45,968 nucleotides of DNA. Source: an uncultured Saprospiraceae bacterium. GTDB taxonomy: Bacteria; Bacteroidota; Bacteroidia; Chitinophagales; Saprospiraceae. The notes under the pieces were generated by a model. It was not told the origin of the DNA. It saw nothing but the letters and a program-made list of their open reading frames with translations, and did no database searches. This document shows positions 1-45,968 of this stretch, piece by piece (the stretch's first letter is position 1; each line of letters begins with the position of its first letter). The stretch spans positions 1-45,968 of the forward strand of contig CALCJP010000127.1 of NCBI GenBank assembly GCA_937967625.1. Direction: 5' to 3'. The position numbers and the translations under genes are program-made.

Positions 1-276
1 GTGAGTTGTTTTTTCATTAGACGAGGCAAAAACCGCAGACAATGCCTTAGCATTGGCGAGGATTTTTAACGCGTGTCCCGATTTTAATCGGGGAAGTATA
101 ATGGAAAAAGAACAGCTTCAAATCGAAAGGTTATTTTTTTAGCTTTACTCAGTTGGATTTTTTTTGAGTTCGTAGCCTTAGCTACGGACGAAGAAAAATG
201 ATTCTAATGAGGAAAAAAAAATCTCATATTCAAGAATGTTGTTTCTGAATAAGTCTATTACATCAAAAAATACATC

Positions 277-1053
277 ATGAAATATAAAGTGTTTTCCGTT
301 CTGTTTTTTCCGATTTTTCTTTTTGTGGGTATTGGAAATTTTGCTTCTGATTCAAACATAGGCGATCCTACTGCCAAAGAAATCGTGACAAAATCTACTG
401 AAAAATTAATAGGAGCAACGAGTCAAGGAGAGATGAAAATGACCATCGTCCGTCCTGCTTGGAAGCGAGAAGTGACTATGAAAAGTTGGAGTTTGGGAGA
501 AGAGTATGCTTTGATTTTAGTGACAGCTCCAGCAAGAGATAAAGGAACAGCTTTCCTGAAAAAAGGAAAGGAAGTTTGGAATTGGCAACCGACGATTGAT
601 AGAGCAGTAAAATTGCCCCCGAGCATGATGTCGCAATCCTTGATGGGGTCAGATTTCACCAACAACGATATGGTAGATCAAGCATCTGTGATTGATGACT
701 ACACCCACAAAATGTTAGGCGAAGATGAAATTGACGGGCGTCCTTGCTATAAGATCGAAATGACTCCAAAAGACGAAGCTGCAATCGTTTGGGGGAAAGT
801 AATTTCATGGATTGATAAAGAAGATTTCTTGCAATTGAGGGCAGAATTTTATGATGAGGAAGACTACTTAGTCAACACCATGAAAGGCACGCAGGTGAAA
901 GAATTGGGTGGGAAGTTGTTGCCTTCAAGACTTGAAATTACTCCCGAAGATGAACCAGAAAATAAAACCATCATCGAGTACATTTCGCTTTCGTTTGATA
1001 AGCCGATGAAGAAGGGATTTTTTACGGTTCAGAATATGAAGCGAGTGCGATAG
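277..1053 (+). CDS. Outer membrane lipoprotein-sorting protein (LolA-like fold)
   Basis: 258-aa ORF with N-terminal signal peptide; 'MKMTIVRPAWKREVTMKSWS...KGKEVWNWQPTIDRAVKLPPSMMSQSLMGSDFTNNDM' is typical of this family; followed by a strong hairpin terminator. Confidence 0.75.
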   Translation: MKYKVFSVLFFPIFLFVGIGNFASDSNIGDPTAKEIVTKSTEKLIGATSQGEMKMTIVRPAWKREVTMKSWSLGEEYALILVTAPARDKGTAFLKKGKEVWNWQPTIDRAVKLPPSMMSQSLMGSDFTNNDMVDQASVIDDYTHKMLGEDEIDGRPCYKIEMTPKDEAAIVWGKVISWIDKEDFLQLRAEFYDEEDYLVNTMKGTQVKELGGKLLPSRLEITPEDEPENKTIIEYISLSFDKPMKKGFFTVQNMKRVR

Positions 1054-1083
1054 GTGGGTTTTATTACCCTTTCGGGAAATGAA

Positions 1084-1122
1084 AATAGGCTGCAACTGTA
1101 CAAGTTGCAGCCTATTTTTATT
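1084..1122. terminator. Intrinsic (bidirectional) terminator
   Basis: Perfect 14-bp stem AATAGGCTGCAACT-gtaca-AGTTGCAGCCTATT followed by TTTATTT, just after the CDS ending at 1053. Confidence 0.8.
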
Positions 1123-1260
1123 TGCCGAAAGGCGTAAAGAATGAATCTAATTTGAGCGTCGTCTCCTGAAAGGGACGATGCGATATTTTGTGTCGCATCG
1201 TCCTCATTCGAGAGACGATACTCAAACTCTTTGAAATATTTGCCGAAAGGCGTAAAGAAT
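1119..1260. repeat. 24-bp direct repeat TATTTGCCGAAAGGCGTAAAGAAT (1119-1142 and 1237-1260) bracketing long palindrome copy 1
   Basis: The two 24-mers are identical by eye and flank the palindrome at 1151-1226. Confidence 0.85.
1151..1226. repeat. Long palindromic repeat, copy 1
   Basis: TTTGAGCGTCGTCTCCTGAAAGGGACGATGCGATATTTTGTGTCGCATCGTCCTCATTCGAGAGACGATACTCAAA; same family as 9395, 21046, 34043 and 44744. Confidence 0.9.
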
Positions 1261-2610
1261 TTAGGTAATTCCCTGCCCAATCATGGCATCGGCTATTTTT
1301 ACAAAACCGCCGATATTGGCGCCTTTTACGTAGTCCACTCCCTTTTTAGATTCGCCATATTCCACGCAAGTGGTGTGGATATTTTGCATGATATCCAGCA
1401 GGTTTTTATCAACCTCTTCGCGAGTCCAATTTTTGCGTAAGCTGTTTTGAGACATTTCGAGACCGGAGGTCGCAACGCCACCTGCATTGGATGCCTTTCC
1501 GGGAGCGAATAAAATTCCCGCTTTTTTGAACACCTCAACACCTTCTGGGTTAGTAGGCATATTTGCGCCTTCCGCGACTCCTATGCAGCCATTTTTTATC
1601 AAGTCTTCCGCGTTGCCTTTGTCCAACTCATTTTGAGTCGCCGACGGAAATGCCAGATCGCAAGCAATAGCCCATGGGCGTTCGCCTTCTAAATAACGAC
1701 AGCCAAAATGCTCTGCATATTCTTTAATTCTGCCTCGGCGGTTGTTTTTCAAATCCATGATCCAGTCTAATTTTTCGCGATTGATACCGTCTTTATCGAA
1801 AACAGTTCCGCTTGAGTCAGACATAGTGTGAACAGTGCCGCCCAAATCCAAAATCTTTTCGGCAGTGTATTGAGCCACATTTCCTGAGCCTGACACATTA
1901 CACTTTTTACCTTCAATTGAATCGCCTTTGTGCTTGAGCATTTCTTGCATAAAATAAACACAACCATAACCCGTCGCCTCGGGACGAATAAGGCTTCCGC
2001 CAAATGATAAGCCTTTGCCTGTAAAGACACCAGTGTGTTCATTGGCTAATTTCTTATACATTCCGAACATGTAGCCGACCTCGCGACCGCCAACGCCGAT
2101 GTCGCCTGCTGGCACATCAGTGTCAGGTCCGACATGACGAAATAGTTCTGTCATAAATGCCTGACAAAAACGCATCACCTCGCGATCTGATTTTCCTTTT
2201 GGGTTGAAGTTGGAGCCACCTTTTCCGCCACCCATTGGCAGAGAGGTTAAACTGTTTTTATAAGTCTGCTCAAACCCTAAAAATTTTAAAATGGAAAGAT
2301 TGACTGAGGGATGAAAACGCAAGCCTCCTTTGTAAGGTCCGATAGCCTGATTGAATTGGATTCGGTAGCCTTTGTTTACGTGGATGGCACCTTTGTCATC
2401 AGTCCAAGTGACTCTAAAACTAATGGTACGCTCCGGTTCCACTAATCTTTCAGGTAGTTGATGACCTGCATATTTAGGATTCGCATCGATAAAAGGAAGT
2501 ACTACTTCTGCCCATTCGTGGACGGCTTGGTGAAATTCTGGCTCATTGGGATTGTTCTTTTTGACCATTGCCATAAACGAAGAAAGGTCCGTCTTGGTGG
2601 TAGGACTCAT
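1261..2610 (-). CDS. gdhA: NADP-specific glutamate dehydrogenase
   Basis: 449 aa; 'GGLRFHPSVNLSILKFLGFEQTYKNSLTSLPMGGGKGGSNFNPKGKSDREVMRFCQAFMTEL' and the NAD-binding region 'VSGSGNVAQYTAEK'. Confidence 0.97.
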   Translation of the reverse strand: MSPTTKTDLSSFMAMVKKNNPNEPEFHQAVHEWAEVVLPFIDANPKYAGHQLPERLVEPERTISFRVTWTDDKGAIHVNKGYRIQFNQAIGPYKGGLRFHPSVNLSILKFLGFEQTYKNSLTSLPMGGGKGGSNFNPKGKSDREVMRFCQAFMTELFRHVGPDTDVPAGDIGVGGREVGYMFGMYKKLANEHTGVFTGKGLSFGGSLIRPEATGYGCVYFMQEMLKHKGDSIEGKKCNVSGSGNVAQYTAEKILDLGGTVHTMSDSSGTVFDKDGINREKLDWIMDLKNNRRGRIKEYAEHFGCRYLEGERPWAIACDLAFPSATQNELDKGNAEDLIKNGCIGVAEGANMPTNPEGVEVFKKAGILFAPGKASNAGGVATSGLEMSQNSLRKNWTREEVDKNLLDIMQNIHTTCVEYGESKKGVDYVKGANIGGFVKIADAMIGQGIT

Positions 2611-2863
2611 AGTTTTATTAAGTTTGATTAGGAAATTTTAATAAAAATTTAGGCAAATTTACTGGCTTTTATTCTTCAAAAAATAATTTTTTCCAATTTA
2701 GATTCTAAATCTGGTAATTAAGCTTGAAAAATACCCATTCTGCTTATTCAAAATATGGCAAGCCTAATCTTATTTTCTTCTTTCCTTTCGGAAAATACCA
2801 TTTCACTCATCAAACCTTTAGAAAAATCAGATGAACTGTACCTTCACCAAAAAAAATTAAACC

Positions 2864-4198
2864 ATGCGTTTTTGGTATTTCCTGCTTCTTATTGTTTTTG
2901 GTTGCAAAACTCCTCAACCCACCACGCAAACCGAACTTGCCACGATCCAAACTCAAATCGAAAACTCTCCGATTTTCGGACAGGGGTTTTCTGGTTTTGC
3001 CTTATTTGACCCGACTTCCGAGAAATATTTGTATGAATTCAATTCGGATAAATATTTCACGCCTGCCAGCAATACGAAGATTTTGACCTACTTCGTGGCG
3101 TCGCAGATTTTGGGCGATTCGGTGCCAGCGTTTCGATATTTGCCGAAAGGCGATTCTTTAATCATTATAGGGACGGGCGATCCGACTTTGCTGAATGCGA
3201 ATTTTTCGGATAGCGCGCGGGTGCTTGACATTTGCCGGAATTTATCCCGATCAGAAAATCGGGAGGCAGATAAAGTTTTTATCTCAACTCAAAATTTCGA
3301 TGATGACCGTTATGGCGCCGGTTGGATGTGGGATGACTATCCCTATGCTTTTCAAGTACATAAATCATCGCTACCAATTTATGGCAACGTAGCGCGATTT
3401 GAGCGAACCGAAGATTCGCCAGAACTCAAAGCCATTCCTTTTGCCTTTCGGCAAATGATCGAACTGGATCCTTCCATCAATAATAGCCGCCCACGAATCA
3501 TTCGCACCGAGCGCGGCAACGTTTTTAAAATGAATCAGTCGGCTTATTCAGGGCAACTATTTGGACGCAACGTCCCTTTTGACTACTCAGACTCGCTGAT
3601 GATTCGATTATTTGCGGAAGCGATAGGGAAAAAGGTTGAGTCAATTGAAGTCGAAGACTTCTCTAATTTTAAAACGATTTACTCTACGCATTCAGATAGT
3701 TTGTTTAGAAGATTGATGGTCAATAGCGACAACCATGTCGCAGAGCAATTGCTCCTCCTTTGCTCCGATAAATGGTTGGGAAAAATGAATACGAGAAAAT
3801 TGATCAGCGCCGCAATGGATTCCTTACTGGCAGATGTGCCTCAAAAACCGCGTTGGGTGGATGGCTCTGGCGTGAGTCGGTACAACCAGATTACGCCACA
3901 AACGCTCGTCTTCCTCCTCAATAAAATGTACCAATCAACTCCCTTTCGGGAAATACAATCCATTTTCCCGAAAGGGGGAGAAAACGGAACCATCAAGGAT
4001 TGGTATGGCGGAACACCTACCTACGTATTTGCCAAAACTGGTACCATGACCAATGTGCATTGCCTCAGCGGCTACATAGAAACAAGCAGCGGCAAGCGGC
4101 TGATTTTTAGCTTTATGCATAATAATTATGCGATTCCGATAAGGGAATTGAAAGTTGAGATGCAGCGGATTTTGGAGTGGGTGAGGGATACTTATTAA
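2864..4198 (+). CDS. dacB: D-alanyl-D-alanine carboxypeptidase/endopeptidase (PBP4, peptidase S13)
   Basis: Lipoprotein-like N-terminus; 'TPASNTKILTYF' (SxxK), 'NSDNHVAEQLLL' (SxN-like), 'FAKTGTM' (KTG). Confidence 0.92.
   Translation: MRFWYFLLLIVFGCKTPQPTTQTELATIQTQIENSPIFGQGFSGFALFDPTSEKYLYEFNSDKYFTPASNTKILTYFVASQILGDSVPAFRYLPKGDSLIIIGTGDPTLLNANFSDSARVLDICRNLSRSENREADKVFISTQNFDDDRYGAGWMWDDYPYAFQVHKSSLPIYGNVARFERTEDSPELKAIPFAFRQMIELDPSINNSRPRIIRTERGNVFKMNQSAYSGQLFGRNVPFDYSDSLMIRLFAEAIGKKVESIEVEDFSNFKTIYSTHSDSLFRRLMVNSDNHVAEQLLLLCSDKWLGKMNTRKLISAAMDSLLADVPQKPRWVDGSGVSRYNQITPQTLVFLLNKMYQSTPFREIQSIFPKGGENGTIKDWYGGTPTYVFAKTGTMTNVHCLSGYIETSSGKRLIFSFMHNNYAIPIRELKVEMQRILEWVRDTY
3231..3270. repeat. 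Compound palindromic element inside dacB
   Basis: TTTGCC-GGAA-TTTATCCCGATCAGAAAATCGGGA-GGCAGA; outer stem GCC/GGC, nested TCCCGAT/ATCGGGA, 24-nt insert after the tetraloop; encodes ICRNLSRSENREAD in frame. Confidence 0.8.
3941..3979. repeat. Two inverted mini-hairpins inside dacB
   Basis: CCCTTTCGGGAAAT (3941-3954) and ATTTTCCCGAAAGGGGGA (3962-3979), both in coding sequence. Confidence 0.85.
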
Positions 4199-5265
4199 CG
4201 CGGCACTTCTACCGTCTTAATAATCTCCCCAATTACATCCTTAGTATCAAATCCTTCCATCTCGCGCTCCGGCGTCAGAATGATTCGATGATTCAAAACA
4301 GGGTAGGAAACATAACGAATATCATCAGGCGTCACGAAGTCTCGACCATTCATGGCGGCAACGGTTTTGGAAGTTTTCATGATGGCTAAAGAGGCTCGCG
4401 GAGAAGCCCCCAAGAAGATGTCACCATTGTTGCGCGTGTTATGAACCAACGCAGCGATGTAATCCAACAATTCATCTTTGATATGCACTTGCTCGATGAT
4501 GGTGCGACAGTCAGTAATATCCGCAGAAGAAAGAATGGGTTTCACTTCCTCTTTCACTTTTTGATTGAAGTCATTTTTAAACTTTCGTAAAATGGATTGC
4601 TCCTCCGTAAGGGTTGGGTGATGAATATTGATTTTAAAAATGAACCTATCCAACTGCGCTTCGGGCAGTTTGTAAGTCCCCTCTTGCTCAATTGGATTTT
4701 GAGTTGCAATCACAAAAAATGGCTGACTCATTCGGTAAGTGGTGCCATCAACGGTCACCTGGTATTCTTCCATCACTTCGAAAAGTGCTGCCTGAGTTTT
4801 AGCAGGCGCACGGTTGATTTCATCAATCAAAACGATATTGGAAAAAACAGGACCTCTATTAAAAGTGAATTCAGAAGTTTTTAGATTGAAAACATTGGTG
4901 CCCACGACATCACTCGGCATCAAGTCAGGCGTAAATTGAATTCTCGAAAAACCTACTCGAATCGTTTTTGCTAACAATTTAGCAGTAAGTGTTTTGGCGA
5001 TTCCGGGGACTCCTTCAATCAATACATGTCCGCCCGTCACGATAGCAATCAGCAACTGATCCATCATGTCATGCTGCCCAATGATGACTTTTTTCAACTC
5101 ATTGCGTGCAGATTCGAAAACACGTTGCACTTTTGCCGTGTCTATTCGATTGGCACTAAATTGTGAGAAGGGAATTTGAGGAGTTGGCTGCGAAATCGGC
5201 TCTTGTTTTTGCGGTTGATTTTCCTTAGGTTGTAAAGGATCTTCGTTCAGTTCGTCTAAAGCCAT
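4195..5265 (-). CDS. MoxR-family AAA+ ATPase
   Basis: 356 aa; Walker A 'GVPGIAKT', Walker B 'LIDEINRAPAKTQAALFEVMEEYQVT'. Confidence 0.95.
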   Translation of the reverse strand: MALDELNEDPLQPKENQPQKQEPISQPTPQIPFSQFSANRIDTAKVQRVFESARNELKKVIIGQHDMMDQLLIAIVTGGHVLIEGVPGIAKTLTAKLLAKTIRVGFSRIQFTPDLMPSDVVGTNVFNLKTSEFTFNRGPVFSNIVLIDEINRAPAKTQAALFEVMEEYQVTVDGTTYRMSQPFFVIATQNPIEQEGTYKLPEAQLDRFIFKINIHHPTLTEEQSILRKFKNDFNQKVKEEVKPILSSADITDCRTIIEQVHIKDELLDYIAALVHNTRNNGDIFLGASPRASLAIMKTSKTVAAMNGRDFVTPDDIRYVSYPVLNHRIILTPEREMEGFDTKDVIGEIIKTVEVPR

Positions 5266-5330
5266 GAGTGAGTTTTTTTGAGCGAAATATGATGTCGCTC
5301 AAAGATAATATTTGTTTCGATTAAATTAGA

Positions 5331-5744
5331 TTGATGATAACTCAGAAAGAATTTCAATTGTCTCCTTTTCCGCGTGGATACCACATCATTACCAGAGAAG
5401 TTTTGCAAGCTGTTGGTGAATTGCCGCAGGTCGGATTTCTACATTTGTTTATCAAACACACTTCTGCCGGTCTGTGTATCAACGAAAATGCAGACCCAAG
5501 TGTGCTGACTGATTTTGAAAGTATTTTTAATAAAATCGTTCCTGAAAATATGCCTTTCTTGACCCATACAATTGAGGGACCAGACGATATGCCTGCCCAT
5601 ATTAAAGCGGCGATGGTCGGTTCATCAGTGATGATTCCGATTACCAATGGGCGATTGAATTTTGGAACTTGGCAAGGCATTTATCTATGTGAATTCAGGA
5701 ATCGAGGCGGTGGACGGAAATTGGTGGCGACGATTTATTCATAG
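5331..5744 (+). CDS. YjbQ / UPF0047 family protein (secondary thiamine-phosphate synthase-like)
   Basis: 'IKHTSAGLCINENADPSVLTDFE...GPDDMPAHIKAAMVGSSVMIPITNGRLNFGTWQGIYLCEFR'. Confidence 0.93.
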   Translation: MMITQKEFQLSPFPRGYHIITREVLQAVGELPQVGFLHLFIKHTSAGLCINENADPSVLTDFESIFNKIVPENMPFLTHTIEGPDDMPAHIKAAMVGSSVMIPITNGRLNFGTWQGIYLCEFRNRGGGRKLVATIYS

Positions 5745-5867
5745 AGTGCTCAGTGGTTCGGTTTAAATATGTTCTCCCTTTCGGGAAATGCGCCAACTGA
5801 TTTTCCTTTGGAAGGATTCGTCATTTTCTAAAAAACGACGAATCTTTGCGTTTTACATTTTTGAACC

Positions 5868-6314
5868 ATGGAAATAATAATCAAAAACGAAAGGGAACTG
5901 GAAGGGGTAGTAGCGCAACTACTGACATTCGCCGAAGGGCGCAAAAAATTCTTTTTGAAAGGAGATCTGGGCGCAGGCAAGACGACGCTTGTGAAAGCAT
6001 TTTGTCGAAAGCATCAGGTAGCTGATAATGTGTCCAGTCCAACCTATTCTCTGATAAATGAATACATATTCCACGAAAACTTGTCCCGAACTGGCTTCGG
6101 GAGTGGAAAAGAAAAGCGAATTTATCACATTGATTTATATCGACTAAAAGATATTGAAGAAGCACTCAACATCGGAATTGAAGACTATTTATACAACGAT
6201 GATTACTGTTTTGTCGAGTGGGCAGATGTCATTTTGCCCATTGCGCCAGAAGACGTGGTCTCAATAGAAATCGAAACACTCGCGGATTCCTCCCGAAAAA
6301 TCTTATTTTTGTAA
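5868..6314 (+). CDS. tsaE: tRNA t6A37 biosynthesis ATPase TsaE, carrying a palindromic-element insertion
   Basis: 'FFLKGDLGAGKTTLVKAFCR', 'SSPTYSLINEY', 'YHIDLYRL', 'CFVEWAD'. Confidence 0.94.
   Translation: MEIIIKNERELEGVVAQLLTFAEGRKKFFLKGDLGAGKTTLVKAFCRKHQVADNVSSPTYSLINEYIFHENLSRTGFGSGKEKRIYHIDLYRLKDIEEALNIGIEDYLYNDDYCFVEWADVILPIAPEDVVSIEIETLADSSRKILFL
6069..6108. repeat. Compound palindromic element inside tsaE
   Basis: TTCCAC-GAAA-ACTTGTCCCGAACTGGCTTCGGGA-GTGGAA; encodes FHENLSRTGFGSG between the conserved NEY and YHIDLYRL segments. Confidence 0.88.
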
Positions 6315-6359
6315 GAAGCGAAATCCCAACTAGAAAATAAACAGTTTTAATCAAAATAT

Positions 6360-7595
6360 ATGAGCGACCAGAAAAAGCCGCGGATTCCGATTCCGGAATC
6401 ATTGACGAGGGGGCAGTACACGACGCAAGAAGCACTACTTGAGGTGGATAAGAGCGGCGAAAAACTTTTCATCGGAGTTCCTAAGGAAACGATTTTGCAG
6501 GAGAATAGAATCGCACTGGTGCCTTCTGGCATCCGTTCATTAGTGTCGGTGGGCTATCGGATCTTGATTGAAACCGGTGCTGGCGAAAAAGCAAATTTTT
6601 CAGATAACGAACTTTCTGAAGCAGGCGCAGAAATTGTCTATAGCAAGAAGGAGGTTTATCAAGGAGAAATCATTTTGAAGGTCGCACCACCCACACTCGA
6701 AGAGGTGGAAATGATGCGTCCAAATCAGATTTTGATATCCCCACTTCATTTGCCTTTACTTTCCTCAAAATACATTGAGCGCTTGCGCCAAAAGAAGGTA
6801 ATCGCTCTCGCGATGGAATACATCCAAGATAACTCTGGCTCCTATCCGATAGTGCGAATTATGAGCGAATTGGCCGGCGTCGCTTCCATGCAGGTGGCTG
6901 CCGAATTGCTTGCCGATACAAAAAGTGGTCGCGGTGTTTTGTTAGGTGGTATAGCAGGAGTTCCTCCTGCAACAGTGGTGATTTTAGGTGCTGGAATGGT
7001 TGCCGAATATGCTACACGCACTGCTTTAGGTATGGGCGCCGAAGTTCGAATTTATGACAATAACATCTCTAAACTAAAACGAATTCAGGATCAGTTGGGG
7101 AGGCAGATTTTCACGTCAGTGATAAATCCTCATAGTCTGCAAAAGCAACTGATGAGAGCCGATGTGGCGATAGGAGCAATTCATTCGACGGAAGGGAGCG
7201 CGCCGGTGGTGGTCAATGAAGACATGGTCATGAAGATGAAAAAAGGAGCGGTGATAGTCGATGTTAGTATCGATCAAGGCGGCTGTTTTGCGACTTCTGA
7301 AATCACTTCTTTAGATAAGCCTTCATTTGTGAAACACGATGTTGTGCATTATTGCGTGCCCAATATTGCCTCAAAATACCCACGTACGTCTTCTATTTCT
7401 ATGAGTAATATTTTGATGCCATTGCTGATTTTAGCTTCCAAGAATCGAGGCATAGAGCAATTACTTTTCGACCACTTCGGACTGCGACATGGCGTCTATG
7501 TCTATAAAGGCTCGTTGACCAATGAGTATTTGGGAAGGCGCTTCAGTATGAAATGCACTAATCTTGAGTTGTTGATTGCAAGCTCAAGGTCGTAA
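6360..7595 (+). CDS. ald: Alanine dehydrogenase
   Basis: 'IGVPKETILQENRIALVPSGIRSLVSVGYRILIETGAGEKANFSDNEL', 'VILGAGMVAEYATRTALGMGAEVRIYDN'. Confidence 0.94.
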   Translation: MSDQKKPRIPIPESLTRGQYTTQEALLEVDKSGEKLFIGVPKETILQENRIALVPSGIRSLVSVGYRILIETGAGEKANFSDNELSEAGAEIVYSKKEVYQGEIILKVAPPTLEEVEMMRPNQILISPLHLPLLSSKYIERLRQKKVIALAMEYIQDNSGSYPIVRIMSELAGVASMQVAAELLADTKSGRGVLLGGIAGVPPATVVILGAGMVAEYATRTALGMGAEVRIYDNNISKLKRIQDQLGRQIFTSVINPHSLQKQLMRADVAIGAIHSTEGSAPVVVNEDMVMKMKKGAVIVDVSIDQGGCFATSEITSLDKPSFVKHDVVHYCVPNIASKYPRTSSISMSNILMPLLILASKNRGIEQLLFDHFGLRHGVYVYKGSLTNEYLGRRFSMKCTNLELLIASSRS

Positions 7596-9311
7596 GCCCA
7601 TAAATTGCTTTAGGTGTGAAGAAGCGCCCACTTCATTGAGCGCAAATCGGAGATTCATAAGCAACTCTTGAGGAGGTAAGTTTTCGCGTTTTTCTACATC
7701 TTTCATGCTTAAATCAAAAGTCAATAACTCCTGCAATTGTGGATGATGATGTGCCAATTGCATCAATTCCGTAGCAAACATTTCTTCCTTGCCTGGATAG
7801 TTCATGATACTTCTTCTCCCTCCAAAAAGCACCTTTAAAAAAGGAATAAAAACCGATGCTTCCACAGCTTTTTTTAGCTCACTTCCTTTCGGAAAATATT
7901 TTGGCTTCAACGCCTCCGCAGCTTTCAAACAGCCGTTGCCGAAGTACTTCTCTGATTCCGCGAAAGCGGTAGAGTCAGCTGAGTTGAAAAGCGCATGTCG
8001 AACCGCTTCAACTTGCTTCCAAGTGCCAGCCATTTTTGTTTCCTCCAATTCTTTTCGAAAACGCTGAATCCATAATGCCGCCGCCGCTGCCACCTGAGGC
8101 GTCGCAGAAGAAGTCCCTCCCCCGCTCAACGACCACCACTTGTCTTTTCCTTGAGCTGCTGCCCAGGGAATATTCGGCGTGTAAGCTGCAATCGAATATT
8201 GCATCAAACTCGAAGGCCCATAATTTCCTTGCATAAATTCACTGTGCGAAAAGCCCGTTTGCTTCTTTGGTCGGTCGCAAGGATTTGCGTCAAAGACGTA
8301 GGGATGATGATTGCAACTCACCCCACAAGCAGCGATGACTCGCTCCCAACGAGCGGGATAGAGCAAGCATTTTGGAAGTAAACTTTTTGGACCTTTTACC
8401 CAACTATTACCCGCTGCTGTGACGATGGTTACGCCATTCTCATAAGCCCGATTGACCGCTCTCGCCCACTTGATAGAAGGCACTCCCGCCATTGACATTG
8501 TGACTACTTCGCAGCCAATATCGGTGGCATATTCAAGCGCTTTCGCGAAAGCGGAAGTTTTGATCAAGGCGACTGAATCAGCTATTCGAATCGGTACCAC
8601 TTCTGCCAGTGGCGCTCCACCGAAAGTATCCCCAAACTTGTTCTTTTTTCCAAATGCTTCAACATGTCCTCCTGCCAAAATTGCTAAGGTCGCAGCGCCA
8701 TGCCATTGCTGTTCTATGGAGGTTCCTTTCTCTGTGTCTGTAGCGTCTTTTGGGTTATCACCTGGGACAAAACTTCTTGCTTCTTTTGTATTCAGGTGTT
8801 CGGGCAAGCATGGATGATTGGCGTCATAACCAGTATCAAAATGCCCAATTTTCACTCGCTTAGCATCATTCTCAAAATAGGCTTTCGCCAAATCACGCGC
8901 CTTTCTCAATTGCGAATGTTCTTCATCCAAATGCCATGCGGGGGAGCCATGATGCTCCGGTTGTGGCCAGTTTTGCAAAAAATTATCTGAACCTGCCATG
9001 CGAGCACGTGGCAATTCACGCGGATTAAAAAGCAGATGCTCTTGCTCTGGTTCAACAAAATCAATTTGCTTTCCTTGCTGAAAAAAATGGTCTAATAATT
9101 CATGCGCCTCTTCCCACGGCGACTTGCCACTTTCGCCATCTGCGTGAAAGATATATTGCTCCTTATTTGACTTGGATGATTTGACGCCGCGCTTTTTAGC
9201 TTTGAAAAGCTCGACTTGATACTTAGAGTCTTTTAGCGATAGGTCTGCTTTGCGTACACTCCGAGAGTGACCACTGGGCTTTTCGAATTCGACGATGAAG
9301 GTGTTTGCCAT
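7584..9311 (-). CDS. S8 subtilisin-like serine peptidase without an evident signal peptide
   Basis: Catalytic motifs 'IGHFDTGYDANHP' (Asp), 'QWHGAATLAILAGG' (His), 'TAAGN' (oxyanion Asn), 'GGGTSSATPQVAAAAALW' (Ser). Confidence 0.85.
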   Translation of the reverse strand: MANTFIVEFEKPSGHSRSVRKADLSLKDSKYQVELFKAKKRGVKSSKSNKEQYIFHADGESGKSPWEEAHELLDHFFQQGKQIDFVEPEQEHLLFNPRELPRARMAGSDNFLQNWPQPEHHGSPAWHLDEEHSQLRKARDLAKAYFENDAKRVKIGHFDTGYDANHPCLPEHLNTKEARSFVPGDNPKDATDTEKGTSIEQQWHGAATLAILAGGHVEAFGKKNKFGDTFGGAPLAEVVPIRIADSVALIKTSAFAKALEYATDIGCEVVTMSMAGVPSIKWARAVNRAYENGVTIVTAAGNSWVKGPKSLLPKCLLYPARWERVIAACGVSCNHHPYVFDANPCDRPKKQTGFSHSEFMQGNYGPSSLMQYSIAAYTPNIPWAAAQGKDKWWSLSGGGTSSATPQVAAAAALWIQRFRKELEETKMAGTWKQVEAVRHALFNSADSTAFAESEKYFGNGCLKAAEALKPKYFPKGSELKKAVEASVFIPFLKVLFGGRRSIMNYPGKEEMFATELMQLAHHHPQLQELLTFDLSMKDVEKRENLPPQELLMNLRFALNEVGASSHLKQFMGLRP

Positions 9312-9394
9312 TGGGAATGATTGTGAGTTGTTCTCAATGGCAGCTAAGATAAGAGAGTTTTTTCGCTTTCGCTAAATTGTCTTTATACCTTGAA

Positions 9395-9469
9395 TTTGAG
9401 CATCGTCTCCTGAAAGGGACGATGCGTTACAAAAGAGCGCATCGTCCCTTTCAGGAGACGATGCTCAAA
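9395..9469. repeat. Long palindromic repeat, copy 2 (perfect 32-bp arms)
   Basis: TTTGAGCATCGTCTCCTGAAAGGGACGATGCG-TTACAAAAGAG-CGCATCGTCCCTTTCAGGAGACGATGCTCAAA. Confidence 0.95.
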
Positions 9470-9498
9470 GTGTCTTAAACTACAAAAGCGAAATAGGT

Positions 9499-10377
9499 TT
9501 AGTCATGAATCAACTCAAGGCACTTTTTCAAGCTGTCTTGCCACTCAGGAATTTCTAAACCGAATGCTTCTTTGATTTTAGACTTGTCCAATACGCTGTA
9601 AGGTGGGCGCTTGGCAGGAGTTGGATAATCGGTCGTTGGAATCGGAACGACTTCCGTTTTCAAATCGCGAATATTGAATATCTCCTTGGCAAATTCCGCC
9701 CAATTGGTCACACCTTCGTTGCTATAGTGATAAATGCCTCTCAACTTGATGGAAGGCACTTCTCCTTTTTCCACTTTGTCAATCATTTCCATAATGGCTT
9801 TCGCCAAATCAGCAGCATAAGTCGGCGTCCCCACCTGATCGCTGACTATGGTCAACTTGTCCCGATCCTTTGCGAGGCGAAGCATTGTTTTGACAAAATT
9901 ATGCGCAAAAGAAGAATAGACCCAAGAGGTACGAATGATGGTCGTCATTGGATGAATTGAAAGTGCTAATTCATCTCCCTGTAACTTCGTTTTTGCATAA
10001 ACACTTTGCGGATTCGTCTCATCGCTTTCGCGAAATGGTCGGTCAGAATCCGAGTGATAGACATAATCGGTCGAAAGTTGGATGTAGGGAATGTTGCGAG
10101 TCAAGCATGATTGCGCCAATTCTTTTGGTCCGATTACATTGACTTTATGCGCCAATTCGGCGTCGCTTTCTGCTTTATCTACTGCGGTATATGCCGCACA
10201 ATTGATGCAGTAATCAGGCTGATTCTTTCTAAAATAATCTGCAACAAATTGCGGATTGGTGATGTCCAACTCAAACACATCTGTCCAAAGAAATTGATAT
10301 TGTGGATATTGAGCTTCTAACTCTTGAAACTCTTTTCCAACTTGTCCAGCTGCGCCGGTGATTAGTATTTTTTTCAT
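9499..10377 (-). CDS. rfbD: dTDP-4-dehydrorhamnose reductase
   Basis: 'MKKILITGAAGQVGKEF', 'YIQLSTDYVYHSDSDRPFRESDETNPQSVYAKTKLQGDE', 'GIYHYSNEG'. The 10443 start in the ORF track would translate through the hairpin repeat; ATG at 10377 is preferred. Confidence 0.93.
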   Translation of the reverse strand: MKKILITGAAGQVGKEFQELEAQYPQYQFLWTDVFELDITNPQFVADYFRKNQPDYCINCAAYTAVDKAESDAELAHKVNVIGPKELAQSCLTRNIPYIQLSTDYVYHSDSDRPFRESDETNPQSVYAKTKLQGDELALSIHPMTTIIRTSWVYSSFAHNFVKTMLRLAKDRDKLTIVSDQVGTPTYAADLAKAIMEMIDKVEKGEVPSIKLRGIYHYSNEGVTNWAEFAKEIFNIRDLKTEVVPIPTTDYPTPAKRPPYSVLDKSKIKEAFGLEIPEWQDSLKKCLELIHD

Positions 10378-10387
10378 TGTGTATCTC

Positions 10388-10433
10388 ATTTTTCGCTTTC
10401 GCGAAATGAAAGTATTTCGCGAAAGCGAAAAAT
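10388..10433. repeat. Paired mini-hairpins forming a 20-bp inverted repeat
   Basis: ATTTTTCGCTTTCGCGAAAT-gaaagt-ATTTCGCGAAAGCGAAAAAT. Confidence 0.92.
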
Positions 10434-10451
10434 AAAGCCGCAAAAATAAGG

Positions 10452-11018
10452 CTAATTTTCTTTGCTCTTTTCTAATTGATAAATCGACTTAAAATTTCGC
10501 CCCAATCCATCATAATCCAAACCATATCCCACCACAAATTTGGTAGGAATTTCAAACCCTATATAATCAGGTTCGATAGGGAATTGCAAAGCACCTGGTT
10601 TGATAAGTAAAGTTGCCAATGTAATCGAGGCGGGTGCTTTTTCTTTCAAATCATTGAGAAAATAATGCATGGTTTTGCCGGAGTCAACGATGTCTTCGAT
10701 AATAATCACATGGCGGTCTTTGATGTCTTTATCTAATCCAAAAACGGTTTTGACCTCACCTGATGATTGAGTGCCATGATAAGAAGCTATTCTTATGAAG
10801 ATGATTTCAGATTGAATTTTGGCGGCTCTGACCAAGTCAGCAGCAAAGACAAATGCACCATTTAGGATGGCAATAAACAGCGGATTTTTTCCTTCGAATT
10901 GCTTCGAAATGTCTTTTCCTATGACTTCGATTCGTTCCTTGATTTCCTCCTCTGAGATGAAAGGCTTGAAATGTAAGTCGTGTAGTTTTATAGAAGTGGT
11001 TGAATTTTTCAACTTCAT
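10452..11018 (-). CDS. hpt: Hypoxanthine phosphoribosyltransferase
   Basis: 'VIIIEDIVDSGKTMHYFL' PRPP loop, 'IRIASYHGTQSSGEV', 'FVVGYGLDYDGLGRN'. Confidence 0.93.
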   Translation of the reverse strand: MKLKNSTTSIKLHDLHFKPFISEEEIKERIEVIGKDISKQFEGKNPLFIAILNGAFVFAADLVRAAKIQSEIIFIRIASYHGTQSSGEVKTVFGLDKDIKDRHVIIIEDIVDSGKTMHYFLNDLKEKAPASITLATLLIKPGALQFPIEPDYIGFEIPTKFVVGYGLDYDGLGRNFKSIYQLEKSKEN

Positions 11019-11148
11019 GCAGTAAAAATCGTTCGAGTATTTGACGAAAGTCAGGAGATTTGCCGAAAGGCTAAAAATCGCCTACGGTGAAGGTAAAACA
11101 AATTGCTGAATACTGTTTTCTATAATGGAAATGCATTGGCGATTTGCC

Positions 11149-11156
11149 TAACTTTG
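11149..11156 (+). promoter_or_regulatory. Bacteroidetes-type -7 element (TAnnTTTG)
   Basis: TAACTTTG about 36 nt upstream of ATG 11192; it lies inside the 5' part of the computed ORF, so the upstream TTG start is unlikely. Confidence 0.5.
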
Positions 11157-11191
11157 CTCCTCAATTTATTTACTCAGATAAAAATACAATA

Positions 11192-12403
11192 ATGCATCAT
11201 TCAAACGGAGTCGCTACAAAGAGCACGAAGGAAGATCGCTACCAAGCTCATGACTATTACAATGTCGATGATTTGCTGACAGATGAGCATAAAATCGCTC
11301 GCGAGGCAGTTCGCGAATGGGTCAAGCAAGAGGTTTCGCCGATTATTGAAGATTATTCCAATCGCGCAGCTTGTCCTCAACATTTGTTTAAAGGATTGGC
11401 GGAGATTGGTGCGTATGGTCCAAGTCTTCCTGCTGAATATGGTTGTGGCGGCATGGACGAAATTGCTTATGGCATCATCATGCAGGAATTGGAGAGAGGA
11501 GATTCGGGTATTCGTTCGATGGCTTCGGTGCAGGGTTCGTTGGTGATGTACCCAATTTATAAGTTTGGAAGTGAAGAACAGAAAAAGCATTATTTGCCAA
11601 AACTTGCGAGTGGTGAATATATCGGCTGCTTCGGTTTGACCGAACCTGATCATGGTAGTAATCCAAAAGGAATGATTACCAATATCAAAGATGATGGCGA
11701 TGCTTATATCTTGAATGGTGCAAAGATGTGGATCACAAACTCCCCGGTGGCAGATATTGCGGTGGTTTGGGCGAAAGACGAAGATAACGTCATCAGAGGC
11801 GTAATTGTCGAAAAAGGGATGAAAGGATTTTCAGCGCCTGAGATTCACGGGAAGTGGTCGTTGAGAGCATCAATTACGGGCGAATTGGTTTTTGAAGATG
11901 TGCGTGTGCCTAAGAAAAATATTTTCCCCGATATTAGGGGACTTAGAGGACCTTTAACCTGTCTTTCAAAAGCGAGATATGGAATTGCTTGGGGTGCGAT
12001 GGGTGCAGCTTTGGATTGTTATGATTCGGCATTGCGTTATTCAAAAGAGCGAATTCAGTTTGGGAAACCAATTGGGCAGTTTCAATTAACGCAGAAGAAA
12101 TTGGCGGAAATGATTACCGAAATCACCAAAGCTCAATTACTTGCTTGGCGACTCGGAACGCTCGCCAATGAGGGCAAAGCAACTCCCGCTCAAATCTCAA
12201 TGGCAAAAAGAAATAATGTCAACATGGCATTAGAAATAGCTCGCGAAGCGCGTCAGATTCATGGAGGGATGGGTATCACAAATGAATATCCAGTAATGCG
12301 GCACATGATGAATTTAGAGACGGTTTTGACTTATGAAGGAACGCACGATATTCATTTGCTTATCACGGGTATGGATGTGACGGGTTTGAATGCTTTTTCA
12401 TAA
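11192..12403 (+). CDS. Acyl-CoA dehydrogenase (glutaryl-CoA dehydrogenase-like)
   Basis: 'GCFGLTEPDHGSNPKGM', 'AKMWITNSPVADIAVVWAK', 'QIHGGMGITNEYPVMRHMMNLETVLTYEGTHDIHLLITG'. Confidence 0.92.
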   Translation: MHHSNGVATKSTKEDRYQAHDYYNVDDLLTDEHKIAREAVREWVKQEVSPIIEDYSNRAACPQHLFKGLAEIGAYGPSLPAEYGCGGMDEIAYGIIMQELERGDSGIRSMASVQGSLVMYPIYKFGSEEQKKHYLPKLASGEYIGCFGLTEPDHGSNPKGMITNIKDDGDAYILNGAKMWITNSPVADIAVVWAKDEDNVIRGVIVEKGMKGFSAPEIHGKWSLRASITGELVFEDVRVPKKNIFPDIRGLRGPLTCLSKARYGIAWGAMGAALDCYDSALRYSKERIQFGKPIGQFQLTQKKLAEMITEITKAQLLAWRLGTLANEGKATPAQISMAKRNNVNMALEIAREARQIHGGMGITNEYPVMRHMMNLETVLTYEGTHDIHLLITGMDVTGLNAFS

Positions 12404-12443
12404 CGCTTATTTCTTTCCCCTTTCGGGAAATGCGCGTGTATCA

Positions 12444-12482
12444 TTTGCCGAAAACTTGTCCCGAAGGGCCTCGGGAGGCAAA
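12444..12482. repeat. Compound palindromic element, intergenic
   Basis: TTTGCC-GAAA-ACTTGTCCCGAAGGGCCTCGGGA-GGCAAA; preceded by CCCTTTCGGGAAATG at 12418 and followed by TTTGCCGAAAGGCGAA at 12503. Confidence 0.88.
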
Positions 12483-12582
12483 TTTTATGAAATTATTTAA
12501 CATTTGCCGAAAGGCGAATAAACTATAATGACTGATTGGGGCGTTAGTTAACTGTCCAATTTTTTTGAGAAAAATAAGAAAG

Positions 12583-13743
12583 ATGTACCGATTTACGGTT
12601 TTATCCCTTTTTCAGATTTTATTCCTTAGCTGTATTTGGGGGCAAAGCGATACTGTTAAGCTGATTAATCCCTCTTTCGAGGGAAATCCTTTAGAAGGTG
12701 GTTTGATTAATTCCGACTTGCCGCGAGGCTGGATTGATTGTGGCTTTAGGGGCGAGACTGCTCCTGATGTTCATCCGGTTTCTGGTGGGCAATTCAGTGT
12801 TTCCAAAACACCGAGTGAAGGAAGGACTTATATCGGCATGGTGGTTAGAGATAACGACACTTGGGAGCGAATCTCTCAAAGGGTAGTGGGGACGATGGAA
12901 AAGGGCAAGTGTTATGAGTTTAGCATTTACGTAAGTAAGTCCGAATTGTATCTCAGCAAGAGCCGAGTGACAGATAAGCCAACTAATTATGTAAAGCCTA
13001 CAAAACTTAGAATTTTTGGAGGTAATGACTATTGCCATCAAGCGGAGTTGTTAGGAGAAACGAATTTGATTAGACACACGAGATGGCTTGAATATCGCTT
13101 TACTTTCGAGCCAACTGATAATTATAGCAGCATCACCTTTGAGGCGTTTTATAATACGCCCACTCTCTTTCCATACAATGGAAATATTTTGATTGATAAT
13201 GCTTCTCATTTGGTGCTCACTCCATGTGATGATGAAGAGCCACCAATTGCTGCTGTTGAGGAAAAGCCTAAAAAGCCATCTGAGCCGAAAACAAAAACTC
13301 CTGATAAAATGGAGATAGTGCCTCCAGTTACGCGACCTGTTCAAAGTCAACCCAAAATTACTGAAGCTTTAGATGGTAGGCAGGTAAAGCAAGATCAAAT
13401 CATTCGAATAGAGAAGTTGTATTTCATGGCTGATTCTACTGCGGTGACCTCTGAATCTTATGCAGCACTGGATGAGGTATATGATTTTATGAAAAGAAAT
13501 CAAAACATCAAAATCGAAATCAGGGGACACACGAACACAGTGCCTAAACATAAATATTGCGATTTACTTTCTACAAAAAGAGCAAAAGCAATCGCTGATT
13601 ATTTGTATTCTAAAGGAATTGCGAGTTCTAGGTTAAAGTATAAAGGTTATGGAAAAAGGGAGCCTTTAACAAACGACACATCACAAGAAGGAAGAAAGAT
13701 AAACCAGCGAGTCGAGATCAAAATATTGAGTCTGAATGGTTGA
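12583..13743 (+). CDS. OmpA-family protein (C-terminal peptidoglycan-binding domain)
   Basis: Signal peptide; 'IKIEIRGHTNTVPKHKYCDLLSTKRAKAIADYLYSKGIASSRLKYKGYGKREPLTNDTSQEGRKINQRVEIKIL'. ORF track starts at a TTG at 12565; ATG 12583 is in frame. Confidence 0.88.
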   Translation: MYRFTVLSLFQILFLSCIWGQSDTVKLINPSFEGNPLEGGLINSDLPRGWIDCGFRGETAPDVHPVSGGQFSVSKTPSEGRTYIGMVVRDNDTWERISQRVVGTMEKGKCYEFSIYVSKSELYLSKSRVTDKPTNYVKPTKLRIFGGNDYCHQAELLGETNLIRHTRWLEYRFTFEPTDNYSSITFEAFYNTPTLFPYNGNILIDNASHLVLTPCDDEEPPIAAVEEKPKKPSEPKTKTPDKMEIVPPVTRPVQSQPKITEALDGRQVKQDQIIRIEKLYFMADSTAVTSESYAALDEVYDFMKRNQNIKIEIRGHTNTVPKHKYCDLLSTKRAKAIADYLYSKGIASSRLKYKGYGKREPLTNDTSQEGRKINQRVEIKILSLNG

Positions 13744-13875
13744 AAAGCTGCGCTTAGTTCTGGTATTTTAGACAATAAGGCGGTAAAAGATTAATTAGCG
13801 ATTCGAATATTTTCGGATGGCTAATTTTTTCTCTATAATAGCATTTTAATAAAAACACGTAATAAAATCTGATTT

Positions 13876-14064
13876 ATGCATCGTGCGATCAAGGTAAAAA
13901 TTGTAAAAGAGAGTAAAGAGAAATTGACAATCCTTATGTTGGCTACTAATAGAGCCATGCCTGTAAAAAGGGTTGAATTTGAAGAGCGTTTGGCAGAGGG
14001 ACTTTATGAGTTGGTTGGAGCACCTTCTGAAAAAGGCGAGTCTGCTGAAGATGAAAACGAATAG
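13876..14064 (+). CDS. Small hypothetical protein (62 aa)
   Basis: ATG-initiated ORF MHRAIKVKIVKESKEKLTILMLATNRAMPVKRVEFEERLAEGLYELVGAPSEKGESAEDENE with coding-like composition. Confidence 0.55.
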   Translation: MHRAIKVKIVKESKEKLTILMLATNRAMPVKRVEFEERLAEGLYELVGAPSEKGESAEDENE

Positions 14065-14191
14065 GGTGGAAGTTTTAAAAAACGACCTTTTTTGCAAAAA
14101 AGCAATGAATTAAATATACCCCAAACCTTATCTTAAGAGGCTCCCAGATGCTCGTACTCAGAGTATAAATTATCTGATTAGAAACTAGCTC

Positions 14192-15277
14192 ATGCGGAAT
14201 TTCGATGAACATAAGTTTGCTGATAGGCTGTATCTCGATGCTGTACATGGAGAACAGTTAGATGTCTTTTTGGCAAATGGTTGGTATCGGATGGGACAAA
14301 CTATTTTTACAACCCATTTCCTGTTTTTTGAACAGCGTGTTCTTTCTGCTATATGGTTGAGGCTTGCATTGGAAGGGTTTGAATTCAAAAAGAGCTTAAA
14401 AAAGATAATCAAAAGAAACAGGAGCAAGTTTCGGGTAGAAGTAGTGCCGTTTCAATTAACAGAGGAAAAAGAGGTTGTTTATCAAAAGTATGCAGCAGAT
14501 TTCAAAGGCTACCTTTCAGGTTCGCTCAAAAAATCACTTCTCGACGGGATGGAACAGAACGTTTTCCAAACCACAGAAATCAATATTTATGATGGTGATA
14601 AATTAGTAGCGTTTAGCTTTTTTGACGAAGGTCAAAATAGTCTGACAAGTATCTCCGGTGTGTATGACCCTGATTACAAATCTTATAGCTTAGGATTGTA
14701 CACTATGCTGGAGGAAATTCAATTTGGATTAGACACTGGTCGTGAATTTTATTACCCAGGCTACTTTGTGCCAGGCAATGAGAGATTTGATTATAAGCTG
14801 CGAGTTGGCGATGTCGAATATTTTGAGTTTGTTTCAAAAGCTTGGATTCCTTTCGGAAAATTTCAAGTTGAAAACATACCAATAAATAAGATGGCTAACG
14901 AGCTAAATACATTAGCCAACCTTTTTGAAGGGAAAGTGGATTTTTACAACAAATTCAATCCCTTTTTTGAATCCAATATTATTGAACACTGGCCGCTCCC
15001 CTATTTAGAGTATCCAATCATAATGGTTGTAAACATCGAAAAAGATGATGACGAAAATCACCGCTTAGTGATCATCTACAATTTTATCGAAGAAAAATTC
15101 ATGGCGCTAAGCTGTCGCACGTTTGATACCTTTCCTTCCAATTACAATATGGCATGGGTCAATAAGCTATCTGAAAAAAGCTTCATCAAAAACCAGTTGA
15201 TAATCAATCAGGTGTTATTCTCAACTCCAAAGGTTGATAAGATGTGTGAATGGATTTTAAGTGCCGCTAAAGAGTAG
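14192..15277 (+). CDS. Arginyl-tRNA--protein transferase (ATE/Bpt C-terminal, GNAT-like) family protein
   Basis: 'FLANGWYRMGQTIFTTHFLFF', 'VAFSFFDEGQNSLTSISGVYDPDYKSYSLGLYTMLEEIQFGLDTGREFYYPGYFVPGNERFDYKLRVGDVEYF' matches the ATE C-domain pattern. Confidence 0.78.
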   Translation: MRNFDEHKFADRLYLDAVHGEQLDVFLANGWYRMGQTIFTTHFLFFEQRVLSAIWLRLALEGFEFKKSLKKIIKRNRSKFRVEVVPFQLTEEKEVVYQKYAADFKGYLSGSLKKSLLDGMEQNVFQTTEINIYDGDKLVAFSFFDEGQNSLTSISGVYDPDYKSYSLGLYTMLEEIQFGLDTGREFYYPGYFVPGNERFDYKLRVGDVEYFEFVSKAWIPFGKFQVENIPINKMANELNTLANLFEGKVDFYNKFNPFFESNIIEHWPLPYLEYPIIMVVNIEKDDDENHRLVIIYNFIEEKFMALSCRTFDTFPSNYNMAWVNKLSEKSFIKNQLIINQVLFSTPKVDKMCEWILSAAKE

Positions 15278-15734
15278 CAAAAAGCTCCAGTGCTTCGTTT
15301 TCTTTTTCTCTCATCAAATTTGCCTCTTCTTCTGATTTGTCTTTATAGCCGCAAAGGTGAAGCACCCCGTGAATGATGACTCTATTCAACTCCATTTCGA
15401 CGGAAGTCTGAAAAAGCTTAGCGTTTTCTTGGACTCTTTCAATACTGATGAAGATATCGCCTTCTATGGCTTCATTTCCTTCCTCATAGCCGAAAGTTAT
15501 GATGTCTGTGAGCGTATCGTGATTAAGGTATTTGATATTTAGCTCCAACAAATATTTATCAGAGCAAAAGACATAAGTGAGTTTGGAAATAGATTTTTGC
15601 TCTGCTGAGGTGACTTGATGTATCCAATCAAATATAGCCTTTGAGTTGTGCAACTCAAAGGCTATATCTTCACTAAAAAATTCTATTGGTAAATCTGATT
15701 CAGGAGCAGGAAAGTCCTGAGGAATATCTGTCAT
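15267..15734 (-). CDS. ybeY: Endoribonuclease YbeY (rRNA maturation)
   Basis: 'YLNHDTLTDIITFGYEEGNEAIEGDIFISIERV...HGVLHLCGYKDKSEEEANLMREKE' with HGVLHLxGYDH-like motif. Confidence 0.95.
   Translation of the reverse strand: MTDIPQDFPAPESDLPIEFFSEDIAFELHNSKAIFDWIHQVTSAEQKSISKLTYVFCSDKYLLELNIKYLNHDTLTDIITFGYEEGNEAIEGDIFISIERVQENAKLFQTSVEMELNRVIIHGVLHLCGYKDKSEEEANLMREKENEALELFATL
15632..15667. repeat. 36-nt palindrome inside ybeY
   Basis: ATATAGCCTTTGAGTTG-TG-CAACTCAAAGGCTATAT, 17-bp perfect arms. Confidence 0.95.
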
Positions 15735-16117
15735 ATATTAAATCGCATTTCAACAGTGCTGCCGTTGTTGCGAAATCTTACTTCATCAGCAAGTTGGCGC
15801 ATTAAGTAAACGCCTCTGCCGCCACACTTCATGATATTTTCAGGGGCAGTAGGGTCAGGGAGATTTTGGAAATCAAAACCATCACCTTCGTCAGTAATGC
15901 TAAAGGAAATTCTATTTCTTAATTTTCGATGACGAACTTCGATTGATTTTGACTCGTCATATTGATTGCCGTGACGCATAGCGTTGGTAACCGCTTCGGT
16001 AAGCGAAATAAGTATGCTCCCTTTTTGATCAGGAGACAGCCTATATTGATTGACTACATTGTCAACCAATGGCTCAACAGCATTTACGTTGTTGGGGGCA
16101 GAATTAAATCTAAGCAT
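15731..16117 (-). CDS. ATP-binding protein, anti-sigma regulatory factor-like (HATPase_c_2 / RsbW-like)
   Basis: 'LTEAVTNAMRHGNQYDESKSIEVRHRKLRNRISFSITDEGDGFDFQNLPDPTAPENIMKCGGRGVYLMRQLADEVRF'. Stop overlaps the ybeY start (ATGA). Confidence 0.9.
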   Translation of the reverse strand: MLRFNSAPNNVNAVEPLVDNVVNQYRLSPDQKGSILISLTEAVTNAMRHGNQYDESKSIEVRHRKLRNRISFSITDEGDGFDFQNLPDPTAPENIMKCGGRGVYLMRQLADEVRFRNNGSTVEMRFNI

Positions 16118-16496
16118 AAGCGTGTCCTCTCAGTTAAATTTTGAACGTGATTAAAATTTTACCAATCAAGTTAATTGGTTGTTGTTTTGGAAATGTTCAA
16201 ACTATGTCGTGGGATTACTGAATGGACTTATAATAAAATAAGTTATTTGGATAGTCTCCTTAAGATTTTAGAGACACACAAATATCGCCCAAATCAACCC
16301 TTTTGTCAAGGCTAAAACGGTGGTTTTTGATTAAAAATCAAAACATTACTTTTAATGTATTGATAAATAGACATATATGAAGATGATTTTTAATAATTTA
16401 TTGAAATATTGTTTCGTAAGGTGCTGATTTGATAGCCAAAATATATTTTCTTTTTTCTTTCCGAATTAAGTTCGGGATAGGTTTTCGGAAGGTATA

Positions 16497-16512
16497 TACC
16501 TAACATTAGGTA
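16497..16512. promoter_or_regulatory. Candidate metal-responsive operator upstream of feoA
   Basis: Perfect palindrome TACCTAA-CA-TTAGGTA, reminiscent of DtxR/IdeR-type TTAGGTTAG-CTAACCTAA boxes; TACTTTTG (TAnnTTTG) at 16557-16564. Confidence 0.45.
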
Positions 16513-16593
16513 CTAAATAAACTTCGTAGGTATAGTGAACTTTATTAGGATGGAAGTACTTTTGTATTAAGATTTAGTCTAAATAAAATTAAG

Positions 16594-16827
16594 ATGATAG
16601 CAAAGAGTAATAGAGTTACGGGTTTTGGTGAAAGAGCAGAGGTGACGATAAGAGATTTTTCTGATATGAATATGGGATCTCGATTGATGTCAATGGGAGT
16701 CTTGCCAGGAAGTCAAATCACTATCGAACGAGTTGCTCCCATGAAAGGAGGCTATTGCTTAAAAACTGCCTCAGGTCAAAAACTCGCCCTTCGCTATCAA
16801 GAAGCTGACAATATCATTGTTGAATAA
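16594..16827 (+). CDS. feoA: Ferrous iron transport protein A (FeoA)
   Basis: SH3-like small protein 'GERAEVTIRDFSDMNMGSRLMSMGVLPGSQITIERVAPMKGGYCLKTASGQKLALRYQEADNIIVE', directly upstream of feoB. Confidence 0.92.
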   Translation: MIAKSNRVTGFGERAEVTIRDFSDMNMGSRLMSMGVLPGSQITIERVAPMKGGYCLKTASGQKLALRYQEADNIIVE

Positions 16828-16848
16828 ATTTTGAGTGCTTACGCGCTT

Positions 16849-18993
16849 ATGAGTCAAACTGCCAAAGTTGCCCTTGTGGGCAATCCAAATAGTGGGAAAA
16901 CTTCCGTTTTTAATCAACTCACAGGACTTCGCCAAAAAGTAGGAAATTTTCCAGGCGTTACCGTTGAAAAAAAAGTAGGAACTGCACAACTCTCTTCTAC
17001 CACAGAAGTCTCCATAATTGATTTTCCGGGTCTTTATAGTTTCTTTCCAAATTCGCAAGATGAGCGAATTGTGGTGAGTTCTTTTTTGAATGAAAAGGAT
17101 GAGTACTTCCCCGATTTGGTTTTGTGTGTGGCAGATGTCACCAACCTTGAGCGACATCTCTTGCTCCTCACACAACTTAAGGATTTAGGACTGCCCATTG
17201 TTTTGGCTTTAAATATGAAAGACATCGCAGAGCGCGAGGGGTTAATCTATGATTCTGAATTGCTCTCGAAGTTGTTGGGGGTTCCTGCTGTTTCGATTAG
17301 TAGCCGTACAGGTGAAAATTTTGATATTCTAAAAAAAGAGATTGAGCGAAAGCTATCGGATTTGCCGAAAACCTGTCCCGAACTTACTTCGGGAGGCAAA
17401 AAGGAAAAATCTTTTTATAAGTTCAATGTTCAAGAGACAAGTGCTTCCAGTGGCATTGCCAACCTTTTAAAAACCGAAAAGGCATATCAAGCAAAACTTA
17501 TCGGTCATCATTATGATTGGTTGCCATTTCTTGACAAAGAGAAAGCGGAGCGAGTGCATGAGATTTGTGAAGAAGCAGGTTTTGAAGATTTAAAATTGCA
17601 GGTGCGTGAGACCATGCAGCGGTATGATAAGTTTTTGCCGATCACGAAAAAGGTTTTCAAAAAATCAATTAAAGAACAAGCCACTCTGACTGATAAAATC
17701 GACGACGTGGTCACCCATAGACTTTGGGGACCCTTGATTTTTATTTCAATCATGGTGGTGGTGTTTCAAGCTATTTATAGCTGGTCGGGCTATCCGATGG
17801 ATTGGATTGATGGCTTGTTTGGGTGGATGAGTGAATCGGTAAAGTCAGCTATGCCTGACACTTGGTTGGCTGGTTTGTTGACAGATGGCATTATTGCTGG
17901 ATTAGGAGGTGTTTTGATATTCATTCCGCAGGTTACGATTCTTTTCTTTTTGATTTCAGTGTTGGAAGAAGTAGGGTATATGGCGCGAGCTGTTTTTATT
18001 TTTGATAAACTCATGCAGCGCTTTGGTCTGAATGGACGAAGTATTGTTGCGCTCATTTCGGGTGGTGCCTGTGCGATTCCGGCAGTGATGTCAACTCGAA
18101 CCATCAGCAGTTGGAAAGAGCGACTCATCACCATCATGGTGACGCCGTTAATTAGCTGCTCAGCGCGGATACCCGTTTACACCGTTTTGATTGGATTCGT
18201 GGTGCCGGCAGTGACAGTTTGGGGGATTTTCAATGCCCAAGGTTTAGCATTCATGGGCTTGTATTTATTAGGAATCATAGCTGCGCTGGGTAGCGCATTG
18301 GTTTTCAAATGGATTTTAAAATCGGACGAAACCAGCTATTTGATGATTGAACTTCCTGAATATAGAATGCCTGTTTGGAAAAACGTATTCCTAAATGTTT
18401 ATGAAAAAGTAAAAGCATTCGTCATCGAAGCCGGTAGAATCATTTTAGTGATTTCGGTGATACTTTGGTTCATGGCAAGCTACGGTCCTTCCAAAGCGAT
18501 GGAACAAGCGGAACTGGAAGCAATGAGCATGGCTAAAGAAAAATCACTTGACGAAGAACAAACAGCTAACCTCCTCGCTGGAAAAAAAATAGAAGCTTCC
18601 TACGCAGGTCATTTAGGAAAATTTATCGAACCCGCAATCAAACCGCTCGGTTTCGATTGGAAAATAGGAATTGCGCTTATCACTTCATTTGCGGCAAGGG
18701 AAGTGTTTGTGGGCACGATGGCAACGATTTATAGTATCGGTAGCGAATCCGACGAGGGAAGCATCAAAGAACGCATGGCTGCCGAAATTCACCCCGTTTC
18801 CGGGAAACCGGTTTATTCAATGGCGACCTCGCTGTCGTTACTCATCTTTTATGTTTTTGCGATGCAGTGCATGAGCACATTGGCAGTCGTCAAGCGCGAA
18901 ACCAATAGCTGGAAGTGGCCGATTATCCAATTCGTTTTCATGACGGCGATGGCTTATTTTGGGAGTTGGTTGGTCTATGTGATTTTCGCGTAA
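16849..18993 (+). CDS. feoB: Ferrous iron transport protein B (FeoB)
   Basis: 'VALVGNPNSGKTSVFNQLTGLRQKVGNFPGVTVEKKVG', 'DFPGLYSF', 'NMKDIAER', gate motifs 'SGGACAIPAVMSTRTI'. TTG 16831 is an alternative start. Confidence 0.96.
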   Translation: MSQTAKVALVGNPNSGKTSVFNQLTGLRQKVGNFPGVTVEKKVGTAQLSSTTEVSIIDFPGLYSFFPNSQDERIVVSSFLNEKDEYFPDLVLCVADVTNLERHLLLLTQLKDLGLPIVLALNMKDIAEREGLIYDSELLSKLLGVPAVSISSRTGENFDILKKEIERKLSDLPKTCPELTSGGKKEKSFYKFNVQETSASSGIANLLKTEKAYQAKLIGHHYDWLPFLDKEKAERVHEICEEAGFEDLKLQVRETMQRYDKFLPITKKVFKKSIKEQATLTDKIDDVVTHRLWGPLIFISIMVVVFQAIYSWSGYPMDWIDGLFGWMSESVKSAMPDTWLAGLLTDGIIAGLGGVLIFIPQVTILFFLISVLEEVGYMARAVFIFDKLMQRFGLNGRSIVALISGGACAIPAVMSTRTISSWKERLITIMVTPLISCSARIPVYTVLIGFVVPAVTVWGIFNAQGLAFMGLYLLGIIAALGSALVFKWILKSDETSYLMIELPEYRMPVWKNVFLNVYEKVKAFVIEAGRIILVISVILWFMASYGPSKAMEQAELEAMSMAKEKSLDEEQTANLLAGKKIEASYAGHLGKFIEPAIKPLGFDWKIGIALITSFAAREVFVGTMATIYSIGSESDEGSIKERMAAEIHPVSGKPVYSMATSLSLLIFYVFAMQCMSTLAVVKRETNSWKWPIIQFVFMTAMAYFGSWLVYVIFA
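17361..17400. repeat. Compound palindromic element inside feoB
   Basis: TTTGCC-GAAA-ACCTGTCCCGAACTTACTTCGGGA-GGCAAA; encodes LPKTCPELTSGGK in frame. Confidence 0.9.
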
Positions 18994-19027
18994 GCGAGAT
19001 CCAAATTCAATTTTATTAAGGCAGGTA

Positions 19028-19058
19028 TTTGTAATTTCAAAAAATCCTTTTACATTTG
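19028..19058 (+). promoter_or_regulatory. Bacteroidetes sigma-ABfr type promoter TTTG-N19-TAnnTTTG
   Basis: TTTG at 19028-19031 and TACATTTG at 19051-19058, spacing 19 nt, upstream of the ABC operon. Confidence 0.65.
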
Positions 19059-19066
19059 CACTGTAT

Positions 19067-19084
19067 TAGTGAAGTAGAACACTA
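19067..19084. promoter_or_regulatory. Candidate YtrA/GntR operator
   Basis: Inverted repeat TAGTG-AAGTAGAA-CACTA just downstream of the promoter of an operon that encodes a GntR regulator. Confidence 0.5.
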
Positions 19085-19097
19085 AATAAATAAAACA

Positions 19098-19931
19098 ATG
19101 ATTCATTTTTCGAATGTAGATTATTGGTACTCGGTCGGAAAACCAATCTTTAATAAACTCGACCTACAACTTGAGAAAGGCAATATCTATGGGCTGCTCG
19201 GCAAGAACGGAGCAGGTAAAACCACACTGCTTAGATTGATTTGCGGACTGCTTTTCCCGAAAGGAGGAACTGCGGAAGTAATGGGATATGACCCTTCAAA
19301 ACGCCACCCTGATTTTTTAGCAGATTTATATTTCATCACCGAGGAGTTATATCTCCCGAAAATGAAAATCGAAGCTTTTGTAAAGTATCATGCGCCATTC
19401 TATCCGCAATTTGATAGAGGCATGTTTGACCGATTTTTGAATGAATTTCAAATTGACTCTGCTCAAATGCTGACCAATCTTTCTTATGGTCAGAAGAAGA
19501 AGGTCATGCTCTCTTTCGGCTTAGCGACCAATACTCAATTGCTCATTTTGGATGAACCTACCAATGGATTGGATATTCCTTCAAAAGGTCAGTTCAGGAA
19601 GGTGCTAACAGAGGCAGTCAGCGAAGATCGAACCGTTATCATTTCCACACATCAAGTGCGTGATTTAGCAAATTTGATGGACCCAGTTGTGATTTTGGAT
19701 AGAGGAAAAATCCTTTTCAACAAGAGCATGGAGGAGATTTCAAACAAACTCAACTTCAAGCTAATTCAGTCGCTCACGCCTCCCGAAGGAGTGTTGCATT
19801 ATGAGCAAGTACCGGGCGGTTTTCTAACTCTCACTGCCAATGATGGCGACGATTACAGCGAGGTCGAAATGGAAAGTCTTTTCAATGCCATCGTTAGTCA
19901 CAAACCCGAAATTTTAAACCTCTTCAAATAA
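19098..19931 (+). CDS. ABC transporter ATP-binding protein (YtrB-like)
   Basis: Walker A 'GLLGKNGAGKTTLLRLI', signature 'LSYGQKKKVMLSFGLA', Walker B 'LLILDEPTNGLD'. Confidence 0.95.
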   Translation: MIHFSNVDYWYSVGKPIFNKLDLQLEKGNIYGLLGKNGAGKTTLLRLICGLLFPKGGTAEVMGYDPSKRHPDFLADLYFITEELYLPKMKIEAFVKYHAPFYPQFDRGMFDRFLNEFQIDSAQMLTNLSYGQKKKVMLSFGLATNTQLLILDEPTNGLDIPSKGQFRKVLTEAVSEDRTVIISTHQVRDLANLMDPVVILDRGKILFNKSMEEISNKLNFKLIQSLTPPEGVLHYEQVPGGFLTLTANDGDDYSEVEMESLFNAIVSHKPEILNLFK

Positions 19932-19938
19932 AATAATC

Positions 19939-20691
19939 ATGACGTTCAATATAAATCGATTCTTACATCAACTCAAATGGGATGGACTACAAAACTATCG
20001 TTTCCTATATGTGGGATACTTAGTCGTCTTTGGTCTGATGTTATTCTTTCCATCAAACAGCCCCTTTGGCGGTAGCCATCGTTTACTTTTTTGGTTCACT
20101 TTAACTTTAGGCGGATTGATATACACTTCAAAGATGTTTGATGAAATGAATATGCCGCAATCGCAGCAATTTTATCTTACGACTCCTTCCTCTCATCTGG
20201 AAAAATTTGTGAGCAAATTGTCGTTAAGTACTGTGATTTTTGCGGTAGTAACAACGGTCGTATTTACAATCGCCTCATGGATAGCCACCTCCGTTTTCGA
20301 AATGAGAGTGGGGCATAGCTTATCGAGTTTTAATCCATTTGATGGGGGAAATATTGATGTAATCAAATCCTACTTAGTACTCCAATCCATTTTCTTATTG
20401 GGTGCCATTGCCTTTCGGCGAAACTCCTTTATGAAAACAGTTGGAACCTTATTCGGATTAGGATTTATTCTTTCCACGTTTTGGACGGTATTTGGAGTAG
20501 GCACTTTTAGCGAATATATCAATATCGGAAGAGATGTCAGCTTCAATTTCTCAGGCATGAAGCAACTACCGGGCACTATTGGAGAAAGCATGGAAACCTA
20601 TGGCAATGTGATGACTTGGCTCTTTTGGCTCGCGTTGGCTCCGGTCATGTGGTTCATCACTTATTTTAAACTTACTGAAAAAGAGGTGTAA
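19939..20691 (+). CDS. ABC transporter permease, multi-TM membrane protein
   Basis: Hydrophobic 250-aa protein between the ATPase and the GntR gene; overlaps the next start by 1 nt. Confidence 0.75.
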   Translation: MTFNINRFLHQLKWDGLQNYRFLYVGYLVVFGLMLFFPSNSPFGGSHRLLFWFTLTLGGLIYTSKMFDEMNMPQSQQFYLTTPSSHLEKFVSKLSLSTVIFAVVTTVVFTIASWIATSVFEMRVGHSLSSFNPFDGGNIDVIKSYLVLQSIFLLGAIAFRRNSFMKTVGTLFGLGFILSTFWTVFGVGTFSEYINIGRDVSFNFSGMKQLPGTIGESMETYGNVMTWLFWLALAPVMWFITYFKLTEKEV

Positions 20692-21035
20692 TGGATTTTA
20701 ATACTAAAGCTCCCATATTTATGCAAATAGCAGACTTGGTTATTGACGGCATTTTGGCAGATAAGCTAAAAGCAGGTGAACGCATTCACTCGGTAAGAGA
20801 GATGGCGGCGCAGGTGCAAGTCAACCCTAACACGGTGCAGCGGTCTTTTACATACCTGCAAGACAGAGGCATTATTTTCAATCAACGTGGCGTGGGCTTT
20901 TTCGTAGCCGATGACGCTTTCGCGAAATCACAGAAGTTGAAAAAAGATGATTTTATCAAAAACTATCTGCCTGAATTTGTGCGCCGCATGAAGCTGCTCA
21001 AACTTGGACTAAAAGATATCGAAAAATATTTTTGA
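20691..21035 (+). CDS. GntR-family transcriptional regulator (YtrA subfamily)
   Basis: 114 aa; 'PIFMQIADLVIDGILADKLKAGERIHSVREMAAQVQVNPNTVQRSFTYLQDRGIIFNQRGVGFFVADDA'. Confidence 0.94.
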   Translation: MDFNTKAPIFMQIADLVIDGILADKLKAGERIHSVREMAAQVQVNPNTVQRSFTYLQDRGIIFNQRGVGFFVADDAFAKSQKLKKDDFIKNYLPEFVRRMKLLKLGLKDIEKYF

Positions 21036-21045
21036 TAATTCCCTT

Positions 21046-21120
21046 TTCGAGCGTCGTCTCCTGAAAGGGACGATGCGACATAAGTGATCGCATCGTCCTC
21101 TTCGAGAGACGATACTCAAA
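21046..21120. repeat. Long palindromic repeat, copy 3
   Basis: TTCGAGCGTCGTCTCCTGAAAGGGACGATGCGACATAAGTGATCGCATCGTCCTCTTCGAGAGACGATACTCAAA. Confidence 0.92.
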
Positions 21121-21207
21121 GACTAACTATTTTTTTTAGCCTTTCGGCAAATAATCAAACCAAACTCATCCCGAACTTGCTTCGGGAGGGAGAAAAAATA
21201 AATAAAA

Positions 21208-21963
21208 ATGAAAACCAGTAATAAATTACTTCTTGGTGCTTTGGCATTTGTTGCGATTTTGGGAGTCATTCCGATTTTCATTGTGAAGTCAAATATCAGT
21301 GAAATCGAAAGAACCATCGTCAGAGGCAACGGCGATTTTCAGAAAGAAACTCGTTCGCATACAGATTTTGAAGAGCTTAGTATTGATGGCGATTATGACA
21401 TCGTTTTGACCCAGGGAGAAAAATTTGAAGTAACCCTTGAGGCAGAATCTAATCTATTAGAACATCTCGAAACCGAAGTCAAAAACGGAACCCTCCATTT
21501 GGGCACCAAAGCAGGAAGCAACGTCATCTCGGAAGGAAGTCCAATTGCTTATGTGACAATGCCATCACTTAAAAGATTAGGAATTTATGGCTCAGGTTTG
21601 GTAACCAACGAAACGCCTTTTGAGGCAGATTTGGTTGAGTTAGTTATTGCAGGAGACGGCGAATTGGATGTGAACTTCGAGTGCACAACGATGAAGACAA
21701 CCATCTCTGGTTCAGGCGAAATCAAGTTGCGTGGCAAAGGTGAATTTTTAGAATCTCGCAATAGCGGTTCTGGAAAAATCAAAGCAGAAAACTTCATCAC
21801 TGAAACTGCCAATATCAATATCAGCGGTTCTGGAAATGCTCGCGTGCATGTTAAGGATCACCTGCAAGTTTCGGTCTCCGGATCTGGCACAGTGCTTTAT
21901 GATGGCAACCCCAAAGATGTCAACAAATACATTTCAGGTTCGGGCGACGTTCGACCTATTTAA
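21208..21963 (+). CDS. Head GIN domain-containing protein (DUF2807)
   Basis: 'DFEELSIDGDYDIVLTQGEKFEVTLEAESNLLEHLETEVKNGTLHL...ISGSGEIKLRGKGE...ISGSGNARVHVKDHLQVSVSGSGTVLYDGNP'. Confidence 0.9.
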   Translation: MKTSNKLLLGALAFVAILGVIPIFIVKSNISEIERTIVRGNGDFQKETRSHTDFEELSIDGDYDIVLTQGEKFEVTLEAESNLLEHLETEVKNGTLHLGTKAGSNVISEGSPIAYVTMPSLKRLGIYGSGLVTNETPFEADLVELVIAGDGELDVNFECTTMKTTISGSGEIKLRGKGEFLESRNSGSGKIKAENFITETANINISGSGNARVHVKDHLQVSVSGSGTVLYDGNPKDVNKYISGSGDVRPI

Positions 21964-21988
21964 TAAAACTAATCTAAAATCTTTAACC

Positions 21989-22738
21989 ATGGAAAACACC
22001 TTAAGAATGTTCAATCTTAGATCAGCAGTAGCTATTTTCGGTATGATTTCAATGCTTGTGACCAATTGCTATATGGGCGAAATGTCTGGCGAAAGAATCA
22101 GCGGTGACGGCAATTTTGAAACTGAAACGCGCAATGTTGATGAGTTCAATAAACTGGGCGTGAGCAATATGTTCAATATCATTTTGAGACAAGGAACGCA
22201 AGAATTAACCATCGAAGCAGAGTCCAATATTTTAGAGCATTTGGAGACAGAAGTTAGCAATGGTAAGCTACGGATCCGTACAGAAAGCGGTTATAATTTA
22301 AAGCCAACGAAGACTCCAAATATTTACATCAGCATGGCTGAACTGGAACGAATTCATCTTTCAGGAGCAGGTACTTTCAAAAGCGATGACACATTCGAGG
22401 CAACCGATGTCGAGTTGGATATTAGCGGTGCAGTTGATATAGATTTAGAATTGAATTGTGAAACGCTAAAAGTATCCATGTCAGGTGCAGCAGATATGAA
22501 TCTTGAAGGTGAAGCTGACGACTTTCGTCTAAGCACAAGCGGTGCAGGAAATATTGACGCAGAAGACTTCGTAACCGAGTTTTCAGCGGTTAGTATCAGT
22601 GGTGCAGCAAGTGCAAGAGTTCACGTAACCGATCATTTGAAGGCGAGTATTTCGGGCTTGGGAAGTATCGAATATAAAGGAAACCCCGAAAAAATTGATA
22701 AGAGTGTAAGCGGTTTGGGAAGCGTTAAGGAAATTTAA
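21989..22738 (+). CDS. Head GIN domain-containing protein (DUF2807), tandem paralogue
   Basis: Start MENTLRMFNLRSAVAIFGM at 21989; shares 'EAES-ILEHLETEV-NG-L', 'ARVHV-DHL--S-SG-G' with the previous gene. The 21836 start overlaps that gene and is rejected. Confidence 0.88.
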   Translation: MENTLRMFNLRSAVAIFGMISMLVTNCYMGEMSGERISGDGNFETETRNVDEFNKLGVSNMFNIILRQGTQELTIEAESNILEHLETEVSNGKLRIRTESGYNLKPTKTPNIYISMAELERIHLSGAGTFKSDDTFEATDVELDISGAVDIDLELNCETLKVSMSGAADMNLEGEADDFRLSTSGAGNIDAEDFVTEFSAVSISGAASARVHVTDHLKASISGLGSIEYKGNPEKIDKSVSGLGSVKEI

Positions 22739-22740
22739 TG

Positions 22741-22813
22741 GATTTCGAGAAATCGTGACTTCGAGAGTTCGAGATCAAATCCCGAATTCTCGAACTCCCG
22801 ATCTCTCGAAATC
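22741..22813. repeat. TTCGAGA palindromic element X1
   Basis: GATTTCGAGAAATCG...GAGTTCGAGA...TTCTCGAACTC..CGATCTCTCGAAATC; stems with one mismatch; lies between converging DUF2807 and der. Confidence 0.85.
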
Positions 22814-24113
22814 ACTTTTTTCTAAAGAAAAGCCCAATCGGCACTCCCGTAAAATCGAAGTGTTCGCGCAATTGATTTTCGAGAAAGTTCTTGTACTCCG
22901 CTTTCACATGCTTTGGATTATTGCAGAAAAAAGCGAAAGCAGGAAAATAAGTCGGTAACTGCGTGATATATTTAATCTTTACATAACTACCTCGGTGCGA
23001 TGGCGGCGGATTCTTTTCGATAACCTCCAACATGGTGTTGTTAAGCAGCGAGGTTTTGATCTTGCGACTTCTATTTTCATAGACCTCCAAAGCGGCTTCG
23101 ATAGCTTGAAAAATTCGCACCTTTTCAGTCGCAGAAGTAAAGATGATTGGCACATCTGTAAATGGTCTAAATCGCTCTAATACCTCCCTCTTAAAGTCGC
23201 GCATGGTGTTGGTTTCTTTCTTTACCAAATCCCATTTATTCACCAAAAGCACGATTCCTTTATTTCGTTTTTGCGCTAAGCGAAAGATGCTCAAATCTTG
23301 ACTTTCCACGCCAGTGGTAGCGTCCAACATCAGTATGCAAACATCCGCATCTTCCAGTGCTTTGATGGCGCGCATGACGGAGTAAAATTCCAAGTTCTCA
23401 TGCACCTTTGCCTTTTTACGAAGCCCTGCTGTATCAATCAAAAGAAAGTCTTTTCCGAACTTGGTGTAGCGCGTATGGATAGAGTCGCGCGTCGTACCAG
23501 CGATGTCTGTAACGATATTCCTCTCCACTCCCATCAGTGCATTTAGCAGCGACGATTTGCCAACATTAGGTTGTCCCAAAATGGCAAATTTCGGAAGCCC
23601 TGAAGTGTCTTCAATATCTTCTTCCAATAACTCCACTGCGGCGTCCAATAACTCTCCGGTACCACTACCACTCATAGAGGAAAGGAAAAAAGTGTCCTCA
23701 ATGCCTAAACTCCAAAATTCATTTGCCTCAAAAAGTCGCTGATTGTTATCCACCTTGTTAACAGCAAGCAAAACGGGTTTGTCTGTGCGGCGTAGCATTC
23801 TAGCCACATCTTCATCCAAGTCAGTAATGCCAGTAGTCACGTCAGTCATGAAAACAATTACTGTTGCTTCATCAATAGCGATTTTGACTTGATCTCGAAT
23901 TGCCATCTCGAAAACATCATTGGTGCTACTCACAAAACCTCCGGTATCTACGACGGTGAAATTTTTTCCATTCCATTCGCAGTAACCATATTGCCGATCT
24001 CGCGTCACACCGCTGGTGTCATCAATGATTGCCTGCCGTGTGCCAATCAACCGATTGTAAAGGGTGCTTTTCCCTACGTTCGGTCTCCCGACAATTGCCA
24101 AAATATTACTCAT
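22812..24113 (-). CDS. der: Ribosome biogenesis GTPase Der (EngA)
   Basis: Two GTPase domains: 'VGRPNVGKSTLYNRLIGTRQAIIDDTSGVTRDRQYG' and 'LGQPNVGKSSLLNALMGVERNIVTDIAGTTRDSIHT'. Confidence 0.97.
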   Translation of the reverse strand: MSNILAIVGRPNVGKSTLYNRLIGTRQAIIDDTSGVTRDRQYGYCEWNGKNFTVVDTGGFVSSTNDVFEMAIRDQVKIAIDEATVIVFMTDVTTGITDLDEDVARMLRRTDKPVLLAVNKVDNNQRLFEANEFWSLGIEDTFFLSSMSGSGTGELLDAAVELLEEDIEDTSGLPKFAILGQPNVGKSSLLNALMGVERNIVTDIAGTTRDSIHTRYTKFGKDFLLIDTAGLRKKAKVHENLEFYSVMRAIKALEDADVCILMLDATTGVESQDLSIFRLAQKRNKGIVLLVNKWDLVKKETNTMRDFKREVLERFRPFTDVPIIFTSATEKVRIFQAIEAALEVYENRSRKIKTSLLNNTMLEVIEKNPPPSHRGSYVKIKYITQLPTYFPAFAFFCNNPKHVKAEYKNFLENQLREHFDFTGVPIGLFFRKK

Positions 24114-24173
24114 TCAATTGTAATTTTATTCACCACTTTATTTTTTTTGCAAAAACAGGCAAGAAGTAGTTTA

Positions 24174-24785
24174 CTATTTATTTGGATATTTAAACTTATA
24201 TCCCGTGTATAATCCAAAAGCCATTATTGGGTAAAAATTAAATACTGTTTTATCGAAAGAAGTAACCCCTTGATAATAATAAAAATTAAGACAAACATTT
24301 TTATATTCTATTTCATACAAAGCTGTAAAACCAAAGTGGCTTAAACGGTCAATGAATTCCGCGTTTCCTATATTATTATTTGCGTAGACGTGTTCAAAGT
24401 TTCTTAGTAAGTTTAAGTTACCTCCCAGCCCTATATTTTGGTTGTTTTTAAAATTATATTTTAGCGATAAATTATTTTGTATAACATTGTATTTAAAACC
24501 TACGGTTGGAATAGCAAATATAGAATTAGCTTCAACATCTTTTTTTGTATAAAACGAAGTTAAAGCCAAACTATATTTTGGTGTGATTATATGTTCTACA
24601 GAAACTCCCCATAGAAAACTATTTAATTCAAAAACATTGTCTTGAACGTTGAAGTTACCTCTTTGATTTTTGTTAATTAAAGCCGTGAAATCTACTCCAA
24701 CAATTGGAGAAATAGATGATTGCGAATGTATTTTTAAACAAAGCACAAGAAAAAAGGACAGAGAATATAAAAACTTATTAAACAT
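24174..24785 (-). CDS. Hypothetical outer-membrane/secreted protein (beta-barrel-like)
   Basis: 203 aa with signal peptide 'MFNKFLYSLSFFLVLCLKIHSQS' and aromatic-terminated beta strands; AT-rich. Confidence 0.6.
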   Translation of the reverse strand: MFNKFLYSLSFFLVLCLKIHSQSSISPIVGVDFTALINKNQRGNFNVQDNVFELNSFLWGVSVEHIITPKYSLALTSFYTKKDVEANSIFAIPTVGFKYNVIQNNLSLKYNFKNNQNIGLGGNLNLLRNFEHVYANNNIGNAEFIDRLSHFGFTALYEIEYKNVCLNFYYYQGVTSFDKTVFNFYPIMAFGLYTGYKFKYPNK

Positions 24786-24853
24786 ATTCGATACACATAA
24801 TTAAGCATTAGAGAGTAAAACATTACTCCCTAATGATCTTTAGTAATAGTAGC

Positions 24854-26871
24854 TTAATTAATAAAAAGAGATTTTTTTACATCAATAACTTCACCTGATT
24901 TATCAGTTAAAACAACAATCAATATTCCGTTATAGTTAATTGATGAAGGTTGGTAATCGTGATAATTACCATTAAAAATTATTTTACCCAATAAATCATA
25001 AACTATAACCTTTTGAGGTAATTTAAAGTTGTTGTTCTGTACATTATCAAGACTACTAGTCGAAGGTTTGAGCCCATAATATTCTTCACATGTTGGAAAA
25101 TCCTTCTCACCACAATCTATTATTTTAAGCCTTCTTTGAAATCTAAAGCCCGTGCTTGTCCAATAACCATCAACCGTTATTGTTCTCGGATAATAAGGGT
25201 ATATGGGCATAGATGTTATTTGAACGCAATTATTGGATTGAGTAGAATTGCCTATCTGCGTCCCAGACATATTGAAATTAGTAGAATTGCTACCAATTAT
25301 TGTCCATGTTATATTATCTGTTGTTCCTGCACCTTGGAGGCACATATCGAAACCATTGTCTTCAAGGCAAACTTGATAAGGGGCATCGAGACTATAATCA
25401 CAATCAGATATATCTCTGCCTTGAGGAAATATATCATTAAAAACACAAACTTTTTCCCAGGCACGCGCAACAGCATAATATTCATCAGAACATCGCCCAT
25501 AAAGGGTAGACGCAAATCTAATAGTCATTTCCATAAGGTCTTTTATGTCACTATGTTTATGCATTATTGGCAAGGCATCCATAAGAATCTCCAATGGTAA
25601 TTTGTTTATTCAATATACTCTCCAATAATATCTGCTATTCCCTCATGTATAGATTTGGGTCCCATTTTATCAAAGTCATATTCAATGTGTCTGAAAAGAT
25701 AGCAGTGAGCTAATTCATGTGAAAGCATGTCGATAACTGACATGTGTTGCAAGTCACCTGGAGGTCCAAATAATCCCATCCGAATAAAAGCATTATCTAA
25801 AGTAGGATCCAAAATTGCCTCAGAGTTTAGACAATCTGTATCTGAATTTTCATCAACTGCAATGTTTACATTGTTAAATTCAATACCCAATTCATCTTTA
25901 AAAAGAGGAAGAACTGTTGAAGCAAGAAAAAATGTTTGATATGTTATAGGAGTTGCTTCATCTTCCCAAAATTCAGGGTTTGATGTTGAAGGAACAAAAC
26001 TATCATCCCACAAATCTTCGTCGAGGGGGTTTGTTAGACAAGGTCCAGATGGAGGTATGTCTAAAATTTTAATATTAAAGTCAGAATCATCACTAGATTC
26101 TAAGAACGTCTTACCTGTTGCTGCGTCAAAACGGTCATCTAAATCTTGTTCAGCACCATACGCATCCACATTTTCCATGGGAGCAAATAAATTTACTGTT
26201 GCATCTTTAGTTTTAATTATTTCACCATTTTGGGCATCTATCCAAGAAACTTTTGAACTTACGCCATCAAAATAAATTACTTTCCATGTGAGAATAAACT
26301 CACATTCATTATCCAAATTATGGCTAATGAGTAATTCAGATTCTGCCCTGACTACAGGAGAAGGAAGTATGTCTAAAATGTCCGATTCCAGAATATTTGG
26401 TGTAGTAGGAATATTTGGCTCATCAATAATATAAGGTGAAATCATTGCTAATTCATCGCAAGGACCTCCACCCGGTCCTGTATCAGTACCTCTATAAAGA
26501 ACTTCAGTATATCCGCCACCATTTACTTTAACTGAATTGAACAATTGTTCATATCGTCTAAAAAATTTGTTTTCTTCAAGGCGACTAGGAGTTTCATTAA
26601 CGAATTGAAAAGAGGTATTTTCTTCTACTCCCATAGCGCCAAAAATATCTTCAACGGTTGTACCATTTTCCATTATTTCGGGGTCAATCATTACTCCACC
26701 ATTCGGAAAAACCTCATACACAAGTGACTCAACTTGAGTTATATTTTCGTTGTAGAGAAAACTATTAAGGTTTGAACAATTATAAGGAGAATTGTACTCT
26801 CCTTCAGCCTGTCCAAAAGAGTTTGTTATTATTAAGAAAGTGCAGAAAATAAGAATCTTTAGTTTATTCAT
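24854..26871 (-). pseudogene. M4 (thermolysin-like) metallopeptidase with C-terminal T9SS sorting domain, disrupted
   Basis: N-terminal ORF 25606-26871 ends after 'SHELAHCYLFRH...SIHEGIADIIGEYIE*'. ORF 24854-25594 in a different frame (TTG start only) resumes at the peptidase C-terminus 'MTIRFASTLYGRCSDEYYAVARAWEKVCV' and ends in a T9SS-type 'KVIVYDLLGKIIFNGNYHDYQ..NYNGILIVVLTDKSGEVIDVKKSLFIN'. The segment expected to hold the downstream catalytic His is absent. Confidence 0.72.
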
Positions 26872-27123
26872 AATTAGATGGTTTTGGAAACGTTATTTAC
26901 GTATAGTTTTAAAAAGGTAAAATACAAATATAAACTTAAATTTGATGATTTTTGATTAAGCGACTTTCGTTAGGGTTTACAGAAAAGAATTCATCGTTCC
27001 CTTTTGACAAAAGATTGATTGTCAATCAAATAGATTCAGTAGCCTAAAATCAAAAGGTAAAACCTTCATTAGCTACTCTTTCAAATCAAAAAATAGATTT
27101 ACCTTACGGAAAATATTAGTTCC

Positions 27124-28077
27124 ATGTCAAACAACCGCTTACTGCAAATAATTTCCTTCCTGTTGCTCTTTGCTGTGCTTGGTTGTAAAACTCCCGCAAA
27201 ATTAGCCGATAATACCAAATTAAAAAGCGGCGACGTTTTTACCTACCGAATCCATCGAGATACTGATTTGGAAATGGACATGATTGGACAAACCCAAATT
27301 GCTACCAATAAGCAAACGATTGACCTAAAATACAGCATTTATAAAATTGAGGCAGATGGTGCTATTGAAGCAATTTTGACCATCAAACGATTGAAACTTT
27401 GGCAAGTAAATAGCTTCGAAGCCATCAATTTTGATAGCGAAAAAATGGAAGGTCGCGAAAACCTCCCCATTCGACAGCGGGTGTTTCAAAAGATGATCGG
27501 TCAACAACTTCGATTAAAATTAGACAAACAAGGGGGCATTCAATATCTAACAGGCGCGAGTGACTACATCGATGACTTCTTCTCTCAAAAGGAAGCTAGC
27601 AGCGAGATGAGAATCGATCTTCAATTATTGGGATATTACAGAGCGATTAGAGAGCAACTGGGGGACAATGCCCTCAAAGAGCTTTTGACTCAATTGCATA
27701 CTATCAAACCTCCTACAAAATTTGAAAAGGGACTCACCTGGATGACTGAAATGACCACAGAAACCGGCATCGATGTAAAAAAGAAAAATGAATTCACTTG
27801 CGAAAAAATATCTCCTCGCGGCATTGAATTAAAACTATCTGCAGCCGTGGAACCCAACCCCGAAACGGTAGGCACGACCATCGGAACCAGTAAAGTGAAA
27901 TTTGCTTTAAAGGGAGCGGAATCAGGAAAGTACTTAGTGAATAGCTTGGGATGGACAAAAACTGCCGACATTCAGACCCACCTAACAGGTATGGCGACTA
28001 TCGTAGCTAAAAACTTAGCTCCAATCGAAACGAATGTCATTGTAAAAATGGAAACGAAATTTGAACGGCTAAAATAG
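27124..28077 (+). CDS. Hypothetical lipoprotein (DUF6263-like)
   Basis: Lipobox-like 'LLLFAVLGCKTP'; 317 aa. Confidence 0.65.
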   Translation: MSNNRLLQIISFLLLFAVLGCKTPAKLADNTKLKSGDVFTYRIHRDTDLEMDMIGQTQIATNKQTIDLKYSIYKIEADGAIEAILTIKRLKLWQVNSFEAINFDSEKMEGRENLPIRQRVFQKMIGQQLRLKLDKQGGIQYLTGASDYIDDFFSQKEASSEMRIDLQLLGYYRAIREQLGDNALKELLTQLHTIKPPTKFEKGLTWMTEMTTETGIDVKKKNEFTCEKISPRGIELKLSAAVEPNPETVGTTIGTSKVKFALKGAESGKYLVNSLGWTKTADIQTHLTGMATIVAKNLAPIETNVIVKMETKFERLK

Positions 28078-29067
28078 TTAACCCAAGTGCATGATCGAAG
28101 GCTTTTCTTCTCCTTCCCAACCCACTTCCTTCTCTATCAAATACATGTTGCGGTGAGGCGCATTGCGCGAAACTAACTCGGCTAAAAAACCGGTTACGAA
28201 AAGCATGGTTCCGATGATCATAGCGGTCAGACCAACGTAAAACCAGGAAATGTCTGCAATGTTTTTTGCCGGAAGGTTGTAGATGAGTGCGTAAAATTTA
28301 TTCGCTCCTAAGATGAAAAAAGTCAAAAAACCCACCATGAAAGTAGCGCCGCCGATAGTGCCAAAAAAGTGCATGGGCTGCTTACTAAACTTCCCCACAA
28401 ACATAATCGACAACAAATCCAATGGTCCTTTAATAAACCGACTCAAGCCAAATTTAGTGACGCCATATTTGCGTGCCTGATGTTGTACAACTTTCTCTCC
28501 CACTTTCGTGAAACCACTCCATTTGGCAATCACCGGAATGTAACGGTGCATTTCGCCATAGACTTCAATGCTTTTGACGACCTCGCTACGATAGGCTTTC
28601 AAGCCGCAATTCATGTCATGCAGTTTGATGCCCGACATCCAAGTCGTGACGCCGTTGTAGAGCTTAGTAGGAATCGTTTTAGAGAGCGGATCATAGCGTT
28701 TTTTCTTCCAGCCTGATACGATATCGAAGCCATCTTCCAATACCATGCGACGCATTTCGGGAATCTCCTCTGGGCTGTCTTGTAAGTCAGCATCCATAGT
28801 GATGACTACATCGCCCTTGGTCATTGCAAAACCAGTATTTAGCGCAGCGGATTTGCCGTAATTTCTTCTAAACTTGATGCCTTTGACGGTAGGAAGCGTC
28901 GCTACCATTTTCTCAATCAACTTCCAAGAGTCATCAGAACTGCCATCATCTATGAAGATGATTTCGTAGCTGTAGCCCTCTCTTTCCATGACCTCGCGAA
29001 TCCATCGTTCCAATTCAGGTAGCGATTCTTCTTCGTTGAGCTGCGGTATGACGATTGATAAATCCAT
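28078..29067 (-). CDS. Glycosyltransferase family 2 (dolichyl-phosphate mannosyltransferase/GtrB-like, 2 TM)
   Basis: 'LSIVIPQLNEEESLPELERWI...FIDDGSSDDSW...FRRNYGKSAALNTGFAMTKGDVVITMDADLQDSPEEIPEM'. Confidence 0.95.
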   Translation of the reverse strand: MDLSIVIPQLNEEESLPELERWIREVMEREGYSYEIIFIDDGSSDDSWKLIEKMVATLPTVKGIKFRRNYGKSAALNTGFAMTKGDVVITMDADLQDSPEEIPEMRRMVLEDGFDIVSGWKKKRYDPLSKTIPTKLYNGVTTWMSGIKLHDMNCGLKAYRSEVVKSIEVYGEMHRYIPVIAKWSGFTKVGEKVVQHQARKYGVTKFGLSRFIKGPLDLLSIMFVGKFSKQPMHFFGTIGGATFMVGFLTFFILGANKFYALIYNLPAKNIADISWFYVGLTAMIIGTMLFVTGFLAELVSRNAPHRNMYLIEKEVGWEGEEKPSIMHLG

Positions 29068-29222
29068 AATTTAATGAAAATCAAAATTACAATGAAAATG
29101 AAAACACTCACCCATTGGATTTTATTTTGATGTTCATCTTCAATTTTTTTGAGTAAAACCAGTTAGCTTACGCAAAAATCAAATTTTCGTTTGACTTTAT
29201 TTGCCGGAAGGCAGAAAACTAT

Positions 29223-29597
29223 CTAAGCTAATTGCGAAACGATCCGCTCTTCCATCATGCTGCTGATTCGCTTATTGATTTCGCTTTGTTGCTGATGGTA
29301 GAAGTTTAATTCTTCTAACTCGAAAAGAGCAATTACAATTCCAATCAAGAGCGTTCTTAACTTCTGATTCTTTTGAAGCGTGGATTGGATTTTTTCTTTT
29401 TTCCCTTTCGGGGAATATTTCCCCAAGTCGATTTTGAACCGATTTATTTCCGAAAGGAAAATCGCCAAGATGATTTCGTTTTGAAATTTGAGTATCGGAC
29501 GCAATACTTCATGATGAAACTGCTCTATTGGCGTTTGTATCTGTTCAGTTTCAATCGCAGCAATTTGTGGACGCAAGGTTTTTATATTTTCTCTCAT
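29223..29597 (-). CDS. Hypothetical protein (124 aa) containing two mini-hairpins
   Basis: Coding-like composition; internal elements CCCTTTCGGGG (29403) and TTTCCGAAAGGAAA (29447). Confidence 0.5.
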   Translation of the reverse strand: MRENIKTLRPQIAAIETEQIQTPIEQFHHEVLRPILKFQNEIILAIFLSEINRFKIDLGKYSPKGKKEKIQSTLQKNQKLRTLLIGIVIALFELEELNFYHQQQSEINKRISSMMEERIVSQLA

Positions 29598-29623
29598 AAG
29601 ATCTTGATTCTAAAACCGGAGCC

Positions 29624-29687
29624 TGAGCGGAGTCGATGACGAAATGGCAACGATAAATTTTCATGTTTTCGGTTTCGACTCCGCTCA
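29624..29687. repeat. Inverted repeat TGAGCGGAGTCGA...TCGACTCCGCTCA
   Basis: 13-bp perfect arms (29624-29636, 29675-29687) in an intergenic region. Confidence 0.85.
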
Positions 29688-29732
29688 ACCTACGCTTTTG
29701 AATGGGTGCCTTTTGGATAGGATCTGTCCTAC

Positions 29733-30491
29733 TTAGCTATCTCTCCCCAAAAAATGAATTTGCTCCTCTTCCAAAATAGGCATGTATAAAAGTTTTAACA
29801 TCAATTGTGCGGTTGCCAAAACATCTTTTTCACAATAGACCGCAATGCGCTCCAAATCATCTTCTTCCCAAAACACGCGCCCTACCTGACTTCCGTCAAT
29901 GTCATCTTTTGGAGAGGGAAAACCCAAAACCCCAGCCAAAAGTTTAAGCGAAGTATAGCTTTTATAATCCCCGAATTTCCACATCACCATAGTGTCCAAA
30001 AGATGTTTGGTCTCCCAGGGCTTTTTACCATAGAGCTGCAACATAATAGGCAATCGGACCTGATTAATTACCATGCGACGGCAGATGTAAGGAATGTCAA
30101 ATTCTTTGATGTTGTGTCCGCAGAGATATTGATTTTGGAGGTTGGTATAATGTTGATTAAGCAAAACAGCAAACTCTTCTAATAAAATCTTTTCGTCTCT
30201 ATTCGCAAAAGATTTGAGACGAATTGAGAGCTTTTTGTCTTTATCTCTCATCAAGTACCCAACAGAAATACAAACGATTTTTCCAAACTCAGAATAGATG
30301 GCTGCCTTGTCTTTGTAGAGCACTGCCATTTCTTCCAAATCATTGATTTCTTCCAGAGGTTTTCTCAATAAGCGAGCGCCCTTTTTAGTCCAAAGCTCTT
30401 GCATGTCATTGCTAAGTTCCGTGAAGTCACTAGTAGCACAAACTGTCTCAATATCAAGAAATAACACCTTCGTGATGTCTAATTGAATCAT
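29733..30491 (-). CDS. Predicted 3'-5' exonuclease (DEDDy, ribonuclease H-like)
   Basis: 'VLFLDIETV', 'YLCGHNIKEFDIPYICRRM', 'LLDTMVMWK', 'YCEKDVLATAQLMLKL'. Confidence 0.85.
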   Translation of the reverse strand: MIQLDITKVLFLDIETVCATSDFTELSNDMQELWTKKGARLLRKPLEEINDLEEMAVLYKDKAAIYSEFGKIVCISVGYLMRDKDKKLSIRLKSFANRDEKILLEEFAVLLNQHYTNLQNQYLCGHNIKEFDIPYICRRMVINQVRLPIMLQLYGKKPWETKHLLDTMVMWKFGDYKSYTSLKLLAGVLGFPSPKDDIDGSQVGRVFWEEDDLERIAVYCEKDVLATAQLMLKLLYMPILEEEQIHFLGRDS

Positions 30492-30691
30492 GTTATTTGT
30501 TTATAATTTACCATTGATTCGTAATGAGTTGTTAATCCCTACCATAAGAATAAGTATTTTTAAGAGGCGAACAATAAAAATGCGCCTTATTCCATTTTGA
30601 AGTTCTAATTTTGTGATAAAATTAACAGGCAAAAGAACATACAATTTTTCACCGAAATCAAAATTAATTAATTTAAAATCACAACTTAATT

Positions 30692-31648
30692 ATGAGCAAC
30701 AATAATTCTCAGTCAACGTGGTTAGCGATTCTATCTGTTTTGGTATTAGCCCTTGCAGGAATCTCCATCTACCTATTGACTAGCAAAAACAGCTTACAAG
30801 AGGCAAATCTTGAAAAACAAGATAAATTAGAAGAAGTCATTCAGTTGAAAGATTCTTTGGATGCGCAATTCAATGACGCAATTTTGGAATTGGACGAAAT
30901 GAAAGGAACCAATGCAGAATTGAATGAAATCATCGAACAGCAAAAAACGGACTTAACTGCTCAGAAAAGAAAAATTTCTGGATTGATCGGCAGCAAGAGA
31001 CGCTTGAATGAGGCGCGCGAAGAAATCGCAAAAATGACTGCACAAGCAGAGCAATACATGGCTCAAATCAGTCAGCTTCAAAATGAAAAACAAGCATTGA
31101 CTCAAGAGAACGTAACCCTCAATACGGACCTCACCACTGCTCGCTCTGCCAATGAAGAGTTGACTTCAGCAAAAGCAATGCTTGTTAGTGAAAAAGCAGA
31201 CCTCGAAACTCAAAGAGCCGAATTGGCTGAAAAAGTTTCTGTAGGCTCTGTAGTAAAAGTGAGCAACGTAGCAGTTCAAGGATTTAAAGTAAGAAAGAGT
31301 GGCAAGCGCTCTGACAAGAAGAAAGCACGTAACATTGATGTGTTGCAGATGTGTTTCAACTTGATTTCAAATAAAGTAGTGGAGGCAGGTACTGAAACTT
31401 TCCAACTTGTTTTGATGTCTCCAGACGGTACACCAATTTTGGGTGGCACTACTTCTGGAAGTTTCATGAGCAAAGAATCTGGCTCAGAAGTGAGATACAC
31501 CATGGAAGTAACCGAGACCTACTCAAACGCTGGCAAAGAAGTTTGTTTAGACTACGAAGATCCAAACGGCTACCAAAAAGGAACTTACAATGTAGAAATC
31601 TACAACAAAGGATTCCTTTCTGGTGAAGGCAACTTCACTTTGAAATAA
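30692..31648 (+). CDS. Membrane-anchored coiled-coil hypothetical protein
   Basis: N-terminal TM 'TWLAILSVLVLALAGISIYLL', long coiled coil, C-terminal beta domain '...GTYNVEIYNKGFLSGEGNFTLK'. Confidence 0.75.
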   Translation: MSNNNSQSTWLAILSVLVLALAGISIYLLTSKNSLQEANLEKQDKLEEVIQLKDSLDAQFNDAILELDEMKGTNAELNEIIEQQKTDLTAQKRKISGLIGSKRRLNEAREEIAKMTAQAEQYMAQISQLQNEKQALTQENVTLNTDLTTARSANEELTSAKAMLVSEKADLETQRAELAEKVSVGSVVKVSNVAVQGFKVRKSGKRSDKKKARNIDVLQMCFNLISNKVVEAGTETFQLVLMSPDGTPILGGTTSGSFMSKESGSEVRYTMEVTETYSNAGKEVCLDYEDPNGYQKGTYNVEIYNKGFLSGEGNFTLK

Positions 31649-31680
31649 GAAAACAACTTGCATAAATTAACTTGAATCCA

Positions 31681-31726
31681 ACCGCCGGAATGACGAAATT
31701 TGTCGTTCCGGCGGTTTCTTTTTTTA
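31681..31726 (+). terminator. Intrinsic terminator
   Basis: ACCGCCGGAATGAC-gaaattt-GTCGTTCCGGCGGT followed by TTCTTTTTTT. Confidence 0.92.
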
Positions 31727-31752
31727 AACCCAAATCCAAAACTGCTGTTCTT

Positions 31753-31815
31753 CCCTTTCGGGAAATGATGTACCATATTATTTGCCGAAAGGCATGTCCC
31801 GAACTCGCTTCGGGA
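31753..31815. repeat. Mini-hairpin pair plus nested hairpin segment
   Basis: CCCTTTCGGGAAATG (31753), TTTGCCGAAAGGC (31781-31793), ATGTCCCGAACTCGCTTCGGGA (31794-31815). Confidence 0.85.
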
Positions 31816-31832
31816 AAAAGGAAAAATACACC

Positions 31833-32306
31833 ATGAGTAAAAAGGAGAAAAACGAAAAGGCGAAAGAAGAATTTATCAATCCAATTGATATCGACAAAGT
31901 GGCTGAAAATCCACATCTGCTCCCCTATGCCCATACCGTCGGAGGAGCGGTTATCAAACCAGTCGATAAAGGGCGTATCAAAGGATTGGCAGTTTCGGCG
32001 ATGTATGAGCAGACCGACATGCAGATGTCGCAAATCAAGGAGCAAATCGACCTCCTTGCTGCTCAAGCAAGAGCCATCCAAAAACGTGTCGAAATCTCCG
32101 AACTTATCTATCAGGCAGAGATGAGTATCAAGCCGCTCATCAGTCACACCTATCACCTTTACCAACGCCCTAAAACTGGCAAATACACACTCTCCATGAT
32201 TGCCCCTGAAGAGTGGGGACGTTCCAGTCCATTAGATTTTATTGCAACGGTCAAGATGTTGGCAGACCATACTTGGGATGTTTTAGAGTCGCGAGTAGAG
32301 TTATAG
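31833..32306 (+). CDS. DUF2452 domain-containing protein
   Basis: 'INPIDIDKVAENPHLLPYAHTVGGAVIKPVDKGRIKGLAVSAMYEQTDMQMSQIKEQIDLLAAQA'; ATG 31833 preferred because the upstream in-frame part is repeat sequence. Confidence 0.8.
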   Translation: MSKKEKNEKAKEEFINPIDIDKVAENPHLLPYAHTVGGAVIKPVDKGRIKGLAVSAMYEQTDMQMSQIKEQIDLLAAQARAIQKRVEISELIYQAEMSIKPLISHTYHLYQRPKTGKYTLSMIAPEEWGRSSPLDFIATVKMLADHTWDVLESRVEL

Positions 32307-32320
32307 TCTGCAGCCCCGTT

Positions 32321-32387
32321 TTCGAGCGTAGCCGAGAAGAACAATCGCAAATTCGAGCTTTTGATGCCGTTCTCGGATACGCTCGAA
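32321..32387. repeat. Inverted repeat TTCGAGCGTAGCCGAGAA...TTCTCGGATACGCTCGAA
   Basis: 18-nt arms with one mismatch between converging DUF2452 and hutI genes. Confidence 0.85.
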
Positions 32388-32393
32388 CTCCGG

Positions 32394-33629
32394 TTATTGC
32401 ACCTCCCCTCTCAATATCACCTGCTCCACCAAATCACTTCCAAAAGCATAAGGCAGATAAGCAATCGAAGACATTGGCTTCGAGATGAAGGCGTTTGCCA
32501 ACTTCCCTTTGGCAATCGAACCCATTTCGTTTTCGACATCCATGGCGATTGCGCCGTTGATGGTTGCGGCATTGATGGCTTCCTCAGGAGTCATGCGGAG
32601 GTTGATACAAGCGAGTGAAAGCACGAATGGCATTTTGCCGGAAGGCGTGGTGCCTGGGTTGAAATCAGTTGCTAAGGCAACGCCGAGACCCTCGGTAATC
32701 ATTTTTCGCGCAGGCGGAAAATGATTTTGATTTAAGAAAAAAGGAGCGGTCGGCAGCAAGCAAGGAATCGTATTCGAGTTTTTCAAAACTTGAATTTCTT
32801 TATCAGTGACGACTTCGAGGTGATCGACCGATTTTGCGCCATGATTGACGGCAGCTTCAATGCCACCGAGGCTATAAAATTGGTTGGTGTGAATTTTTGC
32901 AGGCAATCCATATTTGGCGCCAGCCTCCATGATTTGTTCCGTTTCCCTTACGGAAAATGCTACTTTTTCACAGAACACATCAATATAATCCGCCAAGCCT
33001 TCCTCGGCGATTTGCGGAAGCATTTCTTCTAAAACGATGCGCATGTATTCCCCGCGATTACTTCGATATTCCATCGGAATGGAATGAGCGCCCAAAAATG
33101 TCGCTTTAATTTCAGCCGATGATTTTTCTTTTAATTTTCGAATGACGCGGAGCATTTTCAACTCGCTTTCGAAAGTCAAGCCATAACCGCTTTTGATTTC
33201 GATAGCGCCTGTGCCGTAGCTGATGACTTCTTGCAATCGCTCCCATGCTTGCTTGAAGAGTTTTTCTTCTGAGGTGGCTTGCAACTTTCTCGCGGAATTA
33301 AGTATGCCGCCCCCACGAGCGGAGATTTCCTCATAAGACAAGCCGTTGATTCTATCTACAAATTCGCCTTCTCTGCTTGCTGCAAATACTAAGTGCGAGT
33401 GCGAATCACAGAAAGAAGGGAATACCATTTTTCCTTCCGCGTCGATTGTTTTTTCTGCCCTTGACGAGCAATGTTCCATCTCGCCAAAATCTGCAATCCG
33501 CTCATTTTCAATGAGCAGAAAAGCATTTTCAATACAGGGAAGGTGCTGCATGTCGGCACCTTTTACGATTGAATTGTCTGAGCGAACTTGAACTAACTTT
33601 TTAATATTTCGAATCAGGAGGGAACTCAT
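32394..33629 (-). CDS. hutI: Imidazolonepropionase
   Basis: 'FCDSHSHLVFAASREGEFVDRINGLSYEEISARGGGILNSARK', 'IEIKSGYGL', 'ATDFNPGTTPSGKMPFVLSLACINLRMTPEEAINAATING'. Confidence 0.96.
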   Translation of the reverse strand: MSSLLIRNIKKLVQVRSDNSIVKGADMQHLPCIENAFLLIENERIADFGEMEHCSSRAEKTIDAEGKMVFPSFCDSHSHLVFAASREGEFVDRINGLSYEEISARGGGILNSARKLQATSEEKLFKQAWERLQEVISYGTGAIEIKSGYGLTFESELKMLRVIRKLKEKSSAEIKATFLGAHSIPMEYRSNRGEYMRIVLEEMLPQIAEEGLADYIDVFCEKVAFSVRETEQIMEAGAKYGLPAKIHTNQFYSLGGIEAAVNHGAKSVDHLEVVTDKEIQVLKNSNTIPCLLPTAPFFLNQNHFPPARKMITEGLGVALATDFNPGTTPSGKMPFVLSLACINLRMTPEEAINAATINGAIAMDVENEMGSIAKGKLANAFISKPMSSIAYLPYAFGSDLVEQVILRGEVQ

Positions 33630-34144
33630 GGTTTGAAGTCAATTTTCTTTTCCAAATAATCCACATATCTCACATCTCCTAATCTGAACTTGAAAGGAAT
33701 TTTAGCGGCTTTTTCTATTTGCACTTCGACTTTGCAAAAGAAAGCTAAGTCATTGTAGGAATATGCTTTTGGCTGTGCCGTTGGGCAGTAGCTTTTATTG
33801 AGAATGGAATATTTTAGTTGAAGTGGATTGAGGAGGGCTGATTTAAGGGTATCTGATTTTTCGAAGGAAGTCGATTGCGCATTTGCCGAAAGGCAAAAGA
33901 AAAAAGGAAGGGCTAATGTGAGGACAATCGTTTTAAAGAAATTATTTTTTTTTAAGAGATCAGTGGTGGGACGATTTGGAGTCGTGCCGCCACAATTGCT
34001 ACTTCTCGTGGCACGAGTAATTTCCGCAGTATTTTTTGCCAGTTTGAGCCTCGTCTCCTGATAAGGGACGATGCGACACAAATGAACACATCGTCCCCTT
34101 TGGGAGACGATACTCAAATTAGTGTTTTTGTTGAGCTGTCTCAT
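33626..34144 (-). CDS. Secreted hypothetical protein; computed N-terminus (~68 aa) is translated repeat
   Basis: Signal peptide 'KKNNFFKTIVLTLALPFFFCLSANAQS' begins internally without an in-frame ATG/GTG/TTG nearby; the start at 34144 overlaps the stop of the upstream gene (ATGA) and reads through the long palindrome. Confidence 0.5.
   Translation of the reverse strand: MRQLNKNTNLSIVSQRGRCVHLCRIVPYQETRLKLAKNTAEITRATRSSNCGGTTPNRPTTDLLKKNNFFKTIVLTLALPFFFCLSANAQSTSFEKSDTLKSALLNPLQLKYSILNKSYCPTAQPKAYSYNDLAFFCKVEVQIEKAAKIPFKFRLGDVRYVDYLEKKIDFKP
34043..34118. repeat. Long palindromic repeat, copy 4
   Basis: TTTGAGCCTCGTCTCCTGATAAGGGACGATGCGACACAAATGAACACATCGTCCCCTTTGGGAGACGATACTCAAA. Confidence 0.9.
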
Positions 34145-35298
34145 TCTTTCCCTTTTTCAATTAAATGATCAATTCGCTTGCCAGCAAACATTTCAAACTT
34201 CTGAAATTTACATTCCAACTTTCCATTGTAGAGTGTTGTCTTTTTGGAAGGTCTTAACCCAACGCTTTTGAGGGCATCTTTGTTTGAAGAAATCATCCAA
34301 GCTGTCCATCCGGCGAAAGTTTGTTTTAGGTGGTCACCAATTTCTTTATAAAAAGCGGCGATGTCTTCATCTGGCATTCGCTCATCATACGGAGGATTCA
34401 TGATGATAAGTCCTCTTTCTGCTGGCGGCTCTATTTGAAAAAAGTCCTTTCTGTCGAGGTCGATGAAATCATCTACGCCGACTAACATCGCATTTTTGCG
34501 GGTGTAGTGTCGTGCTTGCGGATCTTTATCAAAAGCAAAAATCGGCACTTCTACGTCTTTGATTTTTGCTTTTGCTTCCTCAACAACCTCATCCCAAATT
34601 GCTTTATCAAAATCTTTCCATGAGTGGAATGCAAAACGCTCTCGTAGGACTTGTGCAGGAATATTTTTAACCAACATAGCTGCTTCGATAGGAATCGTGC
34701 CAGAGCCACACATCGGGTCAAAAAATGGAGTCGAGCCATCCCACCCGGAGAGCTTTATCATGCCAGCTGCAAGCACTTCGTTGATGGGCGCGACGCCAGT
34801 GTTTAGGCGATAGCCCCTTCTATGCAATGAATCTCCTGAGCTATCTAAAGCGATGGAGCATTGGTCTTCTTGAATGTGTAGGTTGAGACGAATGTCAGGA
34901 TTCTTAACATCGATGCTCGGACGAATGCCTGTTCTATTACGAAATTGATCGACGATGGCGTCTTTCGCTTTTAGAGAAATATATTTAGAGTGTGTGAAAT
35001 ATTTCGACCTGACGGCAGCATTGATTGCGAAGGTGCGGTCTGGGTTCATCACTTCTGACCAGTCAAATTCCATGACTTTCTTGTAGAAGTGATTTTCGTG
35101 TCGCGCTCGAAAATTGTAGAAAGGAACCAAAATTCGAATGGCGGTTCGCAACTCATAGTTGGCGCGATAGAGCACTTTTTTATCTCCCTCAAACTCGACG
35201 GCTCGGGTTGCTTTTTGAATATTGGTCGCGCCGATTTGAGTTAGTTCATCAACTAACAAATCTTCGAGACCGTGCATGGTTTTGGCTACTAATTTCAT
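34141..35298 (-). CDS. THUMP domain class I SAM-dependent RNA methyltransferase (RlmL-like)
   Basis: 'FFDPMCGSGTIPIEAAMLVKNIPA', 'LIIMNPPYDERM', N-terminal THUMP-like region. Confidence 0.93.
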   Translation of the reverse strand: MKLVAKTMHGLEDLLVDELTQIGATNIQKATRAVEFEGDKKVLYRANYELRTAIRILVPFYNFRARHENHFYKKVMEFDWSEVMNPDRTFAINAAVRSKYFTHSKYISLKAKDAIVDQFRNRTGIRPSIDVKNPDIRLNLHIQEDQCSIALDSSGDSLHRRGYRLNTGVAPINEVLAAGMIKLSGWDGSTPFFDPMCGSGTIPIEAAMLVKNIPAQVLRERFAFHSWKDFDKAIWDEVVEEAKAKIKDVEVPIFAFDKDPQARHYTRKNAMLVGVDDFIDLDRKDFFQIEPPAERGLIIMNPPYDERMPDEDIAAFYKEIGDHLKQTFAGWTAWMISSNKDALKSVGLRPSKKTTLYNGKLECKFQKFEMFAGKRIDHLIEKGKE

Positions 35299-35434
35299 TT
35301 TTTACTTTAAAGAAGTGAGAGACAAGACATAAGAGTCAAGACTATTCGCAATCAAAGATAGGAGTAAAAATTTACTCTGAATTTATTCCTCCGCCCCTGC
35401 CGCGTTGGAGGCAAGAGCGATTTGTCCTAATAAA

Positions 35435-35454
35435 ATTTTGCCGAAAGGCAAAAT
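35435..35454. repeat. Mini-hairpin (GCC stem), perfect 20-mer
   Basis: ATTTTGCCGAAAGGCAAAAT. Confidence 0.9.
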
Positions 35455-35556
35455 ATTCTGAGCGACCGGAAATTAGATAGATTGAAGATTGCATGATGGC
35501 AAATAATATTTTGTCAAATTTTAGAACCAATCACCCTGCGTCGGAGGGAGCAAACT

Positions 35557-35594
35557 AAAATGGGGTTGCCCTCCTAAAAGAACAACCCCATTTT
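35557..35594 (-). terminator. Intrinsic terminator of the rpoZ transcript
   Basis: AAAATGGGGTTG-ccctcctaaaagaa-CAACCCCATTTT, immediately downstream of the minus-strand gene ending at 35613. Confidence 0.8.
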
Positions 35595-35612
35595 CACGAA
35601 AGTGAAAAAAGA

Positions 35613-35954
35613 CTATTTTTTGTCTTTGTAATTATCTTTTACTTGGAAGTGCAATTCGCCATCAAAAAACTCTTCTGTTGCGATTTTTGCCGGATTGGGC
35701 AAGCGCTCGTAGAATTTTGAAATTTCGATTTGCTCTTTGTTTTCGGTGATTTCTTCAATCGTTTCAGGATTGATTGCGAATTCATCCAATTTGTCCACCA
35801 ACTCTTTTTTGAGATCAACGCTCAATTGGTTCGCACGTTTAGAAATCACTACTAATGCTTCATAGATATTGCCCGTATCTTTTACGAAACGTTTGATATT
35901 TTGAGCAGAAATGTTTGGGTCAACGCCCTGCACCTTTGTTTTGATATCGCTCAT
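35613..35954 (-). CDS. rpoZ: DNA-directed RNA polymerase omega subunit (Bacteroidetes type)
   Basis: 'VKDTGNIYEALVVISKRANQLSVDLKKELVDKLDEFA'; downstream of bamD. Confidence 0.82.
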   Translation of the reverse strand: MSDIKTKVQGVDPNISAQNIKRFVKDTGNIYEALVVISKRANQLSVDLKKELVDKLDEFAINPETIEEITENKEQIEISKFYERLPNPAKIATEEFFDGELHFQVKDNYKDKK

Positions 35955-36762
35955 CTTCTAAAGATTTTATTTTATTATTTGATTTATCCAACATCGAAGT
36001 CACTTTGTTTCGATATTCAGATTTGGAATATTTTTTCAAAAACTCTTTTGAGTATTTCTTAACGGATTCGTATCGTTCTAATTGTTTGGTAACAACACTA
36101 TTCTCAGCAAGTTGAAAAGTGGAGTTAGCTAAAAGGAACCGAATGTATTCACCGTTTTTCGTTTCGGGATAATCTTTTAGCAGATTTTCACCTACCAAAA
36201 CCGCTGCCTGATACTGGCGCAAGTCAAAATATAGTTGCGCTTCGTTGAGCGCTTTTTGCTCCATTTTGACGCGAAGCTCATCTATCAATTGATTTGCTTG
36301 AGCTACTTTGTCACTTTCTGGAAAGGTATTGATAAACAATTGAAAATTTTCAATTGCTTTTTCAGTACTGGTTTGTTCTAACTTGGCATTTGGCGAAAGC
36401 TGATAATTCGCGTAAGCAGACATGAAATCTGCATCTTCTCTCAAAGCACTATTCGGAAACGTCGTCGTGAAGTTTTTAAAATAGTAAGAAGCAAGCACAT
36501 ACTGCTTGTCAAAATAGTAGGTGTTGGCATACTTGAAGTAAATATCTTCCAACTCTGCTTTTCCTCGATAGCTCGGGATGATGAGTTCAAACAACGCCTG
36601 CGCTTTGATGTAGCGTTCGGCTTCGTAATACTCAAAAGCTTTTTTATAAATCAAATCTACATCGCCACTGGTTCGAACTTTTTCGAAATCCGTCTTGCAG
36701 CTCGTCACTAAAACGAGGAGTAAAGACACCAAAAAGAACCAATTGATTAAGCCTTTCTTCAT
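35920..36762 (-). CDS. bamD: Outer membrane protein assembly factor BamD
   Basis: Lipoprotein signal 'LLLVLVTSCKTDFEKV', TPR-rich 'KAFEYYEAERYIKAQALFELIIPSYRG...YYFKNFTTTFPNS'. Confidence 0.93.
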   Translation of the reverse strand: MKKGLINWFFLVSLLLVLVTSCKTDFEKVRTSGDVDLIYKKAFEYYEAERYIKAQALFELIIPSYRGKAELEDIYFKYANTYYFDKQYVLASYYFKNFTTTFPNSALREDADFMSAYANYQLSPNAKLEQTSTEKAIENFQLFINTFPESDKVAQANQLIDELRVKMEQKALNEAQLYFDLRQYQAAVLVGENLLKDYPETKNGEYIRFLLANSTFQLAENSVVTKQLERYESVKKYSKEFLKKYSKSEYRNKVTSMLDKSNNKIKSLEDERYQNKGAGR

Positions 36763-36914
36763 AAGGGGCGCAAAATTAACAGGATTATTGAAATTTTTCT
36801 GATTTTTTTGCCTTTCGGCAAATGGCGAATCGCCTGCGTAAAAGACTAAATTTCAGAGGAATTGGTTGGTTGATATTTTTTTTCTCAAATTTGAGCGTCC
36901 ATACATGAGATTCA

Positions 36915-37847
36915 ATGACACCAAATAAGCTACAAGAGTTTCGGATTTTTTACAATCACACCATCCATCCTGAGTTGATGCGTATGGAGAAGAAGCGCAA
37001 GCGATTACTCAATTTGTTCTTCCTTTCCATATTGTTTGTGGCTGTCATCATGGGGTTGAGTTTTTTTCTTGACATCTTAACCGTCACGCTGTTTTTGTTT
37101 ATTCCGGTTGGGTTTTATATGACTTATTTGGTCTATCAATTCCGAAAGTTTAAAGACACTTTCAAGCCCAATGTCATCAATTTGGTTTTAGACTTCATGG
37201 ATAACGATGTCAACTACGGCACTTTGAAATATGACGAAAACAAAGCCATCCCTAAAAAAGAATTTTTAGCAAGCAGAATTTTTGTCACTCCAGCCAACGA
37301 ATACAAGGGTGAAGATTACATCGAAGGAAGGTTGGGCGAACTTCCATTCGAAATGTGCGAACTCAATGTCCGCGAGTTTTCGAAAGTAAGGACGCGACTC
37401 AACTATGTTTTCAGAGGCGTATTCATGCATGCGACGATGAATCAAAACATTTTGGGGAAGATACTCATCTTGCCACGCGAGTTTCGCCAATACCTCACTC
37501 GCTCAATTAAAGGCTTTAACGTACTCGGCGGAAGAAGTGTCGATGACCAACTCGGCAACCAAAACTTCACTGAGGCGTTTTTGACGTATGCGACCGAAGA
37601 CGCTCCTTTTCGATCTTTGCTCTCGCCCGAAATGCAGCAAGCCATTTTGGAATATAAACAGCGAACTAAAAAAGAGATTTACATGTCGATAATCGGCAAA
37701 GAGATCTACATCGCCGTTACCGAAGACAAGGATTTATTGGAGCCTTTCATTTTTCAGTCGAATGTCAGTTTTGATTTGATTCGAGAGTTTTTTGAAGACA
37801 TTCAATTGATGATTCAAATAGTCGCTGAGTTTGATGAGAAGAATTAA
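36915..37847 (+). CDS. DUF3137 domain-containing membrane protein
   Basis: Two N-terminal TM helices; 'EDYIEGRLGELPFEMCELNVREFSKVR...FRGVFMHATMNQNILGKILILP'. Confidence 0.8.
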   Translation: MTPNKLQEFRIFYNHTIHPELMRMEKKRKRLLNLFFLSILFVAVIMGLSFFLDILTVTLFLFIPVGFYMTYLVYQFRKFKDTFKPNVINLVLDFMDNDVNYGTLKYDENKAIPKKEFLASRIFVTPANEYKGEDYIEGRLGELPFEMCELNVREFSKVRTRLNYVFRGVFMHATMNQNILGKILILPREFRQYLTRSIKGFNVLGGRSVDDQLGNQNFTEAFLTYATEDAPFRSLLSPEMQQAILEYKQRTKKEIYMSIIGKEIYIAVTEDKDLLEPFIFQSNVSFDLIREFFEDIQLMIQIVAEFDEKN

Positions 37848-37853
37848 TAGTTG

Positions 37854-37945
37854 GATTTCGAGAGATCGAGACTTCGGGATTTCGCGAAGACTTGTCCCGA
37901 ACTTGCTTCGGGAGCGAAATCAAATTCTCGAACTCCCGATCTCTC
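37854..37945. repeat. TTCGAGA palindromic element X2 with a compound element nested inside (37879-37920)
   Basis: GATTTCGAGAGATCGAGACTTCGGG[ATTTCGC-GAAG-ACTTGTCCCGAACTTGCTTCGGGA-GCGAAAT]CAAATTCTCGAACTCCCGATCTCTC; compare X1 at 22741. Confidence 0.85.
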
Positions 37946-37968
37946 AGTACCCCGACCTCTAAAATAAA

Positions 37969-39036
37969 ATGGTTCAAAACGCACTTTTAAAAATATTGCT
38001 TCTTCCTTTCTCCTTGCTCTATGGGTTGGGGATTAATATTCGTAATTTCTTCTATCGGACGGGGTTGTTGAAAGGTATTGTCTTCAACATACCAGTGATT
38101 TCGGTAGGCAATTTATCTATTGGCGGTACGGGCAAAACGCCTCACATTGAGTACCTGATTCGTTTGCTGAAAGATTATATTGAAGTGGCGACTTTAAGTC
38201 GTGGCTACCAACGAAAGACGAAAGGCTACCTAAAAGTGCAACCCAGCTTCAACGCAAATCAATCAGGTGATGAGCCATTGCAATTTGCTCGAAAGTTTCC
38301 TGATGTGTTAGTGACGGTGGGGGAAGATCGTTCCTTTGCGATACCCAAAATCATGCAGCAAAACCCCGAAACGCAAGTCATCCTTTTAGATGATGCGTTT
38401 CAGCATCTGAGCGTCAAGCCTGGTTTGAATATTCTTCTTACTGAATACGAGCGCCCCTTTACAGAAGATTTTCTTTTGCCAACTGGACGCTTGCGCGAAT
38501 GGCGTTCTGCATACAGCCGCGCCGATGTGATTGTGGTCTCAAAGTGCCCATTTGATTTGACCGAAGAAGCGAAAGAAGCTATGCGAAAAGAGATTCGTCC
38601 GATGTCGCATCAAAAACTATTTTTCTCTCGCTATGACTATGGCAATCCATATTACATGCTCAATTGGCAGCAACAGTTTCAATTGCAGCCCGATTGGGAT
38701 GTGTTGGTGATTTGTGCGATTGCCAATACCGACTACCTTTTAGATTATCTCAAACCTCGCGTCAACTCCGTCAAAACCCTCGAATTTGAAGATCATCATT
38801 ACTTCACGAGCTATGATTTGGGGCGATTGCAAGACACTTTTGAAAAAATCGACTCCGACAAAAAAGTCATCATCACCACCGAAAAAGACGCTATGCGCCT
38901 CGAATTGCACAAAGACTTTTTGGTGGAAAGCCGTTTGCCAATTTTAGCGCTGCCGGTAGAGGTCGGTTTTATGTTTGATGAAAAAACGGATTTTGATGAG
39001 TTGATTCAGCAGTTTCTTTTGGAGTTTAAGGTGTGA
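37969..39036 (+). CDS. lpxK: Tetraacyldisaccharide 4'-kinase
   Basis: 'PVISVGNLSIGGTGKTPHIEYLIRLL', 'ATLSRGYQRKTKGY', 'GDEPLQFARKFPDVLVTVGEDRS', 'VILLDDAFQHLSVKPGLNILL'. Confidence 0.96.
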   Translation: MVQNALLKILLLPFSLLYGLGINIRNFFYRTGLLKGIVFNIPVISVGNLSIGGTGKTPHIEYLIRLLKDYIEVATLSRGYQRKTKGYLKVQPSFNANQSGDEPLQFARKFPDVLVTVGEDRSFAIPKIMQQNPETQVILLDDAFQHLSVKPGLNILLTEYERPFTEDFLLPTGRLREWRSAYSRADVIVVSKCPFDLTEEAKEAMRKEIRPMSHQKLFFSRYDYGNPYYMLNWQQQFQLQPDWDVLVICAIANTDYLLDYLKPRVNSVKTLEFEDHHYFTSYDLGRLQDTFEKIDSDKKVIITTEKDAMRLELHKDFLVESRLPILALPVEVGFMFDEKTDFDELIQQFLLEFKV

Positions 39037-39140
39037 GAAATTTGGAGGAAAGAAAGGTGCGGCGGAAGAAGTAAATCGGATTCTTGACCAAATCATATTC
39101 TTGAATCGTAAACTTGAAAAAATCAGAAAAGAAAAAAATA

Positions 39141-39470
39141 ATGAATAATCTACCTGAAAACATGCTTGAAAAAATAAATCAGGATTTTGCGGAAATTCAT
39201 AAAGCAATTGAGAGCGGTAATCTTTCAGATAATGCGCTTGAAAGCGTTTTTGACTTCTCAAAGAAAGTTGAATTAGAAGGCTATAAGGCGAAATTTGCTA
39301 TTGAATTAGAAGTACTATTCGAAACATCTCCTTCTCTTACTTCAAAAATAGTTTTGGAAAGAATATTGACGGCGCTTCCTGTTGATATTACACCTTCCTT
39401 TCTTCCGGTATTAGCAGCTTTTGTTGTTGAAAAATGGGAGGTTTTGACTTATAGGAAATCAGCTGCTTAA
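39141..39470 (+). CDS. Hypothetical protein
   Basis: MNNLPENMLEKINQDFAEIHKAIESGNLSDNALESVFDFSKKVELEGYKAKFAIELEVLFE...; coding-like composition. Confidence 0.55.
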   Translation: MNNLPENMLEKINQDFAEIHKAIESGNLSDNALESVFDFSKKVELEGYKAKFAIELEVLFETSPSLTSKIVLERILTALPVDITPSFLPVLAAFVVEKWEVLTYRKSAA

Positions 39471-39483
39471 TACCTTTTCTCAA

Positions 39484-39684
39484 TTTTCACTTTCGTGAAA
39501 TGCACTCATTTCGCGAAAGCAAAATGTACCTCAGGCTTCCAGCCTGAGACCATGTAGAAAGTGAAAAAAACTAATTTACACATTCAAATTCCAACCTGTT
39601 TACATCAAACACCACTGCATCGTTTTTTTAGGGAACAGTTGTTTAGGCTGGAAGCCTGAAGTACATATTTCACGAAAGTGAAAA
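39484..39684. repeat. ~200-bp MITE-like element with composite inverted ends
   Basis: Left end TTTTCACTTTCGTGAAAT..ATGTACCTCAGGCTTCCAGCCTGAG; right end AGGCTGGAAGCCTGAAGTACATATTTCACGAAAGTGAAAA is nearly its reverse complement. Confidence 0.75.
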
Positions 39685-39778
39685 AAATCATTTTTGGCGA
39701 AAGCCAACCTCACCAATACTTGAAAGCAACCAAATCATTACCTTTGCAGCCATTTTCAAAAATAGAAGAATCGTATAA

Positions 39779-42229
39779 ATGAAAATCTCTCTTAACTGGC
39801 TCAAAGAATATATTGACTTAGACGGATTCACTCCTGACCAAATCAGCGAAATGTTGACTGATTTAGGCTTAGAAGTGGAAGGCATGGAAACCTTTGAAAG
39901 TGTCAAAGGCGGACTGAAAGGCATCGTGGTCGGAGAAGTAAAAACTTGCGGCAAACACGAAAACGCAGATAAACTTTCAGTCACCACGGTGGATGTCGGA
40001 GGAGCCGATTTGCTCAATATCGTTTGTGGTGCGCCCAATGTGGCGGCAGGACAGAAAGTGTTGGTAGCAACAGTAGGCACAACAATCTACCCTACCGGCG
40101 CAGAGGAAGGAATCAAAATGAGTGAGCGAAAAGTGCGCGGTGTTGTCTCTCAAGGACTGATTTGCGCAGAAGATGAATTGGGGTTGGGGACGAGTCATGA
40201 TGGGATTATGGTCTTGCCAAATGAGGTGGCAGTTGGTACGCAAGGAGCAGATTATTTGAAAGTCGAGAATGATGTGATTTACGAAATTGGGCTTACGCCA
40301 AATAGATCTGACGGAACCAATCATTTAGGAACTGCGAGAGATTTAGCAGCCACTTTGAAAATGAACTTTGGAAAATCAGGCGTCACAACACCTCCATCTG
40401 TTGATGATTTTAAAATCGAATCAACTGATATTGGAATTGATGTGGTGGTAGAAAATACGGCTTCTTGCCCTCGCTACACAGGTGTAGTCATTAAAAATCT
40501 AACCATCGCCGAATCGCCTGATTGGTTGAAAAATCGCTTGCAAGCGGCGGGCATTCGTCCGATAAATAATGTGGTAGATGTCACCAATTTTGTGCTCAAG
40601 GAATTGGGGCAACCGCTCCATGCTTTTGATTATGATAAAATTGGAGGGAAGAAAATCATCGTGAAAAATTTGCCGAAAGGCACTCCTTTCAAAGCATTGG
40701 ATGAGAACGAATATAAGTTGCGCGCCAATGATTTGATGATTTGCGATGGCGACTCGAAACCGATGTGTATCGGAGGAGTCTTTGGTGGAATCGATTCGGG
40801 AGTGACGGACGGAACGAAAACCATATTTTTAGAGTCGGCGCATTTTGATCAAATTTCGATTCGTCAGTCGAAGACCAAGCATAATTTGCATACTGACGCG
40901 GCATTCGTTTTTGAAAAAGGAAGTGATCCAAATAACACTGTTTTTGCACTCAAGCGCGCTGCTTTGTTGATTAAGGAATTGGCAGGTGGCGAAGTCGCTT
41001 CTGAAATCATTGATTTATATCCAAACCCGATTGCACCGAAAGAAATCGAAGTCGCTTATAAAAATGTAAATCGATTGATAGGCGTCGATATCCCACCTGC
41101 GAAAATCAAAGAAATTCTCGAAGCGATGGGTATGAAATATATCGGCGAAACAGAGAAAAATTTCACCGTCGCAGTACCGACCAATAAAACAGACGTGACT
41201 CGCGAAGTAGATATCATCGAAGAAATTTTACGGGTCTATGGCTTGAATAATGTACCAATGCCGACGCAGATTCGCAGCTCAGTGGTGATTGGGGAGAAGC
41301 CCGATCCGTTGGTGATTCAAAATCAGATAGCCGATTTGCTTTCCGCAAATGGCTTCAACGAAATGATGGCGCTTTCGCTCATCGAATCCAAATTTGCGAC
41401 ACAGGTCTTAGGCATGGCGGAAGAAGCGTTGGTTTATATCAACAACACTTCCAACGCTCATTTGGACATCATGCGCCCGACGATGGTGTTCAGTGGATTG
41501 GACGCCATTTTGAGAAATCAAAATCGTAAGAACTCAGATTTGAGATTGTACGAATTCGGGAAGACTTACATCAAAGGCGAAGAGGAAGGCAAGTTTAAAG
41601 AAACGCAGCACTTGACTCTTTTCGTGACTGGAAAAAGCAGTGCAGAAAGTTGGCGCAGAGAAGCAAAAGAATTCGAATATTATTCTTTAAAGACTTACGT
41701 CGAAAATGTGTTGGGTAAACTCGGCTTGCAAAAATATCAAGTGTCTGAAGTCGAAAATCCGATTTTTAATTTTGGATTAAAATATCACCGAGGTCAGCAA
41801 AACTTAGTGGAGTTCGGAAAAGTGAGTGGCGCAATCGCCAAAAAAGTAGGCGTGAAGAATGCTGTTTTCTACGCTGACTTTAACTGGGACGCCATTTTAA
41901 AAGCCATCAAAAAACATAAAATCCGATTTGAGCCATTGAACAAATTCCCGACCATGCGTCGTGATTTGGCATTGGTAGTCGATTCGAAAGTGAAGTTTTC
42001 TGACATCGCGAGCATTGCCCGAAAGGCAGAGAAAAAAATATTGAAAGAGGTCAATCTTTTCGATGTCTTTGTGAGTGAAGAGAAATTGGGAGCGGGTAAA
42101 AAATCGTATGCCGTCAGCTACGATTTCGAAAACCCTGAGAAAACACTCAGCGACAAAGAAGTGGATAAAGTGATGAATAAATTGATAGGGAGTTATGAGC
42201 ATCAATTGGGGGCGGTGATTAGGCGGTAG
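39779..42229 (+). CDS. pheT: Phenylalanyl-tRNA synthetase beta subunit
   Basis: 816 aa; 'MKISLNWLKEYIDL', 'LTPNRSDGTNHLGTARDLAA', 'VDVTNFVLKELGQPLHAFD', C-terminal FDX-ACB 'KFPTMRRDLALVVD'. Confidence 0.98.
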   Translation: MKISLNWLKEYIDLDGFTPDQISEMLTDLGLEVEGMETFESVKGGLKGIVVGEVKTCGKHENADKLSVTTVDVGGADLLNIVCGAPNVAAGQKVLVATVGTTIYPTGAEEGIKMSERKVRGVVSQGLICAEDELGLGTSHDGIMVLPNEVAVGTQGADYLKVENDVIYEIGLTPNRSDGTNHLGTARDLAATLKMNFGKSGVTTPPSVDDFKIESTDIGIDVVVENTASCPRYTGVVIKNLTIAESPDWLKNRLQAAGIRPINNVVDVTNFVLKELGQPLHAFDYDKIGGKKIIVKNLPKGTPFKALDENEYKLRANDLMICDGDSKPMCIGGVFGGIDSGVTDGTKTIFLESAHFDQISIRQSKTKHNLHTDAAFVFEKGSDPNNTVFALKRAALLIKELAGGEVASEIIDLYPNPIAPKEIEVAYKNVNRLIGVDIPPAKIKEILEAMGMKYIGETEKNFTVAVPTNKTDVTREVDIIEEILRVYGLNNVPMPTQIRSSVVIGEKPDPLVIQNQIADLLSANGFNEMMALSLIESKFATQVLGMAEEALVYINNTSNAHLDIMRPTMVFSGLDAILRNQNRKNSDLRLYEFGKTYIKGEEEGKFKETQHLTLFVTGKSSAESWRREAKEFEYYSLKTYVENVLGKLGLQKYQVSEVENPIFNFGLKYHRGQQNLVEFGKVSGAIAKKVGVKNAVFYADFNWDAILKAIKKHKIRFEPLNKFPTMRRDLALVVDSKVKFSDIASIARKAEKKILKEVNLFDVFVSEEKLGAGKKSYAVSYDFENPEKTLSDKEVDKVMNKLIGSYEHQLGAVIRR

Positions 42230-42260
42230 TAAAGGAGTAGCTTTAAACGCAAAAATCCCC

Positions 42261-42268
42261 TAAATTTG
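42261..42268 (+). promoter_or_regulatory. Bacteroidetes -7 element TAAATTTG
   Basis: Matches TAnnTTTG, 16 nt upstream of ATG 42284. Confidence 0.4.
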
Positions 42269-42283
42269 CATAAAAAATTCCCA

Positions 42284-42580
42284 ATGACGCTGCACGAAAA
42301 AATAGAAGGCATAGCTTCCAAAATCAACCGCTTGGTTGAGGAAAAACAGCGTTTACGAAGCGAAAACGATAAATTACAGCAAGAAATAAAAAATTTAAGA
42401 AGCACTATTTCGCAAAACGAAGAAATGGTGACATCTTTGAAGGTTCAATTGGGAAAAACGCAAGGTGCTTTAGATCATAAGCAAGCGAATGACCCAGAAG
42501 AATCCAAGCAACTTAGAAAGAAGTTTGATAAGTATATCGAGGAGTTAGACAAGTGCATTGAGTGGTTGGAAAACACATGA
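42284..42580 (+). CDS. Small coiled-coil protein coupled to zapA
   Basis: MTLHEKIEGIASKINRLVEEKQRLRSENDKLQQEIKNLRSTISQNEEMVTSLKVQLG...; ATGA overlap with zapA start at 42577. Confidence 0.8.
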   Translation: MTLHEKIEGIASKINRLVEEKQRLRSENDKLQQEIKNLRSTISQNEEMVTSLKVQLGKTQGALDHKQANDPEESKQLRKKFDKYIEELDKCIEWLENT

Positions 42581-42912
42581 AACAGATGGATGATCAAAAA
42601 GACATGGTGAGCATAACCGTCCTGATTGCAGGAAGACCTTACCCGCTTCGAATCAAATCGACCGAAGAGCCGTCCATTCGTAAAATCGTGAAGGAAATCA
42701 ATAATCAGATAAATTCCTTTCAACTTAAATACACCACCAAAGACAAACAGGACTGCCTCTCTATGGTAGCACTGACGTATGCAGTTGATTTGGCGAAAGC
42801 CAAATCGAAAAAAGAAGAAATGCCTCCGTCTCTATTCTCTGCCGACAGTTCGGCAATTTTCGACCAACTTTCCGCTCTGGATTCCCTTCTGGATAATGCC
42901 TTAGATAAATGA
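42577..42912 (+). CDS. zapA: Cell division protein ZapA
   Basis: 'VSITVLIAGRPYPLRIKSTEEPSIRKIVKEINNQINSFQLKYTTKDKQDCLSMVALTYAVDLAKAK'; upstream of rny. Confidence 0.88.
   Translation: MKQMDDQKDMVSITVLIAGRPYPLRIKSTEEPSIRKIVKEINNQINSFQLKYTTKDKQDCLSMVALTYAVDLAKAKSKKEEMPPSLFSADSSAIFDQLSALDSLLDNALDK
42788..42805. repeat. Perfect mini-hairpin (GGC stem) inside zapA
   Basis: ATTTGGCGAAAGCCAAAT. Confidence 0.85.
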
Positions 42913-43070
42913 TTAAGCAATCATTTCTTTTTTCGCTTTCGCTAAATTGCCTGTTCTAATTCATTAGAAAGGGCATTTGCCGAAAGGCGATTAGCTAAGA
43001 GCAATTTCCCACATTTTTTAATTACCCGACTTGTTATCAAGCAAGTCTTTTCTTAAAAACCGTTCGAGTT

Positions 43071-44732
43071 ATGGACATAGGTATTGGAATTATTGGCGGT
43101 CTGGTCTTAGGTGCCCTTGTGGGCTACTTTGTAGTGCAGACTTTCGTCAAAAAAATGAGTCAAGGGCGAATCGAGGAGATGAACAGAAAAGCAGATCTCG
43201 AGATTCAAGAAGCGAGAGTGACTGCTAACCGATTGGTCAGCGACGCAGAAGCCAAAGCGAACAAAATCGTTTCGAAGGCAGAGAGCAAGAACGAATCAAT
43301 CAAACAGAAAAAGATTTCTGAGGCAAAAGAAAAATTTGCGCGCATGAAATCTGAAATTGATTCTGAACGCGCCAATCTGAAAGTAGAGTTGAAAGACAGA
43401 GAGGTTGATGTCGTGAAAAGAGAGACCTCGATTAAACAAAAAGAAGATACGCTGAAGCAAAAATCAATCGACGTTGAGGACAGAGAAAAAGAAATCAAAG
43501 TAGTCCGTGAAAACCTTGATAAGCAATTAAAAATCGTTGCGAAAAAGAAAGAAGAACTCGATAACGCCAACGAAATCCACATCAAAAAACTGGAAAGCGT
43601 TGCGAGACTTTCTGAAGCAGAAGCTAAAGAGCAATTGCTCGAAGCAGTTAAAGCAAAGTCTGAAACTGACGCGATGGCAATTGTCAAATCTTCTATCGAA
43701 GAGGCAAAAGCGACTTCTAATAAAGAAGCGAAGAAAATCATCATTCAGACCATTCAGCGGATGTGTGCTGAATATACGATTGAAAATACGGTTTCGGTTT
43801 TCAACCTTGATTCAGATGATTTGAAAGGTCAGATTATCGGGCGAGAGGGAAGAAACATTCGTGCGCTCGAAGCGGCGACAGGTGCTGAGATTGTAGTCGA
43901 TGACACACCAGAGGCGATTGTGATTTCGAGTTTTGATCCGATTCGACGAGAGGTTGCTCGGTTGTCTTTGAAGAAATTAGTGGCAGATGGACGTATCCAC
44001 CCTGCGCGAATTGAAGAAGTAGTTGCTAAAACCAAAAAGCAATTAGAAGAACAAATCATCGAAATCGGTGAAAGGACGGTAATTGACCTCGACATTCATG
44101 GCTTACACGCCAGCTTAGTGAGAATGGTCGGGCGTATGCGTTTCCGCTCATCTTATGGTCAAAACCTTTTGAAGCACTCTATCGAAACTGCGAATCTTTG
44201 CGCAACGATGGCTGCCGAATTGGGTTTAAATCAAAAGCAAGTCAAATTAGCGAAACGTGCCGGTTTGCTGCATGACCTCGGAAAAGTGGCAGAAGAAGAA
44301 ACGGAATTGTCACACGCAATCCTCGGTATGAAGATGTGTGAAAAAGTAAACGAGCACAAGTTTGTTTGCAACGCCGTCGGAGCACACCACGATGAAGTTG
44401 AAATGACTAATATCATTTCCCCAATCGTTCAAGCATGTGATGCTATCTCAGGCGCGAGACCGGGTGCGAGACGCGAAATTTTAGAGAGTTACCTCAAACG
44501 TATCGGCGAATTGGAAGAAATCGCAATGGGCTACCAAGGCGTTCAGAAAGCATTCGCAATGCAAGCAGGTCGCGAGTTGCGCGTCATCGTTGAAGCTGAA
44601 AAAGTAACAGACCAATATGCAGATGATTTGTCCTTTATGATTTCTCAAAAAATTCAGGACGAAATGCAGTACCCTGGTCAAATCAGAGTTACCGTCATCA
44701 GAGAACGACGAGCCGTCGCCTTTGCGAGATAA
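43071..44732 (+). CDS. rny: Ribonuclease Y
   Basis: N-terminal TM + coiled coil, KH '[48 protein letters not shown]', HD domain '[14 protein letters not shown]'. Confidence 0.97.
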
Positions 44733-44743
44733 TTAAAAAACGA

Positions 44744-44818
44744 GTTGAGTATCGTCTCTCGAAGAGGACGATGCGATACAAATGAGCGCATCGTCCCTTA
44801 CAGGAGACGATGCTGAAA
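44744..44818. repeat. Long palindromic repeat, copy 5 (inverted relative to copy 3)
   Basis: GTTGAGTATCGTCTCTCGAAGAGGACGATGCGATACAAATGAGCGCATCGTCCCTTACAGGAGACGATGCTGAAA. Confidence 0.9.
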
Positions 44819-44842
44819 TTCGAAGTTTTTATTGATACCTTT

Positions 44843-44883
44843 AATCCCCTTGTCACCTCAAAATGGCAAGGGGATTGTTGTTT
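44843..44883 (+). terminator. Intrinsic terminator downstream of rny
   Basis: AATCCCCTTG-tcacctcaaaatgg-CAAGGGGATT-GTTGTTT. Confidence 0.8.
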
Positions 44884-44903
44884 ATATTCAAACTTAACTT
44901 AAT

Positions 44904-45626
44904 ATGAAAAAGATACTATTCACACTTCTATTTATAGCTTCAACCATCGGTTTTGCTTTTGCTCAGAGCTATGCCTTTGGGCTTAAAGGAGGTCCTACCA
45001 TTGGCACGCAGCAATGGGATGGATTCGATCGGCAACCATTGTTTAGTTATCATGGAGTAGCATTTATTGAGTCTGCTCCTGAAGACAATTCCTTCGCGCT
45101 TTTCGCGCAATCAGGCTATCATGTCAAAGGTAGTTCTATTGGAGGTAATTTGGGAATTAATCCGACTACTGGTAATCCTTTTCGTTTTTCTTCTCAGGGG
45201 TTTGAGTTTCATAATATTGATTTGGTATTGGGAGCAAAGCAGAAATTTGATAAAGACTTTTTCGGCAACTCAAAAGCATATTATCTTTTTGGAGTTCGAG
45301 GTGATTATACGATCAGTACTAATTTGGATGAATATCAGCAAGTCAATTCTATTTACTTTCCAATACCCCAGTTTGTGCGGAAGTGGAATTATGGAGCAAC
45401 TGTTGGCGGAGGTTTTGAAGTGCCTTTAAGTGATTTTGTAGCAGGAATTTTAGAGTTAAATATTCACCCAGATTTTTCAAACCAGTACATGCAAGGTGCC
45501 ATTCCAAATGTGCGAAACCCTTTCACCGGTCAGCTCTCTACCGTCCCTGAGCGAACGATTCGGAATCTTACTTTTGAAATTAGTTTAGGGTTCAGATTCT
45601 TGCATAAGATTGAGTATATTGATTAG
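44904..45626 (+). CDS. Outer membrane beta-barrel protein
   Basis: Signal peptide 'MKKILFTLLFIASTIGFAFAQS', 'YAFGLKGGPTIGTQQWDG', terminal strands 'EISLGFRFLHKIEYID'. Confidence 0.78.
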   Translation: MKKILFTLLFIASTIGFAFAQSYAFGLKGGPTIGTQQWDGFDRQPLFSYHGVAFIESAPEDNSFALFAQSGYHVKGSSIGGNLGINPTTGNPFRFSSQGFEFHNIDLVLGAKQKFDKDFFGNSKAYYLFGVRGDYTISTNLDEYQQVNSIYFPIPQFVRKWNYGATVGGGFEVPLSDFVAGILELNIHPDFSNQYMQGAIPNVRNPFTGQLSTVPERTIRNLTFEISLGFRFLHKIEYID

Positions 45627-45627
45627 G

Positions 45628-45689
45628 TTTTTTCCCTTTCGGGAAATGAATTTGAATGTAGCATGTCATTTCCCGAAAGGGAGAAAAAT
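45628..45689. repeat. Paired inverted mini-hairpins (CCC stems)
   Basis: TTTCCCTTTCGGGAAATGA ... TCATTTCCCGAAAGGGA. Confidence 0.9.
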
Positions 45690-45770
45690 AGGAGATAATT
45701 TATCACCTACTCATTTTTCCGAAAGGGAAAGGAAAAACGCAAAGCGGAAGAAGAAGAGCGAATCGCTAAG

Positions 45771-45968
45771 ATGAATCCTGATCAAAAAGAACGCTACTTG
45801 GCTCGCAAAGCAGAGAGAGAAAAAATACAAGCTGAAAAAGCTGCTGAAAGATCCAAAATGATGGAAGCGTTGCAAAACGCTGAGACACCAGAAGAAAAAA
45901 AGGCAATCCGTCAGCGCTGGAAAAAAGAAAACAGCAAAAAATTAGATAAAAAATCCATGCTCCGCAAA
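45771..45968 (+). CDS. K/E-rich hypothetical protein, truncated by window end
   Basis: MNPDQKERYLARKAEREKIQAEKAAERSKMMEALQNAETPEEKKAIRQRWKKENSKKLDKKSMLRK... remains open; reading frame extends upstream into repeat sequence. Confidence 0.5.
   Translation, partial: MNPDQKERYLARKAEREKIQAEKAAERSKMMEALQNAETPEEKKAIRQRWKKENSKKLDKKSMLRK

Follow-up and report, generated by a model that had tools for sequence, protein, structure and literature searches.

The genome of this uncultured Saprospiraceae bacterium carries a mini-hairpin, at a density of about one site per kb within and between genes, whose stem is free in sequence but remains paired and which fits none of the known families that we tested. 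In the 45,968-nucleotide stretch of DNA analysed here (the window), 55 sites match NTT(T/C)-NNC-GNAA-GNN with a paired stem and outer wobble permitted, whereas 200 dinucleotide shuffles averaged 0.67 and never gave more than 3; the genome (G000) contains 1,328 sites in 1.16 Mb. Exact copies of ATTTNNCGAAAGNNAAAT number 145 genome-wide against one for the reversed pattern, and ATTTNNCGAAAG is present 1,971 times against 16, so that, together with the shuffles, chance or base composition can be ruled out as the source. A preliminary description had counted more than 40 such hairpins in the window, a recurrence that shuffled sequence does not reproduce, and had placed them correctly to within a few bases; one position on its list, 10114, is not a hairpin site on scan. 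We tentatively read the hairpin as a signal that DNA secondary structure encodes throughout the genome. This single-stranded element (5' T foot, free stem, GNAA loop), with a putative protein as its reader, is tiled at about 1 kb on each strand, has dialects within the Saprospiraceae, and may be driven by biased single-strand uptake or recombination.

Anatomy and covariation of the hairpin

The unit can be written as 5'-(Y)ATT(T/C)-NNC-GNAA-GNN, with a 3-bp stem of which two pairs are free. Immediately 5' of the stem, A (71%), T (93%) and T (94%) make ATT strongly conserved and define an ATT(T/C) tag, whereas the As 3' of the stem reach only about 50% within a diffuse A-rich tail that contains no T-run. 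Conservation of ATTT is thus restricted to the 5' flank, and the full ATTT...AAAT symmetry initially described is overstated, being exact in the window only at 39508 and 42788. Loops in the window are mostly GAAA, with GCAA, GGAA and GTAA also present. The loop had been assigned to the GNRA class, of which the GNAA part is borne out (518 paired sites vs 65 expected) and the GNGA half is not enriched (2 vs 1.5 expected). GTAA loops are clean at 18983 and 40290; of the two places where they had first been reported, the one near 27108 has a T-T mismatch and the one near 32941 a T-G outer wobble.

Across 1,077 sites genome-wide, the inner free stem pair is Watson-Crick in 97.1% of cases (34.8% if the arms were independent) and the outer free pair in 85.5% (33.5% if independent). 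The arms therefore change together and preserve pairing, as had been proposed, while foot and loop stay fixed. This covariation strongly supports the further proposal that recognition is through hairpin structure rather than stem sequence, and the pair statistics rule out a homodimer bound to a double-stranded palindrome with independent half-sites.

Sites in the window

At the left end of the window there are three intergenic hairpins at 1067–1080 (minus strand, stem CCC), 1120–1133 and 1238–1251 (both plus, GCC, with the context ATTTGCCGAAAGGCGTAAAGAAT in common), then two in a Glu/Leu/Phe/Val dehydrogenase gene at 1359–1372 (plus, CAC, loop GCAA) and 1992–2005 (minus, GGC, loop GGAA; ungapped relative to relatives), and an intergenic one at 2783–2796 (minus, TCC). 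The peptidase S13 gene contains 3138–3151 (plus, GCC), 3443–3456 (minus, GCC, 6-bp extended) and two head-to-head CCC hairpins at 3941–3954 (minus) and 3963–3976 (plus). Beyond an intergenic site at 5776–5789 (minus, CCC), the subtilase gene carries 7884–7897 (minus, TCC), 7955–7968 (plus, CGC), CGC hairpins overlapping on both strands at 8538–8553, and 8880–8893 (minus, GGC). Relatives are ungapped and lack the hairpin at both 9796–9809 (minus, GGC) and 10023–10036 (minus, CGC) in the RmlD-like gene, and a head-to-head pair, AAAT-GAAAGT-ATTT, with an exact 6-nt spacer and two CGC stems, occupies 10394–10427.

Intergenic sites follow at 11039–11071 (plus; two tandem hairpins, stems GAC and GCC), 12418–12431 (minus, CCC) and 12502–12515 (plus, GCC). 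The hairpins at 14848–14861 (minus, TCC), 15395–15408 (plus, GAC, loop GGAA), 20410–20423 (minus, GCC) and 20915–20928 (minus, CGC) lie in ORFs, and that at 18983–18996 (plus, CGC, loop GTAA) is at the end of a FeoB-like gene. From an intergenic site at 21139–21152 (minus, GCC) it is about 7.1 kb to the next, at 28264–28277 (plus, GCC, outer wobble), which like 28501–28514 (minus, CAC) is within a glycosyltransferase gene. Then come 29199–29212 (plus, GCC, loop GGAA; intergenic), 29403–29416 (minus, CCC; in an ORF), head-to-head hairpins at 31753–31766 (minus, CCC) and 31780–31793 (plus, GCC), 32633–32646 in an amidohydrolase gene (plus, GCC, loop GGAA), 32945–32958 (minus, TCC, outer T-G wobble, loop GTAA) and 33881–33894 (plus, GCC; in an ORF).

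In the remainder of the window, intergenic sites are found at 35436–35449 (plus, GCC, 8-bp extended), 35591–35604 (plus, CAC), 36810–36823 (minus, GCC), 39488–39501 (minus, CAC; a 6-nt-spaced pair with an imperfect plus-strand unit at 39508), 39667–39705 (plus; tandem, CAC and GGC), 42975–42988 (plus, GCC), 45634–45647 (minus) with 45668–45681 (plus; head-to-head, both CCC), and 45714–45727 (plus, TCC, outer wobble). The hairpin at 36388–36401 (plus, GGC, outer wobble) is in an ORF, and the phenylalanyl-tRNA synthetase beta gene contains 40290–40303 (minus, GGC, loop GTAA), 40668–40681 (plus, GCC; relatives ungapped) and 41692–41705 (minus, GAC, loop GTAA). A fully symmetrical ATTT...AAAT unit is at 42788–42801 (plus, GGC), and 43139–43152 (minus, GAC) lies in the RNase Y gene.

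Genic sites and relatives

About two thirds of the genome's sites (903/1,328) are in ORFs. Intergenic DNA averages about 2.8 hairpins/kb, with 4.2/kb in convergent and 1.8/kb in divergent regions. When window sites were compared with congeners, 30 of 34 alignments were ungapped and none of the 34 had an insertion-sized gap; at 3138 in the peptidase S13 gene, for example, the relative has a sequence of the same length without the hairpin. Given the lack of such gaps, genic sites arose in place by substitution, a result that covers genes only. Single orthologous sites are seldom common to congeners.

Within the Saprospiraceae, stem and loop preferences are genome-specific and hairpin density varies more than 50-fold. 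Viral carriage was considered and rejected: there was no exact GCC or dimer match, and a degenerate 18-mer gave one match per contig among the loci listed, which we read as chance. An 18-mer that resembles it in MAGs of gut Clostridia belongs to an unrelated repeat, present in the GCC version only and surrounded by other hairpins. Literature searches on Bacteroidota or Saprospiraceae brought up no relevant work on uptake signals in hairpin form or on structural repeats.

Orientation and strand-specific spacing

Genic sites are oriented without regard to gene strand (453/450), and the two orientations are in balance in each contig region, which rules out replication polarity of the kind shown by KOPS or primase sites. 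Gaps between sites on the same strand have a coefficient of variation of 0.86, compared with 1.02 ± 0.02 when orientation is shuffled, and same-orientation pairs at 250–1,500 bp occur at 0.67–0.76 of expectation whereas opposite-orientation pairs are near 1. This repulsion extends to about 1.5 kb, is significant against orientation shuffles, is seen in CDS-CDS pairs and is absent for control motifs; in genome G110 the effect is weaker and on a different scale. Each DNA strand is thus tiled separately by hairpins, a pattern that is new here and suggests that the signal is saturable and is read on single-stranded DNA. The repulsion statistic costs little to compute and can be applied to any dispersed motif. 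Equal gene orientations, the missing GNGA loops, which RNA would tolerate, and the strand-specific spacing together favour DNA over RNA as the acting form.

A proposed structural counterpart of DNA uptake sequences

The reading toward which we lean, still tentatively, is that the hairpin does through structure what DNA uptake sequences do through sequence, and that biased transformation or recombination has spread it. It builds on the abundance, the covariation, the fixed foot and loop, the in-place origin within genes, the independence of gene strand and the strand-specific spacing, whose effect reaches to about 1.5 kb. The signal, (Y)ATTT-NNC-GNAA-GNN, would be read as a folded single-stranded hairpin with a 5' T-rich foot, a free 3-bp stem and a GNAA loop closed by C-G. 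Sites would originate in place through point substitution, and would then spread and persist because DNA that carries them is preferentially transmitted, most likely through natural transformation in which incoming single strands with a hairpin are favoured in uptake or recombination. We infer that the substrate is single-stranded, that a putative dedicated protein binds it, and that transformation is the driver.

As with the DUS of Neisseriaceae and the USS of Pasteurellaceae, hairpins occur about once per kb, within genes and enriched between them, with no strand bias, and have lineage dialects, inverted intergenic pairs and, in genes, an origin by point substitution (PMC1939737, PMC3630211, PMC7811141). 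USS spacing is about 1 kb (PMC7811141), USS are held to evolve by point mutation and not insertion (PMC1939737), DUS occur in dialects (PMC3630211), and inverted pairs are known for both. Density, ungapped alignments, the 453/450 orientation count, same-strand repulsion, dialects and inverted pairs all support an uptake signal, as do the ComEC and ComEA-like genes of the family; unenriched genomes have these genes just as often, which weakens that support: their presence does not discriminate enriched genomes from the others, and nor does anything else that was found. DUS and USS are fixed sequences read as double-stranded DNA by a type IV pilus component, whereas here the stem is free, structure is conserved and spacing is strand-specific. 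An uptake role is also weakened in that nearly all family genomes lack the type IV pilus ATPase by which known DUS/USS uptake is powered (PF00437 has one strong match, in G132, among 36 genomes, the others being marginal and partial, and G000 being 64% complete), so that the pilus is rejected as the uptake machine; that known USS act as double-stranded DNA and their orientation has no effect on uptake (PMC1939737); that the spacing effect in G110 differs; and that the exact 6-nt pairs are not accounted for.

Other chromosomal signals

The main rival, which we regard as unlikely, is a Chi-like recombination or repair signal, in which a resecting helicase-nuclease would read the hairpin on one strand and switch from degradation to recombination, one correctly oriented site per kb or so being enough. 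Chi sites (RecBCD/AddAB) are short, dispersed and strand-specific, with one in range sufficing, and the hairpins resemble them in these respects; such a signal predicts what we observe, saturable spacing on each strand separately with sites in either orientation, and a signal that acts as DNA and not as RNA in both genic and intergenic positions. Chi sites are nonetheless defined by sequence and, in E. coli, lie preferentially on the leading strand, whereas the hairpins are coded by structure and, with orientation balanced in every contig region, have no replication-strand preference. Plain selection on about 2,500 sites against coding constraint also seems weak without drive.

Slightly more doubtful is some other chromosome function of a single-stranded hairpin under ordinary selection, for example as the place where a structural or replication-restart protein binds. 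Strand-specific spacing and conservation of structure would fit but name no process, while the even split of orientations speaks against roles tied to the lagging strand or to fork polarity, and a density range exceeding 50-fold within the family is odd for an essential role. HIP1 of cyanobacteria is likewise short, very abundant and found in genes, and its function is unsettled; it is a fixed 8-bp palindrome, unlike the looped structure with a free stem seen here.

REP elements and RNA hairpins

It is improbable that the hairpin is a REP-like mobile element, a 5' tetranucleotide and hairpin that a Y1 (RAYT/IS200-like) transposase mobilises, with REPIN-like head-to-head dimers, as the preliminary description had suggested. 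The anatomy is that of REPs (GTAG and CGTC families, RAYT/TnpA_REP) in having a tag 5' of the hairpin, a loose stem and a conserved loop, as in group 3 REPs (PMC8266576), and head-to-head dimers, which predominate in REPs (PMC3733652), are represented by 101 exact 6-nt pairs in G000, with an identical stem in 19 of 44 inspected. Such 6-nt dimers occur only in G000 and G001, and known REPs have GTAG or CGTC tags and stems of 5–13 bp (PMC3733652), not the ATT(T/C) tag and 3-bp stem found here; REPs are also insertion-spread and mostly extragenic, whereas two thirds of these sites lie in ORFs, where they arose by substitution. One of four Y1_Tnp matches in G000 does have a pair just downstream, but the density of hairpins around Y1 genes does not exceed what the intergenic average predicts. 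Y1_Tnp was not found in four enriched, nearly complete genomes (G033, G022, G118 and G016) and is frequent in unenriched ones; with no correlation between its presence and enrichment, dependence on a Y1 transposase is rejected. What survives of the original interpretation is its alternative, a new structural repeat class.

An RNA element (a transcription terminator, mRNA stabiliser or GNRA-receptor hairpin) is very improbable: intergenic enrichment, highest in convergent and lowest in divergent regions, and the stability of C-G-closed GAAA as an RNA loop would suit it, but equal sense and antisense use contradicts an RNA role for the genic two thirds of sites, GNGA loops are missing, an A-rich tail replaces the 3' U-run of a terminator, and no Rfam family matched in the window.

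Significance

To our knowledge, the dispersed signals described in genomes (DUS, USS, Chi, KOPS, HIP1) are encoded as sequence, and hairpin repeats that are dispersed (REP) are mobile elements. A stem that is free but paired, together with strand-dependent spacing, implies that folded single-stranded DNA is read by a protein along the whole chromosome. Such a structure-coded signal would offer a view of single-strand exposure in bacterial life, and would test whether uptake drive can act on structure.

Anatomy and covariation of the hairpin unit

The preliminary description of a mini-hairpin family is borne out, with corrections: shuffled versions of the window average 0.67 paired sites, and the window itself has 55. 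Across the genome containing it (G000, a draft assembly of 3.08 Mb in 278 contigs, 64% complete, the window being contig 127), ATTTNNCGAAAG has 1,971 matches versus 16 for the reversed pattern. We found 1,328 sites meeting the full definition in the 1.16 Mb of unmasked G000 DNA read, for which contig choice was guided in part by matches in the first two batches and was mostly sequential afterwards; 17 kb of the DNA retrieved was masked.

Alignment of every CGAAAG with a 3-bp stem gives the consensus 5'-(Y)ATT(T/C)-NNC-GAAA-GNN, with an A-rich tail on its 3' side. The element is oriented rather than symmetric (ATTT...AAAT) as first described, since both T's of the 5' foot are about 93% conserved and the 3' A's able to pair with them only about 50%. 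Where ATT(T/C) precedes a paired stem with a GAAA loop, the closing pair is C-G in 218 of 225 cases. As for the GNRA loop originally proposed, the GNAA half stands (518 paired, 65 expected by chance) and the GNGA half does not, with no enrichment (2 paired versus 1.5 expected). RNA GNRA loops would tolerate GNGA, and stable DNA tetraloops belong to the c(GNNA)g and c(GNAB)g families; the minor classes slightly over expectation, GNCA (12 versus 3) and GNAG (9 versus 2), fit these DNA families better than RNA GNRA. Predicted single-stranded DNA folding energies for five examples are modest, at -1 to -6 kcal/mol.

The covariation previously noted by eye is strong. Among 1,077 sites matching ATT(T/C)NNCGNAAGNN, picked blind to pairing, Watson-Crick pairing is seen for the inner of the two free stem pairs in 97.1% (34.8% expected from independent columns) and for the outer pair in 85.5% (33.5% expected), where the exceptions are chiefly T-G, G-T and A-G. 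All sixteen NNC stems are present, and full pairing is far rarer in CGNAAG cores without the ATT context (327/1,386). The hairpin structure itself is thus conserved. A dimer binding a palindrome through independent half-sites cannot produce this covariation.

Genomic placement and strand-specific spacing

Site density in the G000 DNA read is 0.90/kb in ORFs (mechanical calls) and 2.78/kb between them, with gene-strand use of in-ORF sites balanced at 453/450. At the window's sites, congener DNA is mostly same-length sequence lacking the hairpin; 30 of 34 alignments contain no gap, and those in the remaining four amount to only 2–4 positions, which indicates that hairpins in genes arose by substitution.

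Same-orientation pairs occur at 0.67–0.76 of uniform expectation at 250–1,500 bp and opposite-orientation pairs at 0.91–0.99, both returning to 1 by 2–3 kb. CDS-CDS pairs alone keep the effect (260 same versus 406 opposite at 120–1,000 bp), and control motifs have about half or more of their pairs in the same orientation, the sole exception being ATTTNNCG, which itself includes hairpin sites. The same-strand gap CV is 0.864, against 1.022 ± 0.023 with orientation labels shuffled and positions fixed (0.891 against 1.019 ± 0.027 without all sites <60 bp apart), and within contigs the two orientations are split more evenly than random assignment would give (chi2 25.6, 69 df; 31.9, 63 df with close pairs removed). 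The simplest meaning is that one site serves one strand over about 1 kb and a second site there adds little, which points to a function of single-stranded DNA in which both strands are treated alike; replication polarity is ruled out because both strands are acted on equally. Spacing in another family genome, G110 (58 same versus 64 opposite at 120–1,500 bp; 41 versus 82 at 1,500–3,000 bp), is suggestive only, of a weaker effect on another scale than in G000.

Dialects and head-to-head pairs

The motif recurs at similar density in named records that are Saprospiraceae MAGs (e.g. HH_bin16, S141_9, S144_25, 134-614), which makes the source of the window very probably a member of this family. Enrichment of ATTTNNCGAAAG over the reversed pattern varies across the family genomes searched, being strong in a few unrelated genera (929 versus 15 in G110, 725 versus 41 in G066, 334 versus 11 in G031, 278 versus 9 in G033), moderate in some others and lacking in the majority. 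Stem preference is genome-specific, being mixed in G000, GCC/GGC in G110 and TGC/TCC in G031, where GCAA loops are at least as frequent as GAAA. In G110 the middle pair swaps between C-G and G-C with pairing retained, the inner pair being Watson-Crick in 82.6% versus 39.8% expected. In gut Clostridia MAGs (loci L135–L207), ATTTGCCGAAAGGCAAAT stands beside other short hairpins with linkers like ATATCGAG or ATATCACT, and looks like an unrelated hairpin-array repeat.

Units also occur head to head as AAAT-N6-ATTT, with 44 pairs separated by exactly six bases in the G000 DNA read and at most four at each other spacing (14 to 45). The spacer is R-N4-Y, i.e. each unit starts Y-ATTT, and 19 of the 44 pairs have the same stem in both units (5.4 expected). 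Exact six-base pairs number 101 genome-wide in G000 and two in G001, with none in 396 other family genomes searched; the pairing looks like a way of using the unit that is derived and specific to the genus.

Other repeats

At about 1380–2250 of locus L003 (G000:C11:119-3463), direct copies of CCACAGGTTTTACCTGTGGTTATTCATATTTAACTGCTTCGCAGTTTT flank an IS200-like Y1 transposase gene. An 81-bp stretch across the hairpin pair downstream recurs in G001:C150 at 90%; the Y1 search gave no match there. Dispersed hairpins of a second family, TCCCGA-N-TCGGGA (predominantly TCCCGAACTNGCTTCGGGA; window positions 3245, 6084, 12459, 17376, 21169, 31797 and 37895), differ in having a fixed stem and variable loop; the DNA read from G000 contains 47 copies, 26 within ORFs, against 0–3 for scrambled arms. 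Groups of small intergenic hairpins in G000 with fixed cores and variable outer stems (CCAAAT-TTA-TTTGG, GAATTTCATTC and GC-CTTA-GC types; L005–L024, L105–L124, L225–L284) could represent additional structural repeats or have a regulatory role. A multicopy repeat of about 150 bp at the contig end (window 1–155) has tens of copies at 87–100% identity in the congener G004, and more diverged ones in G001 and G003.

A candidate uptake or recombination signal

We favour reading the hairpin as a signal for uptake or recombination that would be coded by structure, since it matches the DNA uptake sequences (DUS) of Neisseriaceae and uptake signal sequences (USS) of Pasteurellaceae in its abundance, its origin by substitution, its dialects, its excess between genes and its inverted pairs (PMC1939737, PMC3630211, PMC7811141). 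Just one strand reaches the cytoplasm in transformation (PMC7811141), and the covariation together with the strand effect suggests that such a signal would act at this single-stranded stage. ComEC and tandem-HhH (ComEA-like) genes are found in the family; type IV pilus ATPase is mostly absent from the family genomes searched, which makes a classical DUS receptor unlikely. Many tested genomes of the Saprospiraceae family (G110:C52, G066:C68, G033:C47, G031:C61 and others) have ComEC near a protein of about 300–400 aa with several helix-hairpin-helix (HHH_3) repeats, likely a ComEA-like competence protein.

The main rival to an uptake or recombination signal is a Chi-like signal. The REP/RAYT transposition suggested in the preliminary description accounts for the hairpin anatomy and head-to-head dimers, but is not supported, being contradicted by the distribution of the Y1 transposase and the substitutional origin of sites in genes. 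The same description's alternative, a structural repeat class, is supported by the covariation and strand-specific spacing, as an element apparently read on single-stranded DNA. The parallel with DUS and USS in genomic behaviour would place it among dispersed genomic signals.
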